Below the pieces are notes generated by a model that made no database searches, was not told the DNA's origin, and was given only the letters and a program-made list of their open reading frames with translations. Position numbers and translations under genes: made by a program. A DNA stretch of 64,000 bases, from positions 62,001-126,000 of the forward strand of contig NZ_JAJNKB010000007.1 of the NCBI RefSeq assembly GCF_021533195.1, given 5' to 3'. The stretch is from Portibacter marinus. GTDB taxonomy: Bacteria; Bacteroidota; Bacteroidia; Chitinophagales; Saprospiraceae. Below, piece by piece: positions 1-64,000 of the stretch; the first letter of the stretch is position 1; each line of letters starts with the position of its first letter.

Positions 1-740
1 CATTCATGACCATTGGTCTTCAGCCATTTCTCCGCTTTCTTATAATCGGGCATAACCTCACTGACAATTTTCCAAAATCGCTTGGAATGGTTCATTTCCA
101 GCAAGTGCGCTAGCTCATGAACGATGACGTAGTCCTGCACAGATTCTGGTGCAAATAATAATCGGGTTGATAAATTGATATTAGAAGAAGTAGAGCATGA
201 TCCCCAGTTACTGCGATTGTACTTCAACTTTACACTTTTAATGTTTTGGCCAAAATACGCGTCGTTAATTCGCTGGACACGATCAGTAATTTTACCGATA
301 TAAAGTTTAGCAATAACTCTGCTGATCAATGTCGAGATATCTTTTTCCGCCTCCTCTAAATCTACTCCGATGGCTAACTTGATCCAAATAATGCCTGCAC
401 CCAGATATTTCGCGGAATGATTTTTATTTCTACTGTAGTCAATTCTTAAGCCATATTCCTTATCGTACAACTGAAATTTATAACCAGTCTTGTACTGTTT
501 CTTTATAAACCTTCTTTTAAAACGATCCTCTACTAAAACCTTTTCCTTGAGCCACACATAGAATCGGTCGATCTGATCCTGTTCTTCTTTTCTATTTAGA
601 AAGAGAGGAAGTCTCAAAATAGCATGATGCTTCCCTAAAGAAGCGCGAATAGAGTTCCTCCTCTCTTTAAAAATCTTAACAGGAATATCTAGGTCATCGA
701 CCCTTAAAAGATAAGTTTTATGCTTTGACTTGGATGGCAA
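1..740 (-). CDS. YgjP-type zinc metallopeptidase (DUF45), C-terminus off the window
   Basis: About 246 codons are visible; the 3' end runs off the left edge. The zinc motif HELAH (H208, E209, H212) followed by N-H218 gives the HExxH-x5-H pattern of the YgjP/DUF45 family, and the next segment (S-K-R-F-W, then P-D-Y-K-K-A) is also typical. Family members are predicted cytosolic metallopeptidases of unclear substrate. An in-frame TAG, which is also the serC stop, lies directly upstream and there is no ATG or GTG before the conserved region, so the start is most likely TTG at 740, six bases after serC. It is probably the last gene of the gpmI-serC operon. Family call is firm; the start is inferred. 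Confidence 0.85.
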   Translation of the reverse strand, partial: MPSKSKHKTYLLRVDDLDIPVKIFKERRNSIRASLGKHHAILRLPLFLNRKEEQDQIDRFYVWLKEKVLVEDRFKRRFIKKQYKTGYKFQLYDKEYGLRIDYSRNKNHSAKYLGAGIIWIKLAIGVDLEEAEKDISTLISRVIAKLYIGKITDRVQRINDAYFGQNIKSVKLKYNRSNWGSCSTSSNINLSTRLLFAPESVQDYVIVHELAHLLEMNHSKRFWKIVSEVMPDYKKAEKWLKTNGHE

Positions 741-746
741 TATCTT

Positions 747-1817
747 CTATGCGTTTTTGTCTTCGAAATTCTTCATAACTTCTACCAAAGTTTGAACTCC
801 AGATTTTGGCATAGCATTGTATATAGATGCTCTAAAACCTCCTACAGAGCGATGGCCTTTCACACCAACACATCCCGCCTCAGCGCAATCCGCCAGAAAA
901 GCCTCCGTATGTGACTCATCTTTCACTAAAAAACAAACATTCATTCTGGATCTATCTTCTTTGGCTGCTGTTCCAACAAACTTCGAATTTCGGTCAATCT
1001 CATCATAAAGTAAGTTTGCCTTTTCAATGTTCCGCTTTTCCATTGCAGCAATCCCACCATTATTCTTAATCCATCTGAGGGTAAGCATGGATACATAGAT
1101 AGGATAAACAGGCGGAGTATTAAAGGAAGAATCTTTGTCAATATGCGTTTGATAATTCAACATCGTAGGAATTTTCCTGTCCACTTTACCCAGCACATCC
1201 TTTCGAACAATCACTAAGGTCACTCCAGCCGGACCCATGTTTTTTTGAGCTCCTGCATAAATTACAGAGAACTTGGAAACATCTATGGATCTGCTGAAAA
1301 TATCGGAGGACATATCAGCGATGTAAGGAACCTTTGTCTTCGGCCATTCAAAAATTTCTGTTCCGAAAATGGTATTGTTACTGGTCAGATGTAAGTACTT
1401 CAAATCCTCAGGAATTTCATATCCTTTCGGGATGTATGAATAGTTCTTATCTTTTGAAGAGGCCACTACATTGACCTCACCAAATAACTTTGCTTCTTTG
1501 ATTGCTTTGGACGACCATGAGCCCGTATCCAGATACCCTGCGGTGTCATCTTCCCCGAGAATATTCATAGCAGTCATGTAAAATTGAGAACTTGCTCCTC
1601 CCGACAGGAATAGTATTTCATATTCATCCGGTACTTCGAGAAGTTCCTTGACCAATGCTTTCGCCTCGTCCATAACGGCAACAAATTGCTTTGACCTATG
1701 GGATATTTCTAAAATAGAAAGTCCCATATCTCCAAAAGATAGTGCTGACTTGCTTGCTTCTTCTAAAACTTCCTGAGCCAATATTGCAGGCCCTGCAAAA
1801 AAATTAATTTTCTTCAT
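747..1817 (-). CDS. serC: Phosphoserine aminotransferase SerC
   Basis: 356 residues, the usual length of the family. SerC is a cytosolic PLP enzyme that transaminates 3-phosphohydroxypyruvate with glutamate in serine synthesis (and 4-phosphohydroxythreonine in the pyridoxine route where that exists). The N-terminus N-F-F-A-G-P-A and the segment [12 protein letters not shown] with the PLP lysine at about K192 are diagnostic; [10 protein letters not shown] near the C-terminus binds substrate phosphate in the family. It begins 15 bases after the lipoprotein gene and is followed at once by the YgjP-type gene, so it is third in a four-gene operon headed by gpmI. The pairing of a glycolytic mutase with a serine-synthesis enzyme fits their shared 3-phosphoglycerate node. 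Confidence 0.97.
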
Positions 1818-1832
1818 GAATTGATTTAGTTT

Positions 1833-2348
1833 TTAATATTCAATCAGTACCTCTTTCGTGATATCTTTTGTGAATCTATTTAGGTCTTCGGACTTCAATA
1901 GGAATGATGCTTTTGGAACGAAAACAATGGTCTGTTTGCTTTCTGATAATATCGTTTTTTGCAAACCATCAATTTCAATTCGTGTGACTTCGTTGTTCTT
2001 TGTTTCTACTGTTAGTTTTCGGGTAATCAGATCATCTTCCTTCGCTGTATAAACGGTTTGACTACCTTGTTTGTTTTCTTCATATTTTCCTGCAAGTGCC
2101 GGCTTATTGATGTTGTATTTATTCATCATATTGAGCTCAGGTGTGATGGTATATGTGCCGATGTTTTTCGTTTCTGTCACTCCATTCAGTGTGACTGTTT
2201 TTCGAACATTCTGCTGATTTTTAACCTCTTCAGATAAGTCCTTGATGTAGGTTTCTAAATCGAAGTATCCAACACCTTTGGTTGCAGATTCCTGGGTGGC
2301 ACAACTTGTTAAGAATATCAGACAGATGATGTAAAGACCGTACCTCAT
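1833..2348 (-). CDS. Small predicted lipoprotein, unknown function
   Basis: 171 residues with a signal peptide ending in the lipobox L-T-S-C (lipidated Cys about residue 16), so it should be anchored in a periplasm-facing or outer membrane. The rest is rich in beta-strand-like Thr/Val/Lys segments (for example K-T-V-T-L-N-G-V-T-E-T-K), suggesting a small beta-rich domain, but I recognise no family. Its ATG overlaps the end of gpmI by four bases, which implies translational coupling, and serC follows 15 bases downstream. Nothing in the sequence links its role to glycolysis or serine synthesis; it may only share the transcript. Confidence 0.8.
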   Translation of the reverse strand: MRYGLYIICLIFLTSCATQESATKGVGYFDLETYIKDLSEEVKNQQNVRKTVTLNGVTETKNIGTYTITPELNMMNKYNINKPALAGKYEENKQGSQTVYTAKEDDLITRKLTVETKNNEVTRIEIDGLQKTILSESKQTIVFVPKASFLLKSEDLNRFTKDITKEVLIEY

Positions 2349-3859
2349 GTTACCAGAATTTCTCCCGTCATCTCTTGTGGTCTTTCTAAACCCATCAAGC
2401 TTAAAAGTGTAGGAGCTACATCAGCTAATTTACCATCCTGGATGGTTTTGGTTCGACCCGCTTCACTCAAATAGAAGATGGGTACCATATTGACTGTATG
2501 CGCAGTGTTAGGGGAACCGTCCTCATTGATCATTATATCAGAGTTTCCGTGATCAGCAATAATTAGTATTTCATAACCTAAAGGCAGTGCAGCTTCAGCA
2601 ATTTGCTTAACACAATCATCTACCTTTGTTGCTGCCTCTTTAGCTGCTTCAAAATCTCCTGTATGGCCTACCATGTCCGTATTGGCAAAATTCAGGCAAA
2701 TAAAATCTGGCTCATTTTGATGTATGTCTGTTACGATTTTTGACTTGACCTCCTCTGCACTCATTTCAGGTTGAAGGTCGTAGGTGGCCACATTGGGTGA
2801 TTTGACCAATATCCTTCGCTCTCCTCTAAATTCATCCTCTCTGCCTCCACTGAAGAAAAAAGTGACATGAGGATACTTCTCCGTTTCAGCGATCCTAACC
2901 TGTGATAATCCAGCATTAGAAATCACCTCTCCCATGGTATTCTTTAGATTGTCTTTAGTATACATAACATCGAGACCTTCAAAACTTGCATCATAGGTGG
3001 TCATGGTAACGAAGTCGAGATTTAATTTGAACATTTCAGGTTCTTCGTGATCTCTCTGTGTCAGGACTTCAGTCAGTTGGCGAGGCCTATCGGTTCTGTA
3101 GTTAAAAAAGATGACCAGATCGCCATCAGAAATTTGCATATCCTCCACTTTTATCGCCTGCATGAACTCATCAGTAACATCGTTGTCATATGCTTGTTGA
3201 ATGGCTTCTAATGGTTTATCTGTAGTGATTTCAGAAATTCCATGGACCAATAAATCATATGCCTTTTTCGTCCTTTCCCAGCGATTATCTCTGTCCATTG
3301 CATAGTATCTACCGATAATCGAAGCCAATTTAGCATTCTTATCTTCGGTGAATACTATTAAGTCTTCTAGGAACTTCTTTCCCGATTTAGGATCAGTATC
3401 CCGACCATCTAAGTATGCATGAATATAAACCTGACGGAGACCCTTCTTATCAGTGGCCTCTATAAGTGCTTTCAGATGATTAATATGGGAATGAACCCCG
3501 CCATCTGAGACCAAACCCATCAAATGAACTTTTTGATGTTTTTGACTGGCCTTTTTTAAAGCCTGAACCAACACTTCGTTTTGCTCAAAACTTCCTTCTT
3601 GAATGGCTTTATTGATCCTTGTGAAGTCCTGATAAACGACTCTTCCAGCTCCGATGTTCAAATGACCAACTTCTGAATTTCCCATTTGTCCATCCGGAAG
3701 TCCCACCTGCATACCAAAAGTTATTAATTCAGCATTGGGATAGTCATTGTAAAGTGAATCAATAAAAGGTGTTTGCGCCTGAGCAATTGCGCTAACTTTG
3801 GGATCTTTACCATGTCCCCATCCATCAAGTATGATCAGCATTGACTTCTTTGTCGCCAT
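2345..3859 (-). CDS. gpmI: 2,3-bisphosphoglycerate-independent phosphoglycerate mutase
   Basis: 504 residues, full length for the cofactor-independent, two-metal (usually Mn2+) mutase that interconverts 3- and 2-phosphoglycerate in the cytosol. The N-terminal metal site I-L-D-G-W-G (D12) and the nucleophile motif M-G-N-S-E-V-G-H with S62, which carries the phospho-intermediate, are both present. The late metal motif I-I-A-D-H-G-N-S-D and A-H-T-V-N-M-V-P near the C-terminus complete the alkaline-phosphatase-like active site. It is first in a minus-strand operon with a lipoprotein, serC and a metallopeptidase, with a clear promoter at 3877-3904. Confidence 0.97.
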   Translation of the reverse strand: MATKKSMLIILDGWGHGKDPKVSAIAQAQTPFIDSLYNDYPNAELITFGMQVGLPDGQMGNSEVGHLNIGAGRVVYQDFTRINKAIQEGSFEQNEVLVQALKKASQKHQKVHLMGLVSDGGVHSHINHLKALIEATDKKGLRQVYIHAYLDGRDTDPKSGKKFLEDLIVFTEDKNAKLASIIGRYYAMDRDNRWERTKKAYDLLVHGISEITTDKPLEAIQQAYDNDVTDEFMQAIKVEDMQISDGDLVIFFNYRTDRPRQLTEVLTQRDHEEPEMFKLNLDFVTMTTYDASFEGLDVMYTKDNLKNTMGEVISNAGLSQVRIAETEKYPHVTFFFSGGREDEFRGERRILVKSPNVATYDLQPEMSAEEVKSKIVTDIHQNEPDFICLNFANTDMVGHTGDFEAAKEAATKVDDCVKQIAEAALPLGYEILIIADHGNSDIMINEDGSPNTAHTVNMVPIFYLSEAGRTKTIQDGKLADVAPTLLSLMGLERPQEMTGEILVT

Positions 3860-3876
3860 ATCTGTAAATTAGGGGG

Positions 3877-3904
3877 CAAAATTACTTAATAATATTTCAT
3901 TCAA
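3877..3904 (-). promoter_or_regulatory. Bacteroidota-type promoter of the gpmI operon
   Basis: Read on the minus strand, TTG (3902-3904) is followed after 17 bases by TAATTTTG (3877-3884), a perfect match to the Bacteroidota -7 consensus TAnnTTTG. It lies 17 bases upstream of the gpmI ATG, giving a predicted leader of only about 10 bases. Confidence 0.6.
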
Positions 3905-3962
3905 GGACACTCAGTTGTGAAAAATGAACTAAGAATTACTTTCAATGCGTTAATAACAGCAA

Positions 3963-4337
3963 ATGCAAGAAATTATGAGAATCTTCTCAACCACCATATT
4001 TATTTTAATTGCTCATTTTACCTTTGGACAAGCTGAGATTTTTACTGCGATAGGCAATTCTGATGCTCAGACCCTTAGCCAGTCTTTTGCAAATGACATC
4101 GAAATTTGCATTGGCACAGACCAGGATTTTTACTCTAAAGCAGGTGCAGTTAAAAAACTAGATGCATTTTTTTCTAAAGTGAAGCCAAAGGATTCCAAGT
4201 TTAAGCACAAAGGGAGTAACAAGGACAAGACCAGTGAGTATTCGGTAGGTAGTATGAACACTGAGAGCGGTACGTACAGGGTATTTATCTACTACGAGGG
4301 CAGTAAAGTTTCAGGAATTCATTTTAATAAAGCATAA
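3963..4337 (+). CDS. DUF4783 family exported protein
   Basis: 124 residues with a signal peptide ending near T-F-G-Q-A, so periplasmic or secreted. After it comes a compact NTF2-like domain matching the DUF4783 pattern of Bacteroidota: a helix with S-F-A-N-D-I-E-I, then F-Y-S-K-A-G-A-V-K-K-L-D-A-F-F, then beta strands ending Y-Y-E-G-S-K-V-S-G-I-H-F. The function of this family is not known. The gene is divergent from gpmI and stands alone. A second ATG at 3975 gives a more usual signal-peptide start; I keep the first ATG but cannot decide. Confidence 0.8.
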   Translation: MQEIMRIFSTTIFILIAHFTFGQAEIFTAIGNSDAQTLSQSFANDIEICIGTDQDFYSKAGAVKKLDAFFSKVKPKDSKFKHKGSNKDKTSEYSVGSMNTESGTYRVFIYYEGSKVSGIHFNKA

Positions 4338-4634
4338 GGACAGTAGTTCAAGGCAACAATAGATAGGCTTGAATTATTGCAATATGTTCAGTCTGTTACA
4401 GACCATAATGTATTAATATCATTATAATACCCCTCTTTTAAATGCCTACTCGAGATCAATTGAATTCCGAATGTAATATTCAACGGAAATCGTTAAAAAG
4501 GTAGAAACCCATATCGTCGAAAGACACTTATTTTCCAATAACAATAATTTGTATTGCCAGGATTGAATTGAGGTAACGTTGGTATTAATTTCTATTTTGT
4601 AACAGAATCTTTTCAATACTTCAATACTTATTAC
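4338..4634. other. Intergenic region, no gene seen
   Basis: 297 bases between two plus-strand genes. It contains a short hairpin near 4391 (GTCTG-TTA-CAGAC) just after the DUF4783 gene, possibly part of a weak terminator, and a weak promoter-like pair, TTG about 22 bases before TATTTTG, near 4566-4597. No ORF above about 15 codons or RNA gene was recognised. Confidence 0.4.
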
Positions 4635-7600
4635 ATGGCATCAAACAGTAATCTCCTCACATTATCAGTTTTATGTACATTTTTATTCCTTCAATGCCAA
4701 TCAGACGAAAAGGATATTACCGGAAGATGGGAGTACAGCAGCGCCAATGAAAATGGTCGGCTAATGATTTCTAAAACCGGAGATCAATACCATATCAATT
4801 TATACACTTTTGATTTAGGTGAAGTGGAAATGAAAGACGTTAAGCTGACTGATAGTGTGATTACAGGACATTTCAAGAAGTGGAATCGAGATGTCACATT
4901 TACTGGTTTATATCAAAAAGACTCTTTAAATGGTAATTTTGAATCTAAAAGAGGTTTTGAAAGCTTTAATGCTTATAGATTTGTTGATCAATATGTACCA
5001 ATCGATCGGTCAGAAATCAACTATCTTATTTCCGATTCAGACATAAATGCTTATGAAAAAGATATTGATCATGCTGGAATGATCAGAGCGTTTAGCAGGG
5101 ATTATCTTGTACGCGGAGAACGCGTTTATAATAACAATTGCATTAATTGCCATGGATTGCCGGACATGGAAGGATCCATTCCCCTTTCGTTGAAATTCTG
5201 GTCTGAGCCGTTTAAAGCGGGTAATGATCCTTATTCCATGTACGTCACCATAACGAAAGGTATCGGTTCAATGCCACCACAAGTCACTTTGACGCCTCAA
5301 GAGAAATATGATGTGATCGCTTATATCAGAGAGGCTTTTATCCGTAGACAAAATGAAGATGAGTACTATACTTTCGGTGAAAAGTACCTTTCCAATATTC
5401 CGAAAGGATCTGAAAGAGGCCCTTCTATTAAGCCGTATCATCCCTGGAAAGACATGGATTATGGTAATTTTTTCATAAATACATATGAACTGGTGGATAG
5501 CGCTACTGGTCCGGAAAGATTTCATTCTCCAGGGCCAACTCCCTATCCGGATGAGGATTACAGCAAGAATAACTTTGCCTATAAAGGTATTGCTGTTCGC
5601 CTGGATGAAGGCGATGGTGGTGTAGCGAAGGGAAATGCTTTCATGATTTTTGATCACGATCTCATGAGAGTTGCCGGTGGATGGACTGGTGATGGGTTTA
5701 TTGATTGGAAAGCAATTTTATTGAATGATGAGCACGAAACCTATCCAAGAACAGTTGGGAAATTACATTTTGAAACGCCAGTTGGACCGGGTTGGGCCAA
5801 TCCAGCTAACGGAAGTTTTGAAGATCCCCGGTTTACAGCAAGAGACGGTAGACAATTTGGTCCCTTACCTAGATCTTGGGCCGACTACCAGGGTTTGTAT
5901 TATTATGAAGGTAAGGCGATTATTTCATATAAGGTGGGTTCTGCGAATGCGCTTGAAACCTTCGGGGTAGTAAAAGAGAAAGAGGAGACCATATTTACAA
6001 GAACAATTAATATTTCTGGTGGAGCTGGAAAACTTCAAATGAGAGTAGCACCCATTGGTTCCAAAGTAATATTATCAGGGGATGGAGAGCTGAAGGAAGT
6101 TGGAGGATTTACCTTGCTAGATTTATCAAAGACTAAAGGAGGAAGAGCTCAACTTTTTATTGCTAACAATGAGGTCGATGAAGCCATCCTGGAAGAAGTC
6201 TCACTCGCGTCAGAACCAGAAGATTTATCGAATTACACAAAAGGAGGGAAGGCCCAATATCCTGAAATTGTAAAATCTGTGATTATTGAAGGTATTCAAA
6301 AAGGTGCCTTTACGATCGATGAATTGACCCCTCCATACGAGAATCCATGGGAATGTAGAATGAAACTCAGTGGCATTGACTTTATGAGCGATGCCAATAT
6401 TGCGATCGTTTGTGCCACAGATGGAGATGTCTGGAAAATCACTGGGCTGACTGATGGATCAACCGATTTAAAGTGGCAAAGAATAGGATCCGGTCTCTTT
6501 CAGCCATTGGGTGTTAAGGTCTTAAACGATGAAATATTCGTGACTTGTCGGGATCAAATTGTCCGTCTGCAGGATTTAAATGGTGACGGTGAAACTGATT
6601 TCTACGAGAGCTTTAATCACGATCATCAAGTCAGTGATCACTTTCATGAATTTACCATGGGTCTGCAAGCGGATGATGAAGGGAATCTTTACTATGCTAA
6701 AAGTGGTAGGCACGCCAGGGAAGCTTTAATTCCTCGCCATGGAACATTAATAAAAGTAAGTAATGATGGCAAGCGTTCGGAGATTGTCGCCACAGGTTTT
6801 CGTGCGGCCAACGGAGTTTGTATTAACCCAGATGGTAGTTTTATTGTGACTGATCAACAAGGCTATTGGAACCCAATGAATCGAATCAATTGGGTGGAAG
6901 TTGAGGGAAAACCTAAGTTTTATGGTAATATGTGGGGTTACAATCCTCCTAAAGATAGTAGTAGGACTGGGATGGAACAACCTATGGTTTGGGTGGACAT
7001 GGATTTCGACCGTTCTCCTTCTGAGCTTCTTTGGGTAGATAGTAAAAAATGGGGACCACTGGATGGTAAGCTGCTTAGTTTCTCCTATGGTTATGGAAAG
7101 ATTCAACTGGTCCTCCAGGAAGAAGTACAAGGCATGCGTCAGGGGGGTGTGATCGATTTACCAGGCATCAAATTCTTAACCGGGGTGATGAGAGGACGAT
7201 TTAATCCACAAGATCAACATCTTTATGCATGCGGTATGTCCGCCTGGGGAACTTCTCAGTTGATGCGCGGCGGAGGACTTTACCGAATTCGATATACCGG
7301 CGATGTGCTCGATGTTCCCGTGGAATTAAATGTAGCCGAAAACGGTGTAGCGCTAAGTTTTGCACAAGAATTAGACCAGTCCTCAGCGATGGATCCAGAA
7401 AATTTTCGAATAGAAATGTGGGATTTAAAACGATCCAAGGCCTATGGTTCAGATCGATATAATAGGAGAGATCTTGAGATAGCAGACGTAACCTTATCGG
7501 GAGATAATAAAAGTGTTCTTTTGATCTGCCCGGATATTGGTCCGGTTGACGTGATGACCATCACTTACTCCATGAAGGATCGGGAGGGAAATCAACTTGA

Positions 7601-7649
7601 AGGTACTGTACAAAATACCATTCACAAGCTTGAGAAATCCATGTTATAA
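4635..7649 (+). CDS. Exported cytochrome c / DUF6797 / beta-propeller protein
   Basis: 1004 residues. The N-terminus is a signal peptide with Cys21 preceded by F-L-Q, a poor lipobox, so lipidation is uncertain. Residues about 25-120 form a small lipocalin-like beta domain. A class I cytochrome c follows with one haem site, C169-I-N-C172-H173, and a likely axial Met in G-S-M-P-P. The middle (about 240-540) matches DUF6797, and about 570-880 is a sugar-dehydrogenase-type propeller (F-R-A-A-N-G-V-C-I-N-P-D-G). Such multi-domain cytochromes are common in Planctomycetes, Verrucomicrobia and Bacteroidota and are thought to be extracytoplasmic sugar or alcohol oxidases; the substrate is unknown. The gene is convergent with the next, 23 bases apart. 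Confidence 0.8.
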   Translation: MASNSNLLTLSVLCTFLFLQCQSDEKDITGRWEYSSANENGRLMISKTGDQYHINLYTFDLGEVEMKDVKLTDSVITGHFKKWNRDVTFTGLYQKDSLNGNFESKRGFESFNAYRFVDQYVPIDRSEINYLISDSDINAYEKDIDHAGMIRAFSRDYLVRGERVYNNNCINCHGLPDMEGSIPLSLKFWSEPFKAGNDPYSMYVTITKGIGSMPPQVTLTPQEKYDVIAYIREAFIRRQNEDEYYTFGEKYLSNIPKGSERGPSIKPYHPWKDMDYGNFFINTYELVDSATGPERFHSPGPTPYPDEDYSKNNFAYKGIAVRLDEGDGGVAKGNAFMIFDHDLMRVAGGWTGDGFIDWKAILLNDEHETYPRTVGKLHFETPVGPGWANPANGSFEDPRFTARDGRQFGPLPRSWADYQGLYYYEGKAIISYKVGSANALETFGVVKEKEETIFTRTINISGGAGKLQMRVAPIGSKVILSGDGELKEVGGFTLLDLSKTKGGRAQLFIANNEVDEAILEEVSLASEPEDLSNYTKGGKAQYPEIVKSVIIEGIQKGAFTIDELTPPYENPWECRMKLSGIDFMSDANIAIVCATDGDVWKITGLTDGSTDLKWQRIGSGLFQPLGVKVLNDEIFVTCRDQIVRLQDLNGDGETDFYESFNHDHQVSDHFHEFTMGLQADDEGNLYYAKSGRHAREALIPRHGTLIKVSNDGKRSEIVATGFRAANGVCINPDGSFIVTDQQGYWNPMNRINWVEVEGKPKFYGNMWGYNPPKDSSRTGMEQPMVWVDMDFDRSPSELLWVDSKKWGPLDGKLLSFSYGYGKIQLVLQEEVQGMRQGGVIDLPGIKFLTGVMRGRFNPQDQHLYACGMSAWGTSQLMRGGGLYRIRYTGDVLDVPVELNVAENGVALSFAQELDQSSAMDPENFRIEMWDLKRSKAYGSDRYNRRDLEIADVTLSGDNKSVLLICPDIGPVDVMTITYSMKDREGNQLEGTVQNTIHKLEKSML

Positions 7650-7672
7650 AAATTATACTTGTGTTCCTTTTG

Positions 7673-10600
7673 CTAGTTTCTGATCATCTGATTCAATGTG
7701 CTATTCAATGCTTTGTACCGTTCTTCCAAGCGATTTACGGCTTCGACAGTGGCTTCAGTTGGTCTGGCGTCGGCCGACTGTAATACCTGAAGTACAAATA
7801 AAAGCTTGGTCTGCAGACTGGTGATCGTCTCAGTTTCCAAATCGGTTTCCAGAATACTTCCGTATAATATATCGCCGTCTCGTGGTAATCCTGGACCTAC
7901 AATGCGATCGGCCTGATCTGCATTTTTAGAGCCTTCAGGAAGATTATCAAGTTTATTTCTCCAGTTACTTAATTCTTCATACAGCTTATAGGTTTTTAAC
8001 GAAAGATCACTCTGCAATTGCAGATCATCTTCTGAAATGTTTACACGAGGATCCATTCTCACTTCGACTGTTTTCTCTTCACTTCGATCGTCGACCATTA
8101 ATTTTACTTTGTAAATTCCGGGATGCACAAAAGGACCTTTTGGCCCGCTGCTTGTTCTATCCTTAACTGCAGAAATGGAAAAAGTCCTTTGAGCAAAAGT
8201 GGGATTATTGTGGCGAAGGTTCCACACTGCCCTGTGGTGGCCTGCCTTACTTGAAAGCGGATTCGATTCCTTAATCCAATATAAGGGATGAGGTAAGTCG
8301 GTAGAATCATATCTGTCGGATTGGATATTCTGATTAAAGTCATAGACAATTTGGTCATCTTGATCTAGGATTTGGATATTGACTTCACGGACATTTTCTG
8401 GCAATATGTAGTCAATGATTGCACCATCAGGAGGATTTGTTCCGGTAGGTTCTTCCGGGGGCAAAGGTGTATCTGAAAACATATTGTCCCTGACTCGGGT
8501 AGCCATAGATGGTTTAAGTAAAAGGGGTTTTTGTGCCAATGTTGCGGTGAGAAGATTTCGTAGTGGATTCACATCATCGAGTATCCAAATCGACCGACCA
8601 TGTGTGCCAATGACCAAATCATTTTGATGAACAACGAGATCCCTGATCGAACTTGCAGGCATATTGAGCTTTAAGGACTGCCACTTTCCTCCATCATCTG
8701 AAGAAAAATATACCTCTCTTTCCGTTCCTGCATAAAGCAATCCTGCTTGTTTTGGATCTTCACGAACAACATTAACAGGACCTATAGGATGCATTCCATT
8801 GGTAATCAATGACCAGGTCTTCCCCATATCATGAGTCTTAAAGATCAGTGGTTTCATATTGTCTTTGCGAATAGCATTAACAGCTATAAAGGCTGTTTTT
8901 TCGTCGAAATGTCCGGCTTCTATGTTAGAAATCTTATCCCATGAACTTATTGCATCAGGTGTTACATCCACCCAATTCTTACCGCCATCTTTCGTGTAAT
9001 GAACTAATCCATCATCTGTGCCCGCCCAGATTATATTCTTATTGAGAGGAGATGGTCCCAATGCATAGATGATTGCCCTTTGTGGCATATTTTCATATTC
9101 AGGCCCGTTGTATTCACCCACACTTTTCGGGACTTCCGGTTTTTTTCTTGTCAAATCAGGACTGATGGTTTCCCAAGACATGCCACCATTCCTGGTTGAC
9201 CACAACTTATTGGTACCAAACAGCAGTTGATCCTGATCTGAAGGATGAAAGTAAAGCGGCATGGATCTGAGAAATCGCGTGTCTTCAGACCTTAATATTT
9301 CTGGAGCAACGTTTTGAGATTGCCCCGTTTTCTTATTGAACTTGATGACCCTGCCACCGTATATGATATCTGGATCTTTAGGATCTGGGGCGACATAGCC
9401 ATACTCGTCAGCACCAACACCCTGGAAGTCTCTGAAAGAAATCTGACCACCATTTCTCCGACTTGCAATTCCGATGGCACCACTTTCTTGTTGACCTCCA
9501 TATACCCAATAAGGAAATTGATTGTCCGTGCTTACGTGGTAAAGTTGAGAAGTAGGTTGGTTGTACCAGGAACTCCAGGTTTTCCCTCCATTTACGGTAA
9601 TGGTAGCTCCCTGATCTGCAGCGAAAAGCATGATGTCCGGCTGAAGGGGATTAATCCATATTCTATGGTAATCATCACCACCTGGCGCACCTTTAATTGA
9701 CATCCAAGTTTTACCTCCATCGATCGATTTATAAGAAGCAATATTACCTGAAAAAACAATGTCGGGGTCATTCGGATGGACTTTTAGCTCTGCGAAATCA
9801 CTGGGTCTACCATAAACTCTGTAATCTTCGCTAACGAGCTTCCAGTTTTCCCCGGCATCTTCGCTTCGATAGAGCCCTCCATTTTCCTCTGCTCCCACTG
9901 TGGCGTAAATTCTATCTGGATTACTTGGACTAATCCCAATTCCAATTCGACCCAATTTCTCTTCAGCTCCCGGAAGCCCATGACCGATTTTTCGCCAGGT
10001 CTTGCCGCTGTCTTCAGACTTATACAATCCACTACTAGGCCCTGAAAATTTTGCATTTTCCCATGGTCCTTCCTGATGCTCCCACATGGAAGCGTAAAGA
10101 ATGTCCGGGTTTTTGGGATCGAATTCCACTTGCATAGCAGTAGTCTGATCGTTGATATAAAGCACCTTTTGCCAATTTTCTCCTCCATCTGTGGTTTTAA
10201 AAACACCTCTCATTTCATTGGCACCATAAGGATGCCCCATGCCAGCAACATAAACGACATCTGAATTAGAAGGATGAATGATGACTCTTGAGATTTGTTG
10301 AACATCATCAAGGCCGATGTGACTCCAATTTTTACCCCCATCGATAGATTTAAACATGCCGTCTCCTACCGATAAATCAGGCCTGTGTAAACCCTCACCT
10401 GTGCCCACATAAATCACATCCGGATCGCTCAGTGAAACGGCAAGATCGCCCACAGATCCTGTAGGTGCATCATCAAAAATTGGGTTCCAGGTTCTGCCAA
10501 AATCATCTGTTTTCCATACTCCTCCATTATTCACGCCGATGAAGAAAGTCCCAGGCTGATCCGGAATTCCCACTGCACCCACTGTTCGGCCACCTCGAAA

Positions 10601-10705
10601 TGGCCCTATTAATCGGTATTCCAGGTCTTGAAATAAGAGATTATCTTGTCCCACAACACCTATTATTGAAAGCACTAATATTTCTAAGATCAGTATTTTC
10701 CGCAT
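7673..10705 (-). CDS. Secreted sortilin-like (VPS10/BNR) Asp-box propeller protein
   Basis: 1010 residues with a signal peptide (cleavage near V-V-G-Q). Residues about 30-700 hold about eleven Asp-box repeats of the form S-x-D-x-G-x-x-W (for example S-I-D-G-G-K-N-W and S-E-D-S-G-K-T-W), the pattern of sortilin/VPS10 and BNR-repeat propellers. The last 250 residues contain an Ig-like stretch and a helical tail. Relatives in Bacteroidota are usually named glycosyl hydrolase or VPS10 protein, but no sialidase catalytic residues can be pointed to, so enzymatic activity is not supported here. No T9SS tail is seen. It is last in a cluster with DUF885 and DUF1761 genes, 26 bases after the DUF885 gene. 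Confidence 0.82.
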   Translation of the reverse strand: MRKILILEILVLSIIGVVGQDNLLFQDLEYRLIGPFRGGRTVGAVGIPDQPGTFFIGVNNGGVWKTDDFGRTWNPIFDDAPTGSVGDLAVSLSDPDVIYVGTGEGLHRPDLSVGDGMFKSIDGGKNWSHIGLDDVQQISRVIIHPSNSDVVYVAGMGHPYGANEMRGVFKTTDGGENWQKVLYINDQTTAMQVEFDPKNPDILYASMWEHQEGPWENAKFSGPSSGLYKSEDSGKTWRKIGHGLPGAEEKLGRIGIGISPSNPDRIYATVGAEENGGLYRSEDAGENWKLVSEDYRVYGRPSDFAELKVHPNDPDIVFSGNIASYKSIDGGKTWMSIKGAPGGDDYHRIWINPLQPDIMLFAADQGATITVNGGKTWSSWYNQPTSQLYHVSTDNQFPYWVYGGQQESGAIGIASRRNGGQISFRDFQGVGADEYGYVAPDPKDPDIIYGGRVIKFNKKTGQSQNVAPEILRSEDTRFLRSMPLYFHPSDQDQLLFGTNKLWSTRNGGMSWETISPDLTRKKPEVPKSVGEYNGPEYENMPQRAIIYALGPSPLNKNIIWAGTDDGLVHYTKDGGKNWVDVTPDAISSWDKISNIEAGHFDEKTAFIAVNAIRKDNMKPLIFKTHDMGKTWSLITNGMHPIGPVNVVREDPKQAGLLYAGTEREVYFSSDDGGKWQSLKLNMPASSIRDLVVHQNDLVIGTHGRSIWILDDVNPLRNLLTATLAQKPLLLKPSMATRVRDNMFSDTPLPPEEPTGTNPPDGAIIDYILPENVREVNIQILDQDDQIVYDFNQNIQSDRYDSTDLPHPLYWIKESNPLSSKAGHHRAVWNLRHNNPTFAQRTFSISAVKDRTSSGPKGPFVHPGIYKVKLMVDDRSEEKTVEVRMDPRVNISEDDLQLQSDLSLKTYKLYEELSNWRNKLDNLPEGSKNADQADRIVGPGLPRDGDILYGSILETDLETETITSLQTKLLFVLQVLQSADARPTEATVEAVNRLEERYKALNSTLNQMIRN

Positions 10706-10731
10706 TACTCAAAGTTGTTAAGAGGAGTTAA

Positions 10732-12351
10732 TTATTTAGCAAGATCATATTTCCCGGTCAATTCCCATTGACCTAAAGCAACAGGAATATTTCCTATGGC
10801 ATTCATTTCATCAAAAAATTCTTTCAGAACAAATTCCTCGCCATTTGCCTCCTTCATTTTTGCATATTCCATCATTGCCTTTTCGATCAGATATTTTCCG
10901 GTAATGTAACTGGTTCCATATCCTGGTTGTCTCAAATACAGATGTTGTTCAAAAATAAGCAGCTCTTTTTCCGTTTTCATCCATCCGCGTGGAGTGTATT
11001 CCATATGAACACCTCCGGCCTCTTCCATGGTCATTTCATTCGCATGTGCGTACAACGATCCCAGACCACGAGCAGCCCTTTGAGCGATCATGATGTATAC
11101 TATTTCACGAGATCTGGGATGATCATCATAAAGTCCTGCGTCCATAAACATCTCTTCAACAGCAGTAGCCATACCCTCATTTCTGGAATCGAAAATATTG
11201 TAAAGAAGAGGTTCCTGCCTGATGGGACTCGGATTTTCCCGTCTGTCCATTCTGGCAAGCTCCCACCAGTGATAGAAGTGGGAATACAAAGGACGAGGAT
11301 CAAGATGTGCTGTAATCCAGAAAAAATTTCTGGTCTTTTCTGGAACAAAACCTCCCAGATGAGCGCGAAGTGCAGGTTCAAAATAATCTTTGACGGAAAC
11401 TATTTCGTCCTCTTCCAGAAACTTCAGTAAGCTTTTTGCCGCTTGATCAGCCATTTTATCATAAGACTCTGGAGAATCTGCGGGTTGCAGTGATGGCAGA
11501 TTCCGATTTCGATGTTCTTCAAGTTTAAGACTCGACCAGGCGCGGGCTAGCTCACGCTCAAGAATCATGACCTCATCCTCCCACGTAAGTGGAACGAGAT
11601 GGACGTTTTGCATGTACCAGGTGTAATTTTCTTTTCCTATTCCAGAAGGTCCTGTTTTTGAAGATGACTGTTTCTCTAGCCACTCAGCCAGATCATTTGT
11701 CGCGACCTTTGCCTCATTCAAAGCTTTAATGACCATCAGATCACCATCGATCCCTGGCATTTTAAAAATTTGATCAAGATCTGAAACTTGCCGTGAAATG
11801 TCCCTTATCCCCGCAATCCATAAATCTCGTGCGTTCCCTGTCAAATTCGTCCGGGCCTGTTTATAGAATGCAGGAATGACCTGGAGTTGGGTCAGAAATT
11901 TATCACGCTGCTTGCCTGTAAGCGGAAACTCATATTGCCATATATCTAATGCTGCATGATTAGTAGGGCCTTCATGAGCAGGCACATCACTCCTGGAAGT
12001 CCAAATCACCTTATAAAATGCTGGATCTCGTTCCCATGGTTTAAGTACATCTTGATTGAACGCATATCCATTCATTTCCGCCCAGATCAAAGTCCAATCT
12101 GCTTTTGCTGGAACAGCCCATCCCACCGTATCCATTTTTTCCAATCGTTGTCGAAGGGCTACAAATTCATTCTGCCTTTCGGCAAAAGTTGCTTTTCTAT
12201 AATCAGGTGCTCCTTCGTATTTGGGAGGATCTTCAAAAGAGCGCCAGTCTTTGAAAAGGTTCACAAGTTCATTATACCCAGCAGATGATTGTCCAAAACT
12301 ATCTGCAATGATTAAAAAGGAAAGTAGGGAGAATGCTATTATTTTCTTCAT
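10732..12351 (-). CDS. DUF885 family exported protein
   Basis: 539 residues with a signal peptide ending A-D-S-F-G-Q, so extracytoplasmic. The C-terminal half carries the hallmarks of DUF885 (helical, M32-like putative peptidases): [15 protein letters not shown] at the usual H-E-G-W-A position, and [13 protein letters not shown]. The first His of the usual HEGWA is Asn here (R-N-E-G-M-A), so metal-dependent catalysis should not be assumed. It is between DUF1761 (33 bases upstream) and the Asp-box propeller (26 bases downstream), all on the same strand, likely one transcript. Confidence 0.78.
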
Positions 12352-12383
12352 TTGGTGAAAATAATCAAAAACTCAATAGCATT

Positions 12384-12818
12384 TTACCGCCAAATTCCAA
12401 TAATGGCACCCATGAGCATTAAAGCAATCAGAACATAACCACCATTTATAAAGATATACTTAGCACTTTTCTGTTCAAACAGTGCCACAATAGCTATAGC
12501 TGCAAATGCCCATATTCCGGCTAGAAACCCGGCTATTGTACCCCAGGTAACATCCGTTCGTTGGGCACATTCACCTATACAGGCCTCCGGTGAATCACCT
12601 AAAAACATACCGAGATTGGCAGACATGATAAGTGAAATCACGAAGGCCCAACCATAAATTTTTGAAGCATTACCGCCTTTAATATCTTCTTCGGTAAGTT
12701 TGTTTTCTTTCATCCATGCCTTCCCGAAAAGTGCAGGAGAGTACCATACTCCACCAAGTACGAAGGCAGATATCCCAGCCACCAGAATTGCCCACCAATT
12801 GATTGTAGAAGGATCCAT
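12384..12818 (-). CDS. DUF1761 family small membrane protein
   Basis: 144 residues with four predicted transmembrane helices. The opening N-W-W-A-I-L-V-A followed by G-G-V-W-Y-S-P-A-L-F-G-K-A-W-M is the signature of DUF1761, a widespread inner-membrane family of unknown function. A Cys pair in C-I-G-E-C between helices two and three could form a disulfide. It opens the DUF1761-DUF885-propeller cluster and is divergent from the LytS-type kinase gene. Confidence 0.85.
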   Translation of the reverse strand: MDPSTINWWAILVAGISAFVLGGVWYSPALFGKAWMKENKLTEEDIKGGNASKIYGWAFVISLIMSANLGMFLGDSPEACIGECAQRTDVTWGTIAGFLAGIWAFAAIAIVALFEQKSAKYIFINGGYVLIALMLMGAIIGIWR

Positions 12819-12824
12819 GATTTA

Positions 12825-12856
12825 TTGATTTTTCAAGCTTGTAAAAGCTACGTTTA
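12825..12856 (+). promoter_or_regulatory. Candidate promoter of the LytS/LytTR pair
   Basis: TTG (12825-12827), 21 bases, then TACGTTTA (12849-12856), one mismatch from TAnnTTTG. It sits 31 bases upstream of the kinase ATG. Confidence 0.4.
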
Positions 12857-12887
12857 AAAAAGTTGTAAATTCAAGTCTAAACTAATC

Positions 12888-14030
12888 ATGATCATGTACA
12901 CTTCAAATTTAAAGTGGACAAAGCAGGAAAAATTGCGGACGAACAAGGAGAAATCGTTACTGAATACGAATGTGAAATCAGACAGTTATCGCAATTCTCC
13001 AACTAATGCTAACCTTAAGGGCGGCTTAAATGATATAGGGTTTAGACTGGTTTTAATTCCTTTTTTTGGTATCGCCATTCCCTGGATCACTAATATGGTG
13101 GATACATTAGATGTCGGCTCATGGAATTTTAAACTGAGCTTTCTTTACACGATAGGAATCGCTTACATCGTATGGGAAGGCAATCGGTTCCTGCTTTTTA
13201 CTTTGAGAAACTATTTCGATTGGTTTAATAAACCATTACAGAAAATAGGAGCCCTGCTTTTAGTCGTTCCTTTTTACACTGTTCCTATCAGTGTTTTACT
13301 CCTGAGCTTTTGGTATAGACTATTTGCCAATGTTGCACCAGAATGGTCAAAAATCTGGTTGGCTACTGCGATCATACTTATTTGTGTTGTATTCATAGTA
13401 CATGTATATGAGACAGTATTTCTTGTCAAGGAAGCAGAATCAGAAAAGCTAGCGAACGCAAGATTAGAAGTGGCTCGCGCTGAGGCTGAGCTGCAAGGTT
13501 TGAAAACACAGATAGATCCTCATTTTATATTCAACTCTTTGAATACTCTGTCCTATTTCATTGACATAAATTCTAAAAAAGCTAAGATTTTTAATCAAAA
13601 ATTATCAGATGTCTATCGTTACATTCTCCAAAACAGAGATCGAGATTTGGTATTGCTTGTAGAAGAGTTACAGTTTGCACAAGATTACTTTGCCATGTTG
13701 AAGGTTCGATATGATGATGCTATGTATTTGAATCACGACCTTCTTGAAATTGATCAATATCTGGTTTTGCCCAATTGTCTGCAACTGTTGATTGAAAATG
13801 CAGTCAAGCACAATGAGTTCTCAGATCAAAAACCTTTGAAAGTGAACATAAACCTTGAAAAGGGCTACATCATAGTCAAGAATAATATGAGCGTAAAAAG
13901 AAGCCATTCAGACTATGGAATCGGACTTAGTAATTTAGATGAGAGGAGTAGATTGTTGTTTAAGAGACCTTTATCAATCTTGGTTGAAAATGGGTATTTC
14001 ATAGTAAAAGTTCCGGTTAAAAAAGTTTGA
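12888..14030 (+). CDS. LytS-type sensor histidine kinase
   Basis: 380 residues. About 45 hydrophilic residues are followed by four transmembrane helices (about 48-185), a short coiled coil, and the HisK_5-type phosphoacceptor region: L-K-T-Q-I-D-P-H-F-I-F-N-S-L-N with H212 as the predicted phosphorylated His. A compact ATPase domain follows, with N-A-V-K-H-N as N-box and Y-G-I-G-L-S-N as G-box. No extracytoplasmic sensor domain is visible, so the stimulus may act in the membrane. The response regulator starts one base after the stop, so the two are co-translated partners. Confidence 0.92.
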   Translation: MIMYTSNLKWTKQEKLRTNKEKSLLNTNVKSDSYRNSPTNANLKGGLNDIGFRLVLIPFFGIAIPWITNMVDTLDVGSWNFKLSFLYTIGIAYIVWEGNRFLLFTLRNYFDWFNKPLQKIGALLLVVPFYTVPISVLLLSFWYRLFANVAPEWSKIWLATAIILICVVFIVHVYETVFLVKEAESEKLANARLEVARAEAELQGLKTQIDPHFIFNSLNTLSYFIDINSKKAKIFNQKLSDVYRYILQNRDRDLVLLVEELQFAQDYFAMLKVRYDDAMYLNHDLLEIDQYLVLPNCLQLLIENAVKHNEFSDQKPLKVNINLEKGYIIVKNNMSVKRSHSDYGIGLSNLDERSRLLFKRPLSILVENGYFIVKVPVKKV

Positions 14031-14031
14031 T

Positions 14032-14796
14032 ATGAGAGTAGTCATTGTAGAAGATGAAAAGCCCGCAGCTCAAAAATTAGTCGGTGAGCTTCGGACTTTG
14101 GTGCCTAATATTCAAATCTTAACGATACTTCATGATGTAGAAAGCGCGATTCAGTATTTTAAGAGGAATATGGAAGTGGATTTAGTTTTTATGGACATAC
14201 AACTTTCAGATGGAATCTCCTTGAATATTTTAGACAAAGTTAAGATCAAAGCCCCCATCATCTTTATCACTGCATTTGACCAATATTGGCAAAAGGCATT
14301 GATGTTAAATGGTATTGATTACTTACTGAAACCTATCACGATTGAGGACCTGGAAAAAGCACTCTCAAAGTTTGAAATGCTGCAAAAACACTTCTCAAAT
14401 AAGATGAAGAATTTACTCGATTATGTGAATGGACATGAAAGTGAAAAAAAATATCGATCTAAATTTTTGGTACGTCAAGGTAGAGAATTGGTTTTGATAG
14501 AAAGTAGCTCTATCGTTTACTTTAAAACCAGTCATAAATTGACATTAATGGTAACAGAGAAAGGAAGAAAACTGATCATGGATGAAAGCTTGGTCCAATT
14601 GGAACGAACTTTAGATCCGAAATTTTTTAGGAGAGCCAATAGATCTCATATTATTAATATCAACTATATCGATAAGATTACCATGTTTGGAAAAGGGCGT
14701 ATGAAGATTAAAATGAAGGATGAGAAAGGTTTGCCTGTTTTAATTTCACAAGAAAAATCGTCTGAGATGAAGAATTGGTTGGAGGGAAAAATTTGA
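14032..14796 (+). CDS. LytTR family response regulator
   Basis: 254 residues. Residues 1-120 are a receiver domain with the acidic pocket E-D-E near the start, phosphoacceptor D55 in F-M-D-I-Q-L-S, and K in L-L-K-P. Residues about 150-250 are a LytTR DNA-binding domain (F-L-V-R-Q-G-R-E-L, then F-F-R-A-N-R-S-H-I-I-N-I, with an R before A-N). It should be phosphorylated by the adjacent LytS-type kinase and bind paired LytTR sites. Its targets are not evident in the window; the convergent lipoprotein gene follows. Confidence 0.94.
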   Translation: MRVVIVEDEKPAAQKLVGELRTLVPNIQILTILHDVESAIQYFKRNMEVDLVFMDIQLSDGISLNILDKVKIKAPIIFITAFDQYWQKALMLNGIDYLLKPITIEDLEKALSKFEMLQKHFSNKMKNLLDYVNGHESEKKYRSKFLVRQGRELVLIESSSIVYFKTSHKLTLMVTEKGRKLIMDESLVQLERTLDPKFFRRANRSHIININYIDKITMFGKGRMKIKMKDEKGLPVLISQEKSSEMKNWLEGKI

Positions 14797-14829
14797 TTGT
14801 CATTGTTATCTGGGAAATGGATCAGTACC

Positions 14830-15213
14830 TTAATTACTAATGATCAAGTCGGGGTATTTTTCAGTGAGGACTTTATATCTCTTTGCTGGATCTTTGAAGT
14901 CTTTCACCTCATTTAAGAATTGCTCAGATTCAGGGGTCCCATGCTTTATTCTAGGTACTCCCATAGCTTTTTGGTCGATCAAGGTCTTAAGCTCTTCCTC
15001 ACTCATCAATGCAATCCGTTTTTTACGTTGCTTGTCCATTTCCTCTTCCGGAATGATGATCAGGAAAGGATTTTCGGCATAACCAATTTGTTCTAGATAA
15101 GATTCTATATAAGCTTTATTTTGCTGATATTTTTGTTCTGTTTTTTCGTCATAGGAAATGCAGGAAATAAGGATGTAGGTCAATGTGAGGGTGAGAATCG
15201 TAAAATTTTTCAT
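14830..15213 (-). CDS. Small predicted lipoprotein, unknown
   Basis: About 127 residues from the ATG at 15213 (an upstream TTG at 15219 adds two residues). The signal peptide ends in L-I-S-C, a lipobox. The mature part is helical and highly charged (E-E-E-M-D-K-Q-R-K-K-R) with no recognised domain. It follows the TIGR02757 gene by 38-45 bases on the same strand, so the two may be co-transcribed. Confidence 0.7.
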   Translation of the reverse strand: MKNFTILTLTLTYILISCISYDEKTEQKYQQNKAYIESYLEQIGYAENPFLIIIPEEEMDKQRKKRIALMSEEELKTLIDQKAMGVPRIKHGTPESEQFLNEVKDFKDPAKRYKVLTEKYPDLIISN

Positions 15214-15257
15214 GCTCAAAACTTTGTTACTTAACGAAATTATGCGTTTGATGTTTT

Positions 15258-16034
15258 TTAAAATTTCTCCTCTTGCTTTTCCATCACTCCCTCGCCGAAC
15301 AAGGCGAAGTCATATTTAACAGGATCTTCTGGATCAAACCGCTGCAAGTGTTCGGTGAGTTCTAAGACGGCATTCCAATCTCTCTGCTTTCTTTGTAGGA
15401 GTCCGTATTTTCTGGCAACCCGTTCGACATGTACATCGAGTGGAATTTTTAGCGATGACATCGGTATATTTTTCCAAAGACCAAAATCAACACCTTTTTC
15501 ATCCTTTCTGACCATCCATCTCATGAACATGTTTAAGCGTTTACAGGTGGATCTTCTGGCTGGTGTAGCTACATGTTTTTGCGTCCGTTGTAGTGCATTT
15601 TCATCATCAAAGAAAAACATATTGAAACCTGTCAGCATCTCTTCCATCTGATTATCATCTGATTTTCTAAACTTTGTAAATGCTTCCTCAAGACTTTCAT
15701 GTTTGGCATAAAAGTTTCTGAAAAAATGGATGAAATAAAGGGTGTCGTCGCCGTTGAAGGTGCGGTGCTTGAAATGGATCAATGGTTTGAGGTCAATGTC
15801 GCGATGATTCATGATAAAATCGTAAGGCTTGCCTCCCATCATATCCACCAACTCATTGGATTTATTAATGATGGTTACCCTTTGTCCCCATGCTAACATG
15901 GCGACCCAAAATCCAATGATCTCAATGTCTTGTTTGCGTGTAAACTGATGTGGGATTGATATTGGATCGTTGGTTATAAAATCCGGATGATTAAAGCGCT
16001 CAACTTGTTGATTAAAATGTTCCTTTAAATTCAA
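15258..16034 (-). CDS. TIGR02757 family protein (DUF2400)
   Basis: 258 residues. N-D-P-I-S-I-P-H-x-F followed by K-Q-D-I-E-I-x-G-F-x-x-A-x-L-A-W-G-Q-R is the signature of this conserved Bacteroidota family, and the C-terminal P-L-D-V-H-V-E-R-V-A-R-K-Y-G-L resembles helix-hairpin-helix DNA glycosylase-like proteins. The function is unknown. No ATG or GTG precedes the conserved start, so initiation is probably TTG at 16034. It follows infB after 161 bases on the same strand. Confidence 0.88.
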   Translation of the reverse strand: MNLKEHFNQQVERFNHPDFITNDPISIPHQFTRKQDIEIIGFWVAMLAWGQRVTIINKSNELVDMMGGKPYDFIMNHRDIDLKPLIHFKHRTFNGDDTLYFIHFFRNFYAKHESLEEAFTKFRKSDDNQMEEMLTGFNMFFFDDENALQRTQKHVATPARRSTCKRLNMFMRWMVRKDEKGVDFGLWKNIPMSSLKIPLDVHVERVARKYGLLQRKQRDWNAVLELTEHLQRFDPEDPVKYDFALFGEGVMEKQEEKF

Positions 16035-16171
16035 GCCTTGTTTTTTATGAAAGTTGGCAAAGCTATGAGCAATTCACAATTTAAATCCTAGATACAAATA
16101 ATAATCAAACCAAGCCTTTTTCAAAGAATAGGAGTGATTTATTTGCCAAAATTGCAAGAATTTAAAACTGA

Positions 16172-16195
16172 GCCAAAAGCCAAAGGCCAAAAGCC
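16172..16195. repeat. Heptamer direct repeat GCCAAAR next to the infB stop
   Basis: Three consecutive 7-base units (GCCAAAA, GCCAAAG, GCCAAAA) plus a final GCC abut the infB stop codon. On the infB transcript they read as GGCTTTTGGCCTTTGGC-type sequence, which can also fold weakly on itself. Confidence 0.6.
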
Positions 16196-18979
16196 TTAAT
16201 CCAACGTTTGCCTGATCTCTACAATTTCGTAAACCTCAATCTGGTCACCCTCTTTTATATCATTATAATTCTTGATGGTCAAACCACATTCCAAACCTTT
16301 CTTTACCTCTTTAACGTCATCTTTGAAACGTTTCAATGTACTGATTTCTCCTACAACATTAGGCTTGGTGGGATAAACTACAATACCGTCTCTGATTAAC
16401 CTGATCTTCGAGTTTCTGCTGATCGAACCTTCCTGAACAATACAACCTGCAATGGTACCCACCTTCGAAATCTTATAAGTCTCACGCACTTCGAGTTGAC
16501 CCGTAATTTTTTCTTCCTGAGTCGGCTCCAGCATACCTTCAATCGCTGCACGTATGGTATCTATTGCTTCATAAATGACAGAATAGGTCTTAATTTCTAC
16601 ACCCTCTCTCTCTGCCAGGTTCCTTGCGCCCATAGATGGTCTCACCTGGAAACCAATGATGATCGCATCCGACGCCGATGCTAATAAAACATCAGATTCA
16701 ATGATTTGACCTACACCCTTATGAATGATATTAACCTGTACAGTTTCAATGGATTGTTTCTGTAATGAGTCAGCAAGTGCCTCAATAGAGCCATCCACAT
16801 CACCTTTGATAATAAGATTAAGTTCTTTAAAGGTACCAAGTGCCAGTCGTCTTCCGATTTCATCCAAACTGATTCGCTTACTTGCTCTATTGGTTTGTTC
16901 CCTGATGATTTGACCTCTTCTGGCAGCTACCTGTCGAGCTTCCTGCTCTGAATCAGCCACTTTGAATTTTTCGCCAGCCTGTGGTGCCCCGCTCAGTCCC
17001 AGAACCAATACGGGTTGTGAAGGTCCTGCTTTTTTAACCCTTTTACCTTTTTCGTTAAACATAGCCTTGACCTTACCGGAGTGCTCACCAGAAACAATAG
17101 GATCACCGATTTCCAGTGTTCCATTTTGAACCAATATTTTGGTTACATATCCTCTGCCTTTATCTAAAGAGGCTTCTATGACTGTACCAAATGCTTCTCT
17201 GTCGGGATTGGCCTGCAGCTCTAATAATTCCGATTCAAGGACTATTTTCTCAAGCAATTTATCAATATTCAAACCTGTTTTTGCAGATATGTCTTGAGAC
17301 TGGTATTTACCTCCCCATTCTTCTACCAGCAGGTTCATCTGAGAAAGTTCTTGTTTGATTCTTTCTGGTTGAGCTCCTGGTTTGTCGATTTTATTAATAG
17401 CGAAAATCATGGGAACACCGGCTGCTTGAGCGTGACTGATAGCCTCTTTAGTCTGAGGCATGATGTTGTCATCTGCAGCAATGATAATTACGGCGACATC
17501 CGTTACCTTGGCACCTCTGGCTCTCATCGCTGTAAATGCTTCGTGTCCGGGAGTATCGAGGAAGGTCACTTTATCGTTTCCTTCACCAACTTTTACCTCA
17601 TAGGCACCAATATGCTGTGTAATACCACCAGCTTCACCTTCGGCAACACTTGCACTTCTAATGTAATCCAAAAGTGACGTCTTTCCGTGATCAACGTGTC
17701 CCATGACGGTTACAATAGGTGCGCGAGGCTCGAGATCTTCCGGATCATCCTCTATTTCTTCGAAATCGTCATCTTCTTCTACAGCTGAGATAAATTCGAT
17801 TTCTCTATTAAATTCTTCTGCAAGAAGCTCTATGATTTCAGCATCTAGTCTTTGATTGATCGATACTATAACACCCAAGTTCATACAGGTGGTAATCACA
17901 TCAGTGACCGATACATCCATCAGATTAGCAAATTCCGAAACGGAGATGAATTCTGTCAACTGAATTGTTTCAGTAGCACCTTCCATTTCTTTGATTTCTT
18001 GCTTCTCTCTTTTCTCTTCTCGGTTTTCCCTTCTTATTTTTTGACGCTTATTTTTCCCCCTATTTTGAAGGCGCGCCATGGTTGCCTTAATTTTATCTTC
18101 AATTTCTTTCTGAGAAACCTCTTTGATTTCATCTTCTTTCCTGCCCCTTGTTCCGCCTCTTCTATTGTTACCAGAATTAGAGCTGTTGCTGCGACTTCCT
18201 GAACCGGATGATTGAAAGTTTCTAGCGGATACTTTTTTACGTTTCCGCTTTCTCCTGCTTCCACTATCTCCCGATTTAGCATCACCTTTGTTGTCCGAAG
18301 TGGCCTCCTTTTTCTTAGGCCGCTTCATCTCCTTTAATTTATCTGCGTCAATTTTGCCAAGTACTTTAACCCCCTTCAATGTTGGAGCTTCAGCTCTTAT
18401 TAGTTTGTCTTCCTCAACAGTCTCAGTAGGTTTGGTTTCAGTGTCGGAAGCAGCTTCTATCTTCTCCGTTTTCTGCTTTTCTACAGGCTTTTCTTCGACT
18501 TCCTCTTTTTTAGGAGTAATCTTTTTTTCCTCTTGAACAGGCTCTTCTTCCTTTTCCGGAGCTTTCTTTTTCTGATCAAGATCTATTTTTCCTACAACTC
18601 TTAATCCTGGTGCAGGTCCGTCACTGGCTACTTGCTTAACTTCATCTTTTTCCTGGACCTCTTCTTTTTTAGGTTCCTCCTTCGGCTTTTCTTCTACTTT
18701 GGGAGCAATTACTTCCTGCTTAGGAGTTTCTTTTGCTTTTGGAAAAAGTCGTGGCCTTTCATCTTCAGTCTTAATTCTTGTGCCTATCACAAGCTTATCC
18801 GCTTTTTCTTTTTCGGCAATAGAATTGCTAAACTGCTTGAGCAGTTCGTCGTACATATCATCCGTAACCTTGGATGTAGGCTTGTTATCGATTTCGAAAC
18901 CCGCTTTATTCAGGTGTTCTACTATCGTTGCCGTTCCGACATTTAATTCTTTTGCTATTTTAACCAGACGTCTAGCCAT
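16196..18979 (-). CDS. infB: Translation initiation factor IF-2
   Basis: 927 residues. IF-2 is the GTPase that places initiator tRNA on the 30S subunit and promotes subunit joining. The N-terminal IF2_N domain (about 1-50) is followed by a long Lys/Glu-rich, low-complexity region to about 300, a second IF2_N-like domain, then the G domain with G1 G-H-V-D-H-G-K-T (about 426-433), D-T-P-G-H-E-A-F and N-K-I-D-K-P. Domains II-IV follow, ending in a C-terminal beta barrel. It is third in rimP-nusA-infB, 40 bases after nusA. Confidence 0.98.
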   Translation of the reverse strand: MARRLVKIAKELNVGTATIVEHLNKAGFEIDNKPTSKVTDDMYDELLKQFSNSIAEKEKADKLVIGTRIKTEDERPRLFPKAKETPKQEVIAPKVEEKPKEEPKKEEVQEKDEVKQVASDGPAPGLRVVGKIDLDQKKKAPEKEEEPVQEEKKITPKKEEVEEKPVEKQKTEKIEAASDTETKPTETVEEDKLIRAEAPTLKGVKVLGKIDADKLKEMKRPKKKEATSDNKGDAKSGDSGSRRKRKRKKVSARNFQSSGSGSRSNSSNSGNNRRGGTRGRKEDEIKEVSQKEIEDKIKATMARLQNRGKNKRQKIRRENREEKREKQEIKEMEGATETIQLTEFISVSEFANLMDVSVTDVITTCMNLGVIVSINQRLDAEIIELLAEEFNREIEFISAVEEDDDFEEIEDDPEDLEPRAPIVTVMGHVDHGKTSLLDYIRSASVAEGEAGGITQHIGAYEVKVGEGNDKVTFLDTPGHEAFTAMRARGAKVTDVAVIIIAADDNIMPQTKEAISHAQAAGVPMIFAINKIDKPGAQPERIKQELSQMNLLVEEWGGKYQSQDISAKTGLNIDKLLEKIVLESELLELQANPDREAFGTVIEASLDKGRGYVTKILVQNGTLEIGDPIVSGEHSGKVKAMFNEKGKRVKKAGPSQPVLVLGLSGAPQAGEKFKVADSEQEARQVAARRGQIIREQTNRASKRISLDEIGRRLALGTFKELNLIIKGDVDGSIEALADSLQKQSIETVQVNIIHKGVGQIIESDVLLASASDAIIIGFQVRPSMGARNLAEREGVEIKTYSVIYEAIDTIRAAIEGMLEPTQEEKITGQLEVRETYKISKVGTIAGCIVQEGSISRNSKIRLIRDGIVVYPTKPNVVGEISTLKRFKDDVKEVKKGLECGLTIKNYNDIKEGDQIEVYEIVEIRQTLD

Positions 18980-19019
18980 GCAGTCTAAATATGTTTTTAA
19001 TTTACTATAACTTACTGAC

Positions 19020-20255
19020 TTATTCCTCGAATTCTGCAGCCAATATCTTTAAGACATCCTCTACAGTCTCTTCTTCTAAGTCTGTTCTTCTTGTCAATTC
19101 TTCTTTGCTCAGGTTCAAAACACTTCTCGCCGAATCACAACCGATCGCCTTAAGTGAATCAATAACCCAATCTTCGATTTCATCTGTGAATTCGTCTAAA
19201 TCTACATCATCGAGCTCGAATTCATCGGAATCTCTATATACATCTATTTCATATCCTGTCAGCTTACCGGCCAGTTTGATATTAGATCCTCCTTTCCCTA
19301 TTGCGAGTGATACCTGATCAGGCTTCAAAAATACTGAAGCTGTCATCGTTTCATTATTCAGTTCGATATTGGTCACCTTTGCAGGAGTCAACGATCTTTG
19401 AATAAATAGGACATTATTATTGGTAAAGTTAACAATATCTATGTTCTCGTTTTTCAACTCCCTAACGATACCGTGAATTCTGGAGCCTTTCATACCCACA
19501 CATGCTCCTACAGGATCGATTCTATCATCGTAAGATTCAACGGCCACTTTCGCTCTTTCGCCTGGAATCCTCACGATCTTTTTAACGGTAATCAGTCCAT
19601 CCTCTATCTCAGGAACTTCCTGCTCCAGTAATTTTTCAAGGAACCTGGTATCTGTTCTGGACATAATCACCACAGGATTGTTATTTTTCATATCCACCCT
19701 GCTGATTACACCTTTGACCATATCCCCTTTTCTAAAAAAGTCTCCTCTGATCATTTCAGACCTCGGTAGGATAATTTCGTTCCCAGTCACATCATCAATG
19801 ATTAAGATTTCTCTTTTTAGTATTTGATGAACTTCACCCAGAATAATATCACCTACCCTGTCAGAGTATCTTTTGAAAATTTCGTCTTTTTCCAGCTCCA
19901 TAATTCTGGAGATCAAAGTTTGTCTAGCTGCCATAATAGACCTTCGACCAAACTCTTCTAGAGTTAATTGTTCGTAACACTCTTCTCCTACTTCATAGTC
20001 TTCGTCAATACTAATGGCTTCAGAGATGGAAATCTGAGATCGGTCATCAGTGACCTCTCCATCCGGCACAATCTCGCGAACTCTCCACATTTCTAAGTCA
20101 CCGTTCGTCGTATTCACAATCACATCATAATTCTCATCCGAACCATATTTCTTTCTAATTAAAGTTCTAAATACATCTTCTAAAACCCTCACCATGGTGG
20201 GTCTGTCTATATTTTTACTTCCTTTAAATTCGGAAAAAGTTTCAACCAAATTCAT
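19020..20255 (-). CDS. nusA: Transcription termination/antitermination factor NusA
   Basis: 411 residues. The N-terminal RNA polymerase-binding domain is followed by S1 (about 135-200; G-D-M-V-K-G-V-I) and two KH domains with P-V-G-A-C-V-G-M-K-G-S-R and L-A-I-G-K-G-G-S-N-I-K-L-A. A short C-terminal helix-hairpin-helix-like tail (about 350-411) stands in place of the acidic repeats of E. coli NusA, which is normal for the phylum. NusA binds RNA polymerase and modulates pausing, termination and antitermination. It lies 12 bases after rimP. A leader hairpin upstream of rimP makes feedback by NusA on its own operon plausible, but this is inference. Confidence 0.97.
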   Translation of the reverse strand: MNLVETFSEFKGSKNIDRPTMVRVLEDVFRTLIRKKYGSDENYDVIVNTTNGDLEMWRVREIVPDGEVTDDRSQISISEAISIDEDYEVGEECYEQLTLEEFGRRSIMAARQTLISRIMELEKDEIFKRYSDRVGDIILGEVHQILKREILIIDDVTGNEIILPRSEMIRGDFFRKGDMVKGVISRVDMKNNNPVVIMSRTDTRFLEKLLEQEVPEIEDGLITVKKIVRIPGERAKVAVESYDDRIDPVGACVGMKGSRIHGIVRELKNENIDIVNFTNNNVLFIQRSLTPAKVTNIELNNETMTASVFLKPDQVSLAIGKGGSNIKLAGKLTGYEIDVYRDSDEFELDDVDLDEFTDEIEDWVIDSLKAIGCDSARSVLNLSKEELTRRTDLEEETVEDVLKILAAEFEE

Positions 20256-20267
20256 CTTGCAAACATT

Positions 20268-20738
20268 TTAAAAACTGACTTTTACAATTATTTTCTCGAT
20301 CTCCTCATCTTTAATAGGATGCTGGACCGTTTTCTTTATTTTCTTTTTTCCCTGCTTTTCCTTGACTTCATATTCAAGTTCAATGCGATCATCTTCAACA
20401 GACTTCAAAATTCCTTTTACTTGTTCGCCATCTTTTGTGGTCACTTCTACGGTTCGACCAATGTTCTTAAAGTACTGTCGTTTGAATTTTAAAGGCTTGC
20501 CAATACCCGGAGAAGAAACTTCTAATTTGTATTTCTCACCGAATACAGCTGTCTCATCAAAATGTCCTTCCAGGAATCTGCTGATCTTACGACATTTGTC
20601 AAATCCCATATCTGAATCACTGTCCACGAAAACATTGATATTATTACCGCTGACATTTAGCTCAGTAACAAAACAATCATCTAACTCACTATCCTGAAAA
20701 TACTCCTCAAGGAGCTGGGCAATCTGTTCTTCTTTCAA
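20268..20738 (-). CDS. rimP: Ribosome maturation factor RimP
   Basis: RimP assists 30S maturation. From a TTG at 20738 the protein is 156 residues, matching the family's usual 150-160, and begins L-K-E-E-Q-I-A-Q-L-L-E. The core K-L-E-V-S-S-P-G-I-G-K-P-L and the C-terminal Sm-like domain are clear. An in-frame ATG at 20816 would add 26 residues that do not look like RimP, and that ATG lies upstream of, and partly within, a perfect promoter -7 element (20804-20811), so it cannot be on the main transcript. The gene heads rimP-nusA-infB. The family call is firm; the TTG start is inferred. Confidence 0.93.
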   Translation of the reverse strand: MKEEQIAQLLEEYFQDSELDDCFVTELNVSGNNINVFVDSDSDMGFDKCRKISRFLEGHFDETAVFGEKYKLEVSSPGIGKPLKFKRQYFKNIGRTVEVTTKDGEQVKGILKSVEDDRIELEYEVKEKQGKKKIKKTVQHPIKDEEIEKIIVKVSF

Positions 20739-20757
20739 ATCAAATATTCTTAAAAAT

Positions 20758-20790
20758 GAAAAGAGGGAATCACGACTGTTCCCTCTTTTC
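20758..20790 (-). promoter_or_regulatory. Terminator-like leader hairpin before rimP
   Basis: On the minus strand the arms AAAAGAGGGAA and TTCCCTCTTTT are perfectly complementary, with one extra G-C pair at the base (12 bp) and a 9-base loop. A T-rich tract (TTTTC then ATTTTT) follows, so it resembles an intrinsic terminator. It begins a few bases after the predicted transcription start and ends about 20 bases before the RimP TTG. No plus-strand gene ends here, so it belongs to the rimP leader and may act as an attenuator. Confidence 0.7.
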
Positions 20791-20803
20791 CTCAAAAGCA
20801 GTG

Positions 20804-20833
20804 CAAATATATGCATTTTCTATTAATAATCAA
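20804..20833 (-). promoter_or_regulatory. Promoter of rimP-nusA-infB
   Basis: On the minus strand TTG (20831-20833), 19 bases, TATATTTG (20804-20811) matches the Bacteroidota consensus exactly. The predicted start of transcription is near 20797, giving a leader that is mostly the hairpin. Confidence 0.7.
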
Positions 20834-20920
20834 TGCTTTTTGTTAAAAGGCATTAATTAAGAATGATATATCTGCCTTGCACTGCTCCTATAAATTTTTA
20901 TATTGCCTAAAAATTATAAT

Positions 20921-21802
20921 ATGGAAAGTTGGACACAAGTGTGGGAACTACTCAGTGAAAAATTAAACGCATGGTTTGACAAATTAGTTCTTTCACTACC
21001 CAATATTATATTGGCGATAGTATTACTGATTGCAGGCTTGTTTATCATCAGAATGTTAAAAGGGAAAATCAGCAAAGCCAGTACCCGAATCAGTTCTAAA
21101 GTGGCACTGCAAAGATTGGTGGCAAATATGATCAGAGTAGCTTTATTTATTTTACTACTCATACTCATACTTGCTGTTCTTGGTTTGTCAAAATCAGTGA
21201 CTACCATCTTAGCTTCGGCAGGTGTGATGGGTCTGGCGGTAGGTTTGGCGCTTCAGGATCCACTCATGAACTTCTTCTCAGGAGTTATAATGAGTGTCAA
21301 AACCAGCTTTAATATTGGCGACTTCATTGAATCGAACGGGCATATCGGTTCTGTTCAAAACATCTCATTAAGAAATACACAAATAAGGACATTGACGGGT
21401 GAGGAAGTTAGTATTCCGAATAAGATGGTATTGCAAAATGCTGTGAAGAACATGTCTACCAATGGTACCAGAAGAGTAGACATTGTGTGTGGTGTAGGAT
21501 ACAGCTCGAATCTTCGCATTGTTAAAGAGGTAGCTATGAAAGCTGTCGATCCTATCGCTTATAAAGCAGAGACTATTGCAAGACCCGTTGAATTTATTTT
21601 TACAGGTTTTGGTGACTCCGCTATTAATTTTCAACTTAGATTCTGGACCAATCCTGACAATGTATGGCAGTTTTTAGAATTGAAGAGTGAAGGAATTATG
21701 CGACTTAAGGAAGCCTTTGACCAGGAAGAAATCAACATACCATTTCCTATTCGTACGATTGATTTCAGTAACCCATTGGCATTAAACAAGGATAAAGTGT
21801 AG
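20921..21802 (+). CDS. MscS family small-conductance mechanosensitive channel
   Basis: 293 residues from the ATG at 20921 (M-E-S-W); a TTG at 20903 would add six residues. Three transmembrane helices (about 20-45, 65-85, 90-110) precede the pore-lining helix, A-G-V-M-G-L-A-V-G-L-A-L-Q-D-P, which has the Gly/Ala packing pattern of MscS TM3. The MscS beta domain (F-N-I-G-D-F-I-E, then V-S-I-P-N-K) and alpha/beta C-terminal domain follow. It is an inner-membrane osmotic safety valve by family. The size is that of the minimal MscS form. It is divergent from rimP. Confidence 0.93.
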   Translation: MESWTQVWELLSEKLNAWFDKLVLSLPNIILAIVLLIAGLFIIRMLKGKISKASTRISSKVALQRLVANMIRVALFILLLILILAVLGLSKSVTTILASAGVMGLAVGLALQDPLMNFFSGVIMSVKTSFNIGDFIESNGHIGSVQNISLRNTQIRTLTGEEVSIPNKMVLQNAVKNMSTNGTRRVDIVCGVGYSSNLRIVKEVAMKAVDPIAYKAETIARPVEFIFTGFGDSAINFQLRFWTNPDNVWQFLELKSEGIMRLKEAFDQEEINIPFPIRTIDFSNPLALNKDKV

Positions 21803-21805
21803 AGA

Positions 21806-24800
21806 TTATTCTTGCATAGTTAACTCATGCTTCGCGAGATATTTTTCTTCACCTGTATGTTCAGCTTCTTTCTTAAATTGGACAGGAGTTTTGCTAAATT
21901 GTTTTTTAAAGCATCTGGAGAAGTATTTTGGATCATTAAATCCTGACCTGTAGGCGGTCTGAGAAACAGAGTATCCGTATTTAACCATAAGAACGGCAGC
22001 CTTTTTAAGCCGGATGTATCGCACATAATCTACAAGGCTGTATCCGGTAAGTTTCTGACATTTCCTATATAAAGTGGAATATCCCATATTAAGATCTTCA
22101 GCGAGCTCTTCCATTTTAAAATTAGGCATATCAAGTCTACTTTTAATCGACTCTATCAGATTTTCAAGGAAGATCTCATCGTTAGATTTTTTCTGCACGA
22201 AGTTTGGGTCACTTAATTTCTGCTTCCTGTATTGACTGATTAGATTTTCTTTGGAGATTAAGATATTATTGATTTTCAATAGCAACTCATTAGTGTTAAA
22301 AGGCTTATTAATAAATTCAATGGCACCAGATTTAAGTCCTGCAATTTTTGCCTTAGTGGAATTTTTCGCTGTCAGCATTATAATGGGTATAGGCTGTGTC
22401 AAGGGGTTAGCCTGAAGTTTTTCGCACATTTCTATACCATCCATCTTTGGCATCATGATGTCAGTAAGAATGAGGTCGGGACGATTGCTTTCAGCATAGA
22501 AGTAGCCCTCTTCTCCATTTTCCGCGGTGATTACATTGTAAAATGGTTTAAGTAGGTCAATGAGAAAGTTTTGTAAATCCAGATTATCTTCTACAACCAG
22601 CAGTGTCCTGCCTTCAGGAAATTCAGACTGGGATTGAACAATTTCATTTATATCTGCTTGACTTGCTTCTGGCTCTGTATAATCATCCATAAGAATTTTT
22701 TCATTTTCATCATAGGAAAATTCAGCGGTATCCAAGGTAAGGCGGAAGGTTGTTCCCTGACCTTTCTTTGAATCGACAGTAATCTCTCCTCTATGCAACT
22801 CTATGATATCTTTAACTAAAGACAATCCTATTCCTGATCCTGTTTGTTTTTTATTTTCTTCAGACTGATAAAACAGTTGCCATATTTTTTCAAGTTCTTC
22901 AGGTGGTATGCCAGAACCGGAATCCGAAACAACAATTTCTACTTTTTTTGATTTTTTAGATTCTGCTACCTCTAGAAATACACTACCATCCTCAGGCGTG
23001 AACTTGAAAGCGTTAGAAAGGAGATTATAGATGACATGGCTCAGTTTATCTTTATCATACCACTCTTTAGTTAAATGTGATGGACAATGGACTTCAAAGT
23101 CAATTTTTTTCTGCCTTGCTAGCTCTTTGAATGATGTTTCTATTTCCTTAATATTACTGTGCAGATCATTTCTAGTTATGATTAACTTTAAATGTTGATA
23201 TTCTTTATCTCTAAGTAAGGTTAATTTCCTAGCTATCTTTGAAAGTCGATCTGCATTTCCTGAGATGATTTTTAACCTCTGCTTCAGAAGCATATCACCA
23301 TTTTTTACAGCACGATTGATCATGTCTTCGATAGGCCCTAAAATAATTGTAATAGGGGTCTGGATTTCATGAGACATTTTAGCGAAGAAGTCCATCTTAG
23401 TTTCATGTAGTTCTTGATCCTTGCGATGAATCACTTTCTCCATAAATAGTGATTTTTTTAATCTATACCATCGACTAATTGCCACAGCTACTAGAGTGAG
23501 TAAGGTGAGATAGAAAAAAATAGCTGGCCAACTGAGTAAAATATGAGGTTTTACCCTTATCATAATTTTTCTTTCTAGTGTTTTTTGGTTACCATCGCTA
23601 ACATTGGCACGCACCTTAAAGACATAATTTCCAGAAGGAATATTCGTGTAGGTAGCATTTCTTTCTGAGGCCTGAATCCATTCTTTATCGAATCCGTCTA
23701 AGATATATTCGTAATTAAAGTCCGGGTTCAATACATTTCCGATAGCAGCAAACTTGATCGAAAATGAGGATTGATTGTTTCTCAATGAAATTTTCTCTAC
23801 ATTATTAAGTCCGGATAATATTTGACTAGGAATCTGCTCTTCAGCTGACTTATGAAGAATATTTAAGCCTGTGATCTGGATATTCGCATCGGTATCAGGT
23901 CGATCCATAGCTGAAGGATGGAAAAAACTAAGGCCATTGGTTCCACCAAAATACAATACTCCATCTTTATCTTTGAATGAACTTCTAGTTATGTAGTAGT
24001 TGCCTTGGAGGCCGATGTTCTCGTAAAGAATTTCAGAATTATTCTCCTTTAAATCATGATGGATGATTCCATTTTTCGAACTCAACCATATATTTTCACT
24101 GTCTTCTACTTCTATGGACCTGTATAGCCTCTCATAATTAGTGGTACCCTTTTCCAGTTTTGTAAACTTATTTTTTCGTGTGTCAAAGTAGAAGATATCA
24201 CTTGACTGATTAAGTATCCAAAGCTTTCCATTTTTGTCAGAAACCAAATGATTTACTGATTTAATTGTGATTCCATCACTTGGCTGGTGGTTCACAAATA
24301 CAGTCTTTGAAATGTCGTTTTCGTTAATCATAGCGCTCTTTAGCCCTCCATTAACCATACCTATCCAGATTCTACCGTTTTCATCTTCTACAATTCCTTG
24401 TGCTATGTATCCATTTAGACCATTTGTATTGCGGGGTACAGAGGCTAATTTCTTTTTGTCGGAACTAAAAATAGAGATGCCGAAATGATCACCTACCCAG
24501 ATCCTTCCTTTTGAATCATTAAAAACGGTCCTAATATCAGAGGGTGACCTTCCATCGCCATAGTCATACTTCAAATTTCTAGGAGGACTGCCGGTATCAT
24601 TGATTATCCATAGACCATTTTTGTAACTACCTACCCAAATATCTCCCTGTGAATCTTCAGCTAAAGACTGAGCGTAAAAATCATTTTCAGTAAAGTAATA
24701 GGAAGTGTGATCAGCTCCGACTTTTTTTATGCCTGCACCATCAGTACCTATCCATAAATCTTCTTTACTTGATTTTAGTATAGAAAGTATGGTTTGTGGA

Positions 24801-25864
24801 ACATTTGACCTAGAACCCGAATCATAACCTATGGATTCATGATAAAATGGACTAATGTATATATTCCCATACTTAGTAGTGAACCACAGATTATGATCAC
24901 GATCTTCGAAAACATCCCGGATTGTATTGTTAGAAAATGATTTTGGATCTGCTTCATTTCTCAGAAAATGCCGAGTCTCGCCATTTTGTGTATTTATTTT
25001 ATAAAGGCCATCGCCATCCGTCCCTACCCACAAGTTTTGGGCGTTGTCCAGATAAAGATTAAGGATGATACTGCTAGTAAGATTATCTATTTCCCCCTGC
25101 ATAAATCGATTGGTTATAAATCGATCATCTTTTGTATCATATGCATACAAGCCTTTTTCCACAGTTCCAATCCATAAAACTCCATAGTCATCTAGTTCCA
25201 TATTAAAGGAAATACCGTAGTAATCAGAGTCTAAAGAACTTACGGTTTGAGCAGGAATATCAAATTTGTACATGTCTCTTGCCGTCGTACCGAAAAATGC
25301 AATGCTATCATTTAAAATCTGGAAAGCTGTTATATTTTTTACTTCAAAAGGTGCAGAGCCAATATTTGTAATAGTGGTTATTTCTTGGCTTTCATTCAGT
25401 TTCAGTATATCTCCATTTTCTGTAAGTAGATATTTGAGATTGTTTTCAACTATTAAAAGTTTGATATTGTTGTGATCGATAAGCTGGTTAATATCGACAA
25501 GCTGTTGTCTATGCACATCGTATTTCAGAACTCGGCCTGCATATGTGAAAAGCCATAAATCTCCAGTTGCGTCATTTTTTATCGACATAATTCTGTCAGC
25601 AGGTGAGATGTAGTCAGACAGAGCTTTATTACTTAGCTTTTCGTAGTTATATCCATTATATAGGAAGATCTGACCATCACTTAGCATCCAAACATTGCCG
25701 TCTTTTCCTTGTGTAGTCATGCTAATATCGAGTGGAAATCCTTCTACATTCGGCGATAGATGCCTTAGGTTTAATTCGCTTTGAGCATCTAACGTTTGGG
25801 CTCCCAACGTCATCACGAGCTGGATGAAGTAAATTATGATATAGGTATGTAACGTTATTCTCAT
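21806..25864 (-). CDS. Hybrid two-component system regulator (HTCS) of the adjacent PUL
   Basis: 1352 residues in the canonical order: signal peptide; about 700 residues of two-component-regulator propeller blades (repeated I-W-I-G-T-x-x-x-G-L-Y); a Y_Y_Y domain (F-N-Y-E-Y-I-L-D-G-F); one transmembrane helix (about 780-800); HisKA with H832 in M-S-H-E-I-Q-T-P (Gln replaces the more usual Arg); HATPase (L-L-S-N-A-F-K-F, G-S-G-I-G-L-S); receiver with D1135 in L-T-D-I-M-M-P; and a C-terminal AraC-type HTH (about 1250-1340). Such proteins bind an oligosaccharide in the periplasm and switch on the neighbouring PUL. Being divergent from susC, it is the obvious regulator of 26113-35193. Confidence 0.95.
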   Translation of the reverse strand: MRITLHTYIIIYFIQLVMTLGAQTLDAQSELNLRHLSPNVEGFPLDISMTTQGKDGNVWMLSDGQIFLYNGYNYEKLSNKALSDYISPADRIMSIKNDATGDLWLFTYAGRVLKYDVHRQQLVDINQLIDHNNIKLLIVENNLKYLLTENGDILKLNESQEITTITNIGSAPFEVKNITAFQILNDSIAFFGTTARDMYKFDIPAQTVSSLDSDYYGISFNMELDDYGVLWIGTVEKGLYAYDTKDDRFITNRFMQGEIDNLTSSIILNLYLDNAQNLWVGTDGDGLYKINTQNGETRHFLRNEADPKSFSNNTIRDVFEDRDHNLWFTTKYGNIYISPFYHESIGYDSGSRSNVPQTILSILKSSKEDLWIGTDGAGIKKVGADHTSYYFTENDFYAQSLAEDSQGDIWVGSYKNGLWIINDTGSPPRNLKYDYGDGRSPSDIRTVFNDSKGRIWVGDHFGISIFSSDKKKLASVPRNTNGLNGYIAQGIVEDENGRIWIGMVNGGLKSAMINENDISKTVFVNHQPSDGITIKSVNHLVSDKNGKLWILNQSSDIFYFDTRKNKFTKLEKGTTNYERLYRSIEVEDSENIWLSSKNGIIHHDLKENNSEILYENIGLQGNYYITRSSFKDKDGVLYFGGTNGLSFFHPSAMDRPDTDANIQITGLNILHKSAEEQIPSQILSGLNNVEKISLRNNQSSFSIKFAAIGNVLNPDFNYEYILDGFDKEWIQASERNATYTNIPSGNYVFKVRANVSDGNQKTLERKIMIRVKPHILLSWPAIFFYLTLLTLVAVAISRWYRLKKSLFMEKVIHRKDQELHETKMDFFAKMSHEIQTPITIILGPIEDMINRAVKNGDMLLKQRLKIISGNADRLSKIARKLTLLRDKEYQHLKLIITRNDLHSNIKEIETSFKELARQKKIDFEVHCPSHLTKEWYDKDKLSHVIYNLLSNAFKFTPEDGSVFLEVAESKKSKKVEIVVSDSGSGIPPEELEKIWQLFYQSEENKKQTGSGIGLSLVKDIIELHRGEITVDSKKGQGTTFRLTLDTAEFSYDENEKILMDDYTEPEASQADINEIVQSQSEFPEGRTLLVVEDNLDLQNFLIDLLKPFYNVITAENGEEGYFYAESNRPDLILTDIMMPKMDGIEMCEKLQANPLTQPIPIIMLTAKNSTKAKIAGLKSGAIEFINKPFNTNELLLKINNILISKENLISQYRKQKLSDPNFVQKKSNDEIFLENLIESIKSRLDMPNFKMEELAEDLNMGYSTLYRKCQKLTGYSLVDYVRYIRLKKAAVLMVKYGYSVSQTAYRSGFNDPKYFSRCFKKQFSKTPVQFKKEAEHTGEEKYLAKHELTMQE

Positions 25865-26112
25865 TTGTTGAAAATTAATGTCAAGATAGTGAATAATAGA
25901 TGATCATATTTATACTACTGTCCCTATTCTTAGGAGGATTTCATCATTAAGGTGGACTAATTCGGCAACTACAAACTATTGCAGAAAAACTACACGATAA
26001 GGCTGATTTTATGGGCCCCTCCCTGGATAATTAGCTTGATATTAGGATCGTTGAAAAGTTGATCTAAGAATAAAATTGAAGAACAGCTATTTAGTAACTG
26101 CAATAAAAATAA
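25865..26112. promoter_or_regulatory. HTCS-susC divergent control region
   Basis: 248 bases without a gene between the regulator and susC. AACTACA occurs twice as a direct repeat (25967-25973 and 25988-25994), 21 bases start to start, i.e. two helical turns, with a partial AACTA copy directly after the first. This is a possible binding site for the HTCS output domain. No convincing TTG/TAnnTTTG promoter was seen for susC. Confidence 0.4.
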
Positions 26113-29100
26113 ATGATGAAAGCAATTTTACAAATCGTCGGAGTTTCTATCCTATTGATGTTTCAAGGGCTCCAGGCGCAACACATCGTGAATGGCTTTA
26201 TTACAGATGAAAGTGAAGAGCCTATGATAGGTGCTACCATTACAGAAAAAGGCACGACTAAAGGGACGATTACTGATATAAATGGAGAATTCACACTTGA
26301 AGTCTCCAGTTCTGATGCAGTACTCAATGTGTCTTTTCTAGGTTATAATACTAAAGAGGTTATGGTCGATGGAAGATCAGATATTGATATTACGCTCGAA
26401 TACAGTGCTTCAGAACTGGAAGAAGTGGTTGTGGTCGGCTATGGTACTCAACAGAAAAAAGATATTACCGGCTCTATTGAAACAATTAGTAGCCAGGAAA
26501 TAACTGAAAGAAATGTGACAAATGTTTCTAATGCTTTGCAAGGTGCTGTTGCAGGATTAGTCGTCACCAGATCAGGATCGGCGCCAGGATCTGGCAATAC
26601 ATTGAGAATTAGGGGAAACACTACGTTGCAGGGTAGTAATGATCCTTTGGTATTAATAGATGACATTCCAGGAAACATAAATGATGTGACTCCTGATCAG
26701 ATCGAATCCATAGCTGTGTTAAAAGACGGTGCAGCTGCCGCTGTCTATGGCTCAAGAGCAGCAGCTGGTGTTATTATTATTACTACTAAACGAGCTAAAT
26801 CAGGTCAATTTAACATTAATTACAGTGGTGATTATTTTATCAATACACCAACTCAGCGTCGGGAATATGTTAATGCATTGACCTACATGCAAATGGATAA
26901 TGAAAAGTCCTGGAATGACAATGGAAATGGAGACAATGAGTTTCCGATTTGGTCAGAGGAAACAATTAACAAATACGTGGATGGAAGTGCGGCTGATAAT
27001 CGAGATTTATACCCTGATACCGACTGGGCAGGATTAATCCTGAAGCAAAATTCCATGGGTCATAGACACAATATTAATATGACAGGTGGAACTGATAGAG
27101 TCAAATCGAATGCTTTTTTCGGATATGAGTTTCAAGATGCTTTATATAATTACAGGGATTGGCAACGATATACTACACGCATCAACAATGACCTACAATT
27201 GACAGATAAAATAGGAGCCATTGCTGATATTAATTTCAAGTTTACGAAGGAAAACAATCCGATCGTCAACCCAATCCAACTGGCATTGCAGGCCGCACCT
27301 GTTTATCCCGCTGTATGGGAAGACGGAAGGTACGCAGAGGGAAAAAGTGGAGATAATATTTATCTGAGATATAATGAAGGTGGATTTTCAAAGTCAAATA
27401 GTTACCTATTTACAGGAAGGATGGGGCTTTTTTACAAACCAATCGATAATCTCAAAATCTCTTTTAATCTGACACCTACTGCTACTTTTACAGACGGTAA
27501 AACATTTTCGAAGGAGGTAAGATACTGGAACAGTGACGATCCTGACCAGATACAAGAAGGTACTTTGATTCCGGGTCAGACCCAGAATGCCTTGCAGGAA
27601 TCCAGGTATCAGTTTACAGCTTTAATGAAGCAAGGTTTAGTGAATTACGATAAATCTTTTTCTAACCACAACTTAAATGTTTTAGGTGGTGCAGAAGAAC
27701 GCTCTTCTACTACAGAGGTACTAGGTGTAAGGGGACAGAATTTTGAAAGTGCAGATTTTCCATTTTTAAATCAGGCACCAACTGCAGAGGTTTTCAATAA
27801 TGGTACGGGGATCTCAGAAGTAGCTTATCGGTCAGTTTTTGGAAGGCTTAATTACAATTTCGATGATCGATATTTCCTTGGCGCAGCCGTAAGAAGGGAC
27901 GGATCATCCCGTTTCGGAACTGAGCATAGATGGGGCACTTTCCCATCTGTTTCTGCGGCATGGACGATTTCGAATGAGCCATTCTTTGAGAATTTACTTA
28001 AGCCATTGTCGCACCTTAAACTCAAAGGTTCTTATGGTACGTTAGGCAATGATAGACTAGGGAATTACCTCTATATAACTCAACTGCAGATTCAAAATAT
28101 TCTATTAGCGAACGGTGTGAATACCGAGGAAGCAAGGGCACTTTCACAGCTTTATCTTACAACACCGGATATCAGATGGGAAACTACAGTAACTAAGAAT
28201 GCAGGTATAGAAATAGGTTTATTCGATTACAGATTCTCTCTTCAAGCAGAATACTTTGTGAAAGAGACGAAGGATATGTTGCTCAGTCTCAGCGTTCCGG
28301 ATTTGGTAGGCTTTGAAGATCCAACGGTGAATGTGGGGTCTATGACTACCACTGGTTGGGATTTAAGTACAAATTGGCAGGATGAATTTAGCAACGGATT
28401 ACGCTATGGTATTTCTTTTAATATTTCTGATGCAAGATCGATTATCGGCGATATTAATGGCAAAAGATTATTCAGCGGTGTAACGCTTTCGGAAGAAGGC
28501 AGTGAGTTTCAGGAATTATACGGCTTGAAGTCTGATGGATTATATCAGGATGCCGGATCGGTCGAAGGTACACCAGTAACCAGTGCAGCAGTAGGGGCAG
28601 GAGATGTACGATATCAGGACATTAGCGGTCCGGATGATGTGCCTGATGGAGTAATTAATGATTTCGATAGAGTATTTCTGGGAAGTTCTTTGCCAAGATT
28701 AAATTATGGTGGTCGTTTATTTGCTAATTTCAAAGGTATTGACCTTTCATGTGCGTTTCAAGGGGTTGGCAAAAGAAACCTTTTTCTATCCCAAAGTTAT
28801 ATTAGGCCTTTTATCGCTAGCTGGCTATCACCTAATAAGGAATATGCCAGTAGTTATTGGAGCGAATATAATTCAACAGAAGAGAATGCAAATGCTAAGT
28901 ACCCTAGATTATCAGAAACCGCTGCTGGAAACAACTATAGATTTTCTGATTTCTGGCTAAGAAATGGGGCATACTTTAGAGTGAAGAATATTTCAATTGG
29001 ATATACCATACCTCAGACTCTGGTTAATTACTCCGGATTAAGCGGCTTAAGAATTAATCTTTCGGGAAATGACTTATTTACTTTTGATATGCTACCTGAT

Positions 29101-29181
29101 GGAATCGATCCTGAGCAAACTTCAGGTGTCGGATATTTTATTACAAGTTCTTACCTGGTAGGTGTAAGAGCTAAATTCTAA
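26113..29181 (+). CDS. SusC-family TonB-dependent outer-membrane transporter
   Basis: 1022 residues. Signal peptide; a CarboxypepD_reg-like domain (about 24-105, G-F-I-T-D-E-S-E-E-P-M-I-G-A); then E-E-V-V-V-V-G-Y-G-T-Q and the plug domain with the SusC signature V-L-K-D-G-A-A-A-A-V-Y-G-S-R-A; and a 22-strand barrel ending in K-F. It imports large oligosaccharides with its SusD lid and needs TonB-ExbBD. susD begins 8 bases after the stop. Probably induced by the divergent HTCS. Confidence 0.97.
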   Translation: MMKAILQIVGVSILLMFQGLQAQHIVNGFITDESEEPMIGATITEKGTTKGTITDINGEFTLEVSSSDAVLNVSFLGYNTKEVMVDGRSDIDITLEYSASELEEVVVVGYGTQQKKDITGSIETISSQEITERNVTNVSNALQGAVAGLVVTRSGSAPGSGNTLRIRGNTTLQGSNDPLVLIDDIPGNINDVTPDQIESIAVLKDGAAAAVYGSRAAAGVIIITTKRAKSGQFNINYSGDYFINTPTQRREYVNALTYMQMDNEKSWNDNGNGDNEFPIWSEETINKYVDGSAADNRDLYPDTDWAGLILKQNSMGHRHNINMTGGTDRVKSNAFFGYEFQDALYNYRDWQRYTTRINNDLQLTDKIGAIADINFKFTKENNPIVNPIQLALQAAPVYPAVWEDGRYAEGKSGDNIYLRYNEGGFSKSNSYLFTGRMGLFYKPIDNLKISFNLTPTATFTDGKTFSKEVRYWNSDDPDQIQEGTLIPGQTQNALQESRYQFTALMKQGLVNYDKSFSNHNLNVLGGAEERSSTTEVLGVRGQNFESADFPFLNQAPTAEVFNNGTGISEVAYRSVFGRLNYNFDDRYFLGAAVRRDGSSRFGTEHRWGTFPSVSAAWTISNEPFFENLLKPLSHLKLKGSYGTLGNDRLGNYLYITQLQIQNILLANGVNTEEARALSQLYLTTPDIRWETTVTKNAGIEIGLFDYRFSLQAEYFVKETKDMLLSLSVPDLVGFEDPTVNVGSMTTTGWDLSTNWQDEFSNGLRYGISFNISDARSIIGDINGKRLFSGVTLSEEGSEFQELYGLKSDGLYQDAGSVEGTPVTSAAVGAGDVRYQDISGPDDVPDGVINDFDRVFLGSSLPRLNYGGRLFANFKGIDLSCAFQGVGKRNLFLSQSYIRPFIASWLSPNKEYASSYWSEYNSTEENANAKYPRLSETAAGNNYRFSDFWLRNGAYFRVKNISIGYTIPQTLVNYSGLSGLRINLSGNDLFTFDMLPDGIDPEQTSGVGYFITSSYLVGVRAKF

Positions 29182-29189
29182 AAATAATT

Positions 29190-30899
29190 ATGATGAAAAA
29201 TACAATATGTTTAATTGCTCTATTGGTGTTCGGAGCTTGTACGGATTTAGATCTTGTTCCATTGGATGCACCAACTTCTGCACCCTTTACTTCTAAACAA
29301 CAGTTTAGAGAAGGTGTGAATGAAGGTTATCGTATGTTTCACTGGATTCGTGATGAATCGCAGAATGGAATGACTGATGATTTTCAGCGACGTGACGCCT
29401 TAGATGAGATAAAGGCAGGTACGATGAATGCAGAGAGTGCTAGGGTTGCTGCCAGGTGGCAGGACAAATATAAAGGCATTTCTAGAATGCTTGCGATTAA
29501 GGATCAGCTAGAAAATCAGGTGGGAATTTTAGGAGAAAAGGAGGCCAATGTTTTGCTAGGTGAGACTCATTTTTTTCTAGCCAGTTTTTGGTCATATTTG
29601 ATATCACACTATGGAGATGTCCCGTTTTATGAAGACGTCCTTTCAGTAGATGAAGCCTTCGAAGTTTCCAGAACTGATAAAGAAGTGATTCTTCAAACTA
29701 TATATGATTATTATGATCATGCTACAGAGCACTTACCGGTGAGTTATTCAGGCCAGCAGTATGTTACAAAAGGAGCAGCTCTAGCCATGAAAGCAAGAAT
29801 TGCCCTTTACATGGGTGATTATCCAAAAGCTGCTGAATCTGCAAAAGCTTGTATGGACTTAGCAGTCTATGAATTACACCCAAGTTATTCAGAATTATTT
29901 CTATCGGGAACGAAAACTTCAAACGAACTCATTTTCTTTATTCCCAGAAGCGATGCGCTCAATGTAAGAATAGGTGATGCTGATTTACTCCCTAGAATAC
30001 ATGGTGGGTGGGGCGCTAAACAACCTACATGGGAGCTACTTGCTTCCTATGAATGTGTAGATGGACTCCCTATCGACAAATCTCCATTATTCGACCCACA
30101 GAATCCCTTTAAGAACAGGGACCCAAGATGCCTGGCTACCATTGTTCCATTTGGTTCACTGGAAGAAGGTGACGGCAAAGAGGCTAGCGATGGTTCGATA
30201 TATATGGGAATCGAATATAATCCCCATCCGGATGCACTCGAGGTTTTAAATGCCAATACTGGTGAAATGATATATAATCACGATACCAGAGCCAATAAAA
30301 CTTTTGCTTCTTTTAATGGACTACTTTGGAAAAAGGGACTGGATGAAAACTGGAAAGCACCTACTACCGCAGAGAACAATCACATCGTTATTCGGTATGC
30401 TGATGTTTTACTGATGTATGCCGAAGCTAAAATGGAGTTAAACGAGATTGATAATTCTGTGCTTGCAGCTATTAATCAGGTGAGAGATAGAGCCTATGCT
30501 CAATCTTCATTTACTAATCCAGCAGTCACGACCACAAATCAAGAGGAGTTAAGGTATATCATAAGAAATGAAAGGAGAGCAGAATTAGCCTTTGAGGGTT
30601 TAAGATATATGGATTTAATAAGATGGCGACTTGCACATGAAGTGCTTTCCGGACACACATACGGTATGCTGGATGTTGCGGATCTGAAAGCTAAAGTTGT
30701 AGATGAAGGACTGTGGTTCTGGGCATTGACTCCGGAAATAGATGAGAATGGTTTTGCCAATTTTAACCCGCTTATCGAGGCTGGATATGCAAGAACTTTA
30801 AATGTTATTGATTTCCCTCAAAGGCAATATCTTTTTCCTATTCCTTCTGAAGAAATTTTATTGGCTCCAGGTTTAGCACCTAATAATGAGGGTTATTAA
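29190..30899 (+). CDS. SusD/RagB-family outer-membrane glycan-binding lipoprotein
   Basis: 569 residues. Signal peptide with lipobox V-F-G-A-C, followed by T-D-L-D-L-V-P as in typical SusD proteins. The TPR-containing core includes G-E-T-H-F-F-L-A-S-F-W and the C-terminal SusD motif I-R-N-E-R-R-A-E-L-A-F-E-G-L-R-Y-x-D-L-x-R-W. It forms the lid of the SusC transporter at the cell surface and captures the glycan. Immediately downstream of susC. This is the only susD seen in the window. Confidence 0.97.
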   Translation: MMKNTICLIALLVFGACTDLDLVPLDAPTSAPFTSKQQFREGVNEGYRMFHWIRDESQNGMTDDFQRRDALDEIKAGTMNAESARVAARWQDKYKGISRMLAIKDQLENQVGILGEKEANVLLGETHFFLASFWSYLISHYGDVPFYEDVLSVDEAFEVSRTDKEVILQTIYDYYDHATEHLPVSYSGQQYVTKGAALAMKARIALYMGDYPKAAESAKACMDLAVYELHPSYSELFLSGTKTSNELIFFIPRSDALNVRIGDADLLPRIHGGWGAKQPTWELLASYECVDGLPIDKSPLFDPQNPFKNRDPRCLATIVPFGSLEEGDGKEASDGSIYMGIEYNPHPDALEVLNANTGEMIYNHDTRANKTFASFNGLLWKKGLDENWKAPTTAENNHIVIRYADVLLMYAEAKMELNEIDNSVLAAINQVRDRAYAQSSFTNPAVTTTNQEELRYIIRNERRAELAFEGLRYMDLIRWRLAHEVLSGHTYGMLDVADLKAKVVDEGLWFWALTPEIDENGFANFNPLIEAGYARTLNVIDFPQRQYLFPIPSEEILLAPGLAPNNEGY

Positions 30900-30968
30900 G
30901 AGAACCTATTTCATAATTGGGTCAAGGCAACAATTTTAATAGTGAAGTTTTCCATACAATTTTTTGAC

Positions 30969-31011
30969 TTGTCGCACTGAATGCTCTGCAAGGATGCGTT
31001 CAGTGTGGCAA
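30969..31011 (+). terminator. Hairpin between susD and the next PUL gene
   Basis: Arms 30969-30984 and 30996-31011 pair over 16 consecutive bases, counting four G-U wobbles, around an 11-base loop. Only a short T run (ATTTTG) follows. It could terminate part of the transcript after susCD or protect the 3' end of the susCD message, lowering expression of the genes downstream. Confidence 0.5.
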
Positions 31012-31072
31012 ATTTTGAAAATTAGAATTTACTGTAATAATCTAATTCCACTTTCAATTATTAAATTTAAAT

Positions 31073-33598
31073 ATGAATTTTAAGCAGATCATCATCTTAG
31101 CAGCTTGCTTCCTTACTATGAACAGTTGCTTTCTGACCGTGACTCATGAAGTTTCACCTACTACCGTGGAAGTTAAGAATGGAGAAATTACCAAGGTTTC
31201 CGGAGAGCGAAAAATCAGTGGCATCTATCCACATTTAACGACTTATGCCCATGGAAGAATAGATGGCTCATATGGATTTGGAAGTGAGTGTGGAATAGGT
31301 GCACTAGCAGAATGGAATAACAAACTGTATATGATTAATTATGCTGCACACCAGCCCAAAGGGAGTGAACATAAGCTATATATTATCGATCAAAATCTTA
31401 ATATGGAGATTTTCGAAGGTAGTATAGGAGGTACGCCTACTGCTCGAATGGTGCACCAAGAATCCAACCAATTGTTTTTAGGACCATATGTAATTAGTAA
31501 AGAAGGAAATATTAGAGTCATACCATACTCTAGAATGGAAGGTAGATTAAATGCTTATGCCAGACATCTTAAAGATCCTGAGAACATGGTCTATATGTAT
31601 GATATGGAGGGTATGTTATATGAGGTCAATGTTAATGATCTGACCGTCAATAAGCTTTTTCACGATCCGCTTCCCGGCTGGCACGGAAAAGGTGCTTATA
31701 CCAGCCAGGGTAAACTGGTGGTTTCCAATAATGGCGAACATGCTAATGAAGGCCGGAGAACAAGTGATCAAGACAACTGGGACAGCGATGACTACGAGTG
31801 GGTAAATTCTTGGAAGGTAGAAAAAAATGGAATCTTTGGCAGGGATAAATTGGGAATTCTGGCAGAATTTGATGGAGAAGAATTCAAAGTCATAGAGCGA
31901 AAGCAGTTTACTGACATAACCACTAAAAATGGTGTTTATGCCGTTCCCAACGATGATTCACCGCTATGGGCGATTGGCTGGGATGAAAAATCCGTTAGAT
32001 TAAAGGTAATGGATCAGGGCAAATGGTACACGTATCTATTACCAAAAGCTACGTATAATAATGATCCGCCTCACGGATGGTTTACTGAGTGGCCTAGGAT
32101 CAGGTCTATAGGAGAAGATAGAATGCTTATGGATATGCATGGCATGTTCTATGATTTTCCCGCAAGCTTTTCCTCTTCAAATACGGCAGGGATAGAACCA
32201 ATCGGGTCACATTTGCGATACATTCCTGATTTTATTCAGTGGAATGGACAGTTGGTCATTGCGACGGATGAAACCAGCATTCAGGGGAATCCATATGCAG
32301 GTCAACCTCAATCTAATCTTTGGCTTGGGAAGTATGAAGATTTGAAAGAATGGGGACCCGCATCAGGTTACGGAGCCATTTGGCTGGAGGATGAAGTTGA
32401 AGCCAATTCAATATCGGACCCCTTTCTAATATCCGGCTTTACACATAAAATGATCTACTTAGTTAATCATGGGGATGAAAAGGTCAAAATTGACATAGAA
32501 ATAGACAGTACAGGAAATAATGATTTTCAGAACTCAGAATCTGTAATGATACCTGCTGGATCTACCGTTCCTTTCTTAATGGATTCTGATATAAATGGAG
32601 AATGGCTGCGACTAAGGTCGGATAGAATGAGTAAGATATCAGCCAGTCTTCATCTAACGAATAATTTTACGCAGGAAAGAGAAGATGAAACCCTTTTTGA
32701 GGGACTTGCAGAGATAGACTATGAAGGCAAAGTAAATTATTCTAAGCTGTACAGTAACAAGACAAATTTCAACCTAAGTATTTTTTCAGGTGATGTGAAA
32801 AATGAAACATTCCACGTAACGCATGAACATGAGTTCACAAAGTTTGATTTTACTTTTGATCCTGGTATAAATGATACCACAGCAAGTTACACCTTAAGGG
32901 TAAAAGACATCTGGTATGAAGATGAGGCCTCAATCGTCCTTCGAACAAGTGATGAGCAGTTGAGACTGCCTAAAACGAACGAGCTTTTTAGTCAAAAACT
33001 CCCTTCTACAGTAGCCAGAGTAGTAAGGGAAGTTGAATCAGAAAGGGAATTAGCTAATATTGCCGGAACATTTTATGAGTTACCACTTTGGAAAGTTGGC
33101 CAAGAGCCTTTTTATCATATGCTCAGGCCTGTTGCTACTCACAATAAGCAAATTTTTGATTTTAATACTTGGAATGGTTTATTGGTGTTAAGTGGAGTTA
33201 AGGTAAATGCGCCAGAATCTGATCACATCTACAAGTCTGATGATGGTAAAACAGGATTGTGGTTTGGGGGAATAGATGATTTATGGAAGCTTGGTAAGCC
33301 TAAAGGTATGGGCGGACCTTGGAAAGATACGGCTATAAAAGCCGGAGAACCATCAGATAAATTCTTAATGACGGGTTATGATCAAAAATCAATGACTTTA
33401 TCTGCAGATCAAAATACAGAGGTTACATTAATGCTATATGTGAATCATTATCTTGACCAGCCAGTGAAATACAAGACTTTTAAACTTAATGCCGGTGAAG
33501 AAATCACCTATTCATTTCCAAAAGGATTTAGTGCACATTGGGCACAATTAGTCAGTTCTGAAGACTGCAATGCAACTGCTTGGTTTGAATACGATTAA
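31073..33598 (+). CDS. Uncharacterised exported PUL lipoprotein with duplicated C-terminal domain
   Basis: 841 residues; the signal peptide ends in M-N-S-C (likely lipidated Cys19). Residues about 45-380 look like a beta-propeller (repeated short strands such as N-K-L-Y-M-I-N-Y and L-F-L-G-P-Y-V-I). A domain then appears twice, at about 380-540 and 690-840: W-N-G-x-L-V, L-W-x-G-x-x-x-D-L, G-x-x-W, S-D-x-F-L-x-x-G-x-x-x-K and a closing A-x-A-x-x-x-Y pattern recur in the same order. I recognise no named family. Position between susD and a sulfatase suggests a surface glycan-binding or -cleaving role, by context only. Confidence 0.75.
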   Translation: MNFKQIIILAACFLTMNSCFLTVTHEVSPTTVEVKNGEITKVSGERKISGIYPHLTTYAHGRIDGSYGFGSECGIGALAEWNNKLYMINYAAHQPKGSEHKLYIIDQNLNMEIFEGSIGGTPTARMVHQESNQLFLGPYVISKEGNIRVIPYSRMEGRLNAYARHLKDPENMVYMYDMEGMLYEVNVNDLTVNKLFHDPLPGWHGKGAYTSQGKLVVSNNGEHANEGRRTSDQDNWDSDDYEWVNSWKVEKNGIFGRDKLGILAEFDGEEFKVIERKQFTDITTKNGVYAVPNDDSPLWAIGWDEKSVRLKVMDQGKWYTYLLPKATYNNDPPHGWFTEWPRIRSIGEDRMLMDMHGMFYDFPASFSSSNTAGIEPIGSHLRYIPDFIQWNGQLVIATDETSIQGNPYAGQPQSNLWLGKYEDLKEWGPASGYGAIWLEDEVEANSISDPFLISGFTHKMIYLVNHGDEKVKIDIEIDSTGNNDFQNSESVMIPAGSTVPFLMDSDINGEWLRLRSDRMSKISASLHLTNNFTQEREDETLFEGLAEIDYEGKVNYSKLYSNKTNFNLSIFSGDVKNETFHVTHEHEFTKFDFTFDPGINDTTASYTLRVKDIWYEDEASIVLRTSDEQLRLPKTNELFSQKLPSTVARVVREVESERELANIAGTFYELPLWKVGQEPFYHMLRPVATHNKQIFDFNTWNGLLVLSGVKVNAPESDHIYKSDDGKTGLWFGGIDDLWKLGKPKGMGGPWKDTAIKAGEPSDKFLMTGYDQKSMTLSADQNTEVTLMLYVNHYLDQPVKYKTFKLNAGEEITYSFPKGFSAHWAQLVSSEDCNATAWFEYD

Positions 33599-33651
33599 AG
33601 ACTTCAAATTTTTATACCTTCATTGCTCATCAGTGATAAAATAGAAAAGTC

Positions 33652-35193
33652 ATGTATAAAATTTGGTCATACCTTCTTTTATTAATTGTGCTTCAGGTCA
33701 ATGGTATTATTGCCCAGGATGAGGAAAAACCAAACGTCATATTTATACTTGCGGATGATCTCGGTTACGCAGAAGTGGGTGCTTTCGGTCAAGAAAAGAT
33801 AGAAACGCCAAACATCGACGCTTTAGCAAAGGATGGAATGAAATTCACTCAATTTTATTCTGGTGCTCCGGTTTGTGCACCTGCTCGTGCGATCTTACTT
33901 TCCGGTCAACATGCTGGACATGCCTTTATTCGGGGTAACCATGAGTGGGGATCAAGGGGTGATGTCTGGGATCATAAGGCCATGCTGGCTGATTCAAGCC
34001 TTGAGGGTCAACATCCCATTCCTGCTGAAACTATTCTCATCCCTGAATTATTAAAAGAGCAAGGTTATGCCACAGGAATGATAGGAAAATGGGGCCTGGG
34101 TGCTCCTCATTCTGAGTCCGTACCAAATTCTCAAGGATTTGATTACTTTTTCGGATATAATTGTCAACGTATAGCGCACACATTGACCCCAACCCACATG
34201 TGGGAGAACAATCAGAAGTATCACTTAGATAATGACACTTTGCCACCAAGAACGGGTTTAGACATAGGTGCAAACCCAAAAGATCGCACGTCGTATGAGA
34301 AATATGATCAAAAAGACTATGCTCCGACGGTCTCATTTGAAAAGTTGATGGATTTTGTCAAAGTCAATAAAGAAAATCCCTTCTTTTTGTACTGGGCTAC
34401 TCCGATTCCACATGTCCCACTGCAGGCTCCACGAAATTGGATAGATTATTATGTTAAGAAATTTGGTGAAGAAGATCCATATTACTTCTATGAGAATGAA
34501 AATGGTTCCTATTTTCCAGCCAGATATCCACGTGCAACATATGCCGCCATGGTTTCGTACCTGGATGAAAATATTGGCAAATTGGTCCAATATTTAAAGG
34601 ATGAAAACCTCTATGACAACACCCTAATTATTTTTACTTCTGATAATGGACCTACCTACACGGGCGGAAGTGATTCGGAATTTTTTGATAGTGCAAAGCC
34701 TTTCTCTAGTGAAAATGGCAGAGGGAAAGGTTACGTATATGAAGGAGGAATCAGGGTGCCAATGGTGGCTACATGGCCCGATCGAATACCTGCCAATACT
34801 GAAAGTAACCTGATAGCTACTTTTTATGATGTTATGCCGACGCTCAGTGAAATCACAGGAAGCAAGGTTTCTCCGAATGCGGACGGAACAAGCTTTGCTC
34901 CAACTTTAACAATGAGAGGAGAACAAGTGATTCCAGAATATCACTATTGGGAATTTGCTGGATACAATGGACAAATTGCTGTCCGAATGGGAGACTGGAA
35001 GTTTGTTTGGAAAGATATACAAAAAGGTAATAAAGAAGTGGAGTTGTACAATCTGGTAAAGGATGTCAAAGAAAGAAATAATATCGCTGATCAGCATCCT
35101 GACCTGGTTTCTAAGTTTTTTGAGATCGTAAAGAAGGAGCATATTACTGCAGAGGTAGAAAGATTTAAGATGGATGCTGTTGATAATCTCTGA
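33652..35193 (+). CDS. S1-family (formylglycine) sulfatase, PUL 1
   Basis: 513 residues with a signal peptide ending I-I-A-Q-D. The metal-binding A-D-D-L-G-Y opens the domain, and the maturation motif C75-A-P-A-R79 fits C-x-P-x-R, so Cys75 should become formylglycine through a sulfatase-modifying enzyme. The usual G-K-W-H-L-G is G-K146-W-G148-L-G: the His is Gly, a variant seen in some arylsulfatase subfamilies. T-S-D-N-G-P is the second metal site. It would remove sulfate esters in the periplasm or at the surface; the target sugar is unknown. It lies 53 bases after the duplicated-domain lipoprotein, ending PUL 1, and a terminator follows. Confidence 0.93.
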   Translation: MYKIWSYLLLLIVLQVNGIIAQDEEKPNVIFILADDLGYAEVGAFGQEKIETPNIDALAKDGMKFTQFYSGAPVCAPARAILLSGQHAGHAFIRGNHEWGSRGDVWDHKAMLADSSLEGQHPIPAETILIPELLKEQGYATGMIGKWGLGAPHSESVPNSQGFDYFFGYNCQRIAHTLTPTHMWENNQKYHLDNDTLPPRTGLDIGANPKDRTSYEKYDQKDYAPTVSFEKLMDFVKVNKENPFFLYWATPIPHVPLQAPRNWIDYYVKKFGEEDPYYFYENENGSYFPARYPRATYAAMVSYLDENIGKLVQYLKDENLYDNTLIIFTSDNGPTYTGGSDSEFFDSAKPFSSENGRGKGYVYEGGIRVPMVATWPDRIPANTESNLIATFYDVMPTLSEITGSKVSPNADGTSFAPTLTMRGEQVIPEYHYWEFAGYNGQIAVRMGDWKFVWKDIQKGNKEVELYNLVKDVKERNNIADQHPDLVSKFFEIVKKEHITAEVERFKMDAVDNL

Positions 35194-35209
35194 TTTGTAA
35201 AAATTAAAA

Positions 35210-35247
35210 AAGGCGCAATCCTAAGAATGCACCTTAATTTATATTTT
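35210..35247 (+). terminator. Probable terminator of PUL 1
   Basis: AAGGCGCA (35210-35217) and TGCACCTT (35228-35235) pair with one mismatch, followed by TTTATATTTTTC. It lies just after the sulfatase stop. Confidence 0.55.
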
Positions 35248-35308
35248 TCTAGGCGATTAGCTTTTGCTAAAAATTTGAATGTGCACTTAATTGAAGTTGT
35301 CCTTTACT

Positions 35309-35965
35309 CTAGTTCACAGTTGTCTGATTCATCCAGCCAGCCTGAATTCTCAATTTTTTAGAAAACGTGTATCCCATACCCAAGTAAGTTCTATTTCTGT
35401 CGAAAAACTGAACTTCTCTATTATCTCCAATTTGACGCTCGCCATTGATAAACAATTCATTATATAATGCTACGTATGCTACGCCTTGCTCTAGACTTGA
35501 ACCATTCAATGGAATATTTAGGAATAAATTATAGCGATATCGTGTTCTCAAATCCTGGCCTTCGACCCATCTTTGCTCATAGCGAATTCGATGTGTGATG
35601 AGAAACCTATCTCCCACTTTGTTAGGAATTAATGCCTCCTGATAAATTCGATTTTCATTAACCGTTTCAGTACTTTCTCCGTACTCTCCAGTCGTAATAT
35701 TTGCATATCCGAGAGTGAACAGCACATCTGCGTTTTTGGGCATGTAGGTTACGCCAGTTCTCAAAAGTATTTGTTCAAGATCATTTCCCACATTCCAGAA
35801 TCTAAACTGATAATCACCCTGTATTCCAAATTGACTGTTCTTAAATGATTTGTTGAAAAAATACATGTACCAAGCTCCTAACTTATCTTCATCGGGGCTA
35901 TCTTGTGCCTTCAGACCTATGAGCGTGGAACCTAAAAATATTATTAATAAAATTTTCTTTAACAT
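35309..35965 (-). CDS. DUF2490 outer-membrane protein
   Basis: 219 residues from the ATG at 35965 (M-L-K-K-I-L); a longer form from 36007 adds 14 residues that spoil the signal peptide. After the signal peptide (ending L-K-A-Q) come alternating strands, such as G-A-W-Y-M-Y-F and H-R-I-R-Y-E-Q-R-W, matching DUF2490, a Bacteroidota family predicted to form a small beta barrel. Its role is unknown. It follows the carbonic anhydrase gene by 68 bases on the same strand. Confidence 0.85.
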   Translation of the reverse strand: MLKKILLIIFLGSTLIGLKAQDSPDEDKLGAWYMYFFNKSFKNSQFGIQGDYQFRFWNVGNDLEQILLRTGVTYMPKNADVLFTLGYANITTGEYGESTETVNENRIYQEALIPNKVGDRFLITHRIRYEQRWVEGQDLRTRYRYNLFLNIPLNGSSLEQGVAYVALYNELFINGERQIGDNREVQFFDRNRTYLGMGYTFSKKLRIQAGWMNQTTVN

Positions 35966-36033
35966 GATTAATATATAAGAAGTATGCTTTTGACTAAGCA
36001 AAAGCATACCATGGTTTTAAAAATTTATTAGAC

Positions 36034-36795
36034 CTACTTACTGTTTTTAAACTTGGGTAGAGAAGTTATCGTTTCCTCTAAAAATTCAACCTTACCAGTA
36101 TGTAGATTATATACTGCACCTACAATCAAAATACGACCACTTTCAAAACCTCTACTTAAAACAGGCTCAAGCTCTCTCAAAAGCTCAACTTGTTCTAAAA
36201 CATTCTCCTTCACCGCCAGATTTAGAGACTCATCTTCCGGTAGATTTGCAGATTTTGCCTTCAATGATGCAGGTTTAATTGAATTTATTAGTGTAACGAC
36301 ATGTCCCGGTGGATTTTCAGGTAATTTCATCGCAGCTTGAACTGCTCCACAAGATTCGTGTCCAAGAACAACAATTAAATGTGTATTGAGTACTTCAGTG
36401 GCGTATTCAATGGTGCCATAAGAGGCTTCAGCCATAACTTGACCTGCGGTCCTGGTTATAAATAAATCTCCTACACCTTGGTCAAAAATAATTTCATTAG
36501 GAACCCGGCTATCTGCGCATCCGATAATGGTTGCAAAAGGCTTTTGACCTAATTCATTATTTTTAAGATCTGCATCCGTCTGTCTTGGATTGATGCTTTT
36601 GTTTTCTGCAAATCTTTTATTTCCGTAGATTAATTTCTTAAGTCCGTAGTATGGATCTAGATAAGCACTATCTCTATCAGCAAAATATTGATCTTCCTCT
36701 AAATTGAGAAGTTTGGCTATAGTGTCCTGAGCGAATAAGTTTGAAGAAGAAAATAAGAAAATCGATGCAACTATAATTTTAAATAACTTTTTCAT
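36034..36795 (-). CDS. Exported beta-class carbonic anhydrase
   Basis: 253 residues with a clear signal peptide (cleavage near N-L-F-A-Q), so periplasmic. It interconverts CO2 and bicarbonate. The zinc ligands and dyad are all visible: C93-A-D95-S-R97, then H146-E-S-C149-G-A. A further H-T-G-K-V near the C-terminus is typical. Beta-class enzymes are usually cytosolic, so the signal peptide is notable though not unique in Bacteroidota. Probably co-transcribed with the DUF2490 gene. Confidence 0.95.
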   Translation of the reverse strand: MKKLFKIIVASIFLFSSSNLFAQDTIAKLLNLEEDQYFADRDSAYLDPYYGLKKLIYGNKRFAENKSINPRQTDADLKNNELGQKPFATIIGCADSRVPNEIIFDQGVGDLFITRTAGQVMAEASYGTIEYATEVLNTHLIVVLGHESCGAVQAAMKLPENPPGHVVTLINSIKPASLKAKSANLPEDESLNLAVKENVLEQVELLRELEPVLSRGFESGRILIVGAVYNLHTGKVEFLEETITSLPKFKNSK

Positions 36796-36818
36796 TTTTT
36801 TTATATGTTAGTTTATAC

Positions 36819-36868
36819 GCTCTATTTTTTAAAGAGCATATTTGTTAAATGCTAGTCGTCCAAATGTA
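36819..36868 (-). promoter_or_regulatory. Candidate -7 element and leader hairpin of the carbonic anhydrase gene
   Basis: On the minus strand TACATTTG (36861-36868) matches TAnnTTTG exactly, though no TTG lies at the right upstream distance. A hairpin with arms GCTCT and AGAGC (36819-36837) falls in the leader. Confidence 0.3.
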
Positions 36869-36916
36869 CTTTGTCAACTGCGTTAAAATTTAGAACTGAA
36901 TAAATTAAAATGAATG

Positions 36917-37204
36917 TTATTCTTCGGGAGGGATCTCTACAGTGAGAATATATGGATCAGAGTAAAGGGTTTCTAGATTTGACTTAATCGAGCTTTCAAT
37001 ATTCTCATTAATGGTTATATTGATATCTTCATTATCAAATGTGTAAAGCTTCTCCTCCTCGAACCCCAACTTCTCTTGACCTTCAAAATTTTCAATGATG
37101 TTAAAAGTGCTATTAGCATCCCAATCATAATTTATGATTGAAAGAGCCATCGGAATTGAAATGATGACTATAAAAAGGATACTAAAGACTTTGGTTTTGA
37201 TCAT
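36917..37204 (-). CDS. Small exported or membrane-anchored protein, unknown
   Basis: 95 residues: a hydrophobic N-terminus (K-V-F-S-I-L-F-I-V-I-I-S-I) that could be a signal peptide or anchor, then a strongly acidic tail rich in Glu, Asp and Asn ending I-P-P-E-E. I recognise no family. It lies between the carbonic anhydrase and a lipoprotein gene on the same strand. Size and composition make it plausible but not certain. Confidence 0.5.
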   Translation of the reverse strand: MIKTKVFSILFIVIISIPMALSIINYDWDANSTFNIIENFEGQEKLGFEEEKLYTFDNEDINITINENIESSIKSNLETLYSDPYILTVEIPPEE

Positions 37205-37270
37205 TGAATTTTGATATTACAACTATAACCTATAGCAAAAAAAAATATTCGTTTACAACAAACATTTTTT

Positions 37271-38305
37271 TCAAAGCTCTTGATTCATTTTTATTTCTAA
37301 GTAATATTGAAGCGTTCTATAGGTATCTACATCGGGAAAGCCATTCGAAGTGGGTTTCATCGTATTAAAATGGTTGGGTTGAAATGTAGATTCATTTTGT
37401 AATTGCTTTAAAACTTTTTGATCGTCCGGCGGATTTGGTTTTTCAATCATGGTTGGAGGTAGTGTGCCATTTCCTTCTCTTCTAATCCCCCAAATGATCT
37501 TACCGTTTTGATCTTTGACAAATCTGCCGTCTTCCTTTGTATGGACTTCAGAATTAATGGCCAGAGCTAAACCTCTGGAGGAGCCTGGTTGCTCAAAGCC
37601 GATTATAAAAGCATATCTTTTACCACCTTCAAGAGTGATTTCATCATGAGTAGAAAAATCACATCGAAAGTATCTTAAATGCCCATCTTGCTCACCAAAT
37701 GATTCTTCACGACCTCTATCATAGGTATATTGATCTGTAGGTTTTATGTAAGGGAACTTACCTCCTGTAAAACTATCTAGATAGAGATACACTACACCCT
37801 CCACATAGTCATCTGCTCTGTTAAATTGATGATCAAATCCATGGGTGGCACTATCTCCTTTCGTGGTTCCATTTTCATTAATCTTAAGAGAGCTGTCGGA
37901 GCGCATGACTACTTCGTAAAAGGCAATTTGCAGGGAGGAGCCAGGAGCACCCTTCATAATGGCATTGTTTCCTCTGGAGGTGCGTAAAACAAGCGCATCA
38001 ATTGTAACCGTTGTATGGTCTGGAACATTAAATACTTGTCCTAGGTCCCGATTTCTCTGGTAATAGCCAAAGCCATTTCCACCTGGATTGCCCTTCCATT
38101 CCAGATGATCGCGATCGACGTTCCTGATGCTGGTATTACCGCCTATCACGTCTTCATTGTTCTTAATGTGATGAAACAAGCCTGCCATCCATTTTTGATC
38201 AGCCTCGTAAGACTTGCCCAGGTCTTCGATGGTAAACGTTTTTTTACTACGCTTACAGCCTAGAATGGAAAGACATATTACAAGCGCGAATAAGAGGTGT
38301 TTCAT
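37271..38305 (-). CDS. Predicted lipoprotein of unknown family
   Basis: 344 residues from the ATG at 38305, which gives a proper signal peptide with lipobox I-L-G-C (Cys17); the longer reading to 38383 adds 26 residues before it. The mature protein is beta-rich and aromatic, with V-T-I-D-A-L-V-L-R-T-S and Y-A-F-I-I-G-F-E-Q-P-G suggesting a jelly-roll, carbohydrate-binding-like fold, but this is only a guess. It is divergent from the sulfatase at 38455 and could act in the same degradation process. Confidence 0.65.
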   Translation of the reverse strand: MKHLLFALVICLSILGCKRSKKTFTIEDLGKSYEADQKWMAGLFHHIKNNEDVIGGNTSIRNVDRDHLEWKGNPGGNGFGYYQRNRDLGQVFNVPDHTTVTIDALVLRTSRGNNAIMKGAPGSSLQIAFYEVVMRSDSSLKINENGTTKGDSATHGFDHQFNRADDYVEGVVYLYLDSFTGGKFPYIKPTDQYTYDRGREESFGEQDGHLRYFRCDFSTHDEITLEGGKRYAFIIGFEQPGSSRGLALAINSEVHTKEDGRFVKDQNGKIIWGIRREGNGTLPPTMIEKPNPPDDQKVLKQLQNESTFQPNHFNTMKPTSNGFPDVDTYRTLQYYLEIKMNQEL

Positions 38306-38454
38306 GACACAAGTTTTGAAACTCATTGAAAAGATAAGACTTATGTGTAAATTAAAATTGATATTCGCAAAGAATGGAGGCATAGCTTGTATTTGAAAAA
38401 GTAAATGGGTATTGAAAATTGTACCTTTCTAACATGGGAAAAGATCACGTTAAA

Positions 38455-39849
38455 ATGAAGCATTTCAGTCTTATCTTTCTTTTACTCTTCATAGTGGCAG
38501 CTAAGTTGACCTGTCAGAAAGCATTGGAAAAACCCAACATCGTTTTTATCCTGATCGATGACCTTGGATGGGCAGATCTAGGGTTTATGGGAAACACCAT
38601 CTACGATACGCCTCATCTGGATCAATTGGCTTCAAGAGGAATGGTTTTTAATCAAGCATATGCACCAGCTGCGAATTGTGCACCCAGTCGAGCCTGCATC
38701 ATGTCTGGCAAAAATACCCCTTCGCATGGCATCTACACAGTAGGGAATTCGGAGCGTGGAAAGTCTGAGGATAGAAAGTTGATACCCATTAAAAATAAAA
38801 CGGTTCTTGAGGACAGCATCTTCACAATAGGTGATTTCCTCCAAAGTCATGGATATGTCACAGCATCGATGGGTAAGTGGCACTTAGGTGATTCACCCTT
38901 GACGCAAGGTTTTGATGTCAATGTTGGTGGCTTTAAAGCAGGGCATCCCAAGTCCTATTTCAGTCCGTACAAAAATCCTGAATTGGAAGATGGTCCAAAA
39001 GGTGAAAACCTTACAGATCGACTCACCGACGAAGCATTGAAGTTTGTGAATGCAAATAAAAATAAGCCATTTTTTCTATATCTCCCACATTACACTGTGC
39101 ATACGCCATTACAAGGAAAAGAGGAATTGGTCTCAAAATACGAGAAAATCATTGGTGATGACGAACGGTATGATGCCAGATATGGTGCCATGGTAGAAAA
39201 TATGGATGCCAATGTCGGTAGGTTGTTAGAAGGCCTGGAGATTGCCGGAGTGGCTGAAAAAACAATGATCATCTTTTTTTCAGACAATGGAGGGTTATCC
39301 AGTATTTCCAGGCAGACCCCTTTAAGAGCAGGGAAAGGAAGTTATTATGAGGGTGGTATACGGGTTCCAATGGTTGTTAAATGGCCTGGGAAAGTAAAAC
39401 CTGGGATAGTCAGTAATGAGATGGTTTCGGGATTGGACATATTCCCTACCCTGGTTGAAGTGATGGAAAACGAACAAGGCTTTGAGTTTGACGGCGTTTC
39501 ACTAGTCGAACTATTGCTTGAAGAAAAACCATTATCTCCCAGGAGTCTTTATTTCCATTTTCCAATTTACTTACAAGCATACAACCAAATCACGGACGAT
39601 GGTCGAGATCCTTTGTTTCGAACCAGACCCGGCAGCGTCATTAGAAAGGGTAATTGGAAACTACATGAATACTTCGAAGATGGCAGCCTGGAATTATACG
39701 ATTTGAGCAAGGATGTGGGAGAAAGGAATAATCTTATAAAAGCATATCCTGAAAAAGTAGAGGAGCTGCATCAGCTTTTAAAGTCATGGAGAGTCAAATC
39801 AAAAGCATCCATTCCATCAGAATCAAATCCGCTATATCAAGAAAAATAG
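38455..39849 (+). CDS. S1-family (formylglycine) sulfatase
   Basis: 464 residues from the ATG at 38455, where the signal peptide (L-I-F-L-L-L-F-I-V-A-A) begins; ATG 38434 and TTG 38419 are earlier options. The domain opens with F-I-L-I-D-D-L-G-W-A-D-L-G. Cys75 sits in N-C-A-P-S-R, the formylglycine motif, and M-G-K-W-H-L-G, H-Y-T-V-H-T-P-L-Q and F-S-D-N-G-G are all canonical. A sulfate-ester hydrolase of the periplasm or surface; the substrate cannot be read. It stands alone, followed by a terminator and then the receptor at 40000. Confidence 0.93.
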   Translation: MKHFSLIFLLLFIVAAKLTCQKALEKPNIVFILIDDLGWADLGFMGNTIYDTPHLDQLASRGMVFNQAYAPAANCAPSRACIMSGKNTPSHGIYTVGNSERGKSEDRKLIPIKNKTVLEDSIFTIGDFLQSHGYVTASMGKWHLGDSPLTQGFDVNVGGFKAGHPKSYFSPYKNPELEDGPKGENLTDRLTDEALKFVNANKNKPFFLYLPHYTVHTPLQGKEELVSKYEKIIGDDERYDARYGAMVENMDANVGRLLEGLEIAGVAEKTMIIFFSDNGGLSSISRQTPLRAGKGSYYEGGIRVPMVVKWPGKVKPGIVSNEMVSGLDIFPTLVEVMENEQGFEFDGVSLVELLLEEKPLSPRSLYFHFPIYLQAYNQITDDGRDPLFRTRPGSVIRKGNWKLHEYFEDGSLELYDLSKDVGERNNLIKAYPEKVEELHQLLKSWRVKSKASIPSESNPLYQEK

Positions 39850-39875
39850 ATCATTACATGTAGTACAACATGTTT

Positions 39876-39897
39876 AATCTGTCGTTCACAGATTTTC
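39876..39897 (+). terminator. Probable terminator after the second sulfatase
   Basis: AATCTGT (39876-39882), a 5-base loop, and ACAGATT (39888-39894) followed by TTC. Short but perfectly paired. Confidence 0.45.
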
Positions 39898-39999
39898 AAC
39901 TTTCGTAAAGAACATATTACGCTTCAATTTCTTACAATGGTAGGTCTGGATAGATAACTTTTTCTAAAAAGGACCTTACGTACTAAAAATTGAAAATCC

Positions 40000-42777
40000 A
40001 TGATGAAGTTAATATCCACAACCTTATTTATACTCTTAACAGCATTCACTTTTGCACAAAAGCTTTCCATTGAAGGAAAGGTGGTTGACGCCAACGGTGG
40101 AGAACCCATTATCGGTGCTACCGTTTCATTGCTTCAGTCCACAGACTCATTGTTGTTAGCAGGAGAAATCACGGATATAGATGGGACTTTCAAGATTAGT
40201 GATGAAAAAAAGCGAGATTTTTTGTTGAGGATTTCATATATCGGCTATGAGACACTATTCAGAAGTATTAATTCCGAAGATGATGTAGATTTAGGTACAC
40301 TCAATCTTTATCAAGCCAGACAGGTGCTGGATGAAATAGTTGTCGAGGCAGAGGTGGTCACAGGAGAGCAACGCGGTGACACAGTCGCGTACAATGCTGC
40401 GGCATTTACAACACTTAACGATGCAACTACTCAGGACTTGCTTACGAAAATGCCGGGAATCGTCATACAAAATGGTCAGGTTCAGGCTGAAGGAGAAACC
40501 ATTCAAAGAGTCATGGTCGATGGGAAAGAGTTTTTTGGGGGTGATGTCAATACTGCATTGCAAAGTTTGCCAGCTGAAATGATCAAAAAAATTGAAATCT
40601 ACAATCGTAAAAGTGAAAAAGCGATGTTGACAGGATTTGATGATGGGAATGAAGAAAAAACGATCAATATTGTGACCAAGGCCAGCAAGAAAATTGGCCA
40701 GTTTGGTAAAATGACAGCAGGATATGGCTCCAGAGACCGATATCAGGCAGCCGCCAGTGTTAACTTCTTCAAAGATGATCAGCGATGGACCGTAACAGGG
40801 ATCAGCAATAATATCAATGTGACCAATTTTACTGCAGACCCCAATAGTCAGGGTGAAGAACGTACTCAAGATGGTGAAATTAATACGAACAACGTCGGCT
40901 TGCAATACAGCAATACTTTTTTCAATAAACTGGATGTAAGTGGAAATTATGGTTTTAGTAACCGTAGAAATGTGGCCGATGGCGCATTGATTAGAGATTA
41001 CATTCTTCCTTCCAGATCCGATCAGGTTTATGAAGAATTCAATTCAACTGAAAGGAATGACTTCGATCATAGGCTTAATATGAGAGTAGAATACAGAATC
41101 AGTCCCAGAAATACATTGATTTTTCTTCCCAGGATAGGCATTAAAAATGATATCAATGATGATCGTTTTTTCGGTTCTACCAGCATCGCCGGTGACGCAC
41201 TCAATCAAACAACCAATGAGTCTCAATCCAATAATTTTGATAATGACTATAGTGCAAATCTGCTATTTAGTCACAAGTTTTTAAAGCCGGGAAGGAGATT
41301 GACCTTAAGTGGAAATACAGAATATCATAACAATGAAGACGATGCGAATCGTAGGGCAGAGAATGTATTTTTCCTGGAAAATGGACAGGAAACAGAATTA
41401 TTAAATCAGAATATAACCAGAGAACGTGAAGGATTTGATATAGAAGGTGGATTTTCATATGTAGAGCCAATCCATCAAAATGGTAAGATAGAGCTTGAAT
41501 ACGAGTTTAGAAATCGTAAAAATGATTCTGAAAAATTACTATTCGACCTTTTTGAAGAGCCGATTGATCCTTCGCAACGACGAATTTTAGAAACAGCACT
41601 AAGCAATGTATTCAACAACGAATACATGACCAATGAAGCCGAGCTTGGGTATCAGTATCAAAATGATAGATTCATGGCCCAGTTTGAGTTACAGTATCAA
41701 CGAGCGGATTTAAATAACGACCAACTTTTTCCGGTTGATGAAGACCTAAATAGGACGTTTTACAGTTTGTTGCCGGATTTTAGACTGGAATATCAAATCA
41801 CAGATAATTCTAATTTTGAATTAAATTATTACACCTGGACAAGAGAGCCACGTGTGGGTCAATTGCAGGAAGTGATCGACAATACGAATCCGTTACAACT
41901 CAGGATAGGAAATCCGAATTTGGATCAGGAATATAACAATAGATGGCGCTTACGCTACCGATTAAGAAATCCTTCGAAGGAAACGTCATTTTATGCAGGC
42001 ATGCGGGCTTCGTTGGTTAACAATCAGATTACCTCCACCACGTTTATTGCAGAAGAGACTTTTCAGGTTAATGATGATGTTACACTTGAAAAGGGAGGGC
42101 AGCTGATCAGGCCTCAGAATATAGATGGTAATTGGGATATTGGAACCTTTGTCAACTTTGGTAGACCGATTAAAGTGATCAAATCAAATTTTAACATATG
42201 GACTGGAGTGGGATACAGACAATTACCTGGAATTGTTAATAATGAAAAATCATTTACCAATAGTACTGGTTTTAGACTGGGTTTGAATTTAAGCAGTAAC
42301 ATCAGTGATAAAGTGGATTTTAATATCTCTACCAGATCAAGCTATAATATTGTTGAAAATTCATTAAGACCACAGTTGAATAACAATTTTTTCAGGCATT
42401 ACACCAGGGTCAATTTTAATGCTATCGTTTGGAAAGGAATTACTTTGAGAACGGATATCAACCATTCATACCTTGATGGCCTGGCAGAAGGAATAGATAA
42501 TTCTTTCTTATTAGTCAATGGCAGTATTGGTAAGAAAGTAATGAAAGATGATAGAGGGGAAATCAGTTTGAGGGTTTATGATCTGTTTCAGCAGAACAAT
42601 AACATTGACAGAGAAATTACTGAAATTTATATCCAAGACTCGGAAAGGACAGTTCTTCGGCGATATTTCATGCTTTCATTTACTTATAATTTGAGACATT
42701 TCAACTCGGGAGCATCACTAGATGATTTTGAGTTAGGAGACGACGGCAGAGACAGAAGGAGAAGAAGGAGAGGTTAA
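40000..42777 (+). CDS. CarboxypepD_reg-like / OMP_b-brl outer-membrane receptor-like protein
   Basis: 925 residues. Signal peptide (ending T-F-A-Q); a CarboxypepD_reg-like domain (about 22-105, G-K-V-V-D-A-N-G-G-E-P-I-I-G-A); a plug-like region (A-T-T-Q-D-L-L-T-K-M-P-G-I); and a long barrel with the V-M-V-D-G-K-E-F-F-G-G-D-V motif of the OMP beta-barrel family 3. These resemble TonB-dependent receptors but lack the SusC signature and have no SusD partner. The ligand is unknown. The C-terminus is a run of Arg (R-R-R-R-R-R-G), which recurs in this family. Its last 45 bases overlap the convergent gene. Confidence 0.87.
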   Translation: MMKLISTTLFILLTAFTFAQKLSIEGKVVDANGGEPIIGATVSLLQSTDSLLLAGEITDIDGTFKISDEKKRDFLLRISYIGYETLFRSINSEDDVDLGTLNLYQARQVLDEIVVEAEVVTGEQRGDTVAYNAAAFTTLNDATTQDLLTKMPGIVIQNGQVQAEGETIQRVMVDGKEFFGGDVNTALQSLPAEMIKKIEIYNRKSEKAMLTGFDDGNEEKTINIVTKASKKIGQFGKMTAGYGSRDRYQAAASVNFFKDDQRWTVTGISNNINVTNFTADPNSQGEERTQDGEINTNNVGLQYSNTFFNKLDVSGNYGFSNRRNVADGALIRDYILPSRSDQVYEEFNSTERNDFDHRLNMRVEYRISPRNTLIFLPRIGIKNDINDDRFFGSTSIAGDALNQTTNESQSNNFDNDYSANLLFSHKFLKPGRRLTLSGNTEYHNNEDDANRRAENVFFLENGQETELLNQNITREREGFDIEGGFSYVEPIHQNGKIELEYEFRNRKNDSEKLLFDLFEEPIDPSQRRILETALSNVFNNEYMTNEAELGYQYQNDRFMAQFELQYQRADLNNDQLFPVDEDLNRTFYSLLPDFRLEYQITDNSNFELNYYTWTREPRVGQLQEVIDNTNPLQLRIGNPNLDQEYNNRWRLRYRLRNPSKETSFYAGMRASLVNNQITSTTFIAEETFQVNDDVTLEKGGQLIRPQNIDGNWDIGTFVNFGRPIKVIKSNFNIWTGVGYRQLPGIVNNEKSFTNSTGFRLGLNLSSNISDKVDFNISTRSSYNIVENSLRPQLNNNFFRHYTRVNFNAIVWKGITLRTDINHSYLDGLAEGIDNSFLLVNGSIGKKVMKDDRGEISLRVYDLFQQNNNIDREITEIYIQDSERTVLRRYFMLSFTYNLRHFNSGASLDDFELGDDGRDRRRRRRG

Positions 42778-43779
42778 TAATGTGAAGAGTAATTTTGGCG
42801 TATCGGCATGAAAAGCAATGGTTTTAAATCTTTTCTTTGTTCCGAATAGACCTTGAAGTTCATAAGGCTTTGTCAAGCTTAGTATGACATTGTGAGACTC
42901 CAAATCACTAAAAGGAGAAAGTGTAATATGCATTTCATGTTTGGTCAACCTTTTCCTTGAACACTCGATGTTTTGTATATCTGAACGGTCGATCAAAACC
43001 TCTCTCATCATACCGTATTTTAAATAAAGTTTATCATTGGTGACTTGTATGGGCCTTTTAGAGAGAGACCTTAGCCAACCAAAAAATTGGAATATAGTAT
43101 ATATGCTTAAGGCGGTTAGCACCCATGCTGCCGTATTTGACCACTTTTCAAGCAACATGTGAACAGCAAAAGTTTCAATAACGATAATAAAAATGAGGAT
43201 GGCCATTAAGGCTGGTGTACCACTTTTCAAATGATAAGTGAATTCATGACTTTGATATCTTTTTTTCTTCCAATCAAAAAAGCCATAGTAAAAAACAGCA
43301 ATTTCTGAGGTCAATATTTGCGCATAAAGTACTGGAAATAATTGGTTACATGTCTTCTTTAGAACGGTGTAAATATCTGCCTGACTTCTATGTTTTTTTC
43401 TGAAATTTATAATGACCTGGCGAACTTTGAAAATGATATAAGTTAGTATTCCAATTTCAAGAAGGGGTAGCAAGTAGATCTTAAAGTAATTGATATACAT
43501 CTTTTGATCTTCCTGAAATAAAATGGATCCTATTAAATAGCCTGACATCAGGACGGGTATAATCGTAGCTGTTGAAATTTTTGACTTTCTGATGGTTAAA
43601 AAATATACCAGTGGTACCGTAAATAATAGATCAATACTAATAGCCAGAGTTAGGTTATTTTGTCCTTCGTAGTATGATGATTTGATCAATAAAGCTAAAA
43701 ATACAAGGATCAGGGATGGAAGCGCAAGTTTGAAAACGATGCCTAGAGGAAAAGTAAGAGATGGTGTAGATTTTGCCAT
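42733..43779 (-). CDS. Multi-pass membrane protein with PH-like tail, unknown
   Basis: 348 residues from the ATG at 43779 (a TTG at 43788 adds three). At least six hydrophobic helices run to about residue 240. They are followed by a soluble region of about 100 residues (R-P-I-Q-V-T-N-D-K-L-Y-L-K-Y-G, then D-I-Q-N-I-E-C) reminiscent of bacterial PH-like domains attached to membrane proteins. I cannot name it. The gene lies 84 bases downstream of the sigma gene on the same strand and its 3' end overlaps the convergent receptor gene by 45 bases. It could be co-transcribed with the sigma factor. Confidence 0.7.
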   Translation of the reverse strand: MAKSTPSLTFPLGIVFKLALPSLILVFLALLIKSSYYEGQNNLTLAISIDLLFTVPLVYFLTIRKSKISTATIIPVLMSGYLIGSILFQEDQKMYINYFKIYLLPLLEIGILTYIIFKVRQVIINFRKKHRSQADIYTVLKKTCNQLFPVLYAQILTSEIAVFYYGFFDWKKKRYQSHEFTYHLKSGTPALMAILIFIIVIETFAVHMLLEKWSNTAAWVLTALSIYTIFQFFGWLRSLSKRPIQVTNDKLYLKYGMMREVLIDRSDIQNIECSRKRLTKHEMHITLSPFSDLESHNVILSLTKPYELQGLFGTKKRFKTIAFHADTPKLLFTLLTSPSSPSVSAVVS

Positions 43780-43863
43780 TGAAGTCAATAACTGATGGAG
43801 CGTAAAGATAGGTAATAAGTATCAAATACGAATAAGAGGAGCCGTTGTATAGTGAAGTTGCTG

Positions 43864-44451
43864 TTAGAAAAAATAGAATCCAAGATTACTCTTTTTAACA
43901 TCGCTTTCGGCAAATTCATTGCGCATTTTGATCAGTGCCCTTGATAAATGATTGGCTGTTACTTGATATGAAATACTTAGAGTTTCAGCTATTTCCGGCA
44001 ACTTTAAATCCAGACTATACTTTAAATATATTATTTCTCTTTGTAAAGGGGATATTCGTTCAAGTAACCCTACTATGACTTCCGACGTATATTGCTTTTC
44101 TTCATTATGAATGACAATATCTTCATGACTAAAGGTTAAGTGAATGGCTTTTAATTCGTCTTTATTTGAAGAAATTTTGATTTTCATGACATTTTTTAAA
44201 TCGCTTAGCAATCTTCTTCTATAAGAACTTATGAGGTAGGCCTTTACATTATAGACCTTTTCAGAAAGATTTTCCCTGTTTTCATATAAGTACATAAAAA
44301 AATCCTGGATGCTATCCTTGACTAGATCTTCTCTTTGGGTAATCTTTTTCCCATAATCATACAAATAGGAGTAGTAATTGGTGAATAGCATGGAGAATGC
44401 AGCTTTATCACCAGTCTTAAATTTTTTCCATATTCTCTTATCGACAGTCAT
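43864..44451 (-). CDS. ECF-type RNA polymerase sigma factor (sigma-70 family)
   Basis: 195 residues from the ATG at 44451. Sigma region 2 is seen in F-S-M-L-F-T-N-Y-Y-S-Y-L-Y-D-Y and D-S-I-Q-D-F-F-M-Y-L-Y-E; region 4 in I-S-P-L-Q-R-E-I-I-Y-L-K-Y then the helix-turn-helix L-P-E-I-A-E-T-L-S-I-S-Y. It directs RNA polymerase to dedicated promoters, probably under control of the divergent FecR. In most Bacteroidota sigma and FecR genes are co-directional; here they are back to back, so both can be controlled from the 195-base region between them. Confidence 0.93.
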   Translation of the reverse strand: MTVDKRIWKKFKTGDKAAFSMLFTNYYSYLYDYGKKITQREDLVKDSIQDFFMYLYENRENLSEKVYNVKAYLISSYRRRLLSDLKNVMKIKISSNKDELKAIHLTFSHEDIVIHNEEKQYTSEVIVGLLERISPLQREIIYLKYSLDLKLPEIAETLSISYQVTANHLSRALIKMRNEFAESDVKKSNLGFYFF

Positions 44452-44646
44452 CAAGTCTTAAAATCAGTAAGTTTTAGATTATTAGTTTACACAAATTAAG
44501 TAAAATAATCTGCTAATTCATATTGCATAATATTGGTTAATAAAGTAAAAGTTGAAAAATAATTCCTTTTAATGGGTTAAAATTTGAAAAGATTGTTCTC
44601 TATAATAATAGAACACAAAAATTATTATATCTCAATCAAGCAAATA

Positions 44647-45666
44647 GTGCACGAAAACAAAAAGAATATAAACGATTTACTCAAATCAGACAGTTTCAAG
44701 CAATATGTTGCGGGAGACGATGACAATGATCCATTTTGGAAAGATTGGGTAAATAGTAATGCTGAAAATCAATTACTGGCAGAACAAGCAAAAAATATTA
44801 TTCTGGGTTTGCAGTTCTCATTTAAGTTAGAAGAACTGAGTGAGCAAAAAGTAAATGCTGAGCTGAAACGAACTTTAGATAAGATTGAAATTGGAGAGCA
44901 AGGTAAAATCTTAAACTTAGATTCTGTGTCTAAGAATAAGCGCGCTTTTACATGGATGAAGGCAGTTGCTGCTGCTCTGATTGTGCCAATAGTTGCGATT
45001 TTATCGTACTATTTTATGATTAACCCAACCATTTCACATCATTCAGATTTCGGAGAGCAGATGGTCATTATTTTGCCTGATGATACTAAAGTTAGTTTGA
45101 ATGGAAATTCTGAATTAACCTACAGGAAAAATAATCCAAGAAATGTATATCTCAAGGGTGAAGCTTTTTTCAATGTTGAGAAAAAACCGGAAACTGGTGA
45201 AAACTTTTTAGTAGTAACAGATGAGGTGGTAGTGGAAGTACTAGGAACAGCATTTAATGTAAATGAAAGAGAAGACCAAACAGAAGTTGCCCTTGAAGAA
45301 GGGGGTGTTAAGTTAAGAGTCACTGATCATGATTCACAAGATATTTTAATGGAACCAGGTGACGTCGTCACTTATTCTTCAAGAACGAAAGAAGTTTTTA
45401 CAAAGAAAGTAGCAGAAGTGCAACCGTTGGTGTCATGGAAAGATGGGGTACTTGAGTTTGAGGATGCTCCCTTGGAATTGGTAATGAAAAGAATAGAGGA
45501 AATTTATGGCTATACTACTTCTTATGAAAGTGAAGAGCTGAAAAGTAGAAAAGTTTTTTTCCCCCTACCTTCCAATGATCTCGAAAAAGCCATTCGAATT
45601 TTGGAGAAGACTTTAGGTATGGAAGCTGAATTATTGCGAGAAGATCGCAAAATCAGTTTAAGATAG
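44647..45666 (+). CDS. FecR-family anti-sigma factor
   Basis: 339 residues from a GTG at 44647 (M-H-E-N-K-K-N), which places the start about eight residues before the conserved D-L-L-K-S-D-S-F-K-Q-Y-V. A TTG at 44584 would add 21 residues unlike the family; there is no ATG before the transmembrane helix. The cytosolic anti-sigma domain is followed by a transmembrane helix (A-A-A-L-I-V-P-I-V-A-I-L), a periplasmic FecR domain (V-L-G-T-A-F-N-V) and a C-terminal DUF4974 domain (L-E-F-E-D-A-P-L-E-L-V). It should hold the ECF sigma until the STN domain of the downstream receptor signals substrate binding. Confidence 0.92.
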   Translation: MHENKKNINDLLKSDSFKQYVAGDDDNDPFWKDWVNSNAENQLLAEQAKNIILGLQFSFKLEELSEQKVNAELKRTLDKIEIGEQGKILNLDSVSKNKRAFTWMKAVAAALIVPIVAILSYYFMINPTISHHSDFGEQMVIILPDDTKVSLNGNSELTYRKNNPRNVYLKGEAFFNVEKKPETGENFLVVTDEVVVEVLGTAFNVNEREDQTEVALEEGGVKLRVTDHDSQDILMEPGDVVTYSSRTKEVFTKKVAEVQPLVSWKDGVLEFEDAPLELVMKRIEEIYGYTTSYESEELKSRKVFFPLPSNDLEKAIRILEKTLGMEAELLREDRKISLR

Positions 45667-45695
45667 TAGTTCAAATCTAAATTTTTTAATGTGCA

Positions 45696-45712
45696 CTAGA
45701 CCTTTGGTCTAG
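45696..45712 (+). promoter_or_regulatory. Perfect hairpin between FecR and receptor genes
   Basis: CTAGACC-TTT-GGTCTAG: a 7-bp perfect stem around three bases, 30 bases after the FecR stop. No T run follows, so it may be an operator or an RNA processing site rather than a terminator. Confidence 0.4.
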
Positions 45713-45782
45713 ACTGTGATTGTATTAAGAGATAATCACCTGGGACGTTTATTGATTTTACTGTGATCTTTAAAAATTGAAT

Positions 45783-48700
45783 ATGAAACTGACCTTACAT
45801 AAACTCGTGATTGTAATAGGCCTTAGCTGCCTAGTACTCAATTTCAATCAAGCGAAATCATTATTTCCAGACCAACAAGAAATATTGTTGACTGAAGCCT
45901 TGGAATTATTAAGTGAGAAGTACCAAATTTTCTTTGCTTATGATGCTGATTTGCTAAGAGGTTTGAAAGTCGATGATCAATTCCTAAATGGCCAGTCTTT
46001 AGAAGAAACAGTCAATAATCTTTTAGAAGAAACAGGGTTGCTCTATGATAAAATAGACGATAAATACTGTGTTATCTATAAAGATGACCGTAAGGGGAAG
46101 AGGGATAAAAAGAAGTTGGAAAGAAAAATAAGAGAAATTGAAGCCATAAAGTCAAAGGGAAATATTAGCATCCAAAAGAGCAAGGTACGTGGAACTTCTA
46201 AAATGCCAGTTGAAGGGGTTTTGAAAGGAATAAGAGAAATTGAGACTAGAACGGAAAGGAGGAGAAGAAAAGAAAATACGAATATCAAAGGTATCATCAC
46301 CGATGAATCTTCAGGAGAAACATTAATTGGTGCTAATGTAGCCTTAATGGGATCAAGCCTTGGAGCTGTTACTGATTTAAATGGTGAATACATTATATAC
46401 AATGTTCCGACAGGTACATATAATCTACAGTATAGTTATTTAGGGTACAAGACCGTTGTCAAAGAAAATGTTGAGATCAGTGGAAGCGAGCCAATCGTAA
46501 TTGATGTTGCTCTTGCGCCTGAAAGTATTATGGGAGAAGAAGTGGTAATCACAGCTCAAGTCAAAGGTCAGCGGGCGGCAATAAATCAACAAATATCTTC
46601 TAATTCTATAACTAATATTGTCTCTTCCGATAAAATCCAGGATGTTCCAGATGTCAATGCTGCAGAATCAATAGGTCGTCTACCCGGGGTTTCTCTCCAA
46701 AGATCAGGTGGTGAGGGAAATAAAGTAGTTGTTCGTGGATTATCACCCCAATTTACTATCGTAGAGATTGATGGTGTAAGAATGGCAGGCGTAGATGGAG
46801 ATAGAAGTGTAGGACTCAGCGTGATTTCATCTGATATGCTGGATGGAATAGAATTGACTAAAAGTTTAACTCCTGATAAAGATTCGGACGCTATAGGAGG
46901 AGTGGTAAATCTTAGGTTGAGGGGTGCAGAAGAAGGATTACACTACCGTGTGATGGCTTTAGGTGGATATAATAGTCTTGAGAATAGTTTTCGAAATTAC
47001 AGATTAGGTGGGAGTATTGGTAATCGATTTTTTAACAACAAGGTAGGAGTTCTCTTTACCATAGGTCAAGAGCAGGTTATCAGATCAGCAGATCGATTCA
47101 ATGCTACCTATGAAAAGAATATTGGCGAGAACGAAGAACTGTATACCACCAGTGCCACCATCACTGAACAGAAAAATGTCAGACAGAGAAGTAATGGAAG
47201 TTTGATGCTAGACTTTAAGAATGATTTCATGTCTATTAAATTCAACAATTTCATTAGTCAGATGATCAACGAAAATGAATTCAGATACAATAGATTCAGA
47301 TTTAACAGCAATGACTTTAGGTTCGACATAGCAGATAACAGGCCCATTGAGCGAATAAGATCCCATTCTTTAAGATCCGAATTCGACATTCTGAGCTCAG
47401 TTCTGTCTTTGGACCTTTCATACAGCAACACTACTTTGAATGACAAACGTGATCAATATAATTTCATAGATGATACCGTACTTGGAGGAAGTAGTATTTC
47501 AGAAAACAAGAAATTGTTTGCACAACCCTCGTCCCTCATCGACGAATTTTTTGACATCAGCTCAAGTGAAAAGTCGCTTTTATTGGATAATGTCAGATCC
47601 ACATCTATTAGAGATGATATTACCCAAACTGCTAACTTAAGTTGGAAGTTACCATTCACTTTTGGAGACAACATATCCGGTAATATAAAAATCGGAGGTA
47701 AATATGTTCAGAAAGAAAGAAGTAATGACACAGAAAGTCTACAGACATATTACTGGGGAGGTATTGGAATAGGAAGAGTAAATACTTATGTCAATCCAAA
47801 TTATCCTGATTTCCTCACGAGAGAAGATGTAGGAATTACAAGTGCTGAAGGACTTGTTGGATTTAATTTTGACGATCCAGATTATGACTATGGAGAAATA
47901 CTTAATGGCAGATACCAATTAGGTTGGTCTGCAGATTTAGAAAAATTAAAGAGTGTTCACGATAAACTTTATGAACAGTACGGTAAGAGTTTGCAATGGA
48001 CACAAGGCGTTCAATCTAATCAGAATGACTTCCAAAACCTAGAGATTATGAAGGCCGCATTTATAATGGCTGAAATCAACTTTGGGAAAAAAGTAATGAT
48101 TTTACCTGGTGTGCGCGTAGAGGAAATGAACACCACTTATACCGGCAGTTATTTATTGGAAGATAATTTTGATCCAGATGGATTAAAGTGGGTTAAAGAA
48201 GTTACAGCTGAAAGGCAGAATTTAAATTGGTTTCCGAGTATTAATATGCGCGTTGAATTAAATGACTGGAGCGACCTTAGAGCAGCAGCTTACAGAAGTT
48301 CCTCCAGACCAGATTACAACTTGCTTTCTCCAAGTATGATCGCAAATTTTGATCTGACAAGACTTACTTCTTACAATCCTTTCCTCAAACCTTCATTGGC
48401 CAATAACTTTGATTTAGGAGTTTCTTTTTACGCTAATAAGTTGGGTCTATTCACTGTCAATCTTTTTTACAAAGAAATCAGCGGATTAATTTATAGACTT
48501 CCGAGGTATCAACCAGAGTATTTTGATATTTTGGAAGGTGCTCCTGCATCACTCATCGAATCACTTCAGGCACCACGAGTTCTATACGATGATGATCTGT
48601 TTAAAAAATCCGGTACCTTAAATAATAATGTACCCATTAATAATCCCAATAATGCCTATTTCAGAGGTTTTGAGGTGAGCTGGCAGACAAATTTCTGGTA

Positions 48701-49190
48701 TTTGCCTGGATTTTGGAAAGGTTTAGTTCTTGACTTGAATTATTCTTTGATAGCCTCTACAACTCGTTTTCCTTACTTGGAAATAGTGACGACCTGGGAC
48801 GACTCTGGCATTATCCCAATTCCGGTAGAAACTCCTGTATACAACACAAGAGAGTCACGTATGTTAGATCAACCGGTCTCACTATTCAATGCTCGTATTG
48901 GATATGACTATAAGGGCTTGTCCACCAGATTATCCTTCAGATACCAAGGGGAAACAATTAACGGGATCGATCCGGTTCACAGCCTTTTAGATAGACGGAC
49001 AGGTGATGTTTTCAGAATTGACTTGACTGCCAGGCAGCAGATTACAAAGGCCTTATCATTTTCGTTGGATTTAGCAAATCTAAATCAATTTGTAGATGAT
49101 TCCTTTATAATAGCACAGGGTAGGGTTCTTCCGAGTTCCAGCGAATATTATGGATTAACGGCGCAGGCTGGGTTTAGATATGAATTTTAA
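45783..49190 (+). CDS. STN-domain TonB-dependent receptor (no SusD partner)
   Basis: 1135 residues from ATG 45783 (TTG 45777 adds two). After the signal peptide, residues about 35-95 are an STN domain (L-T-E-A-L-E-L-L-S-E-K, then F-A-Y-D-A-D-L-L), used by FecA-type receptors to signal to FecR. A very basic linker (about 100-165) precedes a CarboxypepD_reg-like domain, then the plug (V-P-D-V-N-A-A-E-S-I-G-R-L-P-G-V-S, V-V-R-G-L-S-P-Q-F) and the barrel, ending Y-E-F. The plug resembles TonB-Xanth-Caul receptors, which work without SusD, more than SusC. It likely imports oligosaccharides and reports their presence through FecR to the sigma factor. Confidence 0.9.
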   Translation: MKLTLHKLVIVIGLSCLVLNFNQAKSLFPDQQEILLTEALELLSEKYQIFFAYDADLLRGLKVDDQFLNGQSLEETVNNLLEETGLLYDKIDDKYCVIYKDDRKGKRDKKKLERKIREIEAIKSKGNISIQKSKVRGTSKMPVEGVLKGIREIETRTERRRRKENTNIKGIITDESSGETLIGANVALMGSSLGAVTDLNGEYIIYNVPTGTYNLQYSYLGYKTVVKENVEISGSEPIVIDVALAPESIMGEEVVITAQVKGQRAAINQQISSNSITNIVSSDKIQDVPDVNAAESIGRLPGVSLQRSGGEGNKVVVRGLSPQFTIVEIDGVRMAGVDGDRSVGLSVISSDMLDGIELTKSLTPDKDSDAIGGVVNLRLRGAEEGLHYRVMALGGYNSLENSFRNYRLGGSIGNRFFNNKVGVLFTIGQEQVIRSADRFNATYEKNIGENEELYTTSATITEQKNVRQRSNGSLMLDFKNDFMSIKFNNFISQMINENEFRYNRFRFNSNDFRFDIADNRPIERIRSHSLRSEFDILSSVLSLDLSYSNTTLNDKRDQYNFIDDTVLGGSSISENKKLFAQPSSLIDEFFDISSSEKSLLLDNVRSTSIRDDITQTANLSWKLPFTFGDNISGNIKIGGKYVQKERSNDTESLQTYYWGGIGIGRVNTYVNPNYPDFLTREDVGITSAEGLVGFNFDDPDYDYGEILNGRYQLGWSADLEKLKSVHDKLYEQYGKSLQWTQGVQSNQNDFQNLEIMKAAFIMAEINFGKKVMILPGVRVEEMNTTYTGSYLLEDNFDPDGLKWVKEVTAERQNLNWFPSINMRVELNDWSDLRAAAYRSSSRPDYNLLSPSMIANFDLTRLTSYNPFLKPSLANNFDLGVSFYANKLGLFTVNLFYKEISGLIYRLPRYQPEYFDILEGAPASLIESLQAPRVLYDDDLFKKSGTLNNNVPINNPNNAYFRGFEVSWQTNFWYLPGFWKGLVLDLNYSLIASTTRFPYLEIVTTWDDSGIIPIPVETPVYNTRESRMLDQPVSLFNARIGYDYKGLSTRLSFRYQGETINGIDPVHSLLDRRTGDVFRIDLTARQQITKALSFSLDLANLNQFVDDSFIIAQGRVLPSSSEYYGLTAQAGFRYEF

Positions 49191-49230
49191 AAATCAGGTA
49201 AACAATTTTATATACTTTAAACAAAATCAA

Positions 49231-51078
49231 ATGAAGCATTTTTATACAAAGAAGCTATTATTAACATTAACTATGGCGGTGTTTGGCATCTCACTGGTTA
49301 AAGCTCAGGTTCCTCCTGAGCAAGAGGTCATCGAAATTGAAGGCGGTATTGAGAATATCGGACTTCTAGAAACAACAATCAATAGTGATACAATTGCTGG
49401 CGGAAACAGAGCAAATCCCACTAGAATTTATAGACTGAAAAAAGATCAGATCTATTATATGGAATCGCGAATTCAATTTGGTGGAGACGATGTAACAGAT
49501 ACTACTTCGACTTTGATCATCGAAGGAGAAACAGGTGGGAAAAAACCGATCATCTTAATGATTCCGAAAGATGGAGGTGACGCCTTTACCAATTTGGTAC
49601 ATGGATCACTTACTTTGAGGAATCTATATTGGCCTGTAAAAACAGTTACAGGTAAAGGAAGAGCTTTATTTCAATTATTCCGTTCTAATCAAACACTTCG
49701 TGTTGAGGACTGTGTAACAGAATATGCAGAAGGTGGAGATTTGTTTGTAATGTCAAGTGTAGAAGGAGCAGCAAGTTTTTTCTTGATCAACAGTTATTTT
49801 AGGGATAATTCACAATTTGCTAACTCCTTTAATTTTGCAGTGGTCGCGAGAGGTACAAATGGAGAAGCAATAGATACAATGTGGATTCAAAATTGTACAG
49901 TTTCCAATTCAGGTTTAACCTTCTTTGGAAAACTAAATCCCATCAAATTTGCCTTTATGGACCACAATACCATAGTTAATACTCCTAAGTATCCATTGTT
50001 CTTTGATCAATATGAAGAAGCTTATTTTACAAATAATATGTGGATAAATTGTAATTGGGAAGGTGAGTGTCAATCTACATGGGAAACTCAGTTGCCAGAT
50101 GGTGTAAAAAGTGGAATTGTAAATCTGGATACGATAGATCCTATGTTGTGGGAATTAGGTCATGGCTATGTACCGGATATGAATAATGTAAAATTTATGG
50201 TTTCTAATAACCTGCATTATACCAGCCCATTCCTGGATAAATATTACGCAGGAGAATTCAATGATGTTGGGCCATACCCACTTTCAAATCGTGACTGGTC
50301 AGCAGCTATTAGTTCAGAGGATCTTCCCATACCTGTAGAAAACATCCCGATTCAATTCCTCAATGAAAAAACACTGACCTTAATCAATGACTATGAAGGT
50401 ATTGTAGAAAACAGAAATTTTAACAACGAGCTTGACCCTTTAATGAAAACAAATGGAATAGCTGACCAGGAAGTTGGTGATGAGTTTGCACATTTTGCAA
50501 GGAATAATTACGGTGTTGCCAATGAGGGAGAAACTTATAACATCAACATGATTGCATTTGGAGATCAAGACCCCCAAACAGTGCCTGGTATAGAGACCGA
50601 GAATGGTGATGGATTTACGCATGCCAGTGATCTGATAGAAGATTTTTCATATGAAGCGGAGGTTAGATCCAGCATTGACGGTCTCCCTTTAGGTTCACTT
50701 TTATGGTGGCCAGACCTTCAGGATGATTACAATGAATCAGAAGCTCTTGCAAATGTAAAAGAGCATTATGAGCAAGTGTTATTGGGAACATCTGTAGAGG
50801 AGGTCAATGCTTTCTCTGCACTTTATGAATTGAGTAACAACCCAAATCCATTCTCTGAGTTCACAAGTATCCAATTTTCTCTAGATAAAAGCAGTTTGGT
50901 GAAGATTAATATCTACAATGCACAAGGTCAGTTCATCACTAATCTTGTTAATCAAAAAATGAATTCAGGAACGCAGCAGGTTAGATGGAATGTCAATGAC
51001 AGTAACGCGGGTGTCTATTTTTATACCATTTCAATTGATGAGAGAACCATTTCAAAAAGGTTGATTGTACAGAAGTAA
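49231..51078 (+). CDS. T9SS-sorted putative beta-helix surface protein
   Basis: 615 residues from the ATG at 49231 (an ATG at 49180 overlaps the receptor and adds 17 residues). Signal peptide (ending V-K-A-Q-V); then repeated short strands (L-T-L-R-N-L-Y-W, L-R-V-E-D-C-V, M-W-I-Q-N-C-T-V) as in right-handed parallel beta-helices of polysaccharide lyases and other glycan-binding proteins; and a T9SS type A sorting domain (N-P-N-P-F, then Q-Q-V-R-W-N-V and R-L-I-V-Q-K). It should be surface-attached or released. No lyase catalytic residues are identifiable. It occupies the position directly after the receptor where susD usually is, and a strong terminator-like hairpin follows. Confidence 0.8.
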   Translation: MKHFYTKKLLLTLTMAVFGISLVKAQVPPEQEVIEIEGGIENIGLLETTINSDTIAGGNRANPTRIYRLKKDQIYYMESRIQFGGDDVTDTTSTLIIEGETGGKKPIILMIPKDGGDAFTNLVHGSLTLRNLYWPVKTVTGKGRALFQLFRSNQTLRVEDCVTEYAEGGDLFVMSSVEGAASFFLINSYFRDNSQFANSFNFAVVARGTNGEAIDTMWIQNCTVSNSGLTFFGKLNPIKFAFMDHNTIVNTPKYPLFFDQYEEAYFTNNMWINCNWEGECQSTWETQLPDGVKSGIVNLDTIDPMLWELGHGYVPDMNNVKFMVSNNLHYTSPFLDKYYAGEFNDVGPYPLSNRDWSAAISSEDLPIPVENIPIQFLNEKTLTLINDYEGIVENRNFNNELDPLMKTNGIADQEVGDEFAHFARNNYGVANEGETYNINMIAFGDQDPQTVPGIETENGDGFTHASDLIEDFSYEAEVRSSIDGLPLGSLLWWPDLQDDYNESEALANVKEHYEQVLLGTSVEEVNAFSALYELSNNPNPFSEFTSIQFSLDKSSLVKINIYNAQGQFITNLVNQKMNSGTQQVRWNVNDSNAGVYFYTISIDERTISKRLIVQK

Positions 51079-51093
51079 AGTAATGTAATTTCA

Positions 51094-51128
51094 GGAGTTC
51101 ACCCCGACGATATCGGCGGGGTGACTCC
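51094..51128 (+). terminator. Strong GC-rich hairpin after the beta-helix gene
   Basis: Arms GGAGTTCACCCCG and CGGGGTGACTCC pair with one bulged T around a loop that contains the palindrome CGATATCG. A T7 run comes only later (about 51152), so it is a terminator or a stable 3' end rather than a textbook intrinsic terminator. Confidence 0.55.
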
Positions 51129-51190
51129 AAATTTCTCATAAAGCAAATGAGTTTTTTTAGGGTCCTAGAGTAATGATCTACCGAGATTCC

Positions 51191-51289
51191 ATGGAGACTT
51201 ATGCTCACAAAATCCAAGAAATGCGAAGACTTATATTTTTTCTGATTATGATTTTCATACTCGTCGTCATGAAAAGTATTTCAATTTAA
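51191..51289 (+). CDS. Possible 32-residue single-helix membrane microprotein
   Basis: ATG to TAA encodes 32 residues: a charged N-terminus (M-E-T-Y-A-H-K-I-Q-E), R-R, then a hydrophobic helix of about 15 residues (L-I-F-F-L-I-M-I-F-I-L-V-V) and a short tail. The positive-inside pattern is that of a small membrane protein. It lies between a hairpin and the third sulfatase gene, 16 bases upstream of its ATG, in an otherwise empty 227-base gap. It could equally be a chance ORF. Confidence 0.3.
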   Translation: METYAHKIQEMRRLIFFLIMIFILVVMKSISI

Positions 51290-51305
51290 GTTTATAAACA
51301 TCGAA

Positions 51306-52694
51306 ATGAATTATCGTTTTTCCTTATATATTTTATTCTTATTTACTACGCTATTACTAGGATGTAAAAATCAAAAACAACCGATAGCTGTAAAGGTTAA
51401 TTCACAAGCCAAGAATTTATTATTGGTCATAGTGGATGATTTGAACAAAACTTTGGGATGTTATGGTCATCCTACAATCAAAACCCCAAATGTTGATCGC
51501 TTGGCAGAAATGGGAATACAATTTAACCATGCGTATTCTAACTACGCTGTCTGTAATCCCAGCAGGTCTTCATTTCTAACAGGACTTTACCCTCAAACTA
51601 CTCAAATTCTAGACAATAGAAAAGGTATTCAATCCACACTGGGAGACCACAAAACATTACCAGCTTTGTTTAAGCACAATGGCTATTACACGGTATCTCT
51701 CGGGAAAATTTTTCATACCAATGAAGCTAAGCATAATGATTTAAAGGCCTGGGACGAAATCAATGACTATGGCCCCACACCACTCGGGGAAAAAGGAGAA
51801 AAAAGGAATCTCACCGACGGCGTATTGAAATGGTGCTGGTGGATGGCTGCCGAAGGAACAGATGAAGATCAGGGCGATGGTCAAACTGCCAGAAGAGCAG
51901 TAGAAATCCTCGAAGCTAAGCGAGACAAGCCACTTTTTCTGGCAGTTGGTTTAAAGAAACCTCATGACCCATTCATTGCACCAAAAAAGTACTTTGACAT
52001 GTATCCTTTGGAAGAAGTTCAATTACCAGAATTGCCTAAGGATTGGTCTCCTCCCTTTGATCATACGCTACCACCTGAAACAGAACAGTTTGATCAGTTT
52101 ACAGAACTGGACAAAAAGGAGTTCTTACGATCCTACTATGCTTGTACGAGTTTTATGGATGCTCAACTAGGAAAGATATTGGATGCACTTGAAAGAACGA
52201 ATGCAATTGAAAATACACTGATCGTTTTTATGGGAGATCATGGATATCACCTTGGTGAGCATAATTGGTGGAACAAAGTGACCTTGTTTGAAAGAGGGAC
52301 AAGTGCGCCGTTCATTGTTTCTGGACCAGAAGTGCAGTCTAAGGTTAAAAGTAATGTTGCCATGATAGAATTTGTAGACCTCTATCCCACCTTGGTGGAT
52401 TATTTTTCACTGGAAGATGCTTCTTCAAATCTGGAAGGTAAAAGCTTTGTGGCCAACTTCCAGAAACCTGAAAGAGCCCATAGAGCTGAAGTTTATGCGG
52501 TCATTAATAGAGGTGATATGATGGGAAGAACCATAAAGAATGAGGAATGGCGCTATGTAGAATGGGATGGAGGTAATCAAGGGGTAGAATTATACGATCA
52601 ATCTAATGATCCGATGGAATATCATAACCAGGCAGATAATCCGGAATTTAAGAATGTTATTGAGCAAATGAGCAGCCTTTTAGAAAGGCATTAA
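51306..52694 (+). CDS. Iduronate-2-sulfatase-like S1 sulfatase lipoprotein
   Basis: 462 residues. The signal peptide ends in the lipobox L-L-G-C20, so it is a membrane-anchored sulfatase. V-D-D-L-N-K-T-L-G-C-Y-G is the metal site of the iduronate-2-sulfatase-like group; C83-N-P-S-R87 carries the formylglycine residue. L-G-K-I-F-H replaces the G-K-W-H-L-G of other sulfatases, as is usual in this group, and M-G-D-H-G-Y-H-L-G-E-H is also characteristic. The true substrate may be any 2-O-sulfated sugar. It starts the tightly packed run of PUL 2 genes; the GH71/99-like gene follows 11 bases after its stop. Confidence 0.93.
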   Translation: MNYRFSLYILFLFTTLLLGCKNQKQPIAVKVNSQAKNLLLVIVDDLNKTLGCYGHPTIKTPNVDRLAEMGIQFNHAYSNYAVCNPSRSSFLTGLYPQTTQILDNRKGIQSTLGDHKTLPALFKHNGYYTVSLGKIFHTNEAKHNDLKAWDEINDYGPTPLGEKGEKRNLTDGVLKWCWWMAAEGTDEDQGDGQTARRAVEILEAKRDKPLFLAVGLKKPHDPFIAPKKYFDMYPLEEVQLPELPKDWSPPFDHTLPPETEQFDQFTELDKKEFLRSYYACTSFMDAQLGKILDALERTNAIENTLIVFMGDHGYHLGEHNWWNKVTLFERGTSAPFIVSGPEVQSKVKSNVAMIEFVDLYPTLVDYFSLEDASSNLEGKSFVANFQKPERAHRAEVYAVINRGDMMGRTIKNEEWRYVEWDGGNQGVELYDQSNDPMEYHNQADNPEFKNVIEQMSSLLERH

Positions 52695-52705
52695 AATTAA
52701 AATTT

Positions 52706-53992
52706 ATGTTGAGAACAATTTGGATACTATTTATATCGACAGTATTGTCAACGCTGTCTTTTGGCCAGAATAAACATGATAAAAATACCATGTACCCTTC
52801 TTATGATGGTTTGGTAATGGCCGGATATCAAGGTTGGTTTAGAACCCCTCAAGATGGAACTGGGAGCAAATATGTACACTATGGTGATGGAGATTTTAAC
52901 CCTTCCAATGTGACTATTGATTTCTGGCCTGATGTAAGTGAATACGAAAAGACTTATGAAACAGATTTTAAGCACGAAGATGGAACTGTGGCCAAAGTAT
53001 TCAGCTCAGTAGATAAAAGCACAACAGATCTGCATTTTAGATGGATGAAAGAATATGGCGTGGATGGAGTATTTATGCAGCGTTTCTTTGATGTGGCGAG
53101 AAATTGGGACCCAGATAAATCCAATAATATCATTTTGAGAAATGCTGTAAATGCAGCCAGAAAGAATGAACGAGCTATAGGTGTAATGTACGATCTTTCC
53201 GGATTACGACCTGGAGAAGATGATTGTTCTATCATCATTGAGGACTGGAAGAAACTGGTGGATGAGTTGAAAGTGACAAGCTCCGGAGAAGGAAACACTT
53301 ATATACATCACAATGGGAAACCTCTGGTGACTATCTGGGGTCTGGGCTTTCCGGATCGTCCCTATAATATTAGAAATATTGGAATCAACAGGTTGATTGA
53401 TTTCTTAAAAAATGACCCTGAATACGGAGGATGTGCTGTGATGTTGGGAGTACCTACTTATTTCAGGGACCTCAATAAAGACTGTCTTTCGGATCCCTAT
53501 TTGCATGAGGTCATCAAGTCAGCAGATATCGTAATGCCATGGATGGTACAAAGATTTACCCCACTCATGCATAAAGATGAAGAAAGATACAGAGATCATG
53601 TGATAATGGATATTTCATGGTGTGCAGAAAATGGAGTGGATTATGTTCCATTGGTCTATCCCGGATTTTCCTGGCATAATCTTTCCATTTCACGACCGGG
53701 ATTGGCAAGGCATACTCAGTATGGAGCCATACCTCGGAAGGGAGGAGAGTTTTACTGGGATTTGATTTATAATGCCATCAATGCAGGTGCATCGATGCTT
53801 TATGTTGCCATGTTTGATGAAGTAGATGAAGGAACAGCAATTATTCCTGTTTCTGATAGCCCTCCGGTCTCAGATGAGGTCAAATTTGTAGATAATGATG
53901 GTGTACGGCCGGACCATTATTTGTTTTTGACAGGAATGGCAGCGAAAATGCTTAGAAAAGAAATTCCTTTGTCTAAAAAAATGCCCAACTAA
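52706..53992 (+). CDS. Glycoside hydrolase family 71/99-like protein
   Basis: 428 residues; signal peptide ending S-F-G-Q. The single (beta/alpha)8-type domain opens with G-L-V-M-A-G-Y-Q-G-W-F and contains R-W-M-K-E-Y-G-V-D-G-V-F-M-Q-R. The motif M-F-D-E-V-D-E-G (E372, E375) matches the N-E-W-x-E-G site of GH99 endo-alpha-mannosidases, whose two Glu are three residues apart. GH71/GH99 enzymes cut internal alpha-1,3-glucan or alpha-mannan linkages, so an endo-acting alpha-glycanase is likely; the exact linkage cannot be read. It is a paralogue of the N-terminal domain of the protein at 57301. Confidence 0.88.
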   Translation: MLRTIWILFISTVLSTLSFGQNKHDKNTMYPSYDGLVMAGYQGWFRTPQDGTGSKYVHYGDGDFNPSNVTIDFWPDVSEYEKTYETDFKHEDGTVAKVFSSVDKSTTDLHFRWMKEYGVDGVFMQRFFDVARNWDPDKSNNIILRNAVNAARKNERAIGVMYDLSGLRPGEDDCSIIIEDWKKLVDELKVTSSGEGNTYIHHNGKPLVTIWGLGFPDRPYNIRNIGINRLIDFLKNDPEYGGCAVMLGVPTYFRDLNKDCLSDPYLHEVIKSADIVMPWMVQRFTPLMHKDEERYRDHVIMDISWCAENGVDYVPLVYPGFSWHNLSISRPGLARHTQYGAIPRKGGEFYWDLIYNAINAGASMLYVAMFDEVDEGTAIIPVSDSPPVSDEVKFVDNDGVRPDHYLFLTGMAAKMLRKEIPLSKKMPN

Positions 53993-53996
53993 TAAT

Positions 53997-56900
53997 ATGT
54001 CATATAGATTAACATATTTCCTGGTAGTTCTGGGTTGCCATTGTAGTATAGTACTTTATGGTCAATATGACAAGAGTAGTCATATATTTGAAATGCTAAC
54101 TTCTGAAGAAAGTGGGATTACATTTAGGAATGACCTGACAATGAGTGAGCAAAAGAATTTTTTCACCTATGGGTACTTTTATCTAGGAGGCGGAGTAGCG
54201 ATCGGTGATTTTAATAACGATGGGTTACAGGATGTGTACTTCACAGGGAATATGGTTGAAAATCAGCTATACTTAAACTTAGGTAACTTACAATTCAAAA
54301 ATGTGACGGGCGAGGTAGGAGTCGGTGGTGATGACCGATGGGTTACGGGATGTTCAGTTGTGGACATCAATAATGATGGATGGCGTGACATTTATGTAAG
54401 TGTGGCGGGTAAGTGGTCTTCCAGGAAAAATATGCTTTTTGAAAATCAAGGGACGAATGAAATGGGTATCCCCGTATTCAAAGAGAAAGCCGAGAAATAT
54501 GGATTGGCCGATAACAGCAATACGATGCAAACTGTTTTCTTTGATTATGACGGTGATGGAGATCTAGATGCATATATGGCCAATTATCCTGAGACCAGAT
54601 TTAACCTAAGACCAATGGATTACAAAAGACTTATTGAAAGAGGTTCTATCTCATCTTCAGATCACCTGTATCAGAATAATGGAGATGGAAGCTTCACAGA
54701 TGTAACTTTAGAGGCAGGTGTTTTGAATTTTGGCCTCACACTAGGAATCGTGGCCAGTGATTTAAATAATGATGGATGGCTAGACCTCTACCTTTCAAAT
54801 GACTTTCATTCTCCCGATTATCTATATATCAATAATGGTGACGGTACTTTTACTGATCAGCTTGGTAGTTCATTGATGCAGACAGCACTCTTTGGTATGG
54901 GCGTAGATGCAGCTGATTACAATAATGATGGTCTGATAGATTTGATTCAATTGGACATGGCTCCGCCTGATAACTTCAGATCTAAAGCCAATATGGCAAG
55001 TATGAACCCTTCACTATTTGCCGAAATGGTAGATAATGGATTGCATCATCAATATATGTATAATATGGTTCAGACTGCTAAGGGGATACGAAATGATGGG
55101 ATACCATTTTATGCAGAAACAGCGAAACACTTGGGTCTAGATAAGACAGACTGGAGTTGGTCGGCTTTGTTGGCAGATTTTGATCTTGACGGATATAAAG
55201 ACCTATTTGTGACCAATGGAATTCGAAAAGACATTAATAATAAGGACTACTTTGGGTGGCTGGGACAAATGGAAAAAGAGAATAAAGGTAAAGGTCACTT
55301 ATACAATGATATGAGTCTGACAGAATTACTTGAAAAAATGCCCCATCAAAAATTGGACAATCCAATCTTTCAGAATATTGGAGGAAAAAAGTTTCAACAG
55401 GTTAATGACAAGTGGGGACTACACTTTACCGGCTATTCCAATGGTGCGGCTTATTCAGATTTAGATAATGACGGGGATTTGGAATTGATTATAAACAATA
55501 TTGATAGTACGGCAACCATCTTTAAAAACCTATCCAAAGAAAGATCCTCTCAAAACTTTATAAATGTCAAGTTAGAGGGTAAGAGTGGCAATAGAGATGG
55601 TGTCGGTGCTAAAGTGAAAATTAAAAACCCCACAACATTTCAGTATTTGGAGCAATCTCCAGTGCGCGGATACCAGTCTTCAGTGGATCCCACGCTTATT
55701 TTTGGACTGGGAGAAAATGATGTGGTTAAAAAATTAATCGTTGAATGGCCTAGCGGATTAATCTCAACCTTAAATGATGTTCCCGTCAATCAAAGAATTA
55801 TTGTCGAAGAAAAAAATGCAGTTGAAAGTATAGATGAAAATCCAAGTGAAAGACGCTTCTTTCAACAACAAAATTCATCAAGAATTGAACATAGGGAAAA
55901 TGAATATAATGACTTCGATCGAGAAGTTTTACTTCCTCATAAGATGTCAACTCACGGACCTGCACTGGCCATTGCAGATTTGAATATGGACGGATCAGAA
56001 GATCTGTACCTCGGCGCTTCGTTTGGATCGAATGGTAAACTTATTTTAAGTAAGGATAAATGTGATACCATTATTGAACTGGAAAGTGAGCAATATGAAG
56101 ATATAGATGCAATATTTCTAGACCTAGACAATGATGGAGATCAGGATCTTTATATCGTTTCTGGAGGAAATGAGCGACCTGCACATGATAGTGCCTACAG
56201 AGACAGATTATATATAAATGATGGAAGTGGCGTTTTTACTTTAGTTCATGTTAATTGGCCATTTCCTTCGAATAGCGGAGCAGTAGTAAGGCCTTTAGAT
56301 TACGATCAAGACGGATACATTGATCTCTTTATAGGGAATAGGCAAATTCCAGGATTATATCCTAATCCAGCAACAAGCTATCTTCTTCGAAATACTAGTT
56401 CAAAAAATGAAATAGGCTTTGAAGTCATCAAAGAATTTGAAGAATTGGGGATGGTGACAGATGCCTTATGGGATGATTACGATCAGGATGGAGATAAGGA
56501 TTTATTGATCGTGGGCGAGTGGATGCCATTAACGATCTTTGAAAACAACGGAAATGATCTGAGTCAGGTTGTTGATTTAGCATTTTTAGATCAAACGGTC
56601 GGTTGGTGGAATACGATTGAAAAGGCTGATTTTGATGGTGATGGTGATCATGATTATATTCTTGGGAATCTAGGGCTCAATTACAAATATAAAGCATCCC
56701 CTGAAGCGACATTTGACATTTATTCAGACGATTTTGATCAAAACGGTCATCAGGATATAGTTTTGGGCTATTACCAAAACGGTATTCAGTTCCCCGTACG
56801 AGGTAAGCAGTGCAGTACAGAACAAATGCCGGTATTGAAAGATAGAATTGAAAGTTACAATCTCTTTGCAAGTTCTAATATTCAAGAGATCTATCAAGAG

Positions 56901-57308
56901 GAACAATTAAGTAAAAGCTTACACTTGAAAGCTAATGAATTTGCTCATTTGTATCTGGAAAATCTTGGATCAGGAGAGCTTAAATCACTGCAATTACCTG
57001 GATGCTCGCAAATAGGGACTGTCAATGATATTTTGATCCTTGATGTGAATCAGGATCAAAATTTAGATGTCATTATGGTGGGGAATCAATTTAATTCTGA
57101 GGTTGAAACGCCCAGAAGCGATGCTAATTTCGGGACTGTATTAATCGGCGATGGTCATGGAAGTTTTGAGTGTTCTAGTTACGAAAAAACAGGAATCTAT
57201 AACCCCTTTGAAGCTAAAAAAATCAAATTAAGAAAGACAGGTAAAAGCTCCCAGATAATCATTGCAAATAATAATGGTCCATTGGTCTACTACAAATTAA
57301 ATGAATAA
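53997..57308 (+). CDS. FG-GAP/VCBS repeat protein with ASPIC/UnbV domain (CRTAC1-like)
   Basis: 1103 residues with a signal peptide. About 14 calcium-loop FG-GAP repeats of the form D-x-N-x-D-G-x-x-D occur, such as D-F-N-N-D-G-L-Q-D and D-L-D-N-D-G-D-Q-D. They form two propeller groups around an ASPIC/UnbV domain (about 520-600; G-D-G-V-G-A-K-V analogue N-R-D-G-V-G-A-K-V, then V-R-G-Y-Q-S-S). Proteins of this type are frequent in marine PULs and are thought to bind glycan or calcium at the surface; no enzyme activity is established. Gene starts 4 bases after the GH71/99-like stop and overlaps the next ORF by 8 bases. Confidence 0.9.
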   Translation: MSYRLTYFLVVLGCHCSIVLYGQYDKSSHIFEMLTSEESGITFRNDLTMSEQKNFFTYGYFYLGGGVAIGDFNNDGLQDVYFTGNMVENQLYLNLGNLQFKNVTGEVGVGGDDRWVTGCSVVDINNDGWRDIYVSVAGKWSSRKNMLFENQGTNEMGIPVFKEKAEKYGLADNSNTMQTVFFDYDGDGDLDAYMANYPETRFNLRPMDYKRLIERGSISSSDHLYQNNGDGSFTDVTLEAGVLNFGLTLGIVASDLNNDGWLDLYLSNDFHSPDYLYINNGDGTFTDQLGSSLMQTALFGMGVDAADYNNDGLIDLIQLDMAPPDNFRSKANMASMNPSLFAEMVDNGLHHQYMYNMVQTAKGIRNDGIPFYAETAKHLGLDKTDWSWSALLADFDLDGYKDLFVTNGIRKDINNKDYFGWLGQMEKENKGKGHLYNDMSLTELLEKMPHQKLDNPIFQNIGGKKFQQVNDKWGLHFTGYSNGAAYSDLDNDGDLELIINNIDSTATIFKNLSKERSSQNFINVKLEGKSGNRDGVGAKVKIKNPTTFQYLEQSPVRGYQSSVDPTLIFGLGENDVVKKLIVEWPSGLISTLNDVPVNQRIIVEEKNAVESIDENPSERRFFQQQNSSRIEHRENEYNDFDREVLLPHKMSTHGPALAIADLNMDGSEDLYLGASFGSNGKLILSKDKCDTIIELESEQYEDIDAIFLDLDNDGDQDLYIVSGGNERPAHDSAYRDRLYINDGSGVFTLVHVNWPFPSNSGAVVRPLDYDQDGYIDLFIGNRQIPGLYPNPATSYLLRNTSSKNEIGFEVIKEFEELGMVTDALWDDYDQDGDKDLLIVGEWMPLTIFENNGNDLSQVVDLAFLDQTVGWWNTIEKADFDGDGDHDYILGNLGLNYKYKASPEATFDIYSDDFDQNGHQDIVLGYYQNGIQFPVRGKQCSTEQMPVLKDRIESYNLFASSNIQEIYQEEQLSKSLHLKANEFAHLYLENLGSGELKSLQLPGCSQIGTVNDILILDVNQDQNLDVIMVGNQFNSEVETPRSDANFGTVLIGDGHGSFECSSYEKTGIYNPFEAKKIKLRKTGKSSQIIIANNNGPLVYYKLNE

Positions 57309-60300
57309 AAAATTGAATATGAAAACGAGAAATTACTCAGCGATTTTGATTGGTATTTTGTTTTTACAATGCCGCATAGTACTAGCCCAGATTCATAGTC
57401 CATCCTCAGCTCATCCAACATACACCGGGTTGGTCATGACAGGATATCAAGGATGGTTCGGTACTCCTGGCGATGGAGGAACCAATGGCTTTAGACATTA
57501 TAGAGATGGTGGAGGTTTTCAACCAGGAAATGCCTCTATCGAATATTGGCCTGATATGCGCGAAGCAGAACCAGATGAGAAATACCCTACCGATTTTGAG
57601 TTCGCCGATGGCACTACAGCTACTGTATTTAGTTCGGTCCATCCCAAAACAGTAAACAGACACTTTCAGTGGATGAAGGAATATGGCATAGATGGTGCAT
57701 TTATGCAACGTTTCCGATCAGACTTTGGTATCAAACCGACCCTTAATAAAGTGTTACAAAATGGTTTAGATGCAGCTAGAAATAATGACAGAGCGATTGC
57801 GCTAATGTATGACTTGTCGGGAACAAGTATAAAATCTAACGGGACTGTTAATCCAGATAAGCGTGCGGAAGAGGTGGCCAGAATAACAGATGATTTTAAG
57901 GCACTGGTTGATGAAATGAACTTGACCACGGGAGGAGAAGATCAACCTTATTTATACCACAATGGAAAACCACTTGTAGTATTGTGGGGGTTAGGTTTTA
58001 ATTCCAGGCATGATGCTGATGGCTATGATGTTCAATATTTTGTTGATATGGTTGACTTTTTTCAGAATGATCCAGTATACGGTGGTTGTGCTATAATGAT
58101 TGGTGTACCAACAAACTGGAGACAAGGAGGAGGAGATTGTATAAGTGGTTTTGAACATGATAAAATGATAGAGCTCCTTAAATCCATTGACATTATCCAA
58201 CCTTGGCATACCAGTAGATATGGCAGAGATCAGATGGCCACAGATTTCAAAAGTAAAGTGCGAAGTGACGTCCTGTGGTGCAATGAAAATGACATAGATT
58301 ACACCCCTACTATTTCTCCAGGCATCAGAGAAAAAATTCTTCATGGTAACAACTATGAAAGACCTCGGGAAGGAGGTTATTATTTCTGGGATATGGCAAG
58401 AGCAGCTATAGATGTAGGAGTAGAGATGTTGTATTTGGGAATGTTTGATGAGGTAGATGAAGGCACTCAATATCACAAAATCAATAACAATCCACCTTTT
58501 TTCAGTAACACCGTAAGTTTTGCTGATTATGGTGATGATCCGGAAGATCATTATTTATGGCTTGCAGGTGAAGCAAAAAGAGCTTTGACTGGAGAGTTTG
58601 TAATGGGTACAACCATTCGAGAGCGCGCGAAATCTGAGGCTTTCGAAACAATGGTCGAGTTTGTAGATCACGGAGATGTATATAGTATTTTTATATCTGA
58701 AGGTGCAGAAGGAAGAGCTATCTATTTTGCGGATCCTTACAAAGTACCGGATGGTGCTCCAACTGTAGGTACTCAGAGGGATTCCTCCTTATTCCATAAT
58801 GAATTATTATTAGATACGATTACTTTTTCTGAAAGTGATAGAGGAAAGTTTATAAGAATGGTAGAGGTGGATGAATTGACGGGTGAGGTTCTAGCTTATA
58901 AGGCTTTGGTTGGTGTGCATGGATTTTCACAAGTGCCTTATACGACAGGATTTGAAACAGGACAAGTAGATGAGAGATTTTGGACTACCAACTCTGATAG
59001 TGGTAATGGGAGAATTTATGTCACAAATGAATTAGATGCAGGCAATGGGTTTGCTCTGTTCATGGACTCAGATACGGAAGGAAGCAATTCGATAAATGTT
59101 GCGGACTTGCATGTAGATTTGAATGGCATACAGCGTGATTTGATATTGAGTATGACGGTTACTATACCCTCTGAAATTGGTGCAAATGATGGTATATATT
59201 TGTCTCAAGATGGGGGGAATACATTTACGCTTGCTGAAGAATTTTCGATTACAGGGGAAGGCTCAAGTACTATTTCAATCAACTTGGCGGATAGATCTGA
59301 AGAATTAGAATTGGGATTTACTACTAGTTATGTTATCAGACTTCAGCATACTGCTAGTGGTCCGTTTACTGAAAATAAGGGAATTGCAATAGATGATATC
59401 AGTATTGATTTTTCTTCAATGCCAAGTGGCTTTGCCAAGTTTATAGGAAGTGATACAGAAACTCAAGGTAAGTGGAATGGCGTTTATGGAGTACAAGGCT
59501 ATTACATCGCTGGTATAGGTGAAAATCTGCCGGAAAATGTACATCTTGATCTTCCACAAATGCAGCAAACAATTATTTGGGAGCATAACAGCTCGGATGA
59601 GAGAGGTTTGTATTACAATATGGACTCTACCATTTTAGCAGCTGATTTTGTAGATTCGACGGAAGAGCCCTGGTCAATAAATTTAAATCTTGGTGAACAA
59701 GAATACAATGTTTCTCTATATTTTCTCGATGGTGATGATCAAGGTCGTATTATAACAGTAAGTCTGGTCGATAAGGCCACTGGGGAAACCTATAATGTGC
59801 AAACTGTTTCAGATTTTTCGGGTGGAAAATGGTTGACCTGGAAAATGAATGGTAAGGTGAGAATAGAGCTGAATACGATTGAAGGCCCTAATGCTGTATT
59901 TTCCGGTCTGTTTTTAAGCCCTTCGTCACCTTCAGAAATTGTAGTTGAGCAGTTCCTGACATTTGATGGAACAGATGATTTTGTAGACTGTGGTCGAGGA
60001 GAGGAATTACTGGTAAGTGGAAATGCTATCACACTAGAAGCCTGGTTCAACATAAATGAATCTAGGGCGGAGACTTTTCAAAGCACAATATTGGCTATGG
60101 ATCATAGTGAAGCTGGAAATGATATAGGATTTTTTCTTCGCGCCAATGGTGATGGACAGATCAATTGGGGTTTCGGAGATGGCATGTGGCATGAAGTGTC
60201 AAGTGGTTCTGAAGAAAAGTTATTCGAAGAAGGAACCTGGAACCATGTAGCGGGTACGTATGACGGGGAGACACAAAAGATCTATTTGAATGGCAATCTT

Positions 60301-63300
60301 ATTTTTAGCAGCGACACCTTTTCGGCGTTAGTTCTGCCTACTTTAGATGAAAACCTTTACATAGGATCCTCGCCTGCTTTTCCTGACAGAGTAGTTAATG
60401 GTGCAGTTGCTGAAGTTCGAATCTGGAAAGTTGCCAGAACTGATAGTGAAATTAAAGAATTTTCAACTAAGAGATTGACTGGAGATGAAGAAGGTATCGC
60501 TGCATATTGGCCAATTAATGAAGGCAGCGGTCAAATTATCAATGATCTGGCTGGAGGTGGAAATACCGGTATTTTAGGAGGAACTGTGGAAGAAACTGAT
60601 AAAGATCCAATTTGGGAAGAAGGAGATGTTGTAGTTTTTGAAAATGCTATTGAAGGTTTTAATCCTAGCTTTGAGGATGATTTGGAGTTTTGGAGATTTT
60701 TTGAAGTTCCTAACGGATTGGGCAGTACTGTCGAAATCATTCAAGGAGATGTTGTGGATGGTGCAAAAGCTGCGAAAGTAACCTTTGTGGCACCAGAGGA
60801 AGGACTCGCGGATCGAGCATTTGACAATTGGGATTCGAATATGACTTTGAAGCCTGAAACCATTTACCAAGGTTCATTTTGGGCGAAAAAACAAGGCGAA
60901 AGTAATGGGGCAATTAATTTTACGTACGGATTTTTTGATGAGAACAGAAATGTTCTAGACGAATCTGGCATCACATTTGACTTGACTGAAAATTACGAAA
61001 AATATGAATTTACATTTTCGACGCCTCCTGGTACTGCCAAAGGATGGATCTCCTTTAGATGGCGAGATAAGGAAACCAATGAATTTGCAGACGGCACCAT
61101 TTTTATTGATCATATTGAAATTCTGACAGAAGTTAAGGATACTAGTGATGCTGATGTCAAAGATGCTATCTCAGGCTTCAACCCGAGTTTTGAGCAGGAC
61201 CTTGAGTTCTGGAGATTTTATGAGGTGCCAGATGCCTTAGGCAGTATGGTTGAAATCATTACCGACGATGTAATTGATGGAGAGAAGGCAGCTAAGATTA
61301 CATTTGTGGAACCTGTTGAAGGGCTTGCAGATAGAGCCTTTGATAATTGGGACTCTAACATGTTACTAGAGCCGGAAAAGGAGTATGAGGGATCATTTTG
61401 GGCTAAGGAAATTGGAGAAAGCGATGGTTCATTAATCTTTTCTTATGGATTTTTTGACGATGACCGCAATGTTATTAGTGAAGGAAATGAGATTTTTGAT
61501 TTGTCTTCAACTTACGATAAATATGAATTTTCATATGAAACACCACCTGGTACTGCAAAGGGATGGATTTCATTCAGATGGAAGAATAAGGATACAGGAG
61601 CATTTTCCGCGGGTACGATTATAGTGGATCATATTCAATTGCTTACGGAAGTGGAGGATACGGTTGTGGTAACAGATACTGAAGATGCTATAGCAGGCTT
61701 CAACCCGAGTTTTGAGCAGGACCTTGAGTTCTGGAGATTTTATGAGGTGCCGGATGTTTTAGGCAGTATGGTTGAAATCATTACCGACGATGTTATTGAT
61801 GGTGAAAAAGCAGCCAAAGTGACTTTTGTGGAGCCTGTAGAGGGGTTGGCTGATCGAGCTTTTGATAATTGGGATTCTAATATGGAGTTAAAGCCTGAAA
61901 AAGAGTACAATGGTTCATTTTGGGCCAAGGAAGTAGGAGAGAGTGGAGGATCTTTGACTTTTGCTTATGGGTTTTTCGACGAAGATAGGAATGTAATTAG
62001 TGAAGGTTCAGAAATTTATGATCTGACCAATAATTATCAGGAATATAAATTTACTTACAATACTCCGGTGGGTACTGCAAAGGGATGGATTTCTTTCAGA
62101 TGGAAGAATAAGGATACAGGAGCATTTTCCGCGGGTACGATTATAGTGGATCATATTCAGTTGCTTACGGAAGTTGAGGATACGGTTGTGGTGACAGATA
62201 CTGAAGATGCTATAGCAGGCTTCAACCCGAGTTTTGAGCAGGACCTCGAGTTCTGGAGATTTTATGAGGTGCCAGATGCTTTAGGCAGTATGGTGGAAAT
62301 CATTACCGACGATGTTATTGATGGCGAAAAAGCAGCCAAAGTAACTTTTATGGAGCCAGCAGAGGGTTTGGCTGATCGGGCATTTGATAACTGGGATTCC
62401 AATATGGAGTTAAAGCCTGAAAAAGAGTACAATGGCTCATTTTGGGCCAAGGAAGTAGGAGAAAGTGGAGGATCTTTGACTTTTGCCTATGGGTTTTTCG
62501 ACGAAGATAGGAATGTAATTAGTGAAGGTTCAGAGGTCTATGATCTGACCAATAACTATCAGGAATATAAATTTACTTACAATACTCCGGTGGGTACTGC
62601 AAAGGGATGGATTTCATTCAGATGGAAGAATAAGGATACAGGAGCATTTTCCGCGGGTACTATTATAGTGGATCATATTCAATTGCTTACGGAAGTTGAG
62701 GATACGGTTGTGGTGACAGATACTGAAGATGCTATAGCAGGCTTCAACCCGAGTTTTGAGCAGGACCTCGAGTTCTGGAGATTTTATGAGGTGCCAGATG
62801 CTTTAGGCAGTATGGTGGAAATCATTACCGACGATGTAATTGATGGTGAAAAAGCAGCCAAAGTGACTTTTGTGGAGCCTGTAGAAGGGTTGGCTGATCG
62901 AGCTTTTGATAATTGGGATTCTAATATGGAGTTAAAGCCTGAAAAAGAGTACAATGGTTCATTTTGGGCCAAGGAAGTAGGAGAGAGTGGAGGATCTTTG
63001 ACTTTTGCTTATGGGTTTTTCGACGAAGATAGGAATGTAATTAGTGAAGGTTCAGAAATCTATGATCTGACCAATAACTATCAGGAATATAAATTTACTT
63101 ACAATACTCCGGTGGGTACTGCAAAGGGATGGATTTCATTCAGATGGAAGAATAAGGATACAGGAGCATTTTCCGCGGGTACGATTATAGTGGATCATAT
63201 TCAGTTGATTACAGAATTGGATTCTACGGTTAACGTGGATGATATTGAAATAGTACAAAATGAATTATTGCCTCAGTTTGAAATTATTCCTAATCCTATT

Positions 63301-63531
63301 TATTCAGAAGCAAACCTCAATATTGATTTGCCTGAAAGTGGATGGGTAGATATTAGATTGTTTGATTTATCTGGAAATCAAGTTGATAAAATCTTTTCTC
63401 GAAGTATGAATGCAGGCGAACATCAGGTTAGGGTTAGGTTTGAACACTTACCTCAAGGAATATATTTTATTGGACTGCAATCCAATCAAAATATGATGAC
63501 GAAAAAAATTATATTGCTTGGAAATGAGTAA
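57301..63531 (+). CDS. Giant GH71/99-like protein with LamG, five CBM-like repeats and T9SS tail
   Basis: 2076 residues. Order: signal peptide; GH71/99-like domain (about 40-430) with M-F-D-E-V-D-E-G (E384, E387), the GH99-type paired glutamates; a beta-sandwich resembling MAM or jelly-roll domains (about 550-705); another beta domain (about 708-880); a LamG/concanavalin-A-like domain (about 885-1100; F-D-G-T-D-D-F-V-D-C-G); five repeats of 173-174 residues (about 1112-1975); and a T9SS C-terminal sorting domain (about 1990-2076, ending K-K-I-I-L-L-G-N-E). It should be exported by T9SS as a surface or released multimodular endo-glycanase. A second ATG at 57319 gives a shorter, equally good signal peptide; the ATG at 57301 overlaps the previous gene. 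Confidence 0.9.
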   Translation: MNKKLNMKTRNYSAILIGILFLQCRIVLAQIHSPSSAHPTYTGLVMTGYQGWFGTPGDGGTNGFRHYRDGGGFQPGNASIEYWPDMREAEPDEKYPTDFEFADGTTATVFSSVHPKTVNRHFQWMKEYGIDGAFMQRFRSDFGIKPTLNKVLQNGLDAARNNDRAIALMYDLSGTSIKSNGTVNPDKRAEEVARITDDFKALVDEMNLTTGGEDQPYLYHNGKPLVVLWGLGFNSRHDADGYDVQYFVDMVDFFQNDPVYGGCAIMIGVPTNWRQGGGDCISGFEHDKMIELLKSIDIIQPWHTSRYGRDQMATDFKSKVRSDVLWCNENDIDYTPTISPGIREKILHGNNYERPREGGYYFWDMARAAIDVGVEMLYLGMFDEVDEGTQYHKINNNPPFFSNTVSFADYGDDPEDHYLWLAGEAKRALTGEFVMGTTIRERAKSEAFETMVEFVDHGDVYSIFISEGAEGRAIYFADPYKVPDGAPTVGTQRDSSLFHNELLLDTITFSESDRGKFIRMVEVDELTGEVLAYKALVGVHGFSQVPYTTGFETGQVDERFWTTNSDSGNGRIYVTNELDAGNGFALFMDSDTEGSNSINVADLHVDLNGIQRDLILSMTVTIPSEIGANDGIYLSQDGGNTFTLAEEFSITGEGSSTISINLADRSEELELGFTTSYVIRLQHTASGPFTENKGIAIDDISIDFSSMPSGFAKFIGSDTETQGKWNGVYGVQGYYIAGIGENLPENVHLDLPQMQQTIIWEHNSSDERGLYYNMDSTILAADFVDSTEEPWSINLNLGEQEYNVSLYFLDGDDQGRIITVSLVDKATGETYNVQTVSDFSGGKWLTWKMNGKVRIELNTIEGPNAVFSGLFLSPSSPSEIVVEQFLTFDGTDDFVDCGRGEELLVSGNAITLEAWFNINESRAETFQSTILAMDHSEAGNDIGFFLRANGDGQINWGFGDGMWHEVSSGSEEKLFEEGTWNHVAGTYDGETQKIYLNGNLIFSSDTFSALVLPTLDENLYIGSSPAFPDRVVNGAVAEVRIWKVARTDSEIKEFSTKRLTGDEEGIAAYWPINEGSGQIINDLAGGGNTGILGGTVEETDKDPIWEEGDVVVFENAIEGFNPSFEDDLEFWRFFEVPNGLGSTVEIIQGDVVDGAKAAKVTFVAPEEGLADRAFDNWDSNMTLKPETIYQGSFWAKKQGESNGAINFTYGFFDENRNVLDESGITFDLTENYEKYEFTFSTPPGTAKGWISFRWRDKETNEFADGTIFIDHIEILTEVKDTSDADVKDAISGFNPSFEQDLEFWRFYEVPDALGSMVEIITDDVIDGEKAAKITFVEPVEGLADRAFDNWDSNMLLEPEKEYEGSFWAKEIGESDGSLIFSYGFFDDDRNVISEGNEIFDLSSTYDKYEFSYETPPGTAKGWISFRWKNKDTGAFSAGTIIVDHIQLLTEVEDTVVVTDTEDAIAGFNPSFEQDLEFWRFYEVPDVLGSMVEIITDDVIDGEKAAKVTFVEPVEGLADRAFDNWDSNMELKPEKEYNGSFWAKEVGESGGSLTFAYGFFDEDRNVISEGSEIYDLTNNYQEYKFTYNTPVGTAKGWISFRWKNKDTGAFSAGTIIVDHIQLLTEVEDTVVVTDTEDAIAGFNPSFEQDLEFWRFYEVPDALGSMVEIITDDVIDGEKAAKVTFMEPAEGLADRAFDNWDSNMELKPEKEYNGSFWAKEVGESGGSLTFAYGFFDEDRNVISEGSEVYDLTNNYQEYKFTYNTPVGTAKGWISFRWKNKDTGAFSAGTIIVDHIQLLTEVEDTVVVTDTEDAIAGFNPSFEQDLEFWRFYEVPDALGSMVEIITDDVIDGEKAAKVTFVEPVEGLADRAFDNWDSNMELKPEKEYNGSFWAKEVGESGGSLTFAYGFFDEDRNVISEGSEIYDLTNNYQEYKFTYNTPVGTAKGWISFRWKNKDTGAFSAGTIIVDHIQLITELDSTVNVDDIEIVQNELLPQFEIIPNPIYSEANLNIDLPESGWVDIRLFDLSGNQVDKIFSRSMNAGEHQVRVRFEHLPQGIYFIGLQSNQNMMTKKIILLGNE
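60655..63216 (+). repeat. Five tandem 522-bp coding repeats (CBM-like domains)
   Basis: Copies begin at 60655, 61174, 61696, 62218 and 62740: one spacing of 519 bases, then exactly 522. Each encodes a module starting G-F-N-P-S-F and including A-D-R-A-F-D-N-W-D-S-N, G-S-F-W-A-K and G-T-A-K-G-W-I-S-F-R-W, in the style of CBM4/9-like jelly rolls. Copies 3-5 are nearly identical in DNA, copy 2 less so and copy 1 most diverged. Confidence 0.95.
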
Positions 63532-64000
63532 AAACTATGATGAGGTAGTCGTTCCTAAAAAGCTTTTACTGCCTTTTATTTTGATTACATCGCTATTTGC
63601 ATTATGGGGATTTGCCAACGCTGTTACAGATCCCATGGTGCAGGCGTTTAAGAAGGTTCTGGAATTAACGAACTCTCAGGCTGCCTGGGTACAAATGGCT
63701 TTCTATGGTGGTTATTTTTGCATGGCGCTGCCAGCTGCTTTATTTGTGCGAAAATACAGTTATAAGACTGGAGTCTTGATTGGTTTGGCACTCTATGCTG
63801 CAGGAGCCTTACTTTTTTATCCGGCGGCAATCACAGAGCAATTCTGGTTTTTCTGTCTGGGCCTATATGTATTGACTTTTGGACTTGCTTTCCTGGAGAC
63901 CACTGCTAATCCATACATTCTGGCAATGGGAAGTCGTGAAACAGCCACACAGCGACTAAATCTTGCACAGGCCTTTAATCCTGTGGGGTTGCTGTTGGGG
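63524..64000 (+). CDS. FucP-type sugar:H+ symporter (MFS), 3' end off the window
   Basis: 159 codons are visible; the gene runs off the right edge. The first helix F-I-L-I-T-S-L-F-A-L-W-G-F-A-N, then D-P-M-V-Q-A-F-K-K, G-G-Y-F-C-M-A-L-P-A-A and L-E-T-T-A-N-P-Y are signature motifs of the FHS (fucose-galactose-glucose:H+ symporter) family and closest in feel to FucP. Its ATG overlaps the stop of the giant glycanase by 8 bases, suggesting translational coupling and that it takes up a sugar released by this locus. Relatives also carry other sugars, so fucose is only the likeliest guess. Confidence 0.85.
   Translation, partial: MSKNYDEVVVPKKLLLPFILITSLFALWGFANAVTDPMVQAFKKVLELTNSQAAWVQMAFYGGYFCMALPAALFVRKYSYKTGVLIGLALYAAGALLFYPAAITEQFWFFCLGLYVLTFGLAFLETTANPYILAMGSRETATQRLNLAQAFNPVGLLLG

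Follow-up and report, generated by a model that had tools for sequence, protein, structure and literature searches.

The genes of a TonB-dependent receptor of the TIGR01782 type and of a beta-helix protein beside it form a closely linked and co-divergent pair, which in the window (the whole stretch of 64,000 nucleotides of Portibacter marinus DNA that was analysed) is placed among genes of glycan enzymes and regulators. The locus is probably a polysaccharide utilisation locus (PUL) based on a SusD-independent import pair, in which the receptor would import, the partner would bind the glycan, and an STN-like domain, FecR and a sigma factor would signal. The pair is read, on sequence evidence, as a recurrent SusD-independent glycan-import module that seems to be under ECF/FecR control in the window.

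The genes of the region, from the sigma factor to the FucP symporter, and their coordinates (Table 1) match those of a preliminary description of this DNA. The gaps from 51306 on, described there as gaps or overlaps under 15 bases, are 11, 4, -8 and -8 (or -14) bases, and the partner and sulfatase genes are 227 bases apart. The glycan enzymes and regulators clustered here comprise the sulfatase, the GH99-like proteins, CBM4_9 domains, FucP, and the ECF sigma factor with FecR. The sigma factor exceeded the cut-offs of Pfam Sigma70_r2 and r4_2 and of TIGR02937, and fell below that of TIGR02985. The fecR reading frame opens at a TTG codon, and its likely start is the GTG at 44648. The reading frame of the partner covers 49180-51078, with the core at 49279-50712 and the T9SS tail at about 50842-51069; translation probably begins at the ATG at 49231, and therefore partner and receptor would not overlap. 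The likeness to GH99 is only distant in both GH99-like proteins, as neither reaches the Pfam cut-off of 33 bits (27.3 bits in the giant protein). The smaller one was matched by phmmer to PDB 4ad1 and other entries (E 5.7e-6) titled 'Glycosyl hydrolase family 71', which we take to be Bacteroides GH99. The symporter was identified as fucP by NCBIfam TIGR00885 (504 bits, cut-off 280).

Table 1. Features of the locus, in window positions.
Feature	Position	Strand	Remarks
ECF sigma-70 factor gene	43864..44454	-	ATG at 44451; divergent from fecR
fecR anti-sigma regulator gene	44584..45666	+	FecR 62 bits, FecR_C 37 bits
TonB-dependent receptor, TIGR01782 type	45783..49190	+	N-terminal STN-like domain, CarboxypepD_reg, Plug
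STN-like signalling domain	45933..46079	+	Receptor residues 51-99
Beta-helix partner protein	49231..51078	+	Signal peptide, right-handed beta-helix core, T9SS sorting tail
Sulfatase	51306..52694	+	PF00884 156 bits, with SGSH_C
GH99-like protein	52706..53992	+	GH99 30.3 bits, below cut-off 33
FG-GAP/UnbV (CRTAC-like) protein	53997..57308	+	PF13517 199 bits, PF07593 69 bits
Giant 2076-aa protein	57301..63531	+	GH99-like N-part, LamG, CBM4_9 (4 stretches), T9SS tail (Pfam)
FucP-type symporter gene	63524 (or 63518)..64822	+	63524..64000 in window; end outside (L009:1519-2823)

The whole genome was searched with the PF07980 profile, which returned 13 SusD proteins at E 0.001. The only one on this contig (window 29997-30896) lies within a distinct SusCD locus (26113-30899), and no SusD gene adjoining the receptor was found. 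The earlier view of the locus as a PUL without SusD thus holds, since the match on the contig is limited to this upstream locus; moreover, a susD just past the right edge of the window, which would have spoken against that view, was not found by the same search on the contig of 268,681 bases. The receptor scored 358 bits with TIGR01782 (cut-off 310) against 66 bits with the SusC model TIGR04056 (cut-off 368). Its best match is not SusC, and it is of the TonB-Xanth-Caul type and not of the SusC/RagA family, in agreement with the preliminary description. All 25 members of one receptor set (A2) matched TIGR01782 at E 1e-5, and 15 of them matched SusC too, at best with 8.8e-24. An ordinary SusCD PUL whose susD had escaped notice was rejected, because no SusD was found at the locus and the receptor is not SusC.

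Among 101 receptors whose context could be read, 95 have a partner homologue beside them, usually as the next gene, in relatives and in genomes filed under several other FCB phyla; in the remaining six no partner match lay within reach. The receptors were retrieved by a receptor search (one source search gave 80 of 561 confirmed stretches) with a length filter of 850 aa, which the cut receptor of L118 (585 aa) failed, and L119 was added. From 114 receptors, 6 that were more than 95% identical were dropped, followed by 7 of the remaining 108 in which no match was seen and the contig stopped or the next gene was truncated. Loci L120-L122 were left out of this count because they had been fetched via partner matches. 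In the reverse test, the receptor stood alongside in 28 of 30 loci fetched by the partner profile, including L203 and L204, the source loci of that profile. In the tree, all 117 paired receptors fell in one clade, which also takes in 4 unpaired receptors and 7 that could not be read, and the node holding this clade had a support of just 0.585. The distances of receptors and partners were correlated with a Mantel r of 0.88 (0 of 999 permutations; 109 of the 117 pairs, short or weak partners being dropped). Receptor and partner are thus closely linked and co-divergent, which could also reflect shared inheritance without physical contact. The preliminary description had treated the matter as one of a single locus, and this was not borne out, since the pair recurs in several phyla.

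The idea that any TonB receptor in an organism with T9SS has such a follower was not borne out by a control in the same genome. SusC was upstream of SusD in 7 of 7 readable SusD genes (8 loci), and no partner match was found in these 8 loci or in 11 other receptor-like places, several of the loci being cut short and the downstream gene being out of view in L051. In the phylum sample, in which the best few candidates per genome were scored, 28 of 50 partner-bearing genomes had no PF07980 SusD at E 1e-8 among the matches listed. The other 22 also carry SusD among the matches listed; therefore, the partner is not a simple replacement of SusD. A simple rule of no SusD outside Bacteroidia is contradicted as well, SusCD being reported in Melioribacter roseus (PMC3534657) and in a Balneola genome (PMC7029141).

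The partner has the characteristics of a T9SS cargo, a signal peptide (assigned by visual inspection of the sequence) and a C-terminal Por sorting domain (Por_Secre_tail PF18962, 44 bits). Of the 77 downstream partners that are complete, 75 match the T9SS-tail profile. Crude text patterns for lipobox and signal sites missed several SusD lipoproteins, and no inference rests on them. The fold class modelled for the partner is a right-handed beta-helix: the core was predicted by AlphaFold with a pLDDT of 83, and its Foldseek matches are PL6/pectate-lyase helices with modest TM-scores (best 0.41 on the query, among the best 50 rows). When the full-length model was searched with Foldseek, it was mostly the Ig-like T9SS tail that was matched, and no match reached E 0.001. 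Among 32 family members, DUF4957 was found in 7 and DUF5123 in 2 (E 0.01). The family profile matches residues 445-693 of BcAlyPL6, the C-terminal helix, with E 3e-12, whereas the N-terminal helix, presumably the catalytic one, gave no significant match. In the partner cores, Asp is conserved at 86% and 84% and His at 76%. Across 74 aligned cores, every Lys and Glu stays below 47%, and the most conserved Arg is found at 59%. PL6 chemistry requires Lys and Arg, and a catalytic pair of this type was not found in the cores.

Circuits of FecR, sigma factor and STN domain are classically iron systems. The STN-like domain of the window receptor matches Pfam STN with E 0.012-0.014, below the Pfam cut-off, and a profile comparison links it weakly to the ferric-pseudobactin receptor domain 2a02 (E 0.03). 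The STN scan covered the 7 long receptors, 6 of which, that of the window included, matched with E values of 1 or less (best 3.4e-9). The fecR and ECF sigma genes are adjacent to the window receptor, and all 7 receptors seen with an STN-like extension adjoin fecR and/or sigma, which shows that the extension is coupled to these genes. However, in L241 fecR and sigma genes come after a pair with a short (994-aa) receptor, which counts against the proposed reading. The preliminary description had made the receptor both importer and sensor; its sensor part is supported by this architecture, and import is retained as a step of the proposed mechanism. We read the module as usually lacking the STN/FecR circuit and, at the window locus, as being under ECF/FecR control.

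The genes around the pair are variable. Downstream genes were counted in 37 of 68 loci that have such genes (picked at random within a size limit, the window excluded). Among the 87 genes found, GH2 occurred in 10, GH88 in 5, GH18 in 5, SSF in 4, MFS in 4 and sulfatase in 3, and 10 genes carried T9SS tails. A second pair in the genome of Portibacter marinus is accompanied by GH88, GH2, two genes of the alginate-lyase family and a hybrid two-component regulator. The full set of sulfatase, GH99, UnbV and giant genes was not found in the printed context of any relative; single members recur near the pair, namely sulfatase-like genes (L089, L111, L236, L244) and UnbV-like genes (L146, L201). In these contexts, gene order was conserved for the receptor-partner pair and not for the whole operon. 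The two substitutes for SusD proposed earlier fared differently: the beta-helix protein is strongly favoured by its recurrent place beside the receptor, whereas the giant CBM protein was dropped. No protein like the latter stood next to the receptor in the printed contexts of relatives, save weak matches on the partners, which are taken to be the shared T9SS tail.

In the proposed mechanism, the receptor would be the importer. The partner would be exported by Sec and then T9SS, would presumably be retained on the cell surface, and would most likely capture glycan for the receptor, the task of SusD in SusCD loci. Trimming of the glycan may fall to the T9SS enzymes together with the sulfatase and the GH99-like proteins, and a released sugar may be imported by the FucP-type symporter. 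The loaded receptor would signal via FecR, thereby freeing the ECF sigma factor and switching the cluster on. A 'sulfated alpha-glycan' as the substrate is a guess. A bolder reading, possible but rather doubtful, is a second SusD-free way of glycan import in FCB bacteria, in which a T9SS-delivered beta-helix lid would open and close over a TIGR01782 TonB transporter, with no lipoprotein and with alternative regulators (STN/FecR/ECF or hybrid two-component).

The partner might instead be a surface polysaccharide lyase or another enzyme, with the receptor acting alone and the linkage being no more than is usual for enzymes encoded in a glycan operon. The closest structures, PL6 alginate/chondroitin lyases, the several conserved Asp and one His, and the frequency of T9SS tails at such loci speak for it. 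Given these residues and the lyase relatives of known structure, the partner may still have an enzymatic role. We nevertheless regard the lyase explanation as unlikely, because the significant match is to the C-terminal and not to the N-terminal helix of BcAlyPL6, Lys, Glu and Arg are poorly conserved, and one partner family recurs beside receptors with widely differing enzymes.

Import or sensing of a non-glycan nutrient (metal chelate, peptide or vitamin), with the CAZymes adjacent by convenience, seems more improbable still. FecA-type signalling would fit iron, and TIGR01782 is a broad receptor family; however, CAZymes, sulfatases and sugar symporters are near the pair in many loci, the second pair of the same genome keeps similar company, and the Rhodothermus pair sits in a xylan locus. 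Least probable in our estimation is a SusCD PUL, incomplete or decayed, which depends on a SusD borrowed from elsewhere, for example from the upstream locus of the same window, 15 kb from the receptor, even though loci lacking SusD are treated as 'incomplete subtypes' of PULs in PMC6298971. The receptor is not SusC, more than half of the sampled partner-bearing genomes had no PF07980 match among those listed, and there was one SusD match among 651 genes neighbouring receptors, the window's own SusD being counted among those genes.

The proposed SusD-independent import pair shares with SusC/SusD PULs a TonB-dependent importer adjoining a surface-protein gene, CAZymes, sulfatases, a symporter and a PUL-type regulator. 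It differs in that the receptor is of the TIGR01782 and not the TIGR04056 type, and the partner is a beta-helix with a T9SS tail and not a SusD fold. SusD itself is a lipoprotein. FecIRA-type cell-surface signalling likewise has an STN-like receptor domain with adjacent FecR and ECF sigma genes, but here these stand among glycan enzymes and not iron genes, and sigma is divergent from fecR. PL6 lyases and DUF4957/DUF5123 proteins resemble the partner in their right-handed beta-helix and in sequence kinship to the C-terminal domain of BcAlyPL6, whereas the partner lacks the conserved Lys/Arg pair, bears a T9SS tail and has a fixed place by the receptor. In Bacteroides, BtuB-BtuG, as described in PMC10404256, also joins a TonB transporter with a dedicated non-SusD surface cap; BtuG, however, is a beta-propeller lipoprotein that serves vitamin B12, and the T9SS-sorted beta-helix partner is probably for glycans.

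Searches for PULs rely on susC together with susD, and loci that lack susD are classed as incomplete (PMC6298971). If the receptor-partner pair is an import module, a class of glycan-uptake loci may have gone unnoticed in several FCB lineages, among them Saprospiria, Rhodothermia, Ignavibacteria and KSB1, also in genomes that gave no PF07980 match in the search, and a capped TonB transporter may use a T9SS-delivered partner in place of a lipoprotein. A profile of receptor plus beta-helix partner would be a means of finding such loci. A description of the pair as a unit was not found in the open-access literature searched, and may be in print elsewhere. The Rhodothermus marinus xylan locus Rmar_1067-1081 appears, from its sequence, to hold the pair as Rmar_1070-1071. 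The published account lists a receptor and a 'hypothetical protein', the pair being unrecognised there, with an additional SusCD pair alongside, and the gene order in L233 agrees with its table for Rmar_1067-1081.

The genes named in the preliminary description of the window (bases 62001-126000 of contig C63, in a genome of 5.19 Mb) were all recovered at the positions assigned to them, and its proposal that the TonB receptor is closer to the TIGR01782 type is borne out by the profiles: with TIGR01782 the score is 358 bits, above the cut-off of 310, and with SusC/RagA it is 66 bits, where the cut-off is 368. All 25 members of the receptor alignment matched TIGR01782 at E 1e-5, and 15 of them also matched the SusC model (best 8.8e-24). 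The locus does lack SusD, as had been claimed, the sole SusD match on the 268,681-base contig lying within a separate SusCD locus. On the criteria tested, the window locus is not a SusCD PUL, and it looks as if it works in the manner of one. The receptor/partner overlap vanishes if the start of the partner, the adjacent beta-helix protein with a type IX secretion (T9SS) tail, is taken as the downstream ATG, from which an apparently normal signal peptide follows (judged by eye).

Features of the window and of selected loci (L-numbers; coordinates within each stretch)
Feature	Stretch	Coordinates	Strand	Remark
SusC-SusD pair, 841-aa protein, sulfatase	window	26113-35193		canonical pair; about 15 kb upstream of receptor
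SusD match	window	29997-30896		within the separate SusCD locus
another sulfatase	window	38434-39849
OMP_b-brl_3 protein	window	40000-42777
sigma gene	window	43864-44454	-	divergent from fecR
fecR	window	44584-45666
perfect inverted repeat CTAGACC-TTT-GGTCTAG	window	45696-45712		between fecR and receptor; possible operator or weak hairpin
receptor	window	45783-49190
partner	window	49180-51078		ATG at 49231
fucP-type symporter	window	end 64822		last gene of locus; ends beyond the window
partner, 1096 aa	L089	4413-7703		apparently two tandem beta-helix domains
T9SS protein (984 aa), then receptor (968 aa)	L119	10523-16397		distant receptor of window genome
receptor (994 aa) and partner, then fecR and sigma genes	L241	9914-17306		fetched by partner

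The query P0001 retrieved 34 receptors from 21 of 198 related genomes (E ≤ 1e-60). Up to 20 kb was taken around each, L119, with a weaker receptor of the window genome, was added, and a separate scan of named genomes contributed 80 further loci out of 561 confirmed stretches, most of them metagenome-assembled, with titles that include Bacteroidota, Ignavibacteria, Melioribacteraceae, KSB1, Calditrichota, Rhodothermia, Neomarinimicrobiota, Gemmatimonadetes and Latescibacteria. Six duplicates were dropped, leaving 108 receptors of at least 850 aa, and 101 were informative, seven being at a contig end. A partner-profile match lay beside the receptor in 95 of the 101: next downstream in 89, two genes downstream past a small opposite-strand ORF in one, and just upstream in five. 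In L197 a different T9SS gene adjoins the receptor, and no partner match was in reach of the remaining five (L117, L119, L149, L162, L171). The Saprospiraceae count (30 of 32 informative) is partly circular, because the partner profile was built from the downstream genes of that set; the named-genome set, mostly independent of this source, gave a partner for 65 of 69 receptors. The T9SS protein of L119 may represent another receptor-partner type. In three loci (L146, L201, L252) the partner comes first and the receptor last, and between them lies a distinct protein (about 225 aa) with a match to the receptor profile.

The linkage was also visible from the other side. The partner profile alone matched 50 of 395 genomes of the phylum at E ≤ 1e-15, and a receptor adjoins the partner in 28 of 30 loci fetched in this way, which include two (L203, L204) also used in building the profile. 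An opposite-strand ORF occupies the expected place of the receptor in L224, and in L218 no receptor was in view beside a partner-like protein of 490 aa, for which a T9SS-tail match was also absent. As a same-genome control, SusC was found upstream of each of the seven readable SusD genes (eight loci), and no partner match occurred in these eight loci or in 11 other receptor-like loci of the window genome, several of the latter being incomplete. When 130 receptors were placed in a tree rooted on three SusC-type outgroups, one clade (node support 0.585) held all 117 paired receptors together with four unpaired and seven unreadable ones, the unpaired receptors of L117 and L119 falling outside it. 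Receptor and partner distances correlated with r 0.88 over 109 pairs, a value reached in none of 999 permutations and to which the shared ancestry of the organisms contributes. Even so, in three genomes with two pairs (G118, G100, G043), the closest relatives of each receptor and those of the partner belonging to it fall within one group of pairs in the other genomes.

Among 32 partner members, Pfam (E 0.01) identified a T9SS tail in 30, Beta_helix in 15 and DUF4957 in seven, and the T9SS-tail profile matched 75 of 77 complete downstream partners. The L105 and L107 partners also seem duplicated, before the contig end. The partner profile matches the alginate lyase BcAlyPL6 over residues 445-693 (E 3e-12). 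The AlphaFold model of the partner core (74 sequences, pLDDT 83, pTM 0.88) retrieved PL6 and pectate-lyase-type helices in Foldseek with modest TM-scores; the best match, 7dmk (E 4.5e-4), was the sole one at E 0.001. Ten positions are conserved above 90% across the 74 cores, all of them Asn, Gly, Tyr or Leu, and conservation is fair at some Asp (86%, 84%) and at one His (76%). Every Lys and Glu stays below 47% and the top Arg reaches 59%, which makes a binding function more likely than PL6-type lyase activity; the partner may have another chemistry.

As a binding protein, the partner would probably leave the cell via Sec and then T9SS, remain on the surface and present its beta-helix to the glycan beside the receptor, which probably takes in the oligosaccharide on TonB energy. 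By analogy with BtuB-BtuG, a precedent for a cap other than SusD (PMC10404256), we infer that the partner may cap the receptor barrel. In the window receptor, the STN domain would signal loading to FecR, freeing the sigma factor.

The STN-like domain in the N-terminal part of the window receptor was matched at E 0.012-0.014, under the Pfam cut-off, and the best match of the N-terminal profile to a solved structure was the signalling domain of the ferric-pseudobactin receptor (E 0.03). In a scan confined to long receptors, six of seven, the window's included, matched STN at E up to 1 (best E 3.4e-9). The extension was looked for in receptors that reach 1040 aa or that have a sigma gene or fecR labelled at most three genes upstream, fecR being labelled by similarity to the window's own. 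Seven carried it (window, L088, L100, L124, L154, L160, L161), with fecR immediately upstream in six and, in L161, a sigma gene and an intervening unlabelled 346-aa gene. The rest of the 108 receptors showed no labelled fecR among the three genes upstream of them; a sigma-like gene was present in two, L116 and L186. An STN-like extension is absent from L202, and L200 is masked in that region. In this set the STN-like extension and fecR go together; a limit is L241, fetched by partner, where fecR and sigma genes come after a pair whose receptor has 994 aa. The second pair of the window genome (G000:C11, L106) is accompanied by a hybrid two-component regulator, GH88, GH2/DUF4861 and two alginate-lyase-family genes; one import pair therefore serves two regulator classes, as in SusCD.

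The candidate substrate suggested for the window locus by its sulfatase and FucP is a sulfated glycan that bears fucose; the distant GH99 likeness suggests an alpha-mannoside, and the sulfated alpha-glycan initially proposed is one possibility. Among the 25 commonest of 84 Pfam families in 87 downstream genes of 37 loci were GH2 (10), GH88 and GH18 (5 each), Na/solute symporters and MFS (4 each), sulfatases (3), and GH94, GH106, GH26 and GH130 (2 each).

Of 651 other genes of at least 300 aa in the pair loci, duplicates included, one matched the SusD profile; it is the window's own SusD, which lies both in this gene set and in the training set of the profile. The profile also finds the SusD of L233 and is thus not blind outside the genus. 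At E ≤ 1e-8, PF07980, one SusD family, occurred in 203 of 395 genomes, equal in number to those of the partner search and drawn alike, and in 22 of the 50 partner-bearing genomes, leaving 28 without it (lists compared by hand). SusCD is reported for Melioribacter roseus (PMC3534657) and a Balneola genome (PMC7029141), so some of these lineages contain both systems.

SusD-lacking loci of such a type are counted as incomplete PULs in PMC6298971, and a search of mainly open-access literature returned no description of the receptor with a beta-helix partner. In L233, the order is GH10 with CBM4, receptor, partner, PPIase, T9SS protein, GH10, 187-aa ORF, 347-aa ORF, SusC and SusD, the two ORFs fitting sigma and FecR by their place. 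This order agrees with Rmar_1069-1078, of the Rhodothermus marinus xylan locus, in Table 1 of PMC6987092, where Rmar_1071, the partner, is given as 'hypothetical protein' with a Por sorting domain noted; the pair seems to have been printed there already, unrecognised as such.
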